Shown here one piece after another: positions 1-64,000 of a DNA stretch of 64,000 nucleotides; within the stretch, counting starts at the first letter, position 1, and every line of letters starts with the position of its first letter. The position numbers were made by a program, and so were the translations under genes. Origin of the DNA: Allodiplogaster sudhausi. Its lineage: Eukaryota; Nematoda; Chromadorea; Rhabditida; Diplogasteridae. The notes under the pieces were generated by a model that worked only from the letters and a program-made list of their open reading frames with translations, had not been told where the DNA came from and made no database searches. The stretch covers positions 2,501-66,500 of the forward strand of contig CALZFC010000081.1 of NCBI GenBank assembly GCA_945643635.1, given 5' to 3'.

Positions 1-37
1 AGAGAGTGAGAGAAAGATAGTGAGAGAACGCGCGAAC

Positions 38-350
38 CCAAGAGCAGAGCTGCCCCGTTTGGTCTGCTATTATCGCCGACTTTGTTTAGATGGCGAAAGT
101 TGACAGCGGAGAGGTTCTTCTGAAGGAACTGGACCGTCTTCGGGAAGACCCTCAACATATGTTTTTAACAGTTTTCAACAGCCAGACATTTTCTGTCATT
201 TCTTGACATTCTCTTGTTGCCTAAAACTAATCATTGATTGTCAGATCAAGAGACCTGAGGGACTGCGAGGCGGAGAGGGAGTCGAGAATGATTATGTAAA
301 CATTTGGAGGAACTCGAATGTCGCTTCCAATCGACTGATCTTTCTCTTTC
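38..350 (-). CDS. DUF229 sulfatase-like protein, copy A (partial, cut by left edge)
   Basis: Two exons of a second DUF229 gene lie at the window edge. Exon 38-150 reads HLNKVGDNSRPNGAA and has the same length (113 bp) and the same junctions as the equivalent exon of copy B at 6891-7003. Exon 255-350 reads VPPNVYIIILDSLSASQS, the metal-site strand of sulfatase-like folds, matching KPNVYIILFDSVADTQS in copy B. The 3' part of the gene is outside the window. Its 5' exons should lie between about 350 and 1200, but I could not place them with confidence; a minus-strand stretch near 1000-1100 (PPEFFPCIKSDF) is a weak candidate. DUF229 proteins are alkaline-phosphatase/sulfatase-fold, usually membrane-anchored and expanded in nematodes and insects. 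Substrate unknown. Confidence 0.8.
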
Positions 351-1788
351 CTGTAACGATTACCCTCCAGCCAATCTATTGCTGCTTTAATAAGGCCATT
401 GAAGGATGCGAACTTTTTCTTCATTCCCCTCTTCACCCTCTTCTACTTCCACCACTTGGTAATGCAACCAGGAATAGACAACTTCCTTGCCTCTCGAGCA
501 TTCCGCCTGGAAAATTTATCCCTGTATATACAGAAAGTAAATCTGGCTTGTAATTAGAAGAGCTGCCCTTACCTCAACAATGTCATTTTTAAAAGCGTAT
601 TCTTCGCTAAGATGATGCCACGGTTTCATCAAGATGTTGTAATCTCCATTATGAAGAAGGGCTCTGAAAGGGAGCAAAAAAAGTCAAAATGTTGATAAAG
701 GAAAGGAATAGGCTGCAAAAATATGTATGTAGGTGTGCAAAAGGAAGAAGATTATGTGAAAAGAGAAAGATTCGATGAAGTCTACTCAAAGTCATGGAAG
801 TGAGGAGGGGGGGGGGGGGAGCAGGGACAACCTCACCTGGCCCGGCAGAAGAGTGTCGTGTCATTCGATAATTCAGAGCGGAGTCTGACAATTCCTGCCG
901 AATCCAAGAAAGTGTACGGAGAAAACTCATGGTTGCACGATCTTAAGATAATTGCAGAGACTTTCTGTTTCCCCTCAGATGAAGAAAGAGGAATGCAAGG
1001 GGAAGAAGCTTACAATTCAATTTACTATGGAGTATCTGAAAGCCGTTCTCTGGAAAATCTGATTTAATGCAAGGAAAGAACTCTGGCGGGATAAATATGC
1101 ACTGTCCTACAGTTGAGTGAAAGTTGAATGCAAAACTGGAATCTGGCGTTTCGGTCATAAATCATTTCAGAGCACGAAATTGGGCAGAACTCGAAACATA
1201 AACTCTCTTGAAGTGAACTATAAAATCAAAAGTTCTAGTTTTTATGATCGACAGTGCACAAATGACTCAGTGAGCTTTAGAGATGCATTCTACATGTACT
1301 ACGTACATACATATATATGTATGTATGTACATATATGTATACACGTATGTAAGGGATCAAAATCAAATCAAATCAAATTTATTACGGTAAAACCGTAGAG
1401 AAAATCCGTAGAACATGTGGATATGAGAGAAAGGGGAGAGAAATTCTGAGGGAGAGAGAGAGAAGGAAGCTTAAACGTCGAGAGATCATGTTGACCGAGC
1501 TTACTTTAGCGGATCAAAATCCGGTGACAGAATTTTTCGGAGTTCAGGTGTCCATGGAGAGAGTTCTTGCAAGCGACAATCGCCATCGCCAAGTCTCTCT
1601 CGAACTAAATTTGTAGATATTCAATCAGCTTAACATCTTTGTACTTGGTTATCATCAACTACTGACCGTCTGAAGAAGCAACACTCGTAGAGGAAACAAA
1701 AGAAGGAGGGTCACGGCCCAAATTGGCCAAGAAGAGGTAGAGAGAGACGAATGCAGACAACCAGAGAAGTTCCGGACGAAGGAACATT

Positions 1789-1928
1789 GGCTCTATTCTA
1801 GTGTAGGCGTCCCATCGAATTATAGGCGTCCCATGAAAAATAAAGGCTTCCCATCAGTGAAAAATAAAGGCGTCTCATTGCCATGGGACGTCTATAATTC
1901 GATGGGACGCCTACACTAGAATAGAGCC
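1789..1928. repeat. Short inverted-repeat element (hairpin, MITE-like)
   Basis: The arms begin GGCTCTATTCTAGTGTAGG and end with its reverse complement. Each arm is about 47 bp with one mismatch (GGCGTCC against GGACGTC), around a roughly 45-bp loop that repeats AAAATAAAGGC. No coding capacity. This is the form of a tiny non-autonomous foldback element; a target-site duplication is not clear. Confidence 0.7.
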
Positions 1929-1951
1929 GGAACAACATTCACCCTCTGGGA

Positions 1952-2003
<52 letters not shown>

Positions 2004-2004
2004 T
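1952..2004. repeat. (CT)n microsatellite
   Basis: An almost pure CT dinucleotide run. Similar runs occur at about 3420-3565, 4700-4728, 8945-8977, 13743-13775, 14026-14053, 14295-14334, 22741-22776, 25520-25560, 28390-28425, 33010-33045 and 42102-42153, with GA runs at about 9600-9638, 10550-10880 and 36600-36690. They sit mostly in introns and spacers. Confidence 0.9.
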
Positions 2005-3512
2005 GTGATGTCGAATTGGACTATGAAGCTATGAGACAGAGGTCGTCAGGTCCCTTTCTCTCTGTTCTGCCAGAGAACGAAGAGGCGTGGCCAAGCGTTG
2101 TGAGATGAGATTCTTCGTCCTGCCAAAGACTCATTCTCTTCTTTTTCTCCCCACCCTATTTATGCGCACACTTTTTGCTTTTCTCTATGTCTCTCTCTGT
2201 CCCTCTCAATACCTCTCTGCCTTTCTCTCTCTCTCATTTTCTTTCTCTCATTCTCTGTCTGTCTGTCTGTCCGTCTGTCTGTCTCTCTTTCTCTGCAGCT
2301 CTCCCTCACATCCCGTGCCAACATCTTCGACACTCGAGGTGTTCGGAAACTTGCGCAAGGTTGAACTTGTTAAAAAAAAACATGACGTTGATACGCTCGA
2401 GGGGACTGGGATACATTGTTGACAGTAAAAAGTTCGTTGACAGAAACAAGGGCTTAAGACCGAGAGAGCATGACAGAATAATATGGTACACAGCAATTGA
2501 AAAGTCAAAACGTCTGGAAGGAAAGAGCTTCGGCCAACTTCTCACTCTCTCTTACTCCTTGTTTACAAATATGTACGCTTGAAGAGAACAACGATGGCCA
2601 GCAAGTGGAGAAGAGACTCACCATAAATAGACAATGTTGTGAGGAGGGGCACCGAAGAGAGAGCGAACAGGAGAGAGTTAGTGAACGGGCGAGACAGGGA
2701 AAGATACAGAGAGAGGAAAGAGAGAGAGAGAGAGAGAGAGGGAGAAGAGAGAGAGAGAGAGAAGAGAGAACGAGAAAAGAAGATTCCTCTTGCATGGCAT
2801 TCAGTGCCACTGACTTGGGTCTGGACTACACCCGCCTTATTCAATTCAAACCTCTGACCTAAACTTCTAAACTTTTAACGCGTTGTGCAGAAACAGAAAT
2901 GCAGAAAAGTATTTTCTTTATGCCATCTTCTCTATCTGATTCGCTGAATCTTTGCCCCTTTCTTCTTTTTTGATACCGGTAGAAGGGCTTGATTACAAAG
3001 GTTGATAATAATTTGAAGATGTGATCTGGGTATGAAAAAGCGGACAGAGAAAGGGAAAATGTTGATGGTGCAATTGCAGACAATGATCGGGGGTCCTATT
3101 CACAACAAAAGAAGCAGGGGGAGAGAGACACAGAGAGAGAGAAAAACAGAGAGAGACCGAGACAGAGAGAGACAGAGAGAGAGAGAAACAGAGAGAGACC
3201 GAGACAGAGAGAGACACAGAGAGAGAGAAACAGAGAGAGACCGAGACAGAGAGAGACAAAGAGTCCAAAAAGGCGGTTGACTTTTTATTTGGATCGAGAC
3301 GTCCGCGGCAACCTCCTCTTCATTCTTTACTCGTAAAATGGAATCTCCTCCCTCAAGTTCTCTAAACCAATCCTTTCTCTCCGTCGGGTTCTCTCTCTTT
3401 TTCTCTCTCGCTCACACACACTCTCTCTCCCTCTCTCTCTCTCTCACTTTCTCTCATTCACTCACACACTCTCTCCCTCTTACTTCCTCTCTCTATCTTT
3501 CTCTCTCCCACC

Positions 3513-3568
<56 letters not shown>

Positions 3569-4701
3569 GCTTTCTCTCGTTCCCGGCTACTTCTTACTGC
3601 AGTAAAACTGTCTGACGAGTCAGTTCAGACCACTCACCAGAACACACTCGTACATAATTTTATGTGAATATACTTCTCATTGCATGTTTTACAAAACATT
3701 TTAAAATAAAGTCGAAGAAAAGGATCAGAACTCATGATCAATGTAAATAGCAATAGCCACGCTATAAGTGACTATTAATATGCAAGAATTAGAACAAAGG
3801 GAAGCTACAGGGAATAGAACGAGTAATGCCGAAGGAAAGAAAAAAGAAATATCAGCGGTTCTTCAGCGCATTGGAAATTATTAAAGTAGAAGAGAAGAGA
3901 GTGAGATAATAGAGAGAAAGACAGAGACGGAAAGCAAACAAAGAGTTCTGGAGGCAAGCATCAATTAGCCAAACTTTTCGGGGAGGGGGATGTTAATTCC
4001 AAGAATTGTAAGAAGAATCGACAATTTATAAAACGGCTAATTGAAGGAGATATGAGCACAGGCTGTGATTCTTTGTTGAAACAGAAGCATTCTGTGGCTG
4101 AGAAGTCAGGGAAGATGACCCTCTTAGGGAAAGACGGAGCTGCGTTGTAGTATTAATGAAGTGGCAAACGGGTTGTTATTAACTTATCAGAAACCGCAAC
4201 AAAAATAGCCCGCAATTTTCTCCCAGGCGCAATGGGCGTGAACACCAAAAAAGGCCACCCGAACAGGAGCAAGCGGATGAGGCTAATGCTATAGGTTAAT
4301 AAATGTTGGCGTGCAATAGATACAAATACAAATCTGCATGTATACTAGCGTATACTTCTACCCATGGCACTTTTGGATTTGTGAATGCGAAATAAACTCT
4401 TGAATGGAGGTAAAATGTAAAAAGGCACAATGGGAAAGGGAAAGATATGAAAAAAGAATGCACCGGGAAAGTGTCGCGAGAATTCAGCACTGGTTATGCC
4501 AGAAACAGGAACTTTAAATGACTAAAATCAGTGGTCGAGATTTCGACAGTAGCACAGCGGCTTTTGCGGAGCACGAGTGATACAATCTGCAGAGAGACCG
4601 TATGCATTCAGACGGTTGAAGAAGGGAGAGGCCAGAGAAAGAGACGGCGATGACTCAGACACATCTGCTGTAGATGAACGCACCATTGCCTGCAACCAAT
4701 T

Positions 4702-4732
<31 letters not shown>

Positions 4733-5008
4733 GCCTCTCTCGCTGTTTCTGTCTTTCGTTTCCCACAGCATTTGTGTGTCCCAGGACAATTACATATGTA
4801 GATAAAATACATACATATGTATGTATGTAGAACGAAAAATCGGTCGTTTCGATTGTTCTCTTCAAGTTGACGTGCAATAATTACTTGCTCTATGTACATA
4901 CATCCTAGCTTCTATGTACTTTTCGCCTGCTATTTCATTTAGGGTTCTCTTTCTGAACTTGTTGACCATTATAGCCAAGTAGACAATCATGTTGAAACAA
5001 TAATATTC

Positions 5009-8000
5009 TTAATTAACCTCAAATTTCCCGCCTCCAGGCTGGACGGTGAGGGTAATCTTGTATAGAAGGGTCTTCTCAACGGGAACAAATGCTTCCACCA
5101 GTGGATTCTGGAACAGATTCATACATTTATTGTTATGGAATTTCTTTAGCATCCCAAACAGGAAAAAAATGCTGACCGCAGAGAGAAGGAGAGTAGAGCA
5201 TTTCTCAGTCAAATCGAACTTCTCGAGCTCTTCATTCATCATTCCCAACACGAACTCGCCCAGCAATGTTTCGATGAACGAGTCACTGCAATCCATTTCC
5301 ACCGTCTCCCCAATTACCAATAGGAAGAGAAGAGTCTTTGTGTCAGTAAAGTTGTCAGCACAATACACTAGAATATTTTCTTGATTAATTTTCTACGTAT
5401 GCAACACTGCCACACCTTTTTGTTAATATGAAAATTTTGACGAGAACTACAAACTTGATGGTTGTCATAGAAAAGTGACAAGGGCAGTAGTCGAAGGGAA
5501 TCGGCAAGGATTTGCAGTTGCGAGGAAGATTGGGATTGAGTTCTCGAAGGATGGAAGAGCCTTCGGAGGGTGCTGGGACTTGCACGAAGGAACGGTCGGA
5601 GAAGCTGGACAGGGGCTGCATCTCAAACACAACTCTCTATTACTACACAAGTATTTTGAAATGAACACTGAAATGCACATTCTGTCAAATCTTCCCATAA
5701 TAGAAAAATATGTTTAAATGAATGTTTTGAAGAAGAAGAACCTCTGCAATGTCGACGAAGGTTGCGTACAAGTCGTACATGGTGAGAAGTTGGCGGGAGT
5801 TTTTCTGGAGAATGGGAGAGAGAGAAGAGCGGAGAGAGCGAGGGACGACGAGATGAAGCATCGGGTTGTTCACTTCGTGCCGCCCCAGTCGGCTTTCTCG
5901 CTGCTGAACAACTCTCGACTTCATCAGCATTCAGTATTGTTATGTGCGTACAAAATTGCTATTGATGGCAAAACAGCTACCTTCCCGAAGCGTAGGCCGT
6001 GGTCGCCCATGAAAAAGACGAATGAATTGTCCAGCTGTAACAACACTTATTATATATGGCCTTTAAAAAATTATAGTAATCGAGGTCAACCTCAGCAAAG
6101 TTGTCATTGAAGAAGCCGTGGACATAAGGATCCGCATGGAAGATGCGATTGGGGTCGTCGTGTGAAAGATAAGACATCCACACAAGGCCGAACTTGCCGT
6201 CATCTTAATCACTTTGATAGATCAACTGAAAGAAGCAGTGAAAAACCTGGATAAGCAGAGAAGAACTGGCGGAGATAGTTGAGCAGAAGTGATGGTGTTC
6301 CATGCAATTCTGCTCACTCATTGTCTCCGCGAGCAGCTGGTCTTCTTTTGAGAAGAAGCGTAATTGAAATGGCCTGACGATTTTTATTTACATTTTTTTA
6401 ATATAAAAAAAAATACATGAAAAAAATCGAAAGAAGAGTGACTCGAAGCAATCATTAAAAGTCTTGCGAATCCGACTTGCCTCATGTAGTGAGTTGCTGG
6501 CTGCTGCTGGAATCCAGTGCAATTCGGCCAGTTGAACACGCCTCTGGCCCAGTCTTCTGCCATGAGAGTACGGTAGCCCATATCAGCGAAGCGCGATAAC
6601 AGAAATCCTTCTTAAATACATTCTTGCTTTAATGCGGATATCAAAAGGAATGTTGATGCCTTAAAATAAATGTGAAAACAAAATAAGAAAACAAGGGGCA
6701 CCAATTCCATCAAGGGGCTCTTTGCATGATTCTTCATATGGCCACTGCGACTTCAGAGATGGTAAACCGAAAATGCTCTTGTCAACTGAATACGCCCGAC
6801 GGCCTTCAAATAGATCTGTCTTTCTCTCTATCACGCACTCTTTCTCTCCTTTGTTCCTCTCCTTTCCCTTTCTCTTTCGTTCTCTCTCACCAAGAAGGAA
6901 GGCAGCTCCATTCGGTCTGCTGTTATCGCCGACTTTGTTCAGATGGCGGAAACGAATTGCCCCAAGCTGTTTCTCAAGAAACTCAACAGTCTTCGGAAAC
7001 GAGCTGGAAAATAGAGCTGTTAATAGTTTAATGTTTATCACTGAATTGAAGGAATTCTGACCGTATACTTTGTGTGTCGGCAACAGAATCAAAAAGAATA
7101 ATGTAGACATTTGGTTTCCATCGTGCTTGAGGCGTTGGAATCTTTTCATCAGACGAGCTCTGATTCCTCAAATTTCGAAGCTAAAAATTTACTTACAATA
7201 TTTTACAATTAAAAAGTGAATAAAAAGTAGGTACCTTGGGGCGGAATCTCGCGGAACTGGAACAACTTGCGTATGGAGAAAGTTGTAAGTGAATGAAGAC
7301 GAAGGAGGCAGAACACATCGAGATTCAACGATATCACAAGAGAAAGAAAAGGGAAGAGAGTGCCAGACGGAAGGAGAAAGCGTCAAGTCCGACGCCCCTT
7401 CTAGACATCTGCCGTGCAAAGAACACTTCTTATTCGTCTTATTCATTTTCACTAAAACATTATGTACATAGATGCAGAAAGACAACATCTCCATCGTTCT
7501 ACATACATATGTACATATGCGTACATATTTATTCGGTTTTAGTCCTTTCACAACAGAAATACAATATACTACCTTCCTTCACAGTAAAGACCCTCGGGAA
7601 CGGAGTCAGTTCGAACTTGCAAAAGTCCACTTGGATCGAGTTGCGTGTACGGCTTGAAGGAACGATTACAGCGCCTTGGCAAGAGACGAACGGGATTGCA
7701 TTGGAGACTTCGAAGAAAAATAGAGAAAGAGAGAAGGAGCGAGAGAGAGAAAGAGAGAGAGAAACAGAGAGAGCGAAGAAAATGAAAGGTTATAAAAACA
7801 AGGGAGCAATGTGGAAAGAAACTCTTCACAAAATTACAAAAGACCAAGATCTAACAATAAGGTTTTGCTCCTTCTTTCATAATAAAAGCGGAAGTGCTAA
7901 ACCACACGTTTCCACAATCTCCGAAAGTGAGGAGCAATTGATGCTAACTCAAAGCTCAAAAAAGAATTTAGAAAAAAAAAACTAACTCAAGCGGGTTGAA

Positions 8001-8417
8001 TGAAGGGTGGACAATGGAACGAATCTCATCATCCCATTCATCCAAATCACCAAGCGGGCAGTCATCAAAGATGGATTGATAGGAAGGAGCAGAAGAGGTC
8101 TCCAGTCTCGAAGGACGGAAAGAGGAAGGCGCCGTTTGGTCAAACAATTCATCTATATGCAAACTATTAGATTACTTACAATTCAACGATAAAGGTATAA
8201 ATAAAAGAAGGGGGAAGGCGACCATAATGATAAAAAAGAAAAATATGTCACCCGAATGGAAGGAGGCATTCTGTGTAGGTAGAAGAGGGAAGACAGCAGA
8301 GAAAGAACAGGAATATTCCTCTTTGCAAGGTCCGAAGACGTCGGAGTAGAAGAGAATGATGAGTAGATAGAGAAGAGCAGCGCCGGCAAGCACGTACAAG
8401 CAGAGAGGACTCGTCAT
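5009..8417 (-). CDS. DUF229 sulfatase-like membrane protein, copy B (about 15 exons, one frameshift)
   Basis: I reconstruct 15 exons: 8252-8417, 7987-8152, 7573-7707, 7235-7265, 7062-7180, 6891-7003, 6702-6785, 6481-6610, 6247-6373, 6091-6203, 5981-6034, 5742-5903, 5451-5621, 5177-5305, 5009-5107. Phases agree at every junction I checked except one. Exon 1 encodes a signal anchor (LYVLAGAALLYLLIILFYS), so this is probably a type II membrane protein with an extracellular or lumenal enzyme-like domain. Family motifs in order: CNPVRLLPRRC, KPNVYIILFDSV, HLNKVGDN, MAEDWARGVFNWPNCTGF, GLVWMSYLSHDDPN, FFMGDHGLRFG, TMYDLYATFVDI, IPFDYCPC. The start chosen is MTSPLCLY; an in-frame ATG 33 bp upstream is possible. 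Exon 6247-6373 enters in one frame (RPFQLRFF) but must leave in another (LLNYLRQFFSAYP), so one base is missing around 6290-6310: either a pseudogene or an assembly indel. The intron after MAEDW...HYMR starts with GC. Confidence 0.85.
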
Positions 8418-8938
8418 CTCCCGGCCATTCCCCCTTCGAGTGGCCAACACTGCAACAGTGATTTCCCCTCTCTTCAGCCATTCCCCAGATCATCTCCATC
8501 TCTTTCTCTTCTCTCTATCTCCCTCTTTCTCTCTCTCTCTCGCTCCGGCATATTCACAGTCGTAGTGATAAATTTTGCAGCTCAGGCATTTTCTGGGAGC
8601 TTCTCAGGACTTGAGGCACATGGTCGGGGGCGTAAACAATGGGTTGGAGAGGGCAGGCGAATGACAAGAGTGAATGTGGGAAGAGGACAGGAAACCTCTT
8701 CCGACTAATCACCCAGGCTGGCTTGTCTCATTCACATGATCATTACTAAAAAACAGGATATATGTATGCATGTACAATTCGCAATGAAGGAAGCCAGGAA
8801 GATAAAGCACACTTTCTTCCTTCTGCATGTCCTTACATACACTGGCATTACATCATATCCATGCAAATATCTTGCATTTTGCAAATTAATAAAGATATCT
8901 GAAAGGAGAAGAGCAACTGAATGGGTGGGCTCTTCCCG

Positions 8939-8980
<42 letters not shown>

Positions 8981-9590
8981 CTTATCTCACGAGAAAAACG
9001 ACTTCCAAATTGATTGATCGAATGGAAGCGCCGCTAGCCAAAGACCCGCAACGGGTTTTTCGACCTTCAACTCGTTCGAAGAAAACTAGGAAAGGAAGTC
9101 ATTGTCTAAGGAAGAGAGAATTGGAGAGGAAGAGAACGAAGGAACGACAAAGAAGAGATATTCACCATTGAGAGAAAGAGAGACAAAACAACAACTAGCA
9201 GGGAATCCAGTGCAAGAGAAGCTGAGTGACATGGGAATTGAGAATCCAGTGCAAGAGAAGCTGAGTGACATGAGAATTGAGAAGAGTGAGAGAGTGAGGG
9301 AGAGAGTGGGAAAGAGAGCGAGAGGGAGAGAGGGAGCGAGAGAGAGTGTGAAACAGAGAGAGTGAGAGGGAGAGGAATAGGAGAGCGGTCAGTGATATTG
9401 TTTGCAGAAAAGACATTGGGAGTAGATTGAGATCGAGAAGGCTACTCAGAGAGTAGGGAATTATCACTGAAGAAAAGAGATACGTAGCATGTTTATTTGT
9501 TTGCTTATTTCTCGCATGCAAAGCTGATGTTGGAATATGAATGCACAAATTAAAAGCGTTAGTGTAACTGCAAGTTTAGAACGAATGAGT

Positions 9591-9639
<49 letters not shown>

Positions 9640-10700
9640 TTTAGGATTGGAGCATGCTTCTCATTGGCCGAGTCGTCCATTCCCAGAAATGCTGCAAAGG
9701 TGGAGGAGGAACTGCTACAGGGGTGGGTTATTTAATAGAAAAAAGAGTGGGAATATAAGAGCAACATAGGTTTCCAAATACATACATAAATATTTAGTTA
9801 TTTAAATGCATAGGTAAAGTATACGATAACGACGTTATAAAGAGGAAGAAATGTACATGGAAATGTTGGTGAGAGATGATTTGGATTGGTCGGACTGCGA
9901 GTGCTCGTCCAGAAAGGGTCATCATGTTAGCATTCAAGGGAAAGTACTGAAAAAAGTTGAGAGATTGCCATTAAAGGGCATGTTGGATCAAGAAGGACTT
10001 TGGAGTCAAGGACATGGGGAGATGGAAGACAAAAGGAGAGGACAGAAAGGGTGAGAGAGAGAAGGAGTGAGCAAGTGGAGAGACAGAATGAGAAATTAAG
10101 AGACAGAGAGAAAGATAGAGAGAGAAAGAGACAGAGAGATAGAGAGAGAGAGAGAGATAAAAAGCACGAATCTTTCATCTTGCGCTTTCAACCTCGAAGT
10201 CTTACAAATCTCTTCCTTTCTTCCCACACTTGTTCTGCAAACTTCCCAAATGGCCTAATCGAACAAGTGGAATAGCAGAAAGCGTACAGATTGGATTAGA
10301 GTGACCATCGACGATGAATATATGTACAAGCGAGCATGCAATGGCAAACCTAAGGTTTGTGATTACAGAAAACGAGGCATCGGCTGAAGATGAACTTGAG
10401 TAGTTCGGCCGCTAATCCATCCTATTTTTGATTTATAACTTCACACGCCTTCCCTCGGGTGTCAATTCTTTTGCATTCTCGATTTTCACTTTTTTTTTCT
10501 TTTGGAAACAGTAAAAGTGTCGAGAGGAGAGGAGAAAAAGAAGGAAGGAGAGGGAGAGAGAGAGAGAGAGAGCGAGGGAGGGAGATAGAGATAGAGAATG
10601 AGAATGGGAGAGAAAGGGAGAGAGAGAAAGGGAGCGAAAAGGAGTAAGAGATAGAGTGAGAGAGAGAGAGAGAGAAAGGGAGGGAGAGGAGAGAGAATGG

Positions 10701-10734
<34 letters not shown>

Positions 10735-10852
10735 GAGAAAAATGAAGAAAGGGAGAGAGATAAAGAGATAGAGTGATGAGAGAGAATGAGAGAAAGGGAA
10801 AGAGAGAGAGAAAGAGATAGTGATGTGAGAGAGAGTGATTTTTGTGTGTGTG

Positions 10853-10888
<36 letters not shown>

Positions 10889-11408
10889 TGAGAGATACAG
10901 TGTCAGCCAGAAGTTTTCAGCCAAAGGCATTTCTCAGCCCGAATGGTAGTCCCGCTGAGAAACTAGGGCTCTCACCTGTAGGAATCTGCGATTGAACCAC
11001 TAACATCCCTCTTTACCATTCTTAATGCACCTATAACACGCAAATCCTTCGCTTTCTCCTTTTCTAGCACCGGCAGTGACCTTCCTTAGTACAACTGTCT
11101 GCTATTCCCATCTTATTCTGAGATGTCCTGCCCCCGTCCGCTTGCAGTCCTCCTTTACCTGTTGCTCTGGCCATGTGCTGCCTCGGTAAGAGATCGCCTC
11201 AGTGTTCCACCTTCCTTTTCACGCAGCAAAGCTGACCCAGCCAGTGCAGAGTGTGGCTGGCCAATTCATGGAGGGTTCTGAGAGGGCTCAGACTGCTCTT
11301 TGTCTCTTCTTCTGCTCATGGCAATCAATTTTATTTACAGTCAATACAGAGTGTGGACTAGAAGAGTCAGTAGCAATGAGTTGTGAAGAGGGAAGCGAGG
11401 AGGGGCTG
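8418..11408. other. Intergenic spacer, repeat-rich
   Basis: I see no supported gene. The region holds CT runs near 8945, GA runs at 9290-9380, 9600-9638 and 10030-10160, and a long impure GA tract at 10530-10890. A 42-bp near-perfect direct repeat occurs at about 9200-9283 (GAATCCAGTGCAAGAGAAGC twice). Open frames here are low-complexity readings of the GA/CT tracts. Confidence 0.6.
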
Positions 11409-12995
11409 CTAGGAATGCACAACTACGGTATCCTCGTGGTAGATGAAGACACGAGTCAGGGCAGGGCAGTAGACCGTCGTCTTGTCAGACATCATCAGCT
11501 TAATTAATACTTGGACCTTATTAGGTTCTAATAATATTTAGTGTTAAATGTATTTCGTGCACGGAAAAATGCCAATATTATCTAGATCAGTAGAGAAAAA
11601 AAAATTCTGCATGCAAAAGAAACCATAAAACATCAAGAAATCTAAAGCATGTTAGTTGCAAAGTAGGTAGTTATTTGAAATTTCGCTTTTGTTGTTAGTG
11701 GTGCAGAAGCGCTTTCCAAGTGCTTGAGGGTGTGCATGGAAAGAATGCTAACGGCAATATGCTCGTTGACAGCAGAAGCGGGGGGCGAGAAGAGAGTGAA
11801 GAGACGGTCGGGGAGAGTCTCTCCAGCCACGGGCCTGCTACCATTCTATTTATCCAAAACAGCTACAATCTTTAAGATACTAACGGTTCCTCCTTCGGCT
11901 GACTCTTTCCACGAAGCTTCACTCGCCCCGTAGCGATAACGCGGCACTCCCTCCCATGGGCGTGGACCTCAACAATTCCCATTTCATTTCCAGAATTCAA
12001 TCGCTCGTAAAATTCAGAATCTCTGACCTCGACGTCGTTGGAGTGAAGGAGCAGAGGAGTACTGCCAGTGAAGGCGACCTTGGTGAAGACGACGCGAGTG
12101 GCAAGGAGCAGGGGAATCCAGCCACGCTTCGCCTTCACTCCATCCAATCACACTCAATACTTCTTTGGAAAAGGGGACAAATAACCTGATAAATGTCAAG
12201 GGCGCCACTGGCCGGCTCCGCGGTTTCTCCGATCTGCCAGATAGAAACGGTCCCACACGACAAGACCTCAAATGGCTCAAGACAGACATAAGTCGACCAA
12301 GGGCTCCAAGCCTCGCCTCCTCGCTGTCCTTCGTTATCTTCTCTTGGATCGACGAAAGAGAAGCCACAAGCTGCTTCATATGGTCAGTAGAAAGCTAAGA
12401 ATGCACGAGTAGCGACCACGCGTGGGGTTCCAAGTTAAGTCGAATGATGAGTGAACAAAAACACATTTTACACTGGGCATTCGTTAGCATAAAGTACACA
12501 GAGCGGCAATATATGCAAATAGCTGATCATTAGTTGATGCAGAGTGAAAAGAAGCAATGGAGAGAGAGCATTGGTTTGGCTTCCAACTAAAAATTGTTAG
12601 TGTGACAGAGGAACGCAAGCTTGAAATGGTGCTCGCGGCGGCCCCAGTCCACTGCGCCTGCGTAGGAAGTCGAAGAGGAAGAGTCTCCAGCACTCGCAGA
12701 AGTGGATGTTGTAGAGGGTGGTCCGTCCACTGAACACTTGCTTCTTCTATTTACACTATTTCACGCTCTTTGTAAAAGAATTAATCTCGTAAGCTGTCTA
12801 TTCGCAGAAGTTAACCTTTCCTGTTAAAACAGGGAACACATATGGCCTACCTTCCTGAGCGAAACACTGCAAGTTCGGAGCAGATGCGGAAACGGCCATG
12901 GGAGATACCTTCTTAGTGTTGTCTTCGCTGGACTTGCTGGCAATCGGAGAGCCCATACGCGCTGCCTCCGAGCCGTTAACCAGGCCCTTGCTCAT
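11409..12995 (-). CDS. Unassigned multi-exon gene
   Basis: Several minus-strand blocks look coding. The proposed first exon (about 12851-12995) starts MSKGLVNGSEAARMGSP and ends with a good donor in phase 1. The next block (about 12600-12743) joins in frame (VDGPPSTTSTSASAGDSS, then GAVDWGRREHHFKL). A helical block at about 12200-12390 reads MKQLVASLSSIQEKITKD. Block 11872-12147 has one long open frame (VFTKVAFTGSTPLLL, VEVRDSEFYERLNSG). Then comes AGETLPDRLFTLFSPPASA at about 11690-11825, and a last exon ends FIYHEDTVVVHS at 11409. Exon boundaries inside the gene are not certain; the junction near 12606 may use a GC donor. I do not recognise the family and assign no function. Confidence 0.45.
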
Positions 12996-13740
12996 GCCTG
13001 CTAATAAGCAGGTAAATATTTCCGGGAAAAAAGAGCAAAATTATAAAAAAAAAATTACGATAATTATCAGAGCTGACCATGAGAAAATCACCGAACCACC
13101 AAAAACAAAAGAAATGAACCGGCTAAGGTCAAATCAGACCACTGAACGATGAGTACTCAGTCGACCTGACCGTGGCTGTGAAATTATTTTGAATTCCGCA
13201 TTGTGCACGTGAAAACATTTGTGAGTAATTGCACCGTGCACTTATTTTTTTATGTAACATGCACAGTGCTAAATAATTAATAGTTCAGAATCCATTATTG
13301 ATCTACTAGTGACCCTCATATTATAAATTCGCTGAATTATTAACTCACCGACAGTCTCTTTTCGCAACCTATCATTTATTGATTTCTTGTTTAACCTCTT
13401 AGTTGCGATAAGTGTTCACTGATCTTCTGCTCGGTCTATTTGAGAACCAAAATGGTTTCCAGCTCATTGAAGTTTTCAGTGGCTGTCGCGTTTGTTGTTT
13501 CTATGCCGAGTTTTGACTTATATTCACATCATACTCATTTAGATTGGTGCTCCGTTAAATTTCGACAATGTTGATAGAAGTAAGAATGCTTAGCAGTTCT
13601 TACATGCTTGCTTTTTGCTGTATTCTTTATCTCATAGGTGTTTTTGCTTCCTTTTCATGGTAAGTGAGCTTGTAGCCGGTGCTATTCTTAGAGATGGAAG
13701 AGTCAGCTGCGTAAGGAATGTCCAGAGGCAGCGGCTCCTG

Positions 13741-13776
<36 letters not shown>

Positions 13777-14021
13777 TCTCTGTCTCTCTCTCTCTCCTTC
13801 TCTGTCTCTCTCTCTCTTTGCCTGTCTCTCTCTCTCTCTCTCGTCATGCGCGACAACTCTGGCCGGAGTCTGTGGCAGGAGCCCCTCTGCTGGCCTCTGG
13901 CCGGCTCTTCTCTTTCTTCCCCATCCATCCATCGATTGCAATCCTTGGCTTGGCCGGCGCAGCTCCTCGGTTGCCATTGCAGGAGTCGAAGGATGGTGTG
14001 CTCTCTCTCTCTCTTTCTCTC

Positions 14022-14055
<34 letters not shown>

Positions 14056-14279
14056 TCTCTGTCTCTCTCTCTCTCCTTCTCTGTCTCTCTCTCTCTTTGC
14101 CTGTCTCTCTCTCTCTCTCTCGTCATGCGCGACAACTCTGGCCGGAGTCTGTGGCAGGAGCCCCTCTGCTGGCCTCTGGCCGGCTCTTCTCTTTCTTCCC
14201 CATCCATCCATCGATTGCAATCCTTGGCTTGGCCGGCGCAGCTCCTCGGTTGCCATTGCAGGAGTCGAAGGATGGTGTG

Positions 14280-14310
<31 letters not shown>
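13741..14310. repeat. Tandem duplication, about 279-bp unit
   Basis: Two almost identical copies sit head to tail. Each has a CT-rich block followed by a unique GC-rich segment that begins GTCATGCGCGACAACTC (13843 and 14122, an offset of 279 bp) and ends GAAGGATGGTGTGCTC. A third CT-rich block follows copy 2. The unique segment is open on both strands, but I found no splice-supported exon in it. Confidence 0.85.
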
Positions 14311-14337
<27 letters not shown>

Positions 14338-15112
14338 CTCTTCAACTCTCTCACTCGTTCACTCTGCCCTCTCTCTCCGTCTCTTTCCCACTTCCATGTT
14401 GCTCTTCGTCTTGAAATGCCAATCACTGTGCGTTCTTTGGTTCCGTAGCGTCGCGTTGTCTTTCAGTTGTGGCGCGTGTCGGTCATCACAATGTGATTTC
14501 TCCTTGATTGACTGTTTCCGTTGCCACATTTAACATGATTCTTCTTCCGTTTCTGTTGTGGTCTCTTGCGACTTCCTCTCTCCCATTCTTCTCTTTCACG
14601 CTAGGCTTGTTTATCACCCGCCTGGCTAATAGAATAGCGTACCGATGAGTCCGCGATGACCTTACTTACTTTCCTGTTATGAGGTTGGGTTCTGCTGTGT
14701 TGACATAACCCTCATACATTTGTCTCCGTTTGTGTCGATTCTGTTGCATATCCATCTCTTGCATTGCCCTGCTTTCTTCCCATTCCTATCAATATACTTT
14801 TCATTTATCGCGCCTCGTTTTCCCGCCACAGCTTAGGCTGATCGGCGTGCAATAGGAACTGCCCAGCAGCTTGTCACGGGCACCAGGCGCCCGCGTGGAA
14901 CAGCTGACTGCTTCTCTCTTCCATTCTCTCCTTATCTTCCCTCTCGCAATCTCGCTGTCTATCACTCCTCTTTCTCTTGTATGCCAGTATGAGCTCTCTT
15001 CCGCCCATGCACTATACTCCTTTCAAATCTTTCTCCGTTCCTCTGAAGCAGTCTAACTGTTTCCCGCCCTTTTCTCTTCCACCCTGTCTCAGCGGCCCTC
15101 CTCTCTCTCTCT

Positions 15113-15149
<37 letters not shown>

Positions 15150-15438
15150 CTCACTCACTCTCACTCACTCCACACGTGCCACCACGTGATTTAGCGCATT
15201 GGTCACCTTTTCGTCATAGTTGCCCTCTTTCTTGGATGACGATATTTCTGGCCTGACGATCTAAAAATTTTGAAATTCAGTACATGGCCTAGGTTTTTTT
15301 AAAGCTACCTTACGAGAAAGTCATTACCGTGGATATTTTTAATTCAGGGATATTGCTAACGAAATACTATTTTGACGAAAATTATCTCTTTATCTAATTT
15401 CTCTAATTATGGTTTCTTGCAGCTTTATCTATCCTGAG

Positions 15439-16436
15439 ATGGACTCTCCCGATCTCTCCCCGAACGAGCCGCCGGGTGCCACAACGGACAACCTCTTCTC
15501 TACTACTGCTGTGAGTTCTTTTTCATCAGCCAAATAAACAACCAGACGAATAAACTACTTGTTTGAAATCGTTTTGGACTCGACAAGTCTTTGACTAAAA
15601 GAGATAACGGGGGAGGTGCCAATGGTCTTAAAAGAGGGACAGGTATGTGGCGGACGCCTTGCGACTTATTTTTTTTTTTGGAAACGACAGTTAGATATTT
15701 TCGTTAAAGTTGGGTAGAGTGCAGCATTTTTGCAATTTCTTTAATTAATTCCTCTTTCTAAATCACGAAAAGCTGCATGCGTTATTATAAGAGTGTATTA
15801 TGAATCGGTAAGTATTTTGATGAGAAAATAATATAGATAAATTACACCTGTAAAAACACTGCTGAGCAAGGTCCGATGCATGGCTCCAGGTCGGAGGTAC
15901 AAAACCAAAAAATGCCCCTTTTTCGGTCAAAAATCACGGTTCAACGCGGCGCATGCACCGACCTTGTTCAGCATTGTGTAGAAATCGTACGAAATATTCA
16001 AGAGCGTTTAAATAGTTGCTCACATATTCTGTTTATCTAAGAGTTCTTCCTTTTATTTCATTTCCTCGTTCTGTGAGATAGCAAAGTGCTTAATGTTGCT
16101 TACAGACATCTGCAATGCACGACCTTTCATCGATTATCGTGCCTGGTGGAGGAGATCCCGCCAAGTCTGTGAGCAGTTCGCACGACTCTGAAGATTCTTC
16201 TGGATTCGAAAAGGTCTCGCAACCCAACCTTGGATTTCTTCTTTCATTTCACAGACAGATTTTTTCGCAGTGAATTAGCCTGCTTGAAGGTGGATGCAAC
16301 ATCTGATCTCCTGGCCGAGTACTCTACCAACTTTGCGAATCAAATGGCGCAGTCTGTCTTCAGCCAGCTGCCCACTGCTGACCAACTCATGAGTGGAGAT
16401 CTGCTCGGTCCTTTCGACGATCAACTCACTGACGAT
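15439..16436 (+). CDS. Upstream alternative exons, probably of the reticulon locus
   Basis: Three exons join in phase 0 with GT-AG introns: 15439-15510 (starts MDSPDLSPNEPPGATT), 16106-16213 (MHDLSSIIVPGGGDP, then SSSHDSEDSSGFEK) and 16290-16436 (VDATSDLLAEYSTNFA to GDLLGPFDDQLTDD). The product is acidic and Ser/Asp-rich, as long reticulon N-termini are. A TIR-bounded insertion follows at 16855-19700, so the next exon would lie beyond it. I could not find an exon whose phase fits directly; a separate gene is possible. Reading straight through exon 2 gives a stop, so splicing is required. Confidence 0.5.
15861..15972. repeat. Imperfect inverted repeat (hairpin)
   Basis: The arms are GCTGAGCAAGGTCCGATGCA and, on the other side, GCACCGACCTTGTTCAGC, separated by about 70 bp. 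It lies in the intron after the exon at 15439-15510. It may be a small MITE-like element. No coding capacity. Confidence 0.5.
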
Positions 16437-16854
16437 GTTTGTGTTCAATACTTTTTTGATTCAACTAGCAAATTCTGACAAAAGAATATCTGACTGAAAG
16501 GAGTCGAAGACATCGATCATGTCTTATTTTTGGTAGAATTGTGGCTAGAAGAGGAAAAGAGAGAGTGTGTAGGGAGGAGTTTGTTGTGGTGTGTAAGCAA
16601 CCTCTGAGAGTCGCATGTCATGTGAAGGCTGCAGCGGTCCCCGCTGTTGCTGCCAATTGTCTTTTTGTCCTCTTTGCCTCTGTCTCTCCCCTGTTCGCAT
16701 CTTTCTCTTCTCCTATTTCATACCCTTCATCTTTCATCTTTTCTCCATACCACGTTAATGCGATAATATTGAAGAACTATTCTCTATCCTGTTTATTTAA
16801 TGAAGAGAGCCAAGATCGGCTTATCGTTACCTTGTGTTTCATTTTCTTTCCCTT

Positions 16855-19700
16855 CTCAGGTAAAAAGCGAATGGCAAATAAATGGTTCAGTAATGGCCAG
16901 TAATTACCGTACAAACACGGTAGTTTACTGATACGCGACTCAGCAATAATGCACCAATAGTGAACCATTAAACCAATTTCTCGGCATTAACCTTTCAATA
17001 CAATAGCTTTAACACGCATATACTGCAAGTTTAACTGGCACTTCCCACAGCATTTTTGAGCCATTAAATGGAGTACTGTAGGGTGGAGTGAACCACACTA
17101 AAAATATATTTTTCTGCGATTTAATTATTGCGTTCCATTTCTCTGCCATTCTCGGGAAAAATCGGAGCAACTGCTACGCACTTCAAAAGCAACTGCTTAG
17201 CAGTTCAAATCGCACACCTACCCCACCACTTAAGGACTTCTATTCCGCGTATTTTTTACTGCTATGCATCTTTTCAAGTGCGTAGCAGCTGCTAAATGAG
17301 AACGAAGCCTAATCTAAGAGGATGCGAAGCAGCAGCAATTCGCCTGCTAAAAGGCATACTGTATACTACGAGTGATGACACCAAAAATATTTTCTTCCTT
17401 TTCAACTGCTAAAACGATTACTGTAGCGCTCCCACCGAATTTGGAGAAGAAAAAATCACGGCATACAGTGCAAAAAGGGAGTGGATGGGGGAGTTAAAAC
17501 ATACAGGAAGAATAAACAAACATTAAGGAAAAAGCTCGTTCTTAGAGGAAAATAACAAAATAACAAGTACACGTGATGAGCAAGCGAAAGGATGCGCGAG
17601 ATCAATAAGATATGCGTGATCCTGATAAATGTCACTCGTCGAATAAAATAGTGAGAAAGGTCACAAAGAAACATAAAACTAAGCCATCAAATCAACATCA
17701 ATTAGCAGTCATACGAACTGGCACTCATCAAATTAACATGAAAGTTATACAAATGGTCAGGTATGCTCACTCCTCTTCCGCGCAGTTTCCGCATAGTGAA
17801 ACAGAAGTTATCGTCCCTCGAATCCGTTTCTTCACCGCTTGGTGCGCTTCCTTACAACGGTCGCCATTTAGCAGGAAATACCGATCAATTCCTGAAAAGA
17901 TATAAATAGGATCAGTGATAGTGCAGTCAAAAACATAGTAACAGAGGAATTCGCTTAGTATTTTTTTTAAGTTTGCAAACCTTTCTTCGATATCCCCTCA
18001 TCGAAAAGGAAGGAGGTCGTCAGCAACTCATCATTCGTCAACGAGCTGACGACTGAGTGTAGATCGTCTAAACAAATACACAAATTATAGATTTAGACAA
18101 GAACAGCATAAATGAATGAACCCGAAATGGATGAAGGAGCTGTCGCCAATAAATGATGTACTTGCAGGTCGATAGTATCTAAAGAAAACCAGTTGTACTT
18201 CTCACATCAGCTAAAAACATACCGTTATTAGAAGAGCGCAATGACTCGTCCTCTCCTGAAGAACTCGCGTCTTCGAAGTCATGAGGTGTCAGCTGTCCAG
18301 GATCATCAAGCAACCGCTCATCTCAAGGACGATAAATACGGTACGAATAGTTTGCTTAACCTTGAAATCACAAGTCGGAAACAAACCAACACCGAACCTG
18401 TATCATTGTTGGACACTGCACTATCGACATTTGACTGCTGAGTTGCTCGCGTCGCAGTAGCTCGCATTAGCGGAAGAGCACGCCTGCGACGTATGAAACT
18501 GGAGAACCTGTAACAAACAAGAGTCATATCCCACAACCGGCATTAGAAAATGAGACCGAATTCAACCAACATTTTTTGCGAGTAAGACTCGACAATTCCA
18601 CTGCACTCAGTCTTGTAACATCAAAACAAATTGCTGAAATAAAGATTATTTAAGTCTGGTTTATAGGCAAGGTAACACTTAACACGCAAGAATTACATTT
18701 AAAAAGTAGCCAAAGTCTGAACATATGGTTCAACAGCTGATTGAAACTCTAGGTCAAATGTTAAATTTTCACCGTTTCTTTCATTGTTCAGTAATGATAA
18801 TCGCTTTGAGAATATTAAGCATTCAAATATTAGCAGCGAAGTAGTACTAAGCTATGCAACAGCTTAGCAGTTCAAAAGTCGTTCGTTTGAGAACGACTAC
18901 CCCACCACTTTAGCACTGCTATTTGAAATTTTCGCTGCTAAATGACAACTTCGCTTCTTTTTCGCTGCGAAGCAGTTGCTCCGATTTTTCCCGAGTTAAA
19001 TGGCGTACTGTTGTTTGCTGTGAACCACACCAAAAATATTCCTGGGCCTTTTATTCCTCAAATAGTGAACAAATACTAGTATGGAAGCTTTAACAACCTC
19101 AAGGACATTCTAAAAAATGGGAAATGAGCGGGGATTCTAGTCTTAATATGGAATTAAAAGACAGGTTAATTACTCGTAGGTAAACTCGAACATTAATTCA
19201 GTGGTTGTCCGTTTTTAAAGACAACGTGAAATCCGAGCTCCGCGATGGCCATCATCATCGAGCTCCAGCCCGTCTTCTACTTCCTCATCATCGACATCAA
19301 CGTCATCAATAGACGACACTGGAATTACAACAAATACAACACGAAAACCCTCACTCTTACAGCCTGAAATCAACAAACGACATTAAACAACAGCAGTAAC
19401 CATTCAATCAAGGTTGTTCGACTTTCAAGTCTTCAGCTCAAGTCAAGATAGCAGTGCATTTTAATACACATTTAATATCCCGCCAATGAATATGATTACA
19501 GAATGCTGATATTCCAGCCAAGACTATTCAAATTTATAATGGCCAATAAATGCCCAAATAATGGCCAGTTAATGGCACAAATCAACTAGTTTACTGATAC
19601 TCGTCCTACCATTAACGAACCATTTCCGTGAAATATTAGCAATTTTGCACCAGTTGCACCATTACCGCGCGGGGAATTGGCCATTCGCTTTTTACCTGAG
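16855..19700. mobile_element. TIR-bounded 2.85-kb element carrying an antisense spliced gene
   Basis: The left end CTCAGGTAAAAAGCGAATGG at 16855 is repeated in reverse complement at the right end, 19681-19700. Subterminal modules also recur near both ends: AATGGCCAGT and AGTTTACTGATA near 16890/16925 and 19562/19592 in direct orientation. A pair GGGAAAAATCGGAGCAACTG (about 17154) and its inverse (about 18975) lies further in, close to a TGAACCACAC block at 17089 and 19020. No transposase is recognisable, so if mobile it is non-autonomous. It lies between candidate reticulon-locus exons. The flanking bases allow at most a short target duplication (TT). Confidence 0.6.
17767..18507 (-). CDS. 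Spliced gene of unknown function inside the TIR element
   Basis: Four exons join with matching phases and GT-AG introns: 18398-18507 (SFIRRRRALPLMRATATRA), 18223-18321 (ERLLDDPGQLTPHDFED, then SSSGEDESLRSSNN), 17981-18067 (DLHSVVSSLTNDELLTT) and 17767-17891 (GIDRYFLLNGDRCKEAHQAV to SLCGNCAEEE, stop). An acidic block at about 19220-19330 (SSIDDVDVDDEEVEDGLE) is a likely upstream exon, but its phase does not join directly to the first of these, so an exon is missing. The N-terminus and start are not found. The product is an acidic, Ser-rich protein with a basic patch and a short Cys-containing tail. I do not recognise it. It is transcribed against the surrounding reticulon locus. Confidence 0.6.
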
Positions 19701-20954
19701 TTGTCTCCATATAATTTTCCGTATTCCCTCTCGTGTGGAAACAATGTTTTGCAACCCGCTGCTGGTCCCTATTTTCTCCCCTTCTGCCCTCTTTCTAACT
19801 CGTCGACAAATGAGGGTGAACTAATTTATTTCTGTTTGGAGTAAACCTTGGCATTTATTGATTCTCTCCTCTTCGTGCTGCCTCTTGACTTCTTCTGCAG
19901 AAAGTGTACGATGTACAATATGACTTTTAATTTAACTCCTCTTGGAGTATTTCCTCTTCTTAAGCCCAGCTTTTTGATTGGGATTGGCTATCTTTTCCGA
20001 ATAACAATAAGTGAATTGTTTACATCCATTTTAATTATTATCTTCTCCATCCCTTAAAGCAGTGTCATTTTAAAGACCCTCACATAGCCAGCAGATGCAA
20101 GAAGCATGACTTTCTCGAGTGACGAATCGCTTTGCTCTTTGTTCCTCCATCTTGCCCTTGTTTCTTTTGTTTGAGGATGTTGATAAGATAGGAAAGGTTA
20201 TGTAGATTGACGAAGAAATGAACGTAACTTAGAGCAAGCGGAGAGGAATGAGGACTGGCTTTCCCAGCTTGCGTTCTGTTCTTGCTTGTTCCCATCCTAC
20301 GGCAATCAATGACTTCCGAGAGGCATGCCGTGCTAAGACTTCTCTTTTACCCGTTCGGTTCACTTAGAGATCTAATGGATTCCTCTCCTTCCTCTATTCT
20401 TGTTGGGATCTTTCTCGTCTCTGCTTTGTATTTCTTGGTTTCATTTTCTGATCTTTCCAATATTCGTTATCCCTTCCCCAGTCCTTATGCTGAAATAACT
20501 CCTTGCTTTTGGTGCCTTTTTCGTTCTCGCTTATTATGCTGTTCCTTGTACCACCAATTCATATTTCTACTCCTTTTCTCTTGAAGTAGGTTTTTTACTT
20601 GTAAATCTTGTCTGTTTACTCAAATGTAACCGTCTTAAGCATAGTTTTGAATGACCACAATTCGCGCTGTTTTTCGTTTCCCTGGGCTTTGTTATTCGTC
20701 TCTTTTCCGCTGCCACTTCCGCCTTCATTTCCTTCTCTACATTCTGAAATCAAAATAGATGATGTTAAATGTAGCATTGCATAGACTGGTTGAGGGGATC
20801 ATGCATATGACTCTTCTTTGCGTGGTTGACACGGCGTGGGTCGACTCTTCGCTTTGTTTGTCTCGGTCGTAAGCGGAAGAGAAGAAAGCTAAGAATGTCT
20901 TTGTGCTTGTGCTGAGCAGATCTGAGTCCATCCACCCAATCTGTGATTGTCTAG
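19701..20954. other. Intron or spacer without a recognised feature
   Basis: AT- and T-rich sequence with scattered short open frames. I see no motif, repeat or exon I can support between the right end of the TIR element and the Ser/Arg-rich exon at 20955. Confidence 0.5.
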
Positions 20955-21279
20955 TGTGTCATGCACCGCCTTTGGCCCCGCTTATCAGGCACCGTTCAAG
21001 CCCCAGGCTAAGGAGTTCAGTCTTGTCTCCTCTGGCACTCTCCCAATGCGTTTCCCTCTGCGTCGCTCAGCTTCTCGTGGTTCAGTGCCAGTCGAGTCTG
21101 CAGCTTCCGCGAGTGAAGCGGAAGAGTACGCGTCGCCCTCTCCACGTACTGGCCGGGACCGTTTCTACGAGCGGAGAGGTCTTGGAAGGAAGCGAGCGCA
21201 GTCTCTGTCTGCACTCTCCATTGCCTCTGCAGAGAGCGTGGAGAGCACAACTTCCGTGCTGAGCCGAGCTCCCCCCGCG
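20955..21279 (+). CDS. Ser/Arg-rich exon, possible reticulon-locus N-terminal exon
   Basis: An open exon is preceded by a plausible acceptor (TGATTGTCTAG) and followed by GCG|GTCTGAG. It encodes CTAFGPAYQAPFKPQ, PLRRSASRGSVPVESAA, GRDRFYERRGLGRKRA and SLSALSIASAESVESTT. Composition and third-position GC match the neighbouring exons. No domain is recognised; it looks like a disordered, phosphorylatable N-terminal segment. It enters in phase 2, which does not fit the exon at 16290-16436, so a linking exon or a separate start is missing. Confidence 0.45.
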
Positions 21280-22737
21280 GTCTGAGCTCTTCTTTGCTTC
21301 TTTCCTCTCTTCTGTTAATCCTCCTCTCTTCGCTTTTCTGTGTTCGTTTCGATGAACGGTCCTTGGTAATGGCGTAATAACTACACGACTAGCACTTCCC
21401 ATTCGAGATGCATCAAAGTGGTGTGGTTGTGACTGTTGTTGTTGAGTGAGTGGAGTCGATTCCAGGCCGAGAGCAGCTTCGAGGTTCTTCTGGCAAGCGA
21501 CATCCAAACACTCGACCGGAACCCCGCGGATATCGACGAGCCAGTCAGTTGATTCTCTGGAAGAAGACCCGCTTGGCTGCATGCCGTGTTGTTCTTGTGC
21601 ACAGTCAACGTTAGCTGGAATGGGAACACTCACTTGGTCGAGTGTAGCCGGGGTGGTTGTGCCTCACTCGTGTTTATGATTAAAAGATATTTCATGGGAT
21701 ATTTTTCTATAAAATTCCAGCGCACTTTTCATATATACTCGAGTCAATAGGTACATTTTGAGAAAAGGCAAACTTCGAAAAGAATCTGCTAACCCTTTTG
21801 AGTTTAAAGGAGGTATCCGGGGAATAATTAATCTATGTTTTGTTCTATGTGGATAAGTTCGTCTTGGCGTAAAACGTACATCGAGAAAGTTTGAGCGATT
21901 TTCTTCCATTACATTCTGAGTAATAGTAATGTGAAAACTGGCGGGTAGAGAATTAGCTACGGTAGGTCAGAGCCGCCCTTCTAGTTCACATGCTCTCTCG
22001 ACCGAGCGACAGGCAACTTTTTGAGCGCGCGCATTCAAACTCATGCCTTAGCGCTACTGTATAATTATTCGCCGGATACTTCCTTTAAGAGAACGTGCCA
22101 CTTCACTTGTAAACACCCATTTGTTTTTTATGGAGGGAACGAGACGCGAAAAGAGTTCACGGTTAATTCTGTGCTCTGCGCATGCATGCGCGAAGGCGAC
22201 AGAAAAAAGGGGCACGACTATCTTAGGGATGTTTCGAGTCCGCAGATTGGGCAGAGAGCGAAAGAGAGAGGGAGAGATAACGGAGTATTTGGGATTTGGA
22301 TAGAACTAGAGAGGGCGGATGTGAACATAACATTGGAAAGGAGTAGGCAGCAACTGTTAGGGAGTCCTTCACTTCTCACTAGAGCAGAATGCTTAGTGGC
22401 GGCTCTTATAATATTTGCAGCTGTGAGGTAATAATGCTGAACTTGCGTTCCACACTCTTTCTTAACTTGACTGCATTCGTTCCCATTGTAAAGTTGTTTA
22501 CTCTTTCTTGGCCTTCCTTCTGCCTTCCGCTAAACCATCGCTTTCTGCATGTCCAACTGTTTCTCTTCTCTCTCTATTTGGCCGTTTTAGAAGGCTTCTT
22601 TATTATTTATGTTTAAAGAACACAAGAATGTAATTTTTCCCTTTCTATTCTTCTTGAAATAAAAGTTTTATTTTAAACGTTCTCTCACTTTGGAAATACG
22701 TGCCCACCTATTTGTTCCTCTTCTCTCTCTCTCTCTC

Positions 22738-22783
<46 letters not shown>

Positions 22784-23021
22784 GTTTCTCGTTCTCCTTC
22801 TCTCCTTTCTCACTGTTTTCGCTCTCTCTCTCTCTCTCGCTCACTCTCTCTCTTTCTCTTTCGGCCCATTTTGAATGAGTCAGTGAACTCGGTGACTGCA
22901 ACATATTTCGTCAGCAGGTTGTTTATAACACGTAGCCTTTGATTCCGCCTGGCCATCTCCAATTGTTCTGCATTGCTGACTCTTCTACTGCTTAGTAATA
23001 GTGAAGCGATTGCAGAGATCC
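21280..23021. other. Intron/spacer between N-terminal exons
   Basis: No supported exon. It contains a CT-rich block at 22725-22865 and unremarkable AT-rich sequence. Confidence 0.5.
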
Positions 23022-24506
23022 ATGGATATGTCTTCATCTTCTCCTCACGACGATGTCCTCGAGAAGTCCTACGGAGACGACCTCCTCGGTGGGCTCACTC
23101 AGAATCTCCCACCAGCTGCCCGTATGTCTTCTTTTTAACATTAAGGAAAGTACTTTACCTAACATATATTCTCTATCTTTCACTTTTCAGACATCTCACT
23201 CGTATTCTAGTCTATGCTTTCCATAATTCAAGATTTAAACGGTTAAAAATACCGGGTTATTTGAAGCATTTATGCTGATTCTTCGCCTGTCTTGTGAGGG
23301 GTCGTTAAGTGGTAGATAATGAGACAAAACTAGAGAGGGAGAAAGAGGGAAGAAACTGAAAGAAAGAACGGTTCAGCGGGACATTTTCACCCTGTTTGCC
23401 TGCAGAAGAAGCTGCGAAGAAAGTAGATGTTCTGGCTCCTACTGATGCTGCGTGGGAGGCGCCTAAGGAGGAGAGCGTTCCAGAGAAACCCAAGGACCTT
23501 CTCGGTCTTGGCGATACTGCAGAACAGGTACATTTCCCCGCCGGAAGAGCTGACATTGAGGAACCCTAAGAAAATCAAAGGAAGAAAGTACGCTGCTGTT
23601 ATCATCACTTATAATTCTTCAGGTGAAGAAAGATCTGGACGACTTCCTCGGAGCGGAAGTGCCCATTTCACCAAGGAAGGAAGAAAAGAAGGATGACGAA
23701 TTCCTTTCTTCTCCTGGAGCTGATTCTGGTTTATTTTAATAGAGAACGAAATGTGGGAGTAATCGAAATAAGCGTTCGGTGTTAAGAATCGGCTAAGGTC
23801 TCTCTGAACATTTCTTTTATAAAGCGGACTGTAACGGTAGTTTAAAGGTAGAATTGGTTTGAAGGGCGCGACACGGTTGGAAAGTTGATTGGAGAAGGCT
23901 CCGACGACGAAGAAAAGCCAGCCTTCGGTAGGCAAACACCGGAAGAGACGACCTTCGAACGACAGGGGCCTCTGACCATTCCCACCCACATTGCTGAGGT
24001 ACGCAGAATCTTCCTTATTCATGTCCATTCTACTCCTCTTGCAGCATCCGGAGGAACCAGAAGATGTTGAGATTCCGCACAGCTTCCCTGCACATCAGTT
24101 AGTCGTTCACTTTCAGTGGAGAAGCATGGAATGACTATTGATGTGTTGAGTGGATTCGAAAGGGAGCCTCGGCCACCGACTCCGCCAAAGGACATCTCCG
24201 AGGAGGACGTGAAGCCAAGCACCGTCCATCTTGGCCATAGTTACTTGCCATCTCTTCTCTTCTTTCCAAGGTGTTTATCCTCTAGGCAGCGACACTCCTC
24301 GTCACGATCCCACTCGTGGAATTCTCAAGAACGCGCATCCAGAGAGGGCCGGCCGCTGCTGCTATTTCAACCTCAACAACATCAATCCACAACGTTCGTT
24401 CATTCGTTACAGGCTTCATTATGGCAACTGTCTCATCATTTTCACAAGCCTTCTGATACTTATCATGATAGGAGTTGTTGTCGTTTCCCTCATTTTTCAC
24501 TGCTAA
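23022..24506 (+). CDS. Long-isoform 5' exons of the reticulon locus, with an alternative membrane-tail terminus
   Basis: Exon 23022-23121 starts MDMSSSSPHDDVLEKS right after an acceptor-like TTGCAG, as at a trans-spliced start. It joins 23406-23527 (DVLAPTDAAWEAPKEES) and 23623-23728 (DLDDFLGAEVPISPRKEEK) in perfect phase. The last ends in phase 1, exactly what the first reticulon-domain exon at 29340 needs. It also fits exon 23898-23998 (SDDEEKPAFGRQTPEETT), followed by blocks at 24045 (HPEEPED), about 24130-24225 (EPRPPTPPKDISEED) and 24272-24506. The last ends with a membrane helix (IIFTSLLILIMIGVVVVSL) and a stop. So this start may feed two products: a long reticulon and a tail-anchored protein. 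The joins after 23998 are uncertain; 24225/24272 would need a GC donor and a 37-bp intron. Confidence 0.55.
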
Positions 24507-25518
24507 GGCGCGCACTCTGTCTTGGTTAATGCGGCAGCCTCCTTATCGATGTCTCTCTGGTTTCTTTCCGTTGTCTCCGACGCAGCTAACAATAAGAGGG
24601 GCCAGTCATGCTAGGGAAAGAAAGAGAGAAGAAGGAAGGATGGAGTAGTATTGCGAAAGAGATGAGAGAAGACTATTATTGTTGGTGGTTATAGATTGGG
24701 TCGACGTATACATCCAGTAATAGGTCTCAGAAATGAGAGAAGGGGAGGCATGGCGAGAGTGTGCAAAGGGTAGAGAAATGTGGAAATGAGAGAGATGAAG
24801 AACGACTCGAGGGAGCAACGGCTCAAGGCTCACGCAACCGAGTAATTGGGATGCAAAGCATGATCAGAAATAGGAGTGGACGTCGGCACTATAAATAATT
24901 GATTTTGGAGAAGAAATAGATGAACGCGCGTTAAAAATTCATGTTTCGTGTCCATACCTTGCCGTATTAATATTCAATAAGGTCAAACTATGGTTTATGG
25001 ATCAAGTGCCCTGAATACAAATGTAAGAAAACAAACTGCATTTTTGGGATGAATTATGGAATAATGAATAAAATTAGTTTGCCTTGGTAACCAGATGACG
25101 TTGGTTATTAGAGACCATCGGTCTGATCCTTTGTTTTTGTTGATTGTTTAGGCATACATATTTTCGGCGACTCAGTTGTGTCTCTCTGTAAATTGACGAG
25201 GCAGAGTGACTTTGTACTGGATGTGAATGGCGACGTTTCCATCTCTCTCCGTCGTCCCTGATTGAGGGAAGTGCACTGGCAAGAGCAGCCTTCTCTTCTC
25301 GCCAGTCTTCTCTGCCGCGCAGTCGATAGTTGGTTGGATGGCGAGCTCGTGAGATGGAGGGTCTCGTGAGAGAAGAGGGAGTACAGAATGCAAGAGATGC
25401 AGAGAGACTTGCCTTCTCCCTTCCTGGCGTGTTGCCAGCTATTCCAAGCAGCTCCTACCACCCACTGGCTATCGACTGCCTCCACTGGCTATTACGAGGC
25501 CATGGAAGAGTGGCCATG

Positions 25519-25563
<45 letters not shown>

Positions 25564-25920
25564 CTCTCTCTCTCTCCCCTCTTGTCTGTTTCCCCTCTCA
25601 AGCTTAGTCATAGATGGCATTCTGGTCAGCTGACCTCAGGCGCTCCTTTTTACTACTCTATATATTTGTGCCGTGGTGTGGACATCGGAATCGCTTCTCT
25701 CACGAGATGCCACGATGCATTTCCGGACCACTGAAGAGAGAGGATGTCACGTGTGATGGAGCGGGAGGGAGCCCCACTCGATCTCTCCTTTTCCCAGACT
25801 CCCTCTCCCTCCTCTTCCTTGCCACCCTGTCGTTTGTTTCCGTGTTTTCTCATGTTTCCTGGATATCTGTGTGCGTGTTCCCGAGAAAGTTCTTGGCCGC
25901 ATTGATTGGATCTGCAGAGC
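24507..25920. other. Intron/spacer without a supported gene
   Basis: A (CT)n run lies at 25520-25580. I see no exon with matching splice sites and family similarity. The open frames are short or low complexity. Confidence 0.5.
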
Positions 25921-26131
25921 TTCCTGGAAGAGCATAAGAAGAAGGTTGTGAAGGATGAGCAACAGCCGGTTGGGCAGTTTGACCCGCGCCCTCTACTCCG
26001 TCGTTGGCTTCGCTCTCAATTCAACTCTTCGGCTCGGTCTGAATGTCGGTCTCGTTCTCAGCATTGGCATGACGATCTACTCAGTCAGCTCCTATTCCAA
26101 GGAAGCTCTGAGGCAACGGAAAGAAGGTTTG
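25921..26131 (+). CDS. Candidate exon of the reticulon locus (two competing frames)
   Basis: An acceptor (GATCTGCAG) at 25918 precedes a GC-rich block ending near CGGAAAGAAG|GTTTGC. One frame gives FLEEHKKKVVKDEQQPVG. Another opens at ATG 25955 with MSNSRLGSLTRALYSVVG and continues into a hydrophobic helix (LGLNVGLVLSIGMTIYSV). The second frame has the stronger third-position GC bias and would need translation to start inside the exon. It could be an alternative first exon or a small membrane-protein ORF. Not resolved. Confidence 0.35.
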
Positions 26132-27798
26132 CACCAGACAGAATCTCGTCCTTTCTTGCGCTGCTCCCTTCCAAGGCGCTTCATTTCCATTCACTTCTCA
26201 TCGGAGCTTCTATTGTTTATGCGAACCAAGATTCTTCTTGGAATGAGTTCTTTTCTGTTGCACTGCTGCTTTTCTCAAAAATTGCCATATGAAATGAATC
26301 TTCATAGATTGATTGCTGTTTGTTCTCTTCGGGAATCACTAATATTGTTCCCAGTTAGAACTATCAGCTTTTATTCTCTCTCCCTCTCCTCTCTCACTCC
26401 CTCTCTCTCTCCCCACCCTCTCTCTCTCTCTCTTCCTCCCCTCCTTCTCTGTTTTCTCACTCACTTTGTCTCCCATCTTGAATGGCCTCTCCCTTCTCAT
26501 TCTTCTTTCACTCGCTGCGCGGATTTGTCGATTCTTCCCGACGCCTACATAAACATTAGCCATGAAAAGAGAAATCTTCTTGATTGAACGGAATTCGATT
26601 CGTCGCTTTATCCGCTCTCTCTCTCTCTCTTCTCTCTCTCTCCCTCTTTCTCTTTTCTTCTCGTTTTCCCTAAGAAGATATCCTCGATCGATGGAAAGAA
26701 AACTTGACTCTGACTGAGTGATGAATGAACAGTGAGATGGAATGGCTGTCTACAACTGCCCCTTGCAATCTGCAAAACTTCAAAGTTATTCTCATCTCAT
26801 ACACAGATCGAGGTTTATTTTGTGTACATGTCTGATCGTATTTTCTTTGTCTTTTCCTCTTTGAATGTTCGTTGTCTGTAGTTCTCTCTGTCGCCTCTCC
26901 CTCTCATCTTTTCAACGGTCAAGGTCTTTGAGAGAGAGAGAGAGAGAGAGAGCGAGATACACCTCCTATCCCAGGCTGTGCTGACCCATCTTCTGGAGTA
27001 TGCGCACAATTGATTTAAGATTCCAAGTTGGAGAGGCCGAAAGTGTTTAGTTATTGCACGTGAAAGAAAGCAAAGCTTGCTATTTATCTACTCATTTCCA
27101 GGTTCTATCTTGAATGAAAGATTGAAGGGAGAAGAGATTGGCGGCTCGTCAAAAGGCTGTGAAAGAGAGAGAGTAGCCGTGCTTCCTTTCTAGTCATACA
27201 CATGGCATCCGAGCTTGTGTTATTCCCCTACACGGTGGAGGCATTGAACTGCAAGTGAAGAGACATTGGGCACGGAGAAGAGAGCGCAGAGACAGAGTTA
27301 CAAGAAACAGAGAATGGGCTTACGAAACGCACTCGATGCAGGCAGAGATACAAACAGAAAGAGAGAGAGAGAGAGATAGAGAGACTTAGAGAGTGTTTGG
27401 TGCCTGCTCTAGCAGCGAGAGCGCAGACTGTAAGAGTTCTCGGCTTGCCTGTGAACTGTACACGTTGACGGCCCCTGTGCTATTCTCATTTGTATCAAGG
27501 AGAGAGCAGAGAGACAAGGAAAAGGAGGGAGTGTGATTACGTGGTTAGTGGAGAGAACGAGAGAAATGCAGAACCAGTGAAGGAACGCGATTGGGAGAGA
27601 CGATGAGAGTGAGAGAAGCAAAGTGAGAAGGGAGGGAGAGGCTGAGAGCAGTTCTTGGCCGGGGGCCGGAGAGGACAGAGAGACCTTCACTCACTCGCGT
27701 ATAGTTGACGGTGTCCTGGTTGGTCGTCGTCTTGGTTGAGTCCCTTCTCTCTCCCTGTCTACACTCTCCTCTCTCTCTCGTCATTATCAGAGATTCCA

Positions 27799-28386
27799 AT
27801 GGCTCAGCCCCGATTCCGCAAGGCAAAACAACAGGCGTATGTGCCGAGGGAGGACTTCATTGGCCAAGGTATGCACTCTTCAAGTCATTCCATTTCTGTC
27901 TTGCGTGGAGGTCGTTCCTGGATGTCTCTGATGGTGCCGTTTAAAATAGCTTCAATAGCTCGTGACGGATCCCTGGTCGATTGATCCACCCTCTATTATT
28001 ATTCCATTATTAAATTCAGTTGTGATTGATTAATTGTAGGATGAGTAATGTTGTGTTCTTCGCCCTTCATGGTGCAATGTTGCAATGTCACTGTATTGCC
28101 TTTACAGAAGGGGGGGGGTGTATGGACTGCAAGAGAAATGGGGTGGGGTAGAGCACGTGAATGGAGGATGACTGAAGAGAGAGAGAGAGAGCGATTTCAC
28201 TTTCTTCTTGCTTCTCAACTTCTCGATCCCTTAATCCTGTTCCGTTTATTATCCCCTCGTGAGATAACCCCTTTCCAGCACGGTGTTCACCGATCTCACC
28301 CTTCTTTATCTCCTTTTCTTTCATTTTGGGTATCTTTTCAATTGAATTGGGAATCTTTCTCCGTTGTTCATCTCTCGTGTCTTTGG

Positions 28387-28429
<43 letters not shown>

Positions 28430-28447
28430 CTCTCTCCTCTCTCTCTC

Positions 28448-28494
<47 letters not shown>

Positions 28495-30562
28495 AATCAG
28501 CCTCTCCCCCACTTTCATCGATATTCCCGCTTAGTCAACATATGATTGAACCGGGCCACGTAGGGAGCACTGAATGTCATTGAACGTTGACCGCAAATCT
28601 ACATAAACAGCAGAGTGAGGGGTGCAGGGAAAATCGTTTTATCTGACAGTGAGGTATAATTGGAAGATGTTCTCATTCTCCTCTTTCGCATATGGAGTCA
28701 TTTCACCTTCTTCTTCTTTGTTTCATCCCAGGGTTGGTTTAGCTGCGGCCTCGTTGACTGTAGTGCCTTGGGATATTTTGATACGATGTTTACAAAGACG
28801 TGCGTCATAGCAGGAGAGGAGCCCTTTTTTCTCCGTCTACATTTCGTAGCCCCTCTCATTTTATACCTCCTCTCTCTCTTCTCTCTTTCTCTCGCTCACA
28901 CGCCTCACTCTCTCGCTCTCTCCTTCCTTACACTTTGGCAGTATTGTTGATTGGCATGGCGACACGTTCTTGGTGTGAGAAGGGAGACTCTGTCCATCTC
29001 AGCTCGCGAGTGGCAACGCGAAATGAGAGAGAAGGTATCACAATGGCCGGCCCTTCTCTTCCCTCTCCTTATCTTTATCATTTATCTTATCCCACATTAA
29101 TGATTTGTGGCTTTCCTGACTTTCACGTTGTCTGAGGACAATAGAAAGTTTGCAGTCTTTATGATCTGATTGCAAACATCAGCGGTTAGTGCACTGCGAA
29201 TCTATTCAAAGGCCTGTCGCAGCAGTTTAGTTGAAATAGCTTTTGCGGAGAATAGATGGGTGTCATTGGCGAACAAAAGTGAGAGGTTTATTTTGCAAGT
29301 GAGAAGGAGTACACTTGATCTAATTAGTCTCCTTTGCAGTTCTCGATCTGATCTACTGGCGTGACCCGAAGAAGAGTGGGATCGCGTTGAGCGGAACACT
29401 TCTTGTTCTGTACATCCTCACCCAGTCAGTTCCCTCAGCTGGCTCTTCCCTCCCCTTTCTGATCAAGTTCTCATATTTTCTTACAGCTTCCCGATCATCT
29501 CCGTGATCTCTTACACGGCTCTTCTCGCTCTTGGGGGCACTCTTGGATTCCGCGTTCTCAAGCTTGTTGAGGCTCAGATCAAGAAGACTGAGGGAGGCAA
29601 TCCTTTCCAGGTGAGAAGCCCAACCATAGGGAGAACAGAAGATAAGGAAATGATGACTGTTTGTATGAATTACTGAATGAATCTCTTAAATTGCAGCCCT
29701 ACCTGGAGCAGCCCCTTGAATTGCCCGCTGACAAGGTACGCGAGCAGGTCGATGTCCTCATTGAGCATGGGCAGTGCTTGGCCAAGCAACTCAGGAGACT
29801 TTTCCTCGTCGAGAACATTGTCGACTCTGTCAAGGTGGGTAAGAGAGATAAAGAGGAGAGAGAGAAGGGGGGGGGAGAGAAGAAAGGGCGAAGTCTGACT
29901 GTCTTGAAGTGGCTCATAAGAGGGAGAGTGTTAACTTACAGTTCGGTGCTCTGCTGTGGTCGTTGACGTACGTGGGTGCGTGGTTCTCCGGCACTACTCT
30001 GATCTTCCTCATTGTCATCGGAATCTTCTCCATCCCCAAGGCTGGTCCTTTCTTATTTCTAATCCATTCCATTATTGGTCATTCCATTTCTATAGTCCCG
30101 AGTATCCTCTAGTTATTTTTTGTCTTCCTTCTAATCGTCCTATATTTGAAGCTGTACGAGACGTACCAAGAGCCGATTGATGCACAGCTAGAAGTGCTCT
30201 CCCAGCATATCAACACTGTCACGCAGATGTCAGCTAGGAAGATGGAGATAGAGAGTGAAAGGAGAGATAGAGAGCGAGAGAGGGAAACCAGAGATAGAGA
30301 GAGAGAGAGGAAACCAGAGATAGAGAGCGGAAGATAGAGAGGTATAGAAAAGAAGGGACGAAAAGAGAGATCAGATAACGAGTGAGGAAACGAGCTATAG
30401 AGAAAGAGAGAAGAAACGAGAGATAGAGCGAGAGAGGAAAACTAAAGATCTTTTCTTCGAGTCAACTTCGCTAGTAATTACTACTACTATTTATTTCCGA
30501 TTTCAGTGCGGAGGAAAAGCTGCCATTCCTGAAGCGCGTGGAGGCAGAGAAGAAGGAGCAGT

Positions 30563-30564
<2 letters not shown>
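27799..30564 (+). CDS. Reticulon (short isoform, complete)
   Basis: Seven exons total 651 bp (216 aa): 27799-27868, 29340-29424, 29487-29610, 29697-29834, 29942-30040, 30152-30228, 30507-30564. The start MAQPRFRKAKQQAY is a short isoform-specific exon. The rest is a reticulon-homology domain: VLDLIYWRDPKKSGIALSG opens it, the first hydrophobic hairpin spans LLVLYILTHFPIISVISYTA, a roughly 60-residue loop follows, the second hairpin is LLWSLTYVGAWFSGTTLIFL, and the C-terminus reads IPKLYETYQEPIDAQLEV. Reticulons shape tubular ER membranes through these wedge-like hairpins. The intron after IPK starts with GC (AAG|GCTGGT); only this junction keeps the frame. The C-terminal EAEKKEQ resembles a lysine-rich ER-retention tail. 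The 27799 exon implies an internal promoter within a gene that also has long 5' isoforms. Confidence 0.92.
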
Positions 30565-30597
<33 letters not shown>

Positions 30598-31212
30598 TTT
30601 CCCTCTCCTTTACTCTCTCTCTCTTTCTTCTTATCTTTGTCATCTAAGTTTCCTTCACCCGCTCTCTCGCATTCTTTGCATCTTCTTCGTCAAAATTATG
30701 TTAATGAAACCAAAGCCGAACAAACTTGTGGAAAATATTTGTTGCTTACCGTGATTGGTTCTATTTGAAGTGTTATCTTCTTATTTCCTATGTGTTTGTA
30801 TTTTCCAGAGAAGTTTAGGTTCTATTAGAACCAGAAGAATCCTCCAAACTTTCCTTGTTCCCTCTTTGGCAACTCCGCCGTCAACTCCCGGGGTGGCTCC
30901 GCTTGTTTCAACTCAGTAACTCTGCATTTCTTTTCATGATACCCGTTTTGTGCTGGTGTGGCTTCTTCCCTAAGCTATTTAGTACTGGAGATAAGTGAGT
31001 CTAGATGAGAAAGTAAGATCTGACGCCATTTCAAATCGCTCGCTGTGCTTTGCGATCACCAGCTTTTTTTTTAAATCTTGTTGTATATTGTCTATTTCTA
31101 CGTTTGCATCGCTGATAAGGTCTGTTCTATAAAGTTCTTTTAATCCACTCCATGGTACAGACATCTCATGTTAACAAGAGTGGGAATGATTTTATCGTTG
31201 TGTGATTGGCAC
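30565..31212. other. Intergenic region (converging 3' ends)
   Basis: This is the 3' flank of the reticulon gene (CT run at 30567-30594, then T/C-rich sequence) and the 3' flank of the minus-strand saposin-like gene. No coding signal. Confidence 0.6.
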
Positions 31213-31808
31213 TTAGTCCTTCGGGCAAGATCCGATGTTATCACAAGCAGACGTTGCATTGCGCGACCACAAATGGACCTAAAGAGGGGATGAGTGGGTT
31301 GGATTGGGGAGGACAAGGGAACCTCGTTGAAGGCCTTGTCTGCGATAGCTTCGATGGCAGATCCACAGGACGAGGCACCCAGCAGCTCCTTCAGCTCATT
31401 CTCGCAGACCTGTCAGTTAAGGGACGGTCTCAGTCAACAGGGGAAAGCGGAAAAGAGAATGATCTTGCCGAGTAGAGAGTTTTGTTGAACATTGTGATGT
31501 AGTAGTCGTTGCCGAGTTGCTCGAGACTCTTCTGCAGGAGGAGTGTGCAGAATCGGCAAGAATCCGATTGCAAGGACAGCTCGGTCTTCAACGATTTCTC
31601 GCACTTTTAACTCTTCAAATTTACTTATCTCCAATTATTGAGTGGCTGTTGGTGGAATCGAGTCTGAATTCTGAGATGACCTTGTGAAGAAAAAGTGAAA
31701 TGAGATAAGAAAAAAGAAAAAAGATGAAGTATGAGAGAGAACCTCAGATGGAGAGACGACGACAGCGAGCAGCACGAAGAGGGCTCCGTTCAGGGCAGCC
31801 GCAGTCAT
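31213..31808 (-). CDS. Secreted single-domain saposin-like protein
   Basis: Four exons give 354 bp (117 aa): 31743-31808, 31469-31603, 31323-31409, 31213-31278. The signal peptide is MTAAALNGALFVLLAVVV. The saposin B pattern of six cysteines is present: DSCRFC (C1-C2), 27 residues to VCENELKELLGASSC (C3-C4), then TSACDNIGSCPKD at the C-terminus (C5-C6). NAT is a possible N-glycosylation site before C5. Saposin-like proteins bind or perturb lipids; in nematodes, single-domain secreted forms act in digestion and antibacterial defence. The C2-C3 spacing is only normal if intron 2 (31410-31468) uses a GC donor, TCG|GCAAGA; otherwise a 29-bp intron would be needed and the spacing is too long. A further open block at 31625-31680 does not fit the phases and is treated as intron. 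Confidence 0.8.
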
Positions 31809-32848
31809 TGCTCACTCGCCTCTTGCCTTTCCCAAGAATTTATTATAAATTGACGCAAAGCCGCCAAAATTCTCAAATCAGTCCTGTAATTGTAAGATTA
31901 AATAAAAAAATAAAAATAATGGGACATGTCATTAGTTATGCACATAAGTTAACCTGAGACGGAACCCAGATTATCACTATTGTTGAATGGATTGCTGGCC
32001 TCGGAATACGAGCATTGAGCCGTGCCATCTCTGCTTCTCTGGGCGGCTGTTCGATCTCTTCTCGATACATGCTATCTCCTATGGTAATACCTCCGCTCAC
32101 TATTCTTTCCACTCTCTGTGGCCACGCAACAATATAACTTGTGTAAACATTCCCTTTATATCTTTCTATCTCAGAGTCTATATACTCTCACTTTCTATAT
32201 ACTCTCTTTCTTATCTCCAACATAGTTTTATCTTCTATCTTTCAGTACCTTCCCCTCCGTTCGCTCCACTCAGGAATATCAGACTTGTTCATTTTTACTT
32301 CATCTTGATATAAAGCTGAGTTACATATTCAACTATGAAAAAATAGAAAAAAAACAGCGCTCATAAACGACATTCAGATGTAAATACCAAAAAATATAGC
32401 TTCTTCCTCCCGTAATACATTTACACACAACGCGTTCTATGTATGTATATGAATTCATATGCAAGAAATGTTACTTGAGAAAAAACTGAGTCTTTAAACT
32501 ACAAGATGTTCGCGAAATGAGGAATAGCAATGAATAAGTTTAGGCAGATCACAATGAAAAGTCCGTAATAATTAGCGTATAAAATAAGGCAGGTATTAGA
32601 ATATATTTCTTCAGATACCAGATTCTCATCATATCATTTCTATTCACTGTCCGGGTAGCAGTAGGCTTATTCGAGGAAATCTCGCTCGGTTTTTTTCTTT
32701 AACTTTCACCTCCCTTTTCTATCTTCGTTGACAAATATTTTACAATATTAATTTTAAAAAAGCTTAATGGGACAGAATAAAACTTAAGATTAATGTAAAC
32801 GATGACCCTAAAAGAATAAAAATTGAAAATATTGATTAAGTGAGTGCA
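31809..32848. other. Intergenic region between divergent genes
   Basis: AT-rich sequence lies between the minus-strand saposin-like gene and the plus-strand phosphatase, so it should hold both promoters. Nothing else is recognised. Confidence 0.5.
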
Positions 32849-33004
32849 ATGGCCGAATGGTCATCTCGGAGTTCGAAGACGACCAAATCTCGTTCAAGAG
32901 CGTTGCCCTCCCCTTACGACAAGCTCTCCCATGCTGAGCTCACAGCCATCATCGACCATCTGCTTCTCGGCACGATATCCTCTCTCCTCACCCATCATAT
33001 CCCT

Positions 33005-33048
<44 letters not shown>

Positions 33049-33571
33049 TTCCCTGGCTCTCCCTCTTTCCTGTCTCTCTCTCTCTCGCTCATTCTCTCGC
33101 TCTCCCTCTCCCTCTTTCCTGTCTCTCTCTCTCCATCTCGATCTCCAACTCACTACCCTTCTCTCTCTCTCTCTCTCTCTTATGCTTTAATGCGAAAAAC
33201 ATTTTTTGTTTTACAGTGAACGACTTGTCGAAGCCATCACTGACACACTGCATCAAGGAATTAGACATTCTCAGGTTCTCTCTCTCTTCCTTTCTCTCTC
33301 TCTCTCTTTCCATCGCACTCTCTGATACTTTCCTCTCTAAGGTTGATTGAAACAGCTCGGCCGATCCTCCTGCAGCAGCCAATGCTACTCGAGATCATGC
33401 CCCCCGTCCAGGTTGAGAAGGAGGGAAAGGCAGCCAAGAAGTGTCTTTCTTCAGGTGTGCGGAGACATCCACGGCCAGTACCCAGATCTGCTCAGAATGT
33501 TCAACAAGGTTGGCTGGCCGCATCAGAAGTCCTTCCTCTTCCTCGGAGACTACGTTGATCGTGGAAGGTGG

Positions 33572-33617
<46 letters not shown>

Positions 33618-35084
33618 GGAGTGAGAGAGAACAATCGAATCGTGTCAAAACATGGATTACAGCCAACAGCTGGAGACGATCCTCCTACTCACCGCGTACA
33701 AGGCCGCTTTGCCTGAGACCTTCTTCATGCTTCGCGGAAATCACGAGTGCGAGAACATCAATCGGGTTTGGAAGGGAAGCAGAGAGAGGAATGAGAGGGG
33801 TGGAGAGCATAGGAAAATAGGAAATGGAAGAAAGGGAGAGAATCGAGAACTTTCACTATGCAGGTGTACGGTTTCTACGATGAAGTCAAGCGTCGCTACT
33901 CCGACCGAGTTTTCCACTCCTTCCAGGTTCGTGTTCTATCATTCTCTCTCTTTCTCACTCTCACTCTCTCCTCTTCACTGTCCTTCTCTCTCACTCACCC
34001 TCACTCTCTACCCTTCACTGTCCTTCTCGCTTTCTCTCTCCCTCTCTTTCTATCTCTCTCTCAGCGTCTGTTCAACGTGCTCCCGCTGGCTGCTCTGATT
34101 GGCTCTCGCATCCTCTGCATGCACGGGGGCCTCTCCCCTGAGATGACTACGGAAAACTTCTCCTGGACGACTCTTCGCAACATTGCGGTGTCTTGATCAT
34201 CTCCACCAATGGATATTCTCAGAATGGATTGCAGAGACCAATGGAGCCAGAAGACAGGGGGCTGGTCACGGATCTTCTGTGGTCGGATCCCGACGAGAAA
34301 GCCACTGGATGGCATGAGAATGACAGGTGAGGGATGGAGAGTGGAAGCCATGTCTATCTCTTCCTGCAGAGGAATCTCCGTCATCTTCGGAGAGAACATC
34401 GTCCGCCAGTTCTGCGAAGACATGGAGATCGACCTCATTGCAAGGTACGAGTCTCATCAATCACTTTATATCTGAGGAGTGTTCTTCAGAGGCCATCAAG
34501 TGGTCATGGACGGCTACCAATTCTTCGCCGACCGCCACTTGGTCACGATCTTCAGCGCTCCCAAGTCAGTGAAGTTGTGGATGGAAGTGAACGGAAGACT
34601 TTGACTGCAGATACTGCGGCGAGTTCGACAACAACGCAGCGACGATGTATGTGGACGAGGAGATGTCGTGCACCTTCAAGGTTATTCCCTTTCCACTCTT
34701 CATTCTTCTCCTTCTCCCCTTTCAGATTCTCAAGCCGGTTACTACCAACGTGAGTGTGAAGAAGAGCAAAGGGAGACGACTCTCTGGCCCTGGCAGTGTC
34801 CGTCTTCTTCCCGCTCTCTATATATACCCCTCTCTTTCTATCCTCCTTTCTCATTCTATTCTCCTCTCTGTCTCTTCCTCCTCACTACAATTATCGCCTT
34901 CTCTCTATCTCTACTCTGTACCCCCCCCCCCTCTTTCTCCCTCTGTCTCCTGTCACAGATTTCGCATCTCTCTCTCTCCCTACCCTCTCTATTCCTCTCT
35001 CTTCCTCTCCTCACTCTCAACATCTCTCACTCCAGTCAGTTTCAGATGCGTGCTATTCGTCGTCGTCAGATTCTGCCGCAGTAG
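32849..35084 (+). CDS. PP1-type serine/threonine protein phosphatase catalytic subunit (divergent)
   Basis: Thirteen exons total 1026 bp (341 aa), in frame throughout: 32849-32969, 33217-33274, 33342-33411, 33455-33567, 33663-33765, 33864-33926, 34065-34187, 34235-34326, 34370-34444, 34490-34564, 34611-34680, 34726-34749, 35046-35084. All PPP-family metal and catalytic motifs are present: [49 protein letters not shown] and YCGEFDN. Length and order match PP1, with a Ser/Arg-rich N-terminus ([17 protein letters not shown]) and a basic tail ([12 protein letters not shown]). Differences from typical PP1 include SAPK for SAPN before YCGEFDN and TTENF in the segment after the HGG motif. This suggests a lineage-expanded PP1 paralogue, as worms have in the germ line. 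Intron 1 needs a GC donor (CTCG|GCACGA). Several later introns are only 43-46 bp. Confidence 0.92.
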
Positions 35085-35953
35085 CCGTTTCCCTCTCTCT
35101 TTCTCTGTCCTCTCCTCAGCTGCTCATCTCTCCTTCTCCTTCCTCTCGCTTTGTTCTAATTCGCCCTCTGCGCAGTAATCGGCTGCTCTTATCTAAATTG
35201 CCATCGGCCCAAAGTCAAATGAACAGAATTTGATAAGTCTCCGAGGTTTATAACGAAGCTGGCCATTCATATAATTATCGTAACATTTTAGTAAACATTC
35301 GAGCCATCCGGCGAAAGAAGCAAAGGGGGGGGGTGCTCTCTGGCATTTGAAGTGTTTGCGGAGCGAGATCGAATGGAACACACACGTATTTGATGATACT
35401 GTTTTAGCTGAATTATTAAAGCATATTCCGAGTCACTCAATCCATGTCTGCTTGGAACATGACTTTTCTGGGGCAATTGCAAAAAATTGCCGACTTTTAC
35501 CCCTCCAGGCGCTATTCCGAGGACAAGCTCTTTTAATGGTCATTTCAGCCGCCAAAATTTGTACGAGTTTTTTTTTGACAAAATTAAACCTTATTTTAAG
35601 ATATATGGTGTATAAGTAAGGGATATATAATACCTATATTTGGCTCATCGGAATGAGCTTGTCGAGTGGGTTTAGTAGTATTGAAATACCAGTAGACTAA
35701 TGGGTCATGGGCGGCCTTGCTTGTCAATATTTTAATATCGTGTTTTTTTATATATTTTATTTGCATTTCTGTTAGCGGATGACATTGTTGGCAATGGATT
35801 AACCCTAATACAATTGTAACTGATTAATAACTAATTGAAAATGAATATCAGATTTAAAACATCCCCCCAGGGATTTCGGTCAACTGGTCAAGGTATAAAA
35901 ATTTTTGGGAATTTTTGTTGCTTTGGTCTGATGGCATGCATAAGATGGACCTT
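35085..35953. other. Intergenic region (converging 3' ends)
   Basis: AT-rich sequence between the 3' ends of the phosphatase and the minus-strand BAR-like gene. No feature recognised. Confidence 0.55.
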
Positions 35954-37532
35954 TTATTCAACGGGAAAACAGGGAAGAGACGCGGAATCTCGCATCTCCG
36001 AGCTAGTTCGCCAGCGAACCCGACTTGGATTTCCCGTGCTGAATAGGCAAGAATAGCTAAGACCTTTCTCGCTTTCTCTCCAATGAACCTTGGAGCTGGC
36101 AGCGAGGCCGGCCTTCTCCACGAACGGCTCCTTGCTTGACAGCGTCATCGGGTCCTGCAGAGACAATCTTCAACTGCGAGAGACTGAAACTCTTCCTTAC
36201 CGGCCTGGCAGGACGGCGGAACTCCCCCATCTTCTCGATCTGACCATGCAGCTGAGTGATCATCGGACGAGTCCCCGCAGCAGCCGCGCGGTGGAAGTCG
36301 CGCTAGGCCAAGGATTTCACTCTCTCCTCTCTCCTCTCTTCAATCTCTCCTCTCTCCTCTCTCCTCTCTTCAATCTCTTCACTCTCTCCACTCTCTCCTC
36401 TCTTAAATCTCTTCACTCTCTCCAGTCTCTACTCTCTTTCGTCTCACAGTCTCGACGAAGATGCTCATGAAGACTTCGCGGTGCTTGTCGTAGACTGCGT
36501 CCATCTGGGCCAGCTTCTCGTCCACCCAAAGCAACTCACTTGCACCATCGCTCCATAGACAAAGTAGGAAAGACAAACATGGAAGGGGAGAGATAGTAGT
36601 AGTGAGAGGTAGGGGAAGAGGGAGAGAGAGGAAGAGTGAGAGAACGAGAGAAAGAGAGAACGAGAGAGAGAGAGAGCGAGAGAGAGAGAGAGAACTTTGG
36701 CATGCTGTGCGAGTAGTCGTGCGCGAGCGTCGCGTGCCTTGGCAGCAGCTTTGGTCTCCTTGCCTTCGTCCTTCTTCCTTGCCGCTTTCTCAGCTGCTTC
36801 CTTGCTCTCCTTGTCCATCTTCAGCAGCTCCTTTGCCTCCTGCAAACAAGTTTACCTTGCAAATCTGTCATCAACGGAACTGTCTCATAAATGTTTTGGT
36901 GAATGAAGAGAAGATCTGTTCCAACCTTGAGGATGAGGCTGCCCTCTCCGTTCAGCCATTCCTGCAGCGGCTTCAGCTTCTCCACCATCATCCAGTAGTG
37001 CTCGTTCTGCAATCAAAAGCTAATCGGTTGCAATGGAAGAAGAGAGGCGACTTCTCTGGCCGCCCATTCCCGGAAAACGCCAGCCATCTGCTGGAGAGCC
37101 ATTCCAGCTGGTGAGTTGTCATCGAACACGTTCCCGAACTCAAGCACACATCAGTCTCTTCAATGCATCAGCCCCTCCCGATGTCTCCTACCATTTCCCT
37201 TCTCTCGCTCAATCCACCGTTCTCCATCTCTTCTCCCTCCTTTTCTTCTCTGCCTGTCTCATTCTTCTCTCTCTCTCTCGCTCTATCTCTCTCTCGCCTT
37301 GTCCAGATCGGCACAGATGACACTGGTGATGGAGTCCTTGTTGCGAATGGGCTTGACGAGTCTGCCCGCGGCGTGTTCGAATGCAGTGACCATCTCGCGA
37401 GTGGAATCGTAGAGGCCCTCAAGCAAGCATTCACTAAAGCCATAGAGAGATAAAGACCTGGAAGTCTTCAATGTTGTCCTTCGTGGTGCTGATGGCCACT
37501 TCCTCATTGATCGGTGTCTTAGACGCCGCCAT
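35954..37532 (-). CDS. BAR-like coiled-coil protein, possibly CIBAR/FAM92-related
   Basis: Exons 37458-37532, 37315-37417, 37052-37107, 36926-37006, 36696-36839, 36448-36534, 36201-36302 and a last exon from 36154 join in phase. The start is MAASKTPINEEVAISTT. The chain is almost entirely helical: YDSTREMVTAFEHAAGRL, MALQQMAGVFREWAARE, VEKLKPLQEWLNGEGSL, a Lys/Glu/Ala coil (EAAEKAARKKDEGKE), VDEKLAQMDAVYDKHREV, then FHRAAAAGTRPMITQLHGQI. Order and spacing resemble the BAR domain of FAM92/CIBAR proteins, which bind curved membranes at the ciliary base, but that is by recollection of the family pattern, not alignment. The end is uncertain: the last exon either reads through to a stop at 35954 or splices at SSK|GTTCAT (36089). 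Confidence 0.6.
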
Positions 37533-38941
37533 CGAGAGAAATCGAGAGAAGAGAGCAGCAGCGACCTCTCGTGGCAGATGCGTAGAAGAGAAATGAAAGA
37601 AATCGTAGCTTCTCATTGTCAGGGTCTTCATATTTAATCATGATGTGTCCTTTTCGAACCTTCTAATAAACCACTATTGTAAATCATTTTCATATCGAGA
37701 GACTTTTTTACTTCGTTCCGTCATGCCCCCACTGTTCCAATGATAGCCAAGGTATTTGTTTATTAAATATAACTTTGAATAGGTATATAAATATATTAAG
37801 AATAATGACAGGATTGTGTGAGTGCATGTTTTGCCCGTCTCTCCTGCCTTCGCCTTGTTCACATGTACGTATGTAAATATGTATGTAGAAATGTATGTAG
37901 AGGGTATAGAGGCGAAGCTATTAAATAAAGAATAACAATATAGAGCACTATATGTGTATGCATGTACCTATCTACATACATACATATATTGTACATATGT
38001 ACATAGGAATACTATTTAACTATTCGGGTGATTCGATCTCGTGTCTAAATGGCGAGAGCGAATCGCTGTGTTGCCCAGAATTCGTCCACTCGTTCAGATG
38101 GCTGGACTTCCAGTAAATGAACATCTCGGAGGGAGGAAGGATGTGTGAGGTCCTGGAAGAGAAAACAAGCTCCTGATCAATGTACCACCCCCCCCCCTCA
38201 CCCTGAAAGAGAGTTCGAGGGATGGCAGAGGGTGGCCAGCATCTTCTGCAGGGGGCTGCGCTGCTTCTCCATCCGAGAAACGTGCCGGAAGCCAGCTGCA
38301 AGACCACTCTCTCACCCCCTCCTTCTCTCTCTCTCTATCTCTCTCTCTCTCGCTCTTATCTCTCTCAGAGTCTTCCTCTCAATCCAAAAACTATGAATTT
38401 CAAAATATAGCGAAGAGAACGAGCATTTGCTTGGGTGCTTGGATGGCTGGCTCAACAGTCGACACGACCAGGTCATTCCTCTCCACGACTTCAGCCCGAG
38501 CGGTTGCTGGCTCTTCGCTCTCTGGAGACATCTCTGTTCTCATTGGCCGCTCGCTGCCAAAGAAAGGCAGAGTTCAAGTTACTTCAAACAGAAGAAAGTG
38601 AATGAACGAAGGGAACGGACGTGGGGGGTTGTCCAGTTTCTCTGGTTGTCGTGCTGTATCTCTCGCTCTCTGTCCAGGCCGGAGTTGTCGTTTGCTGCGA
38701 GTAAGAAGTCGGTTTTTGCACGCTGATCACGCGTCTGATCTCCTCTCAAAACAACTTTTTGTGTCATTTTCATCGTTATCTAATACTACATTATACTTAA
38801 TTTTCGAAAGAAAGAGTAGTTGTAAAAACTAATTTCAAGCACCATAAGGAATAGTATTAGTGGGCTGCGGCCTCTCAGTTGTAAGATGGGCGGAGGGTTG
38901 CTCTGCATTTTGGTGCTCGAACTGCACTCTGCAAGAAGCGG
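37533..38941. other. Spacer with ATGT/ACAT tetranucleotide repeats
   Basis: Mixed ATGT/ACAT microsatellite sequence lies at about 37861-38010. The rest has no exon I can support; open frames at 38020-38730 lack family motifs and consistent splice sites. Confidence 0.5.
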
Positions 38942-39983
38942 CTAAAACACTTTTTCCATAAATTTGTATAATATTCCGAACTGCAGTCGTGGATTCGGCG
39001 CAGCTTCACGGTACTCTTGAAGTCCTTGTTGTGAGGCCCTGTTTTCTTGAGGGAAGAAGTTATTGTCTTGAGGAGTTGTGCCTTGGCTTTCTTGAGGTGC
39101 TGGTTGAAAAGCCCTATTTGCTTGAGGCATTAATGGCACAGACAATTCTCTGTTATCTTGAGATTGAAAGGCCTTGCTGTCCTGAGGAACTGGTTGGAAG
39201 GCCGATTTGTGTGGAGTAACAGGCTGGTTTCCTCTTCCCTCTGCCCCAGACGAGATATCTCCCTTTTCAGATGCCACATGAGTCGGTTCCTGCATTCCAA
39301 TAGTTGTAATCTGAGCGAGATCGGCAATGATAATCACAACCTCATTGCGAGACTCCTCCAGAATTCTCGCGATCTCATCACTGGTTGGGTCAGTCGATGG
39401 CAAGGAAGCCTGGATGCATGAGAACATAGAGAGGAGATGGAAGAGGGGAAAGAATGCACACATAGAGAGGAACTCAGGAGGATCAAGGCATTGGGATCTA
39501 TTGTCTTCTCATCCACATAGTCATAAATGCTATGAAAAGCTTCCTCGGTTAATGATCGCGAAATCATACCCGGAATATTTCTTCGTTTTCTACGGCGGAC
39601 GGCCGAAAGATTTGTCTACGGGAGACGTAGGCGCCCGGCTCGTCCACTGTCTGCAAGCAGAATCTCACTCTCGCTCTCTCCACTGAATCTCACTCTAGCT
39701 CTCTCTACAGAGTCTCACTCTCGCTCTCTCTCTACAGAATCTCACTCTCGCTCTCTTTACTGAATCTCACACTCGCTCTCTCAACCGAATCTCATTCTCG
39801 CTCTCTCTACTGAATGTCATTCTCGCTCTCTCTGCTGAATCTCGCTCTCTCTATAGAATCTCACTCTCGGTTTCCCAACAGAATGTTAATCTCGCTCTCT
39901 CTAGAGAATCTCACTCTCGCGCTCTATAGAGAATATCACTCTCGCCCTCTATAGAGAATCTCACTCTCGCTCTCTCTCTACAG

Positions 39984-40020
<37 letters not shown>

Positions 40021-40305
40021 AGAATCTCTCTCTCGCTCGCTATACAGATTTCACTCTGGCTCTCCCTATAGAATCTCTCTCTCGTTTTCTCTGCAGAATC
40101 TTACTTTCGTTCTCTCTACATAATTTCACCATCGCCCTCTCTACAGAATCTCACTCTCTCTCTCTGCTTTTACTCTAATGTTTCCTGTCTCACTCCCCTC
40201 ACAACTTCGTACCCTTGAAGGCAGAACCGATTTGTATTCGTCGGGAGAGACAGCGATGATATCAGGGTTCTCAGGATTGCCGCTGAAGCCTGGCTGGTAA
40301 TCATC
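38942..40305 (-). CDS. Exons of an unassigned Gln/Pro-rich protein
   Basis: Four coding-like blocks run down the minus strand. About 40212-40304 reads DYQPGFSGNPENPDIIAVSP and ends at AAG|GTACGAAG. About 39594-39660 reads TVDEPGAYVSRRQIFRPSA. About 39440-39550 reads EAFHSIYDYVDEKTIDPN. The last exon, 38942-39409, reads DPTSDEIARILEESRNEVV, then a Gln-rich repeat tail (FQPVPQDSKAFQSQDN, FQPAPQESQGTTPQDN, QQGLQEYREAAPN) and a stop. The tail repeats a loose FQP-x-PQ-[DE]-S unit, a low-complexity, prion-like composition. It may continue the secreted gene at 41110-41607, but the joining exons are not resolved. No function assigned. Confidence 0.5.
39676..40168. repeat. Degenerate minisatellite, about 25-26-bp unit
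   Basis: A run of about 18-20 degenerate units of the form ACAGAATCTCACTCTCGCTC followed by a few CT. It lies in a presumed intron of the minus-strand Gln-rich gene. On the plus strand each unit resembles a pyrimidine tract plus a CTACAG acceptor, but the host gene is on the other strand, where the array reads as GA-rich. Confidence 0.85.
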
Positions 40306-41049
40306 TAGAAATAGAACATAATTATATTTTTGCTGTATTCTATAAGGGTCTGAATGTTTTCAGACACGCTGAACAAATTCTCGGATGCTCCTAATGTAAG
40401 AGTATTAGGACGGCCTAAAAGAGAGGGAGACGGAAGGGTAGCGAGAGAGCAGAGAGAAAGAGAGGGATTAATAAACAAAGGGTACAAACTAGCAAATGGG
40501 TTATGAGGTGGGAGAGGGATGGATGGCGCCTGGGAGAAGGGATTTTCTCCCCCCGTCAGGCCCCCTCTCCCTCCTCCAGCCGTGACATATCGCGATGGCA
40601 CTAAGATGGACTTCATTGAACCATCGCCGAGAAGAACCTCAACTAACGGATACATCTCATCTTTTCTCACACTTTCTCGAAACGAGTCTTTTTTTATGGA
40701 TACATTGGATATCAATATAACAAAGCGGGCAATTAAATCTTTTTTCTACTTCATAGCAATCTTTGCAGTTTTTTGAACAATACCATTTACGTATGTAGAC
40801 GACATTTTTGCATGCTACAGTTTTTACAGTGATGTGGACTTTCGCAGCCAAAAGTGAATTTTGTTTGGCGGCGGCGTCTTATTTCTTAGATAAAATGTGT
40901 AAAACAAAAAAGAGAAGGGAATGGAATCCGCACCCTGATATTTGTCATATCATCTCGATGAATTTGGGCAGGAACGGCAGAGAGAGAGGGGATGAGATGG
41001 GAGGGGACGGAGGGACGGACGAGTGGAGGAAGGTTGGCAGCAGGAGAGA

Positions 41050-41607
41050 GAAGACGTGACTGGCGGGGAGGAGAGTACGCGGGTAGGGACGAAACGGCCC
41101 CCGGCACTGCCATCGGGCCACGAGCCATGTAGTACACCTTCAGGAACAGAATATTTCATGTCTTGATGTTGTCTCTGGAAGTGATGATGTTGGAAGTCTG
41201 CTAACCGGTTGTGGCTGAGCAGCTACATATTGAGGAGCGGGAGGAGGGAAGGCGGCAGGGAAGCCCCCTCCACCGTACCCTCCATACCCCGAGTACACCG
41301 GGTAGCCAGAGTTGCAAGAACCGCCGCAGCCAGAACTAACAAAAACACCAAATTGACCAAGCGATACAAGCAGCACAGATTCCGCAACTACATGAATGTT
41401 CATGAAGTAAAAATGATTCTCTGTACATATCTGACTATGTTCACAATCAATATGAGAAGTGAACTTTTAATGTCAAGCCGAGAGAATGGAATAGAAATGA
41501 ACTAACTTGCAGTTGAAAAGGCGACAGAAGAATGTGGCATCCGTGGATGTCGAGTGCAGGAGGATACTAAGTAATAGTTGCACAAGTGGGGAGATTAGCA
41601 ACCGCAT
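41050..41607 (-). CDS. Secreted Gly/Tyr/Pro-rich protein, N-terminal exons
   Basis: Exon 41507-41607 starts MRLLISPLVQLLLSILL, a clear signal peptide, and runs to ATFFCRLFNC. It joins in phase to exon 41206-41335: SGCGGSCNSGYPVYSGYGG, then GFPAAFPPPAPQYVAAQPQP. A third exon from 41137 begins VYYMARGPMAVPGAVS in phase 0, and its end is uncertain. Signal peptide, short Cys motif and Gly/Tyr- then Pro-rich spacer are typical of nematode cuticle-associated secreted proteins, including the ground-like group, but I did not find a ground-like domain downstream, so no family is assigned. A further minus-strand block near 40560-40660 (YPLVEVLLGDGSMKSILVP) may be a later exon. Confidence 0.5.
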
Positions 41608-42094
41608 TCTGGCACTTTTGCTGCCAGTTATCGAAGAGGAGGAAGCGAGCGGCGGCAAGGAACAGCTAGGCTGCCCTCCCTTTCACTTTCTTCACCACTC
41701 TGTCACGCTCTCACTTTCATTCATTTGCCCTTGGCACAACCCAACTAATGATGGAGTTGAAATTCCACTTCACTCGGATTTGGGATATACCTGCAGAGTC
41801 GCATAAAGGGAAGAGAACAAGAGACAAAGAGAGACAGAGAGAAAGAAAGAGAAAAAGAGAGAGGGTTGGGGAGAAAGAGAGAGAGGGAGAAAGAGGGTGG
41901 GGAAGAGAGAGTGCGAGAGAGAGAAGTGACAATAAACAGTGTTCAAAAATTATAAATGGGAAGATGAAGGAACGGCTTTGAGCTGAAGTATCCATTATAT
42001 ACAAATACCTTTTTCGAAATATAGATCAATTCGAGATACGTGATAATGTTCTTTTATCAGAACTTTCCCTCATTGTCCCATTTCCTCTTTCGTA

Positions 42095-42157
<63 letters not shown>

Positions 42158-42604
42158 CTTTCTCTCTCTCTCTCTTTCGTATTTGTGTGAATGACAATAC
42201 AGTATACGCACCAATACACTTTATTTATAATTTGCTAAGAAGAACATTTCAAATTAAACTGAATTTTCGCGCCAAATAAGTATCTGCAAAATCAACCGAT
42301 ACACAATTCCATTGTGCGATTCTATTGTTTTGGAAAAGGCGCCGCAGTTGATTAAACTCATTTGTTACGATGTTTTCCTTCTTCTTCCTAATGAACTTGA
42401 TGACTAAGCTAAGCCTTGTTAGACTTTTTGCAACGAATTACCCTTCAAATACTTTTTTCATTTAAATGTTTGTCATTTCTTACCTGCTGTGTGGTTAAAA
42501 TAACTTGGATCTCTATATGACTTTTTTACTTTAACGTAGATTTGTTTGAGGAATAGCCCGCTGTAGTGAGCAGAGCCCTGTAAGGGCTGCACTTCTTGCC
42601 GGCC
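41608..42604. other. Spacer with a long CT run
   Basis: GA-rich sequence at 41812-41920 and a (CT)n run at 42102-42153. This is the intergenic region between the divergent secreted-protein gene (minus) and the ABC transporter (plus). No gene supported. Confidence 0.55.
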
Positions 42605-45600
42605 ATGTCCTCTTCTCCGGTTGACTTCGCCCACTTTTGTGGATTCGATGTCAATGCGACGTCAAACACTGAAAGGTTCATCTTTTTCATGGGAGGCCTG
42701 CGTTTGTTTCTTACCTTTTTAAAAACCTTTTTTTACCTTTATAGTCAGTCTTTCTCAGATATATTTACAACTCGTCGTCTCTAACCCTTTTGCCATGCGC
42801 GGAGCTGGCATTCTCGACCCTTCTTTCCATTCCTCTTCTCTTCTTCACTGTCATCAACATGTGCTTTGTTTCTGTCAGCTTCTTCGTTCTTATGTTCGGC
42901 AGATCATATCGAAACCGTCTGTTTTCTGTCACTTGAAGAGATGCAAGTCGTATTTAGGCAATATTTCCTCGGTACGATCGCTGGTCCACAGTGTACTTGA
43001 CACAGACAACGCGTCTCGGCGTTTCCATCGCTACTGTCCTTCTATTCTTCATCGCATTGATTCTCTCAAGTTCTTCTCCACTTTACGATCTCACCACTCC
43101 GCTGCTTCTTCAATACTTTGTGCTCGCTTTAATTTGGATTGTCTACAGCGCACTCTGGATGTGGTCCTTGCAGTGCTTAAGGTACTTTACCATTAGACAT
43201 CAGGTTCATTATAGCCTAGGACTACCTTCCTTTTTTCCCTTTAATCACTGTCCCTTTAATTTCTTAGAATGAATTGAAAAATGCGCATGGTCAGTATCTA
43301 TTCCTTTTTTTAGCTGGTCTCGCTCACTTTCTCTCTGGTTGTCGTATTTCTTCGCTGTCTCTTCTCTGTTGGTAATCATGATGCAGCGCCACATACAATT
43401 CGGAATCTACGACCCACGCACATTTATCATTGCTGCTATTGTGTCATTGCAGGTATATGTTGACCATTAATTCGAAGTAGTTGTTCTTCGTCAATTCTGG
43501 GGTTAAGCTTAATTATTTTCAGTTTGTCGAGCTCTCCGGCCTTATTGTTGAAAATCATGCAAAGAGGTACGATATTTTTGTGGTGCGCCTTGAATTTTTT
43601 TTTAAATTGTTTCTTTGAGACACGACACTTCTCAGCGGCTTGACGAAGAAGTTGATTTGAGAGGAGGAGGGGATGAAACAGCAAACGTATTCTCCAAGGC
43701 ATTCTTCCTTTGGACTAATTCTCTGATTGAGAAAGGCTCTCGCAGACAACTGAATTCGGTTTGTCCATGCGTTTGCCTCTTCTCCGGGTTGCCTATTTCT
43801 TGATGTTTAGGTTGAAGACGTTTTCGAGTTGGGAAGTTCCTTGGAAGTCGAGAGAATAGAGCGTGAAATGGTTGAAAATACACCGACCTACTTCTCCGAT
43901 GCTACCCATTTCACTTTACTTAGGTTATGCACTATTTTATTTCACTTTCACGTGACTTTTTTTTAAACCTTCTAATAATATTCAAACATGAATGTATAGA
44001 TCGCTACTGAGCACGTTTGGGGTGTCGTTCTTCGCATTGGCAATTCCTCGTTTCTTCTCGGATGCCTTTACTTTGGCCAGCCCACTCATGCTTCATTTCT
44101 TCGTCAATTCACTCGAGGACGATACTTTTCAGGTTCTTTTCTTATAATGATGAAGATGCCAATCCTACGAATTGCAGGAGACGAGTGTTCAATGGGCTGC
44201 TTCCATGGTTCTCTGTGCACTCCTTGCTGCTGTCTTCTCTGCTCACTTCACTTTCTATGTCCAGAAGATCTCTCTCAAGGTACGGTAGATTGTGGTCCAT
44301 CATGTCACATGTCTATCCCTCTTAAGGTGCGTGCGGCAACAGTGACATCGATTTATGATAAGCTTACTCGAGTTCCCCTTTTTCGACTTGGTGGCCATTC
44401 CTCTGGTTTGTGTTTCCATTCTTCCTATTCTGAATTGTATCATGAGTTAATTGAAGGTCGCATAATGAACTTTGTGTCGAGTGACGTGGATCGGATAGTG
44501 AACGTGTGCGGTTCTTTCCACGCTTTCTGGAGTATGCCTGTTCAGTTGCTCATCGCTCTCTTTCTTCTCTACAGAGAGGTTTATTTGTTTCCTGTTCGAC
44601 ATTATTGTTAGCAATGTAAAAAAGTCCCAACCGTAAATTCTGCCGCATTCCCTAGGATAACGTTAAAAAAATGCTGCCTTTTTGCCCAACTTTTTAAACA
44701 TTCACGACCTTCCCTCTTTTTTCCTCTTCTTTGGATTGGTGGGCCCTTTCTTGATTTTCAAAATGAGTAACACACGTTGTTTTCTTCATAAACTCATTAA
44801 TGTTCAGATTGGATTGGCATTCCTGGCTGGGCTCGCCGCTGCTTTGATTCTCATTCCATTCAACAAGATCATTACGAATCTCATTGGAAAGCAGTCAGAA
44901 TTGATGATGAACTCGAAAGATCAGCGAGCGAAGGTTTCTTTCTTACTTTTGGAGTACTGTTGTGTATACCGCACCTGTAATTTAGTAATTATTGTGTCTG
45001 AGCATAAAAAAAAATGTTTGAGCTGATTACGGAGACAATGCAAGGAATGCGAACAGTGAAGATGAGTGGATGGGAGGACTTCTTCGAGAGGAGAATCTCT
45101 CAACTGCGAGAGAAGGAACTGCACCATCTCAAGGTGGCCAGCCATTCTTCGCCCACTCCCCTATTTCCTCTCTGCACAGGCTCGGAAGTACCTGGACGCA
45201 GTGTGCGTGTATCTCTGGGCGTCTGCCCCCCTCCTCATCACACTCTCCATCCTTGTCTCCTACACTCTCATTCTTCACGAGAAGATAACAGCAGCCAAGG
45301 TTAGCTCTTCCATTCACTCGCTTTCAGATATTCAATGCTCTTGTCTCTTAGATTTCACCACTCTTGTTTCTTAGATGTTCACCACCCTTGTCTCTTAGAT
45401 GTTCACCACCCTTGTCTCTTAGATGTTCACCACCCTTGTCTCTTAGATGTTCACCGCCCTTGTCTCTTAGATGTTCACCACCCTTGTCTCTTAGATGTTC
45501 ACCATTCTTGTCTTTTAGATGTTCACTACTCTTGCCCTGGTGAACATTCTGATGATGCCTCTGAATGCCTTCCCGTGGGTGTTGAATGGAATGGTGGAGG

Positions 45601-48600
45601 CCTTCGTATCCCTCCGCCGTCTGGATGCTTTCTTCGTTCTCCACGACTTGGAGTACTCTCGTCTCTACAGTCTCAGTCAACGTCAGTTATTCTCCATTCA
45701 GTTCTAAGAATGCAAGACTGGGAATTTAGGGGACGAAGAGCTTCTAGTGCTGGAGGACGTGTCCTTTGCGTGGAAGTCGAATGAAGCAGAGAAGGAGAGC
45801 GAGGTACACCCTCTCTCTCTCTCACTCTGCCTCTCTCTCTCTCTCGCTCTGATCATTCTCCCCTTGCAGATGGTGCCTACAGTAGTGGGAGTGAGTCTGC
45901 GAGGCCATTCCGGTACCGTGGTGGGCGTGGCTGGTCCAGTGGGAAGCGGCAAGACTACTTTGCTTCTAGGAATCCTGGGTTAGTGTGTGGTGAATGGTTC
46001 AGTTGAAAGAGAGGAGTGATTTTCAGGAGAAGCGGGTCGTACGAGTGGATCTCTCCTCCTGAGACAGCGCTCCGTGGATGAGGGGATCGCCTACGTGGCC
46101 CAGAGTGTCTGGCTCTCCCGCGGCTCCGTCCGGGCCAACATCCTTGCGGGTCGCCCCTTCGACAAGACCAGATATGATAAGATCCTCCATGCCACTTGCC
46201 TGCTTCATGATCTCAAGGTTCTGAGCTGAATTCTCAGAAGACATCCAATCTCAACTGAATGAAGGCTTTCCCTGGTGGAGATGAGTACGAGATCAGCGAG
46301 AATGGGGCGACTCTCTCGGGTGGACAGAGGGTTCGAGTTGCTCTCGCCAGGGCTCTCTATCAGGTCTCTTTATTCTGCCACTCTTTTTTCTTACGATATA
46401 AAAATGAGATATATTTTAAAGAAGTTATATATTCGCTTCTTTTCTTTAACAGATGACTTGGACTGACCATGGCTAATTGAGGATAACACAGTTTATCTGC
46501 TGGATGATCCATTCGCCTCTCTGGATCGGAAAGTGGCTGAACACATCTGGAAGGAAGCCGTCGAGGGGTTGCTGAAGGTTGGTTAAAGGAGGGGAGAAGA
46601 CAAACGATCGCTTGTCTCTGCAGGCTTCTGGGAAGTTGGTGATAGTAGCGAGTCATGATGGGGGGCTGCTGAGGAGGGCGGATTCCATCGTCCTTCTCTC
46701 TTCCACTGGCACAGTCATCAAGTCACTCCTTTGTTCCTCTTAGATAGTCTTTCTGAACTAGAGGCATTCATCTCGCATTGTCTACTTTCTCACATGCAGC
46801 ATTTGTTGATTTGGATAAAAAGAGTGAAGTGTAAATGATTTTCGATATTGTTATTTTTTTTTTAAGAAATGCCAGCCCGGATGAAGTAGCGACTGATTCG
46901 ATGGAGCTGCAGAGCGAAGAAGAACAAGTGGAAGAAGGCGAGTTGCTGCTGCCAGAATACGTGGTTCCCGACGAAGAGGAGAAGCAGGTTCCTTGCAGCT
47001 TCTCTTCAGTCACAGTAGCCTCTCCCCTCTCCCTTAAAGGAGGGCGCAGTGCGTGTTTCCGTGTACGCCTCGTACGCGGCTGCGACGGGGGCTGCTCTCG
47101 TCTCTGCCATCCTCGCTGCCATCCTTGCCATGCAGGCATTCAAGAACTGTGCTGATTGGTGGCTCACCAGGCACGTCGTCTTCCTTTCTCTTCTACTCTC
47201 TTGTTTCTTGCTTAAGATGGACGAACGGGCAGAGCAACACCACCACTCAGACTCTGCAGGAACATCTTTTTACTGAAAGGCTACCGAAGTAATCTTTGTG
47301 GATATCATTTAGTTTGTTTAAGACAATGCACTAATTATTATATCTAAATTTTCAGTCCAATATACTCTTCTGAAGAATATGACAGATCGATTTACTTCTT
47401 GAAAGTGTATACCATGATGGCAGGTTAGCATGTCATTGCAACAATTCAACCCCTACTCTGGTTTGACACTTATGATTCGTTCACGTTGACTATCCTCCTC
47501 CCTTAGAGGAAATGGGAAAAGTTGGAAAAAAATGTGAGGGTGTCGGAAAAGGAGGGTTCTTTTGTGCAGGAGCGAATACTTTCTTCACTCTTGCACGAGC
47601 TTTTCTCTTTGCGAAGGGAGGAATTGTCGCGGCCTCCCGACTTCATTCGAGGCTTCTTTCCAAGCTTCTTTCGGTCCGATATATCTTACACAGCTTGATG
47701 CTCTTCGTTTCATACATGTATGAGTTGCAGGCTCCCGTTTCGTGGTGGGACCGTACTCCTGCCGGCCGAGTTATCAATCGAATGTGCGCGGATGTATACA
47801 CAGTTGACGATTCTCTTCCATTCCAGGTGTTTCTCGTTTGTATGGATGTCTTTAATCTCTTGACCTGTCTAAGATGAACATTCTCTTCGCCTCTGTGTTC
47901 AATCTGCTTGGTTCGATGGTCGTGACTCTTCTCGGCCTCCCTCTCCTCGCTCCTTTCTTCTTCATTCTTCTCTCTCTCTACTATGTCATTCAACGAAGAT
48001 ATCGGTTTGTCTTATAGTTTCTATTATTTCATGCCCTTTCTTTTAAACCATAAGGACCTATTTAGTTTAAACCGTCTTTGCAAATGTAAATATTGACTCG
48101 TTGCTTTAGGCAGACGACGGTGGAGTTGAAGCGTCTGTCGTCTCTGTCTCTCTCTCCTCTCTACTCCCTCCTTGCCGACACCGTCAATGGACTGGCCACG
48201 ATCCGTGCTCATCGCTTAGTGGATAAGTGAGTATCTCCCTCTCCCTTTACTCCTCCCTCTCCTCCCCTCTTCTCAGTTGCTGCCATGACCTTCGTCTGCG
48301 AGTGCGAAGAGTGTTGCGTGCGTACTTCTCTTCCCTGGCAGCGTCTTGCTGGCTGTCCGTCCGTCTCTCTGCCATTGCTGTCTCTGTTGTCTTCTTCGTC
48401 TCCGTCGCTGCGATCGTCCAGCATCGCCTTGGATTCGTGGACACTGGTTTCATTTGCTCTTCTTCCTTCTTGTGCTTCATGGATGAGAGTTGGAGGCCTG
48501 GTTGGCTTGGCTGTCACGTATGCCCTCACGATGACTTCTCTGCTAAATGGTCTACTCGGCTCATTCATTGAAACTGAAAAGGAAATGGTCAGTTATTTCA

Positions 48601-49779
48601 GAGACATCATTTATTATCGTTTACTTGATAAAATTCGTAAAATATTACGGCGCGGCACTTCTCTTTGTAGGTTAGCGTCGAGCGTATTGATGAGTATGTG
48701 AAAGACGTGCCAACTGAAGCGGACGAGGGAGAAGGAGAGGTGCGAGAGATAAAGGGATAGAGAGAATATGCAGAGAGGAAGAGAGATTGTGTTGAGATGA
48801 AGGAAGAACTGCGCGGCAGGATCGAGCTGGTTGGAGTGAGTGCCCGCTATGACCGCGCCTTGCCCCTCGCCATCACGGGAGTCTCCGCACGAATCGAAGC
48901 CGGCCAGAAGGTTGCTGTGATTGGCAGGACTGGCAGTGGCAAGAGCACCGTCTTCCAGGTCGGCAGCTAAGCAGTTTGATGGTTGAAGCCGCCCTCTTCC
49001 CATTCTAGGCTCTGCTGCGTGCCGTGACACTGGAGACAGGCGAGATTCGGGTGGATGGCATCGACATCTCCACTCTTCCCCTTCGCTCTCTCCGCCGTCT
49101 CTTCGGCATTGTACCCCAGTCTCCATTCCTCTTCTCTGGTTGGTCAACCCCCCCTTCTTCTCTCCCCCAGAGATGTCTACTTGCAGGGACACTGGCTGAG
49201 AATCTACAAGTGGACAACCTCCGACCTGACAGACAAGCTCTGGCTAATGTCGTCCGAGTTGCTCAGCTGGGTTAGAATGCCGTCTTGAATATCTTGTCTG
49301 GCTGATCAATCTACATTTCATTCCAGATAAATTACTGGAACGAATTGGCGGGTTGGATGGGGAGATCGAGGAGGGAGGAAGGAATCTTTCTACAGGGGAA
49401 AAGCAGATAGTTTCCATCTGCAGAGTGTTGCTGGCCAAACCAAAGGTTAGGGGGAAGGGGGTAGAATGAAGAGAGAAGTGTGCGGTTGTAGATAGTGCTG
49501 GTGGACGAAGCGACTGCTCACCTGGATGGAGAAAGTCGTCGTCGTCTCTTCTCTCTCATCTCTAACTGTCTGCCTCTCTGCACTCTCCTCTTTATTGTAC
49601 ACCGTCCGCACTCTCTCGCCGATTTCGATTTAGGTAGGTGGAGTATGAATGAACCGTCTCTTCCTTATGAATACCGTATACTTTGAGTGATGAGAATGGA
49701 TTCGGGGCGGCTAATCAGCTGCTGTCCTCCCACTGAAGATGATCTCCGTCTTCTCGATGATTCTGTCCAGCATTCATAA
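42605..49779 (+). CDS. ABCC/MRP-type ABC transporter, full transporter with two ATPase domains
   Basis: A many-exon gene starts MSSSPVDFAHFCGFDVNA and ends LLDDSVQHS. An N-terminal membrane domain (TMD0-like: FSTLLSIPLLFFTVINMCF; GVSIATVLLFFIALILSS) precedes the first core membrane domain (FSKAFFLWTNSLIEKGSRR; MLHFFVNSLEDDTF; MFTTLALVNILMMPLNAFPW). NBD1 (about 45870-46735) has Walker A GPVGSGKTT, signature LSGGQRVRVALARALY, Walker B VYLLDDPFASLD and H-loop VASHD. A second membrane domain (47540-48590; WWDRTPAGRVINRMCADV) leads to NBD2 (48800-49779) with Walker A GRTGSGKST, signature LSTGEKQIVSICRVLL, Walker B IVLVDEATAHLD and H-loop IVHR. Both sites look intact, apart from the aspartate in place of the catalytic glutamate in NBD1, which is usual for this family. 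ABCC proteins export organic anions and conjugates. The intron at 45300-45518 holds a 24-bp array of duplicated 3' splice sites. Confidence 0.92.
45354..45521 (+). repeat. 24-bp minisatellite built from the gene's own 3' splice site
   Basis: Seven 24-bp units, each containing TTGTCTCTTAG|ATGTTCACC, lie directly before the true exon start at 45519 (TTTTAG|ATGTTCACTACT). The unit is a copy of the intron end plus the first bases of the exon. Each upstream acceptor opens the correct frame but reads MFTTLVS and then TAG, so only the last acceptor gives a full protein. Confidence 0.9.
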
Positions 49780-49908
49780 TTGCATTTAGGTTTTTTTTAT
49801 TACTGTGACCTGTTATTTCCTGGGTTGTGCCTTTCGGCTCTAAACTTAACATTGAACTGATATATTATTTATGTATGCGTGTTCCATTTCTTTGCACTGT
49901 TACCCAGT

Positions 49909-50215
49909 GAATTTTTTTAGTATTTAGATAGCATTCCAACATAATTTTTCACATTATTTAGATTTGACGCTAGATATGTACTGAATAGTGATTTTTCTGA
50001 AGCACGTCATATTACAAACCTTGATTATTAGTCTCACAAATGTTGTTTATTTTGTTGTTATCATTACATTCTGTGTTCTTGATGCCTGACCATGACTGAT
50101 AACATCGCGTTTCTTTCGCAACGAGTTTCAACTTTCGCTGCAGCACCCTATGCAATATCTTTCCGGTTTATTATGTTGTGATATCTCTTCTTTAATGATT
50201 AAATATGTCGGGAGA
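49909..50215 (+). mobile_element. Truncated copy of the transposon 5' end found at 62662
   Basis: About 305 bp are roughly 95 percent identical to 62662-62967, from GAATTTTTT-AGTATTTAG to the ATGTCGGGAGA region. The copy at 62662 continues into a transposon-like ORF; this one stops there. It lies between the ABC transporter and CCDC86 and is a 5' fragment left by insertion or deletion. Confidence 0.85.
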
Positions 50216-50313
50216 TGTATTGATGAATCTAGCGAAGGGTTTTAGTCCCATGATCCTGTTACAACTGAATACCTGTCAAAGCGAGTAGTGGTTAATTGTT
50301 TCGGATCAGGTAA

Positions 50314-50922
50314 ATGGAAGTGGAGATGGAGGCCATGGAAGGAGCAGCGGCTGGAGTGGAAGAGAAAGAGAAGAAGGAAGTGGTGAGGGGGATGGCCAAG
50401 AGTGGGAGGTGGTGGAAGAAGACGCAGACCGACAAGCACTCCGCCATTTTCAAGGTACCAGTCCGCCCTTAACAGGGCCACCTTTATTCGACTTAAAAGA
50501 ATTGCAGACAAACCGAGTTTAGCGAGAGGCATGAAATGTATTTTGAGGCGAAGCCGTTGAAGACGTCGTGGGAGACGAAGATGGCAGCGAAGGCGAAGAC
50601 GGCCGCAGCCAAGGGACTGCAGACTGAGATCAGAGAGAAGATGGCGGCAGAGAAAGCGGCCAAGGCTGAGAGAAAGAAGGAGCAAGAGCAGAGGAGAATA
50701 GAGAATCAGCGGAAGGCTGAGATTGTCCAGATATTCCATGCCATTCACTCATTGATACTCTCGAATTCCATTCTTCTATTATCATTTTTTTCCTGTTGTT
50801 ATCCTGTCTTCATTGTGCCTGATAATTTGCTTTAGGTGATTACGAAGACACACAAGTTGAAGAAGACAAAGAAGAAGCAACTGAGAAGAATCGAAAAGAG
50901 GGATACGGTAGCTGCCAAATGA
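50314..50922 (+). CDS. CCDC86: CCDC86/Cgr1-family nucleolar protein
   Basis: Three exons: 50314-50454 (MEVEMEAMEGAAAG to GMAKSGRWWKKTQTDKHSAI), 50518-50730 (PLKTSWETKMAAKAKTAAA to RRIENQRKAEIVQ) and 50836-50922 (VITKTHKLKKTKKKQLRRIE, KRDTVAAK, stop). The GRxWK motif, the TSWE/xKM motif and the Lys-rich end KKKQLRRIEKRD are the hallmarks of the Cgr1/CCDC86 family, which works in nucleolar rRNA processing and 60S ribosome assembly (in vertebrates also chromosome periphery). About 146 aa, short for the animal family because the acidic N-terminal region is reduced. The conserved AEIVQ-VI joint puts the exon 2 end at CAG|ATATTCC, which is not a GT donor; a GT two codons earlier would delete VQ. 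Confidence 0.88.
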
Positions 50923-52479
50923 TCCCCTCATCCCTTTTCTGCCTTCTATTTTTTTTTCTTGTTGTTGTTATCATCCACTGCGCGATGTTTTTTTATTTTA
51001 TTTATTCAATACATTAACAATAATGTGACAACACTTGTAGATATATATGTATGTTCTCGACTAACGAGAAATGCGAAAGTAAAATAGAAGGCAGATATTG
51101 GAAGGATCCGAGAGAAAGATCATAGAATGAGAGACAAAAAATGTAAAATGGGGAAGGGGGAGGGATATAAGGACAGCTCACCGCTCGTCTCGCCGTCGGA
51201 ATGGGGTGGGCAAGGCCCCAGAGGGAGTGGGGGTGGACGAGGTCCCCAAGGAGGTGGCAAGGCTCCAGTGGCATGTGCGAGAGAGAGAGAGAGCACAGCT
51301 TCGACGACGAGAGAACGGCTGCTGTGGAGTGGTAGAGTTGGGGGAAGCTTATAACTATTAGCACTGTAGCAATTAAATAAGATAGTTGGCAATATAAAGC
51401 TATAAAAATCAGAGATTACAGATTTGCAATATTAATTCGGAGCAAGTGTAATATAGGCAAAGATGAGATGATCTTTTTAAAGGACGAGAGAGATCGAGCA
51501 GATGTTGCAATAAGAGGAATCCTAGTGTAGTAAGAAGCTGCTCTTACATAGAATGAATGTTCGGCAACAGATAGTCTAGTGCGAGGAAGATGAAAAGCAT
51601 ATTGATAGCAACGGCCATTGGTAGGCTTAATGTTGACTGTTTCGTGTCTTTGAATGTTTTTGCTGTTTCTTTCCGCTCCGTTGTTGATTGTTCGTGTTGT
51701 GGAGTTGTATGTACATAAATAAAATACGTGACTTTGGGATAAAGGGGAAATTAATGATAATTACACCTGCACTATCCTTCCCCTGAGTACATCCCATTGT
51801 CCGCCAAGGACTACATCTTCCATCCCTATTTAAATCCCCTTCTACCCGAGATTGTTCTGTTCGGTTCTACGTGTTCTTCTCTGTGTTCCCGCATCTCATC
51901 TCAAGACTCTCGGATCTCTGCGGCTGGTCGTCGTTCCCTCTGTCCCCCTCTCAGGTTCCGGCGGTGTTCGGAAGAGGAGTGAGGATAAGGAAGAAGGATT
52001 AGGAAAGGAGTACGACCAGCGAGAGAGTTAGGCGAGAGAGATAAAAGAGTCCAAGAGGACTCGTGAGAGATACAGCAAGAGGTTGCTGGCGAGAGCGTCT
52101 CGCCGTACGATATCTGGCGCTTGTGTGAGATTCCAGTTTGGTGAGAGCGAGAAAAGCTTGTAATCTATCCTTTTCTGGCAAGGACGAAAGATTACAACTG
52201 TTCGCTCAATCCCGACGTCTCTCGTGATGTTGAAAAGAGGAAGTTAAATAATAAAAGATTTAGATCCTTCGAAGCAACAGCTCGGCTATCCTTTGCGGCA
52301 TTCGGAGACTCGCCAGGGAGGGCTGTCTTTGCATGTCTTCTCATCACTCTGCACCGGCAGCGTCTAACTCCAGTGAAGAAGTAGACCGCGTGGAACAGCT
52401 TATCAAGTATCTTTCTTAAAATCTACATGGAATTCCCATATTTTCTTATACCTGTGTCTCCTCCCGCTATTTTATATAT
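50923..52479. other. Intergenic region, possible LTR-like remnant
   Basis: No gene supported. The part at about 51680-52130 has a TATTTAAA box (51826), a C-rich transcribed-leader-like stretch and then a GGCGCTTGTGTGAG motif (52117), which loosely recalls an LTR with a downstream primer-binding site. There is no second LTR or polyprotein in view, so this is not called as an element. Confidence 0.3.
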
Positions 52480-53020
52480 AAGAGAATAAAGCATGTTTAT
52501 GTGTTCTATGTTGAATGAGCTTACATCTATGGAAGAGACTTGGAAGAATTAATAAAGACAAGCAGTGCATGGATGGAAACAGAATATATGTAAAAGGAAG
52601 AAGAAAAGCAGTAAACATACAAGGAACAAATGCATTCGGGCAGCATGATGAATGGAATGTATAGTCTTGCTACGTATCTCTTCTGCGTGTATTTTGGTGT
52701 GTTTACTACAGTAACTCTCTAGCCTCGGTTAACCCTACCATCATCCTCACACTAATGTAACTCTCCTCCCCACATGAATGTTCATACATTCATGTGGGGA
52801 GGAAAGAGATCGATGTGTGTATTATTTTCGTTTTCAGCGAGTCAGAAATCCCCTGAATAGCTAGTGTAATTGTGAAATCAAAAAAAAAAGAAAAAAAAAT
52901 TTATATAGGCACATGCTAGATTTACATAACGACTTTCACTCTCTTTTTCTGGGCGTTCTCGCCGCCTCTTTCCTCTTTCCAAGTGCAAAATCGAGGAGAG
53001 GCTCTGCTGCTCTCTATCCT
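52480..53020. repeat. 540-bp direct repeat, copy 1
   Basis: Nearly identical to 55385-55923, with about three differences including poly-A length. It starts AGAGAATAAAGCATG and ends CTGCTCTCTATCCT. It contains a perfect hairpin at 52765-52802: a 16-bp stem CCTCCCCACATGAATG around TTCATA. The two copies flank the foldback element at 53089-55054 at unequal distances. Confidence 0.95.
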
Positions 53021-53088
53021 ATTTTACGTTTACAGCATTTATATTAGGGTTTGCTGGTGCTTACAGGAGAACCGGGTGCTGGGAGAAG

Positions 53089-55054
53089 CATATATGACGA
53101 TGCCAACTAAAAAAACGGTCGTTTTTGCGTTTTCGAGAGATTTGTGACATGTGTGGGTGTACTAAACTGCTTATTTTTTTGAGCATCTTTATTCACGTAC
53201 AAAAGTGTGCAGAAATCGCACTGAAAAATGAGCACAAATGTACATGTATTAAACTGCTCAAAATCATTTTGAAAAGTGAGCAAAAATATACGCGTACAAA
53301 TGTGCTCATAAAACGGTGTGAAAAATGAGCAGAAAAGTACATGTACTAAAGTGCTCATAAAACCATAGAAGAAAGTGAGCACAAATATACGCGTACAAAA
53401 GTGTGCAGAAAATCTAGGCCAGAAAGTACGCGTACAAAAGTGCTCAAAATTTTTGCGCAAGAAAATACGCGTACAAAAGTGCTCAAAATTTTTGCGCAAG
53501 AAAATACGCGCACAAAAGTGCTCAAAATTTTTGGACAAAAAGGGACGCATATGAAATGGCTAAAATGTTTTAGGGGAAAAAACCAAGATGCAAATTCTTA
53601 AGGAGATAGAATGAAAAATGTCGTCAAAAAATATACATCGAAAATAAAATGAAAGAGACAGGAATAAAAACAGAAAACTACAGTAAACTTTCAGTGCACT
53701 ATAAATTCATTTGCAACGAATATTCTGCTTTTTACCCGACCCAGCTTTTATTTCGTATTTTCGTGAATGTGTTTTGATTTACTTTTCTTTCAGATCAGAT
53801 GAGTTTAGTCGAGGTCGTCCCTGACTCAACGCGCTCGTCATCCACCGAACGGCGACGTCATTAGCGTGCTCGCCTGTCCGAGAATTCGCTTTGGCAGGTG
53901 TGTTTTTTTTTCCTGCTGATTTTTACCACGATAACTTCTTACGATTATATTTCTTGTTTCACAAATGTTAAATCACATCAAGTTTTGTTATGAAATGCCA
54001 TTCCATTAAAAAATGTTGTAATTGGTTGATGTTTAGATCGAATGGTTGCTACGAGGATGCTTGCCCCATTCATGTGCGCCAAGAGACTGTGACTCTTACG
54101 AACGCAAACACATTGTTAAGGTATTATTTTCATTTTGAATTTGAATTTAGACTTTTTTCTTGTGCATCCATCGATGCTTATAATTAGTCTTTTTATTTTC
54201 CGTACTTTGCGCGGAATAAGTGAAATCTGGGTGTGAAATGTTTCCGAGAATGTTCAAAATAGGGGGAGGGGGTTGCGTAACCTTTTAAACCCGGAGCAGG
54301 TTGTAGTGGTCTCCTCTGATGACGGCTTTCGAGTCGGCCTGTTCGACCTCCTCAACGCGTGCATCTCCTCGAGTTACAACTCCTCGTCACTCTCGGCGCC
54401 ATGCCTGCACCGCCCCGTAGTGGATCAGTCAGTATCCATTTTTTCTATTTAAATCCTGTTAATTTCATTTTATTTTGATGTATATTTTTGACGACATTTT
54501 TCATTCTATCTCCTTAAAAATTTGCAGCTGGTTTTTCCCAAAAAAAAAATTGAGCCATTTAATACGCGTAGTTTTTTATCCAAAAAATTTGAGCACTTTT
54601 GTACGCGTATTTTCTTGCGCAAAATTTTTTAGCACTTTTGTACGCGTATTTTCTTGCCCAAAATTTTTTAGCACTTTTGTACGCGTATTTTCTTGCGCAA
54701 AATTTTTTAGCACTTTTGTACGCGTATTTTCTTGCGCAAAAATTTTTGGCACTTTTGTACGCGTATATTCGTGCTCATTTTTATGATGAATTTTGAGCAA
54801 TTTAGTTCATGTACTTTTCTGCTCATTTTTTAGTCTGATTACTGTACACATTTATACGCGTACTTTCATGCTCATTTTCCAAAATGATTTATGCGCATGT
54901 TAGTACATGTATTTTTATGTGCAAATTTTTTTGCACACTTTTGTACGTGAATAAAGATGCTCAAAAAAATATGCAGTTTAATACACCCACACATGTCACA
55001 AATCTCTCGAAAACGCAAAACGACCGTTTTTTTTAGTTGGCATCGTCATATATG
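53089..55054. mobile_element. Foldback-type element with long inverted repeats made of short tandem units
   Basis: The two ends are inverted copies of CATATATGACGATGCCAAC. The arms are about 500-570 bp. Near the outside they match almost exactly; further in they consist of diverged tandem units of about 38 bp carrying GTACGCGTATTTTCTTGCGC or its complement, roughly three on the left (53425-53545) and five on the right (54585-54780). The 850-bp interior is GC-richer and holds exon-like blocks. No transposase. Structure matches foldback (FB/Galileo-like) transposons; no clear target-site duplication. Confidence 0.85.
53860..54423 (+). CDS. Exon-like blocks inside the foldback element
   Basis: Three blocks can be joined in phase 0: about 53865-53897 (RARLSENSLWQ), 54037-54120 (IEWLLRGCLPHSCAPRDC to ERKHIVK) and about 54301-54423 (VVVSSDDGFRVGLFDLLN to LHRPVVDQ). 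Each has AG before and two have a GT-type donor after. The last block recalls a WD-repeat strand (SSDDG), but that is weak. They may be fragments captured from a host gene, or the remains of an element gene. No start or stop located. Confidence 0.3.
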
Positions 55055-55384
55055 TCTGTTCTGGATTGCATGGGTGAGACGGCCGACTGGAGAGCCTGCC
55101 AGGAACAGGCTAGCTAACATTCCTACCATTGCAACCTTTGCATCTCCAATTCACACTGTAAGAGATTACTTTCAGGTAAAGGAGTTTCGTCTTTGCATGC
55201 AGAAGAGTGTGCAGCAGAAGGACGGTGCCAAGAAGCAGTGAGAGGAAGCTGAGAGACCAGTGCTGAAATAGGTCTGACCCATGTAAGGGTTGTTACCCCA
55301 CGGAAATTTTTTTGCACGACAATGGTCGATACGACGAGCTGAACGAGGAAGAAAGAAGAGGAAAGAAGAAGAAGAAGAAAATAA
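55055..55384. other. Short unique spacer right of the foldback element
   Basis: No gene recognised between the right end of the foldback element and copy 2 of the 540-bp repeat. Confidence 0.5.
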
Positions 55385-55923
55385 AAGAGAATAAAGCATG
55401 TTTATGTGTTCTATGTTGAATGAGCTTACATCTATGGAAGAGACTTGGAAGAATTAATAAAGACAAGCAGTGCATGGATGGAAACAGAATATATGTAAAA
55501 GGAAGAAGAAAAGCAGTAAACATACAAGGAACAAATGCATTCGAGCAGCATGATGAATGGAATGTATAGTCTTGCTACGTATCTCTTCTGCGTGTATTTT
55601 GGTGTGTTTACTACAGTAACTCTCTAGCCTCGGTTAACCCTACCATCATCCTCACACTAATGTAACTCTCCTCCCCACATGAATGTTCATACATTCATGT
55701 GGGGAGGAAAGAGATCGATGTGTGTATTATTTTCGTTTTCAGCGAGTCAGAAATCCCCTGAATAGCTAGTGTAATTGTGAAATCAAAAAAAAAGAAAAAA
55801 AATTTATATAGGCACATGCTAGATTTACATAACGACTTTCACTCTCTTTTTCTGGGCGTTCTCGCCGCCTCTTTCCTCTTTCCAAGTGCAAAATCGAGGA
55901 GAGGCTCTGCTGCTCTCTATCCT
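55385..55923. repeat. 540-bp direct repeat, copy 2
   Basis: Direct copy of 52480-53020, in the same orientation, with the same internal hairpin at 55670-55707. Sequence identity drops abruptly at both ends of the unit. Confidence 0.95.
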
Positions 55924-56705
55924 GAATCATACAGTCAGTCTCCTCTCATGTTCAATTAGTCTACTCTTCATACTGCTGTTCTACAAGTCCGCTCCATGGA
56001 CTAACTCTCCCTGTCTCTCTCTATAATACAAATCCTCCTAACAAGTGGATAAGGCGAGTCTACATACTTTAAAATTTCTATTCTTCCAAGCAAAAAATTA
56101 TTATATATACATACACGCTTCTCTATTCGCTGTTCCGTGTCTCTCTGTATACATACATATATACATGAATAGTGCACGGTCATTTACCCAGTGCAAAAAG
56201 CGATCCTCAGCACTAGTGCTAAATGATTAGGCCGCGACGCGACCTTAGATAACGCAACGCGTGACCGCCATTCAAACCCGGCCCCGGCCCTCGAGGTCGG
56301 CCGCCGGGGCCGGCCACCCCTGGTTCCAAGCTATTCGCCTTAAACAAAGTGCCCTATCTATCTTACCGTACTTTAGCCAAAAAATTGGCATTCGGCCAAT
56401 TTTGTCATCACCATGCAAAAGCAATACATATAAAGGAAAAGAAGTGAGAGGAAGCACACAGGGAAGATACACTTGGAACTTAGGATAGAGTGCGAGTGAG
56501 ACGAAGCGAGTGTTAGGGAGGAAGTCATGATACCTGAAGATATAAAGCCCCTTTTTTATCCTGGCCGTGCTAATGAAGCGAATTTTTTTTTGCTTTTTTT
56601 GGCTAAAAAAAACCAATTTTTCCATTTTGTAACCCCCCGGATTGGCCCTTTGTAACCCCCCGGCCCAAGCCCAGAGACAGGCACTATTTCAGCACTGGCA
56701 GAGAC
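55924..56705. other. Spacer and likely promoter region
   Basis: AT-rich sequence with ATAC repeats near 56100-56165, then a GC-rich block (56275-56325) with an imperfect palindrome GGCCGCCGGGGCCGGCC, and TTTGTAACCCCCCGG given twice (56625-56665) just before the start of the next gene. A CpG-rich promoter is possible; no motif is certain. Confidence 0.35.
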
Positions 56706-58248
56706 ATGGAGATCGACAACTTCTTCCTCCACTTGGATATCGACGAACCTAATACAAAAGTTGGTTTATCAAAATATAACTATGATATCAGGGTCCTTGT
56801 TTCAGGAGAGTTGTCCCACCTTTTCACTGACTGACTACCAGGCAGAAATACACGAGAATGCGTGGTTCCTTGACGAGAAGTTGGCAGAGAATCCTTTCCA
56901 CGACAGGAGGTGGTGCCAGTCCTTTTTCTTCCTCAGTACAAGGAATTCCAGATTCGCTGTATATAGTAACAGTATTAAGTATGACTCCTTATCCATTTCA
57001 GAGAACTACAGTATCACAAGGCTGCCTACTTTCATCTCCTGGGCAACTCCCAGCGGGCATTTGAGGTTCTTTGAGTCCACTAGCGAGGATTATTCTTCTT
57101 TTCCATTGCTAGATGGTGCTCTTTTTAACAAGTGGCAAACGATGCATGAATTGGAATGAAATTCTTGTGCAGGAGCTGTCTCGACTTGCCGAGGATGGGA
57201 CGGCGGAGCAGAAAGGCTGTCACCGTTTTGCTCTGGCCGATGCTCTCATCGGCCAAGCACTTGAGGCTCGTTCCATTCACTTCCCTTTACTCTTGCCATA
57301 CGCAACACTCAATGGGGGAAGTCCATTCAACTTTTTTTTTTAATTCTTCTTCTTCAGCTAGAAAGCCTCGACTCGCACCTGTTGAGAAAGCTGTTGAATT
57401 CTCACCGAGATGCGGTGAGCACCTTCGGAGACCAAATCAGCCATCTTTTAACCTCAGCCAGGTTCTCTAGGCTGCAGTTATTCTTTCGAATGAATTGAGT
57501 ATTTTAGAGCATACGCACGTCTTCATGAAGATGCTTCCCTCCTGCGTGCTCTTTCTCTTCTCTGCTCTCTCTGCCACCTTCCTGGCCATTGGCACCTCTT
57601 CGCTCACATTTCTAATGACAAGGTTTGACTTCGCATTTCTTCAGTTGAGATAACTTATTCCATTATTGTCTCTCCTTTCAAGCGAGGTCGCTGTCTGTGT
57701 CTCGGAAGTGAAGTGTTCGCCATTGAATTGGCAGAGGAGCAGTTGTCGCTCTGCCATGGATTCGTGCGAAGAAAGGCAGGGAATGATCTGCAAGAGTGGA
57801 AGAAGAGACTTTCGCAACGATTCTCCCCCGAAGAGATCGAAAATGCACGGCGCGAGATGAAACACAGGAATCTTCCGAAGAAGGTTCGTTCTTCATTTGC
57901 TATAACTGCAAGTAGTGACTGGTTATCTGAAAATTATTAAACAGTATTTCTTATATCTAATACAACTACCAATAACAATACATTTCTAATGAAGAAAAGG
58001 CAGTTAGTGTTCTGATATAAAAATGGTTTTTAACATGGTTTTCATCTGGTCAGAATGACGAGAACGACGATTTGGCCAAAGCAGCCCATGCTTGTTGCTC
58101 CAGTCAAAGTCCGCTGAGCAGCCAGGGAGAGCAGAGCATAGTGGACTGCTTCTTGGCAAGGCACCGTTGGATGCTCCAAGGCATGGAAGAACTAGTCCAG
58201 CTTGCCTCTACCCACTCTTCCCTTCTGGCGCCCTCTGCTTACAATTAG
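56706..58248 (+). CDS. Helical repeat protein, possibly C8orf76-like TPR protein
   Basis: Start MEIDNFFLHLDIDEP. Joined exons: 56706 to about 56758; 56807 on (FSLTDYQAEIHENAWFLDE); about 57010-57065 (LQYHKAAYFHLLGNSQRAFE); 57171-57265 (ELSRLAEDGTAEQKGCHRF, ADALIGQALE); 57358-57414 (LESLDSHLLRKLLNSHRDA); about 57511-57622 (ARLHEDASLLRALSLLCSLC, WHLFAHISN); about 57682-57882 (CLGSEVFAIELAEEQLSLC, RFSPEEIENARREMKHR); and 58055-58248 (LAKAAHACCSSQSPLSSQ to LLAPSAYN). Paired helices of TPR type and the order of segments recall the vertebrate C8orf76 family, whose function is not established, but I could not align it. The join LIGQALE|LESLDSH needs a GC donor (GAG|GCTCGT). The join between 57414 and 57511 is unresolved. 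Confidence 0.55.
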
Positions 58249-58529
58249 GTTTCACTTTTCGTTCACTATTTCTGCTACTGCTCGAATAGGAAGGTCTACG
58301 TAATAAATGAATAACACTGCTCACATTTCATTCAGCCGACATCCCAGTAATTTAAAGAGATAAACAAAAAAAGAAAGAACAACCACAGAGGTAAAATTGC
58401 ATAACTGTTACATAATAATTTTCTTAAATCTTCTATTAAAAATCTTTGTCTTAAACAATATTGCTAAGCAAATAAATTAGCCGAAAGTGGAGTAAAGTGG
58501 CTTACCAGCAGCCCAGCGCAATGGAATGC

Positions 58530-61500
58530 TCAGACCAGCTGCAGAGCAGCAGAGATTCCTCCCATGATATGCACCGGTCGCCCGTTGTACTTCTTAGACA
58601 CCTCCGACTCAATCTGCAAAAGATAATATGAGGCATTCTCTCTCATTCTCCCTCTTTTCTCTCTTTCCCTCTCTCCTCCACTCCAACCTGCTCCTTGAGT
58701 GTCTTGGCGTTATCAATGAGCACACGGAGTTGCTTCCGTAGCTGAGCAGCCGACTCGGCATCCCTGACCTGCAAGGAATAGCGGTGGTTGGAAGAGTGAA
58801 AGGGATGGAAGGGGAAGAGACTTGTTTATCTGCCATGAGCTGAGCCATCTTCGCGTATCTCCCTTCCATGTCTCGCTTCGCCGTCATCTCTTCCACCAAC
58901 GTCTCGACTTATCTGGAGTTATGTTTCAGTCTCTAATCGGAGTACTGGAGGATACAAAGGACAATTCTAACTGAGGCGACGAACGAATTCTGAAGAGATG
59001 CTGCTTCTGAGGGTTGGAAGCGGGGAGGAGAGACTGGATGGCCTCATTCCAAGAGTTCATGAAGGAGATGGAGACGTCAGACAGCTCAGCTGGTCGCTGC
59101 ACCAGGCCGAGCAGGAAGATGTCCGTCCCAGACTCAGTCTCCTCTTCAGAGATACGAGTTCTCAGAAAGGCACACAACTACAACAACGAACTGTTTAGAT
59201 TACCGAGGGGGGAGGGAAGATGGAAACAGAGAGATAGAGAGGGAGAAAGAGACAGAGAGAGAGAGAGATAGAGATAGAGAGTAAGCTTGATCGAAATGAA
59301 ATTTTTTTGCATATTATATTTCATTCTTCAGGCAAAAGTACCATGGATGGTACTCAAAAGTAGAAAATAAACATTAAATTCATGTTTCTCGTCTCAACAA
59401 ACATTATGGTAGAGTTTTCAGAACATTGTTTCCATTTTTATCAGCTTTCGCAGAACAGCTCAAAATAGTCGAATCCTGTAGTCGATTTTTTTCGAAATTT
59501 CAAGATTTCTGAAACATGTTCAAGTTTTGCTCTTTCATCGGTGGATATATTATGTAAAAGTCTCTACTCTTTCGAACGGTTATGACCTTTTTGGCAATCC
59601 GGCTCACAAATGACCTGATAGTTGGCTTCGAAGGAGTTTTCATAGATTTATTTCGCCATCTAGGCTCGTAAAAACGAAATTTCTTGACTTTTTGAGTACT
59701 TTTGAGTCCTCTTAGAAACATATTATATGCAATTTTTACTCCTCTTTCATATGATAGATTCAGTTTTTTGCAAGTCATACTAATAAAAAAGGTATTGCTT
59801 GAAAACCACTTAAAAAAAATTTAAATTGGACAAAGTCATATAAATTTTATTTTTCGAAAATGGTCTCCACGGACTTTTTTGTGTAGTTTTGAACAAGGAA
59901 TCGACCACTGAAAAGATTATTGAGAAATATTAAGTATAACGGAAGATATGGTCTTCCAAAATTTTGGAGCCTTTCGACTTATAACTAAGAGAAAAAAAAT
60001 TTCAAAAACTTTTTGACCACCTAAACTTCGTTATGAACTCTATATGCATCCCTTATAAAGTTTTCAAAGTAAAAGAAAAATAAAATTTTCCCGGGGCAGG
60101 CGTCCATAGAGGCCTCCTTGTGTCTTACAGAGAGGCTCTCTTAGCTCAAACTGAACACACCCAAGTAGATATTTCCGAAAATCAGCATAATATTCTCGTG
60201 CCGACTTCAGGGCTAAAAAAACATTTGACTAATTCCGAGAACTTGACGGAGCAAATGATCTGAGTAGAAAGAAGATGCACCTTGGATAGAAAGGGCAGTT
60301 TGGTCAAGGAAAGCAAGCAAGTCAGATGCCAGAGCGAGAAGTTCACTTCTCAACTTCTTTCCTTCCAGACCAAGACGAGCCAGCTCCTGCAGAACACACC
60401 CAACTTAACAATCACACAAGCTTCATAAATTCTACTTGACGTACCCTCTCGTAAGTTTTTTTGGCGTCTCCAGACTGGCGAATGTTGTCCTTCTCTTTGC
60501 GAATATCCTCCTAGAAAAAGGAGAAATTAACTCCTTTTTCTTTCTGGTAATAGTGAAGGGGTTGACGTGGGCATGGAAACGGCGCTGGTAACTGGAGGTA
60601 TACAAATATCTCATTCAGCCCTTAAAAAAATTCCAGTGCCATGCTCACAGACTCACGCTTTTCAGTATGATTAGCGCCATATTATATTAATGATGTTGCA
60701 AATTAAAGTTAACTCCAAATTTGCGACAAAAATTTGGTCATGGAGAGAGCCAAAAGAGGGAGACCATACTCTAATTTTAAAGACCACAGACAAATGGAAA
60801 AATCAATTGCAAGGGTTGAGAATGCAAATTTAAGTGACGGTTGCTGTAAGAATTTGGTGAAAAAAGCGATGCCGATAACTTGTAGCAAAATATCCTGTAA
60901 TTCGTTTTCGGCTTTGGCGATAGCTTTCTTTACGGCTGGAATCTCGTAGATAACAAGACGCTGGAGCAACTGCGCGGACTCAGCGAGGAAAACGTTCTCT
61001 TTCTTGTACAGATTCTCTATCTCCTGCCTGAACCAAACAGAAGATGAAAGAATGTAGACACAGAATAAAATAATTTAAAAAATTCCCTCATGGTCAGACC
61101 TGCCAGTCCTTCATCCGCTGTGAAGAATAAAAACCGAGAAAGTTCTTGGTGTCCTTCTCAGTCTCGTGCAGGGTTTGAATAATCTGCTGGACGTGGAAGT
61201 AGTTAATGTCTGGAAAACGAAGTCTTCATTTGATTCAAGCTTCATGAACTGTGAAAGTAGATGGGGAAAAGATCAGAGAAAAATGAAGTGAGAGAAAGGA
61301 AGGAGTAAAGATTGAGAGAGAAACGGACAAGAAGCTTGGAGAATCCTTACGACAGCGTCATTCTCTGGCATATCCATGACGGCATGTTTGAGTTTCTCCC
61401 GCAACTCCAGCGCCCTCTTCTGCCAATCTCGAGTGCAGTGCCGACGGGACAACATCCAGTATTAATAGATATAACCTTCTGACTACAGTAACCCACACCT

Positions 61501-61862
61501 CCAAGATGACCAAAGATATTGACAAAAAAGATGCGCTAACCTAGCAACTTCCCGCTGTGTATATCAATGGGAATGTCGTCGTCTGAGCTTCTATAACACA
61601 ATAAAAGTTGCAACAATTGCAATCAGATCAACAAATAGTGACTTTGGGTTTAATATCCAACAACAAGATGACCAAAGATCAGCGCCCTCTTCTGCCAATC
61701 TCGAGTGCAGTGCCGACGGGACAACATCCAGTATTAATAGATATAACCTTCTGACTACAGTAACCCACACCTCCAAGATGACCAAAGATATTGACAAAAA
61801 AGATGCGCTAACCAAGCAACTTCCCGCTGTGTATATCAATGGGAATGTCGTCGTCTGAGCTT
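58530..61862 (-). CDS. CDK5RAP3: CDK5RAP3 (C53/LZAP), adaptor of the UFM1 E3 ligase
   Basis: Family motifs run in order along the minus strand: DDDIPIDIHSGKLL (61541-61590, duplicated at 61813-61862), WMLSRRHCTRDWQKRA to VMDMPENDAVVRILQAS (61329-61458), INYFHVQQIIQTLHETE and GFYSSQRMKDWQ (61100-61209), EIENLYKKENVFLAESAQ and VIYEIPAVKKAIAKAE (60880-61023), EDIRKEKDNIRQSGDA (60445-60510), LRSELLALASDLLAFLDQ (60281-60386), RTRISEEETESGTDIFLL (about 58972-59165), EEMTAKRDMEGRYAKMAQ (58822-58902), SAAQLRKQLRVLIDNAKT (58688-58768), ESEVSKKYNGRPVHIMGG (58530-58613). CDK5RAP3 works with UFL1 and UFBP1 at the ER to ufmylate ribosomal protein uL24 and in ER-phagy. The acidic middle region with the shuffled UFIM/AIM motifs (IDWG-type) was not found in the 59.2-60.28 kb gap. 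The exon with the start codon lies upstream of 61862 and was not identified. Confidence 0.9.
59166..60280 (-). other. Long intron of CDK5RAP3
   Basis: About 1.1 kb without an exon I can support, AT-rich, with a GA run at 59220-59280. The minus frame at 59500-59778 is open but has no splice support or family similarity. Confidence 0.5.
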
Positions 61863-61940
61863 CTATAACACAATAAAAGTTGCAACAATTGCAATCAGAT
61901 CAACAAATAGTGACTTTGGGTTTAATATCCAACAACAAGA
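61408..61940. repeat. Tandem duplication (2 x 261 bp, 11-bp spacer) over the CDK5RAP3 5' exons
   Basis: Copies 61408-61668 and 61680-61940 differ at about one base (GCTAACCTAG against GCTAACCAAG). Each has the IPIDIHSGKLL exon, the following intron and the start of the WMLSRRHC exon. In the upstream (right-hand) copy the second exon is cut off after QKRA. Because of the near identity the duplication is young, or an assembly artefact. Confidence 0.95.
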
Positions 61941-61967
61941 ACAAATACATAACATCAAAAGAGAATC

Positions 61968-62597
61968 TTAAAGCGGAGGAGGAGTCTTCAACTCGTTCAA
62001 CATGTAGTTACGGTAGTTATTTCCTAGGAAGCAGTCGTCATCCCGAAAGAACCGCCGTCTGTTAATCTACAAAGAAAATGAATCCAAGAAAATCCACATA
62101 ACAACTGTCAGCCAACATATTTCTTAACCCGACCTGCAGCCTCTAAAAACAGACTACCGTTACAGGCGAAAAACAAATGGGGAGACCAGTTTAATTACAA
62201 CGAAGAAATTACAACGACACCTGATTGCCAGGCCTGGTCAATGTATTCACGATAGAAATCTATTCATTACGCAGAGACAGCAACAAGTTCACTTAATACT
62301 TATCGAAAATGCAGAATGTGGAGAAAGAAGGAACCTTCTTCTGGCCGATGACTCCTCTGGACACAATGGCAGTGAAGGCATCGGGGTTCGTCCTTTGCTG
62401 ATACACGCGGAGGATGCGCAGACTGTGCATTTTCAGCAAAATAAAGACAGTCAGCACAACCAGAACTATAGGAATCGAGGACAGCACTCCAAGCTGAACG
62501 AGCCGGTTTTGGTGAAAGAAACTAGATGTATCCGCAACCTCTTTAACATCCTTGCTGAGCTTCTTGACAATGCCGCTCCGCTGTCTCGGCTCGTTAA
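61968..62597 (-). CDS. Single-pass membrane protein, last two exons
   Basis: Exon 62335-62597 reads NEPRQRSGIVKKLSKDV, then FFHQNRLVQLGVLSS, a membrane helix IPIVLVVLTVFILLKMHSL and VYQQRTNPDAFTAIV. It joins in phase 0 to exon 61968-62066, INRRRFFRDDDCFLGNNYRN to LKTPPPL, stop. The cytoplasmic tail is about 70 residues. Upstream exons were not found; a transposon fragment begins at 62662, 65 bp above the exon, so the rest lies beyond it or is lost. Its 3' end is about 100 bp from the CDK5RAP3 5' exons, on the same strand. Family not recognised. Confidence 0.65.
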
Positions 62598-62661
62598 CTG
62601 AGATATCGACAAGGCAAGCAGTGCAGCCACAGAAGCAGACAGATATTGAAGTCGTTATCAG

Positions 62662-64000
62662 GAATTTTTTAGTATTTAGATAGCATTCCAACATAACTTT
62701 TCACATTATTCAGATTTGACGCTAGATATGTATTGAATAGTGATTTTTCTGAAGCACGTCATATTACAAATCTTGATAATTACCCTCCAAATGTTGTTTA
62801 TTTTGTTGTTATCATTACATTCTGTGTTCTTGATGCCTGACTATGACGGATAACATCGCGTTTCTTTCGCAACGAGTTTCAACTTCCTCTGCTGCACCCT
62901 ATGCAATATCTTTCCGGTTTATTATGTTGTGATATCTCTTCGTTAGTGATTAAACATGTCGAGAGAAGCCAGACAGAAAAGCATGTAGTAGTGAAGGGTT
63001 GCAAGACTACCGTAACCTGTTCTGTCGAGAAGTGCACGCAGACTGAGAAGCTGGGCAGAATAGGTGAGCGGAAGAGAGAAGGGCGTCGTAAGAAGCAGCC
63101 CTTTTCTTCAATCAGCATATCCATCCGTCGGCGACGCTTGCAAAAGCTTTCACACATCTTGAAAGACTTGACAGCAGAAGAATCAGAAGAACAGATGCAC
63201 AAGAGCGTGGCTGCCATATTGAATGACTATGTGCAGGCTAAAAGTGTTTCTATCGATTGTACCCGAAAAATGACAATGGAAGAGAACGCAAAGCTTGTGA
63301 TCGACTTTGGGATAAATATGAAGGCAAGAGAAAAAATGAAGTCCAGACTGATAAGAATGAAACTTGACTTTCTCGCTCCGACCAACAAAGTGCGCAAGAA
63401 AATGGCCGAGATAGCATCGCACAATGAGTAAACTTTTAAGTCCGTTATGCATGGAAACAAGGAAGTTGCTGTAATGCAAATGAAAGACATCGCTGCAAGC
63501 TTGCAGCGACGTGCGCAGTACCTCTACGAGCGCGGAAAACTATAACTAGGCGGGAAGTTCAAAGGGAAGCTACGGGTTACCATCATTTCGGACAAAGGCG
63601 GAGAAACGACAAAGACTGCTCTTCTCATAGGGAACACGCCGAATGCGAACAGTGTGAAGAACCTACTTCTAATTTCCATCTTTGAGGCTGAAGACACGAA
63701 TGAGAATTTCAGAGCTCTAACATCTGAATCGATAGAGCAAGTTAGTGCCCTCTCAAAGTTCTCTCTCACAACAACTGAATGAAAACAACTGGAAGTACCC
63801 ATTCTCTATTTCGTGACAGGAGACATGAAATTTCAAGCTGAAAGCTGTGGGCATCAAGGCTTTTCTGCAACCTACAACTGCACGATATGTCTAAGAGTGA
63901 GAAGTGCAGTCATGGGAAGGAAGGAGGAGCTGTTTAAGAAACGGACTCGCCGGTCGTACAAAAAAGCATTCAGTGTACACAAACCCATGCTCTGGAAGGT
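62662..64000 (+). pseudogene. Transposon-like ORF with three in-frame stops (runs off right edge)
   Basis: One reading frame stays coding-like from 62901 to the window end, broken by TAA at 63429, TAA at 63543 and TGA at 63780. The 5' end from 62662 is repeated at 49909-50215. Motifs: CSVEKCTQTEKLGRIGERK with a basic region (RKREGRRKKQPF), DKGGETTKTALLIGN, YFVTGDMKFQAESCGHQGFS and CTICLRVRSAVMG. An acidic residue-GG block followed far downstream by GDxKF and a Cys pair looks like the catalytic core of a large DNA-transposon or related element protein; I cannot name the superfamily. The stops without frameshifts suggest recent inactivation. Confidence 0.7.

Follow-up and report, generated by a model that had tools for sequence, protein, structure and literature searches.

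The results partly support the view that GC-AG introns are commoner in the 64-kb window analysed here than the 0.6–1% usual in nematodes. The window is the whole stretch of DNA under study (44% G+C), and its source nematode is placed by an ABCC10 tree as sister to four Pristionchus species, probably as a diplogastrid outside that genus. Three of 76 resolved introns have a firmly placed GC donor (3.9%, 95% confidence interval 0.8–11.1), and six of 88 have one if every candidate is included (6.8%); the figure of about 9% given in a preliminary description of this DNA is too high. Judging from sequence, these GC-AG introns are probably genuine and U2-type, and belong to a diplogastrid with generally degenerate 5′ splice sites.

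GC donors were tested by spliced alignment of proteins of relatives against the window. In a neutral test all 15 non-GT dinucleotides carried an identical cost, and in a forbidding test the realignment was made with one single GC donor disallowed and other donors free. In the reticulon gene (25964..30564, plus strand, aligned with homologs P0002 and P0004; alternative first exons at 25964–26126 and 27799–27868), the intron at 30041..30151 (AAG/GCTGGT...TGAAG/C, phase 0, FSIPK/LYETYQ) received its GC donor with all six homologs and in three of three neutral runs, and the residues at the junction are contiguous in the five proteins compared. AAG/GCTGGT is not a particularly strong donor. The ABCC10/MRP7-like gene (42605..49779, plus strand, 37 introns; placed by alignment of Pristionchus protein, with ends from the ab initio model) has no frameshift or stop within its aligned part and holds a GC-AG intron at 47171..47216 (CAG/GCACGT...TTAAG/A, phase 2, WWLT/R/W) that was absent from the five sites first described; GC was chosen there with eight of eight homologs and in four of four neutral runs. 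In DUF229 copy B (4540..8417, minus strand, 14 introns; aligned from 8072 to 4540, start ab initio), the GC donor of the intron at 6374..6480 (GAG/GCAAGT...GTCAG/G, phase 2) was chosen with seven of seven homologs and again in all four neutral runs. When the reticulon or DUF229B donor was forbidden, none of 13 alignments went to GT, a neighbouring non-GT dinucleotide being taken at a loss of 12–21 half-bits. Forbidding 47171 cost 18–21 half-bits with six homologs and only 4 with two, one of which moved to GT; across the three donors, each forbidden in turn, GT was avoided in 20 of 21 alignments. Each site combines a GC donor with an AG acceptor where the homologs require an intron end and no GT is present, and we classify all three, from sequence, as predicted U2-type GC-AG introns (weakly for 47171 with two of its eight homologs).

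The family frame of DUF229B, earlier taken simply to continue through the GC donor, is broken despite that donor, since all seven homologs reveal one frameshift near 6279–6291. A GT-to-GC change in a frameshifted gene could be decay. That the DUF229B donor reflects pseudogene decay, separate from the other sites, is nevertheless doubtful: the frameshift speaks for it, but the aligned part has no stop codon apart from the frameshift region, the 13 remaining introns are all GT-AG with homolog P0241, GAG/GCAAGT is a strong GC donor, and the frameshift itself may be an assembly indel.

All five sites first described do carry GC at the donor position. The claim that five genes need it stands for reticulon 30041 and DUF229B 6480, with every homolog, while in the PP1-like, saposin-like and TPR-like genes the GC donor is favoured by splice-site score, short of proof. 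The intron of the PP1-like phosphatase gene (32849..34737, plus strand, with 10 GT introns in the aligned part 33228–34737) at 32970..33216 (TCG/GCACGA...TACAG/T, phase 1) is a probable GC-AG intron: Pfam STPPase_N scores 35.1 bits with the GC intron, 26.7 with the GT path and 27.8 without exon 1, and the splice score is about 2 bits above that of the best GT path. Spliced alignment of human PP1 began downstream of 32970 and gave no support for the GC donor there. At this site ATATCCTC occurs within the intron, 5 nt from its start; taking a U12-type intron to be AT-AC, or GT-AG with an [A/G]TATCCTT donor, in the correct phase, an AT-AC intron that finishes with the AC adjoining the used AG loses the frame (read by hand, for this one acceptor). 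Also probable is the saposin-like intron at 31410..31468 on the minus strand (TCG/GCAAGA...GACAG/G, phase 0), which scores 1.8 bits against −4.5 for the best GT path found that keeps the frame, about 6 bits better; Pfam recognised neither the GC nor the GT version of this gene. The TPR-like intron at 57266..57357 on the plus strand (GAG/GCTCGT...TTCAG/C, phase 0) is a possible case, scoring 9.3 bits, compared with −3.7 for the best GT path that keeps the frame and −5.7 for a 4-nt shift. Its GC donor is favoured but, given those GT paths, not needed, and Pfam found no family above cut-off in the gene.

The intron count started from 76 clusters of homolog spliced alignments. Dropped from these were CDK5RAP3 61103 and 60894, ABCC10 45786, DUF229A 452 (ambiguous) and reticulon 29035 (present with one of six homologs), five rows altogether; ABCC10 45804, DUF229B 5176, CDK5RAP3 61099 and reticulon 26127 and 27869 were added by hand, giving a total of 76. 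The larger total of 88 further includes PP1 32970, three saposin introns (the first three of seven in the ab initio model) and eight TPR introns. DUF229 copy A (aligned part 1..1608, minus strand, running past the window edge) has four clearly placed GT introns and one ambiguous intron, and four introns were counted in the CDK5RAP3-like gene (approximate limits 58500..61400, minus strand; Pfam PF05600 at 142 bits and a PDB match). Intron length has a minimum of 43 nt and a median of 68.

Several other GC candidates were rejected or left out. ABCC10 45786 was read as GC in all four ABCC10 neutral runs, and the dinucleotide picked differs by homolog (GC 4, AA 2, TC 1, GA 1; n = 8); the GT donor at 45804 (GAG/GTACAC) costs merely a six-residue insertion, and the intron was counted as GT, although its donor may be GC. 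CDK5RAP3 61103 slides four bases onto CAG/GTCTGA with an identical mRNA and was likewise counted as GT. GC was taken at ABCC10 47280 with only three of eight homologs and at DUF229B 7252 with only one of seven, with GT preferred by other homologs. Reticulon 26980 and 27213 are among three odd introns obtained with homolog P0007, which joins both first exons, in a stretch without clear homology; they were not counted, nor were further GC donors of the ab initio model that lie in models without homology. For the GC at 37060 (gene 36003–37631), a frame-keeping GT was read by hand 12 nt further. Beyond the three firm sites and 45786, the neutral test chose no non-GT site with all homologs; at lower cost it took non-GT at 43456 with two of four homologs and at 6704 with three of four.

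Set against expected rates of 0.6% and 1%, the firm rate gives P = 0.011 and P = 0.041, respectively; it is not distinguishable from the 3.46% of Globodera rostochiensis (P = 0.49). The raised frequency claimed earlier is borne out to the extent that the rate in this one window, from a small number of firm sites (three), lies above the usual nematode 0.6–1%, with a wide interval that also covers 3.46%. It is unlikely that the species rate is ordinary, about 1%, and that the three or more such introns in this window are a chance cluster. The P value for the firm sites and an interval starting at 0.8% agree with such a cluster, and some selection is built in, the sites having been noticed first and the window reported for them; against it, the firm and probable sites together make 5 of 80 introns (P = 0.0013 against 1%), and degenerate GT donors in the examined genes would favour tolerance of GC.

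Positions +3 and +4 of the donor are probably informative in other nematodes. Among the 73 GT donors here, +3 is A15 C15 G12 T31 (A or G in 27 of 73), +3 and +4 are not distinguishable from intron background (P = 0.44 and 0.13), and they carry 0.08 and 0.02 bits of information, respectively. Position +5 departs from background (P = 1.6e-15) with its G kept, and the consensus is reduced to AG/GT..GT. The same profile was obtained from 39 homology-placed GT donors, for which GT was preferred and no position matrix was used. The general 5′ splice site consensus has informative +3 and +4 (PMC3488318). No GT donor has above 7 of 9 consensus matches, and the variance of match numbers is 0.76 versus 1.44 in shuffled columns (P = 0.00035). 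Outside +2, matches to the U1 consensus number 7, 5 and 7 of 8 in the three firm GC donors, compared with a mean of 4.6 and a maximum of 6 for the GT donors (one-sided P = 0.009; with five GC sites P = 0.046, with all six 0.040). Since GC donors match better on average, the idea that they are weak sites is not supported, and a relaxed U1 requirement, as proposed earlier, suits the GT donors, nearly devoid of +3/+4 information, but not the GC sites themselves. Acceptors are CAG in 41 of 74 introns and GAG in nine of 74, two of these nine being in homolog-discordant rows.

In a nematode with such degenerate donors, ordinary U1/U6 machinery would read mainly positions −2, −1, +1, +2, +5 and +6, and total pairing may be about equal across introns. 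A T-to-C change at +2 would be tolerated where the remaining donor positions pair well, so that the share of GC donors could rise to a few percent, like that of cyst nematodes, and a changed U1 would not be required. A species-specific change in the donor machinery (the U1 5′ end, U1C/LUC7 or U6), of which GC donors would be one sign, is rather improbable. The absence of a detectable +3/+4 preference and the narrow spread of match numbers argue for it; the better average pairing of GC donors with standard U1 and the retention of +5 G argue against it, as does a high GC-AG rate alongside a standard U1 5′ end, on record for Micromonas pusilla in the available text of PMC3033335. At gathering scores Rfam found no family in the 64-kb window, U1 included, and the window holds no tRNA. 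That same text puts GC-AG introns at ~22% in M. pusilla and 39.6% in Aureococcus anophagefferens; these algae share a high rate, but their genomes have 66–70% G+C versus 44% here.

It is very improbable that the sites are modelling artefacts, as in the first gene set of Heterorhabditis bacteriophora, whose comparable rate of 8.87% became 0.79% after re-annotation (PMC5906903, in the portion available): the TPR site has GT paths and the aligner's GC at ABCC10 45786 and CDK5RAP3 61103 have good GT readings, but the three firm sites withstand homology tests with every homolog and in neutral runs, GT-only alignments drop or gain residues, and the genes were located through homology, so that they do not depend solely on a gene finder.

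Cyst nematodes offer a close parallel, with a GC-AG rate that is likewise raised. The accessible part of PMC4901422 gives 3.46% for G. rostochiensis and 3.53% for G. pallida, with RNA support and with GT and GC donors both fitting CAGG[T/C]AAGT. Globodera belongs to a different lineage; here the introns are predicted from DNA and the 73 GT donors, lacking a +3/+4 preference, fail to conform to CAGGTAAGT. In C. elegans and other rhabditines GC-AG introns make up ~0.6–0.8% (PMC5906903, same portion); the GC donor and AG acceptor are the same, and they are several times commoner in this one window. Another case of relaxed donor dinucleotides in an animal, Eurytemora affinis, involves GA and GG donors at ~12% (PMC5714493), whereas the neutral test chose no GA or GG donor with all homologs here.

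More tentatively, a diplogastrid lineage may have undergone a general donor relaxation, with uninformative +3/+4, an AG/GY..GT donor, GC at several percent and loose acceptors, possibly with a changed U1 or U1 protein. Among the matches listed, no title or abstract opening dealt, for Pristionchus or diplogastrids, with GC-AG introns or degenerate donors, and the available portions of papers dealing with these animals do not treat either subject. If the pattern is genome-wide, conserved genes would be broken in diplogastrid gene sets whose donor model allows GT only or was trained on C. elegans. Such a pattern would further provide an animal near the model Pristionchus for asking how far U1 pairing can loosen while short introns are still found.

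GC-AG introns are supported by spliced alignment at three sites in the window, one of them new. Donors were tested with a custom protein-to-genome spliced aligner that handles affine gaps and frameshifts and chooses the donor dinucleotide freely. The homologs were picked by hand, mostly the nearest ones: eight for the ABCC10/MRP7-like gene (from the best 120 of 239 matches), six for reticulon (from the best 120 of 353), seven for DUF229B and six for DUF229A, the two minus-strand DUF229 copies (out of 72), 2 of 93 PDB sequences for the PP1-like gene and 1 of 2 for the CDK5RAP3-like gene. The reticulon donor at 30041 (AAG|GCTGGT) joins FSIPK to LYETYQ, which are contiguous in the five homolog proteins compared; a GT-only alignment inserts 18 codons, and GC was chosen with 6/6 homologs and in 3/3 neutral runs, which gave every non-GT dinucleotide an equal penalty. 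At 6480 in DUF229B (GAG|GCAAGT), allowing only GT loses 28, 44 and 38 half-bits with the homologs P0241, P0242 and P0245, and 51 with P0243, for which two further non-GT picks are also lost; GC was chosen with 7/7 homologs and in 4/4 neutral runs. All seven homologs, four of them in two separate runs, also place a frameshift near 6279-6291 (minus strand), within the exon that follows this GC intron, and the aligned part has no stops. Since this copy may be a pseudogene or carry an assembly indel, 6480 has less weight as a GC donor. The new site, 47171 in ABCC10 (CAG|GCACGT), was chosen with 8/8 homologs and in 4/4 neutral runs, and GT-only alignment drops 4-5 residues with the four Pristionchus proteins.

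When the single GC donor was forbidden, the alignment moved to a nearby non-GT dinucleotide with 6/6 reticulon and 7/7 DUF229B homologs (loss 12-21 half-bits) and likewise with 6/8 ABCC10 homologs (18-21 half-bits), whereas the Mesorhabditis and Toxocara ABCC10 proteins lost just 4 half-bits, Toxocara by a shift to GT. Besides these three sites and ABCC10 45786, the neutral test picked no non-GT site with all homologs; 45786 was read as non-GT in 4/4 neutral runs, yet a good GT reading exists and it was counted as GT. The ABCC10 gene (42605-49779) has a very high intron density (37 introns, 22 of them <60 nt), and at 45340-45534 a 24-nt unit, repeated about eight times, runs across the 3′ end of an intron into the beginning of the following exon, which places several acceptor-like sites upstream of the used acceptor at 45518. 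Reticulon has two alternative first exons (25964-26126 and 27799-27868), which correspond to two types of N-terminus known from other nematodes.

The preliminary description listed five GC donors; 30041 and 6480 were chosen with every homolog used, and GC-AG introns at the other three are only probable or possible. For PP1 32970, the N-terminal Pfam domain scores 35.1 bits with the GC splice; following the GT path lowers this to 26.7, and omitting exon 1 to 27.8. The GT path crosses a CT repeat, its splice score is only ~2 bits below GC, and the spliced alignment, which stopped short of that exon, gave no support. In the saposin-like gene (31468), among GT paths that keep frame with an intron of at least 30 nt, the best one found scores ~6 bits lower, and a 29-nt GT-AG reading spotted by eye also keeps frame (the shortest counted intron is 43 nt). 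At 57266 in the TPR-like gene, GC is preferred without being required, because a frame-keeping GT path exists, the best at -3.7 bits against 9.3.

Spliced alignment gave 76 intron clusters (70 GT, 5 GC, 1 GA). After removal of five ambiguous rows and addition of five resolved ones, the final 76 introns comprise 73 GT and 3 GC, or 3.9% GC (95% CI 0.8-11.1). Adding PP1 gives 4/77, saposin 5/80 and TPR 6/88 (6.8%, CI 2.5-14.3). The ~9% first proposed is too high. The count of 3/76 exceeds rates of 0.6% (P = 0.011), 0.8% (P = 0.023) and 1% (P = 0.041). Reported GC-AG rates are 0.6% in C. elegans and 0.79% in re-annotated H. bacteriophora, where an earlier 8.87% was an annotation artefact (PMC5906903), and 0.45% in Meloidogyne graminicola (PMC7593179); animals are 98.3% GT-AG overall (PMC7072748), and Eurytemora affinis uses GA/GG donors (PMC5714493). 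Globodera rostochiensis, at 3.46%, was stated in 2016 to be the highest of any nematode (PMC4901422), and 3/76 is compatible with that value (P = 0.49). The rate in the window looks raised, yet inside the range known for nematodes. Titles and abstract openings among the records listed (for two of the queries, the first 20 of 303 and 15 of 31) yielded no GC-AG, non-canonical or donor-related report on diplogastrids or Pristionchus, and passages of PMC12981502, PMC6643871, PMC3032686, PMC11563456 and PMC7986045 do not treat the question.

The window has 44% G+C and the gene content of an animal. The nearest relative of reticulon among the matches listed is Pristionchus mayeri (73%). The ABCC10 protein shares 59-60% identity with four Pristionchus proteins (84-89% among themselves), 55.5% with Ancylostoma and 52.5% with Mesorhabditis belari; in a tree of 18 proteins, with these four Pristionchus rows as the only other diplogastrids, it is their sister (support 100/100) on a long terminal branch, which suggests a diplogastrid from outside Pristionchus. 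A large imperfect inverted repeat at 53089-55054, whose arms reach 210 nt, are 71-93% complementary and both contain 39-nt tandem repeats, is possibly a non-autonomous mobile element, and two copies of a 46-nt near-palindrome flank the region (52761-52806 and 55666-55711). Tandem duplications at 13746-14332 and 61408-61940, with periods of 279 and 272 nt and 99% matching positions, look recent, and (CT)n/(GA)n microsatellites are plentiful in introns and intergenic DNA.

It had also been suggested that several GC sites stray from consensus. Of the 8 positions other than +2, the firm GC donors instead agree with the U1 consensus at 7, 5 and 7, against a mean of 4.6 and a maximum of 6 for GT donors (one-sided P = 0.009 for three sites, 0.046 for five, 0.040 for six). 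Without TPR, +3 is A in 4/5 GC versus 14/71 GT donors (P = 0.010); +5 is G in 5/5 versus 41/71, which is not significant (P = 0.15). These stronger matches look like the usual compensation and speak against that suggestion.

The general donor is (A/C)AG|GU(A/G)AGU (PMC3488318). The 73 GT donors here favor A at -2 (54), G at -1 (61), G at +5 (43) and T at +6 (36); +3 (A15 C15 G12 T31) and +4 (A26 C17 G12 T18) show no difference from the base composition inside introns (P = 0.44 and 0.13), and +5 does (P = 1.6e-15). Most were placed using a matrix built on the first 39, and those 39, placed without it and by GT preference only, have the same profile. The number of matches per donor varies less than in shuffled columns (variance 0.76 vs 1.44, P = 0.00035), also among 34 ABCC10 donors placed without the matrix (P = 0.0087). 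Donors with more exonic matches tend to have fewer intronic ones (Spearman -0.43). Acceptors are loose like the donors (n = 74: CAG 41, AAG 14, TAG 10, GAG 9, two of the GAG being rows of homolog disagreement). As for mechanism, we infer that the ordinary U2 spliceosome most likely takes donors whose total pairing falls inside a narrow range, that +3 and +4 would count little, and that C at +2 would be accepted if the remaining positions pair well. An altered U1 is a possible alternative; a high GC-AG rate has been documented together with a standard U1 5′ end (PMC3033335), and an Rfam search of the window found no family. Their profile probably departs from that of other nematodes, and loose GT donors of this kind are more unusual than the GC rate and a better reason to look further.
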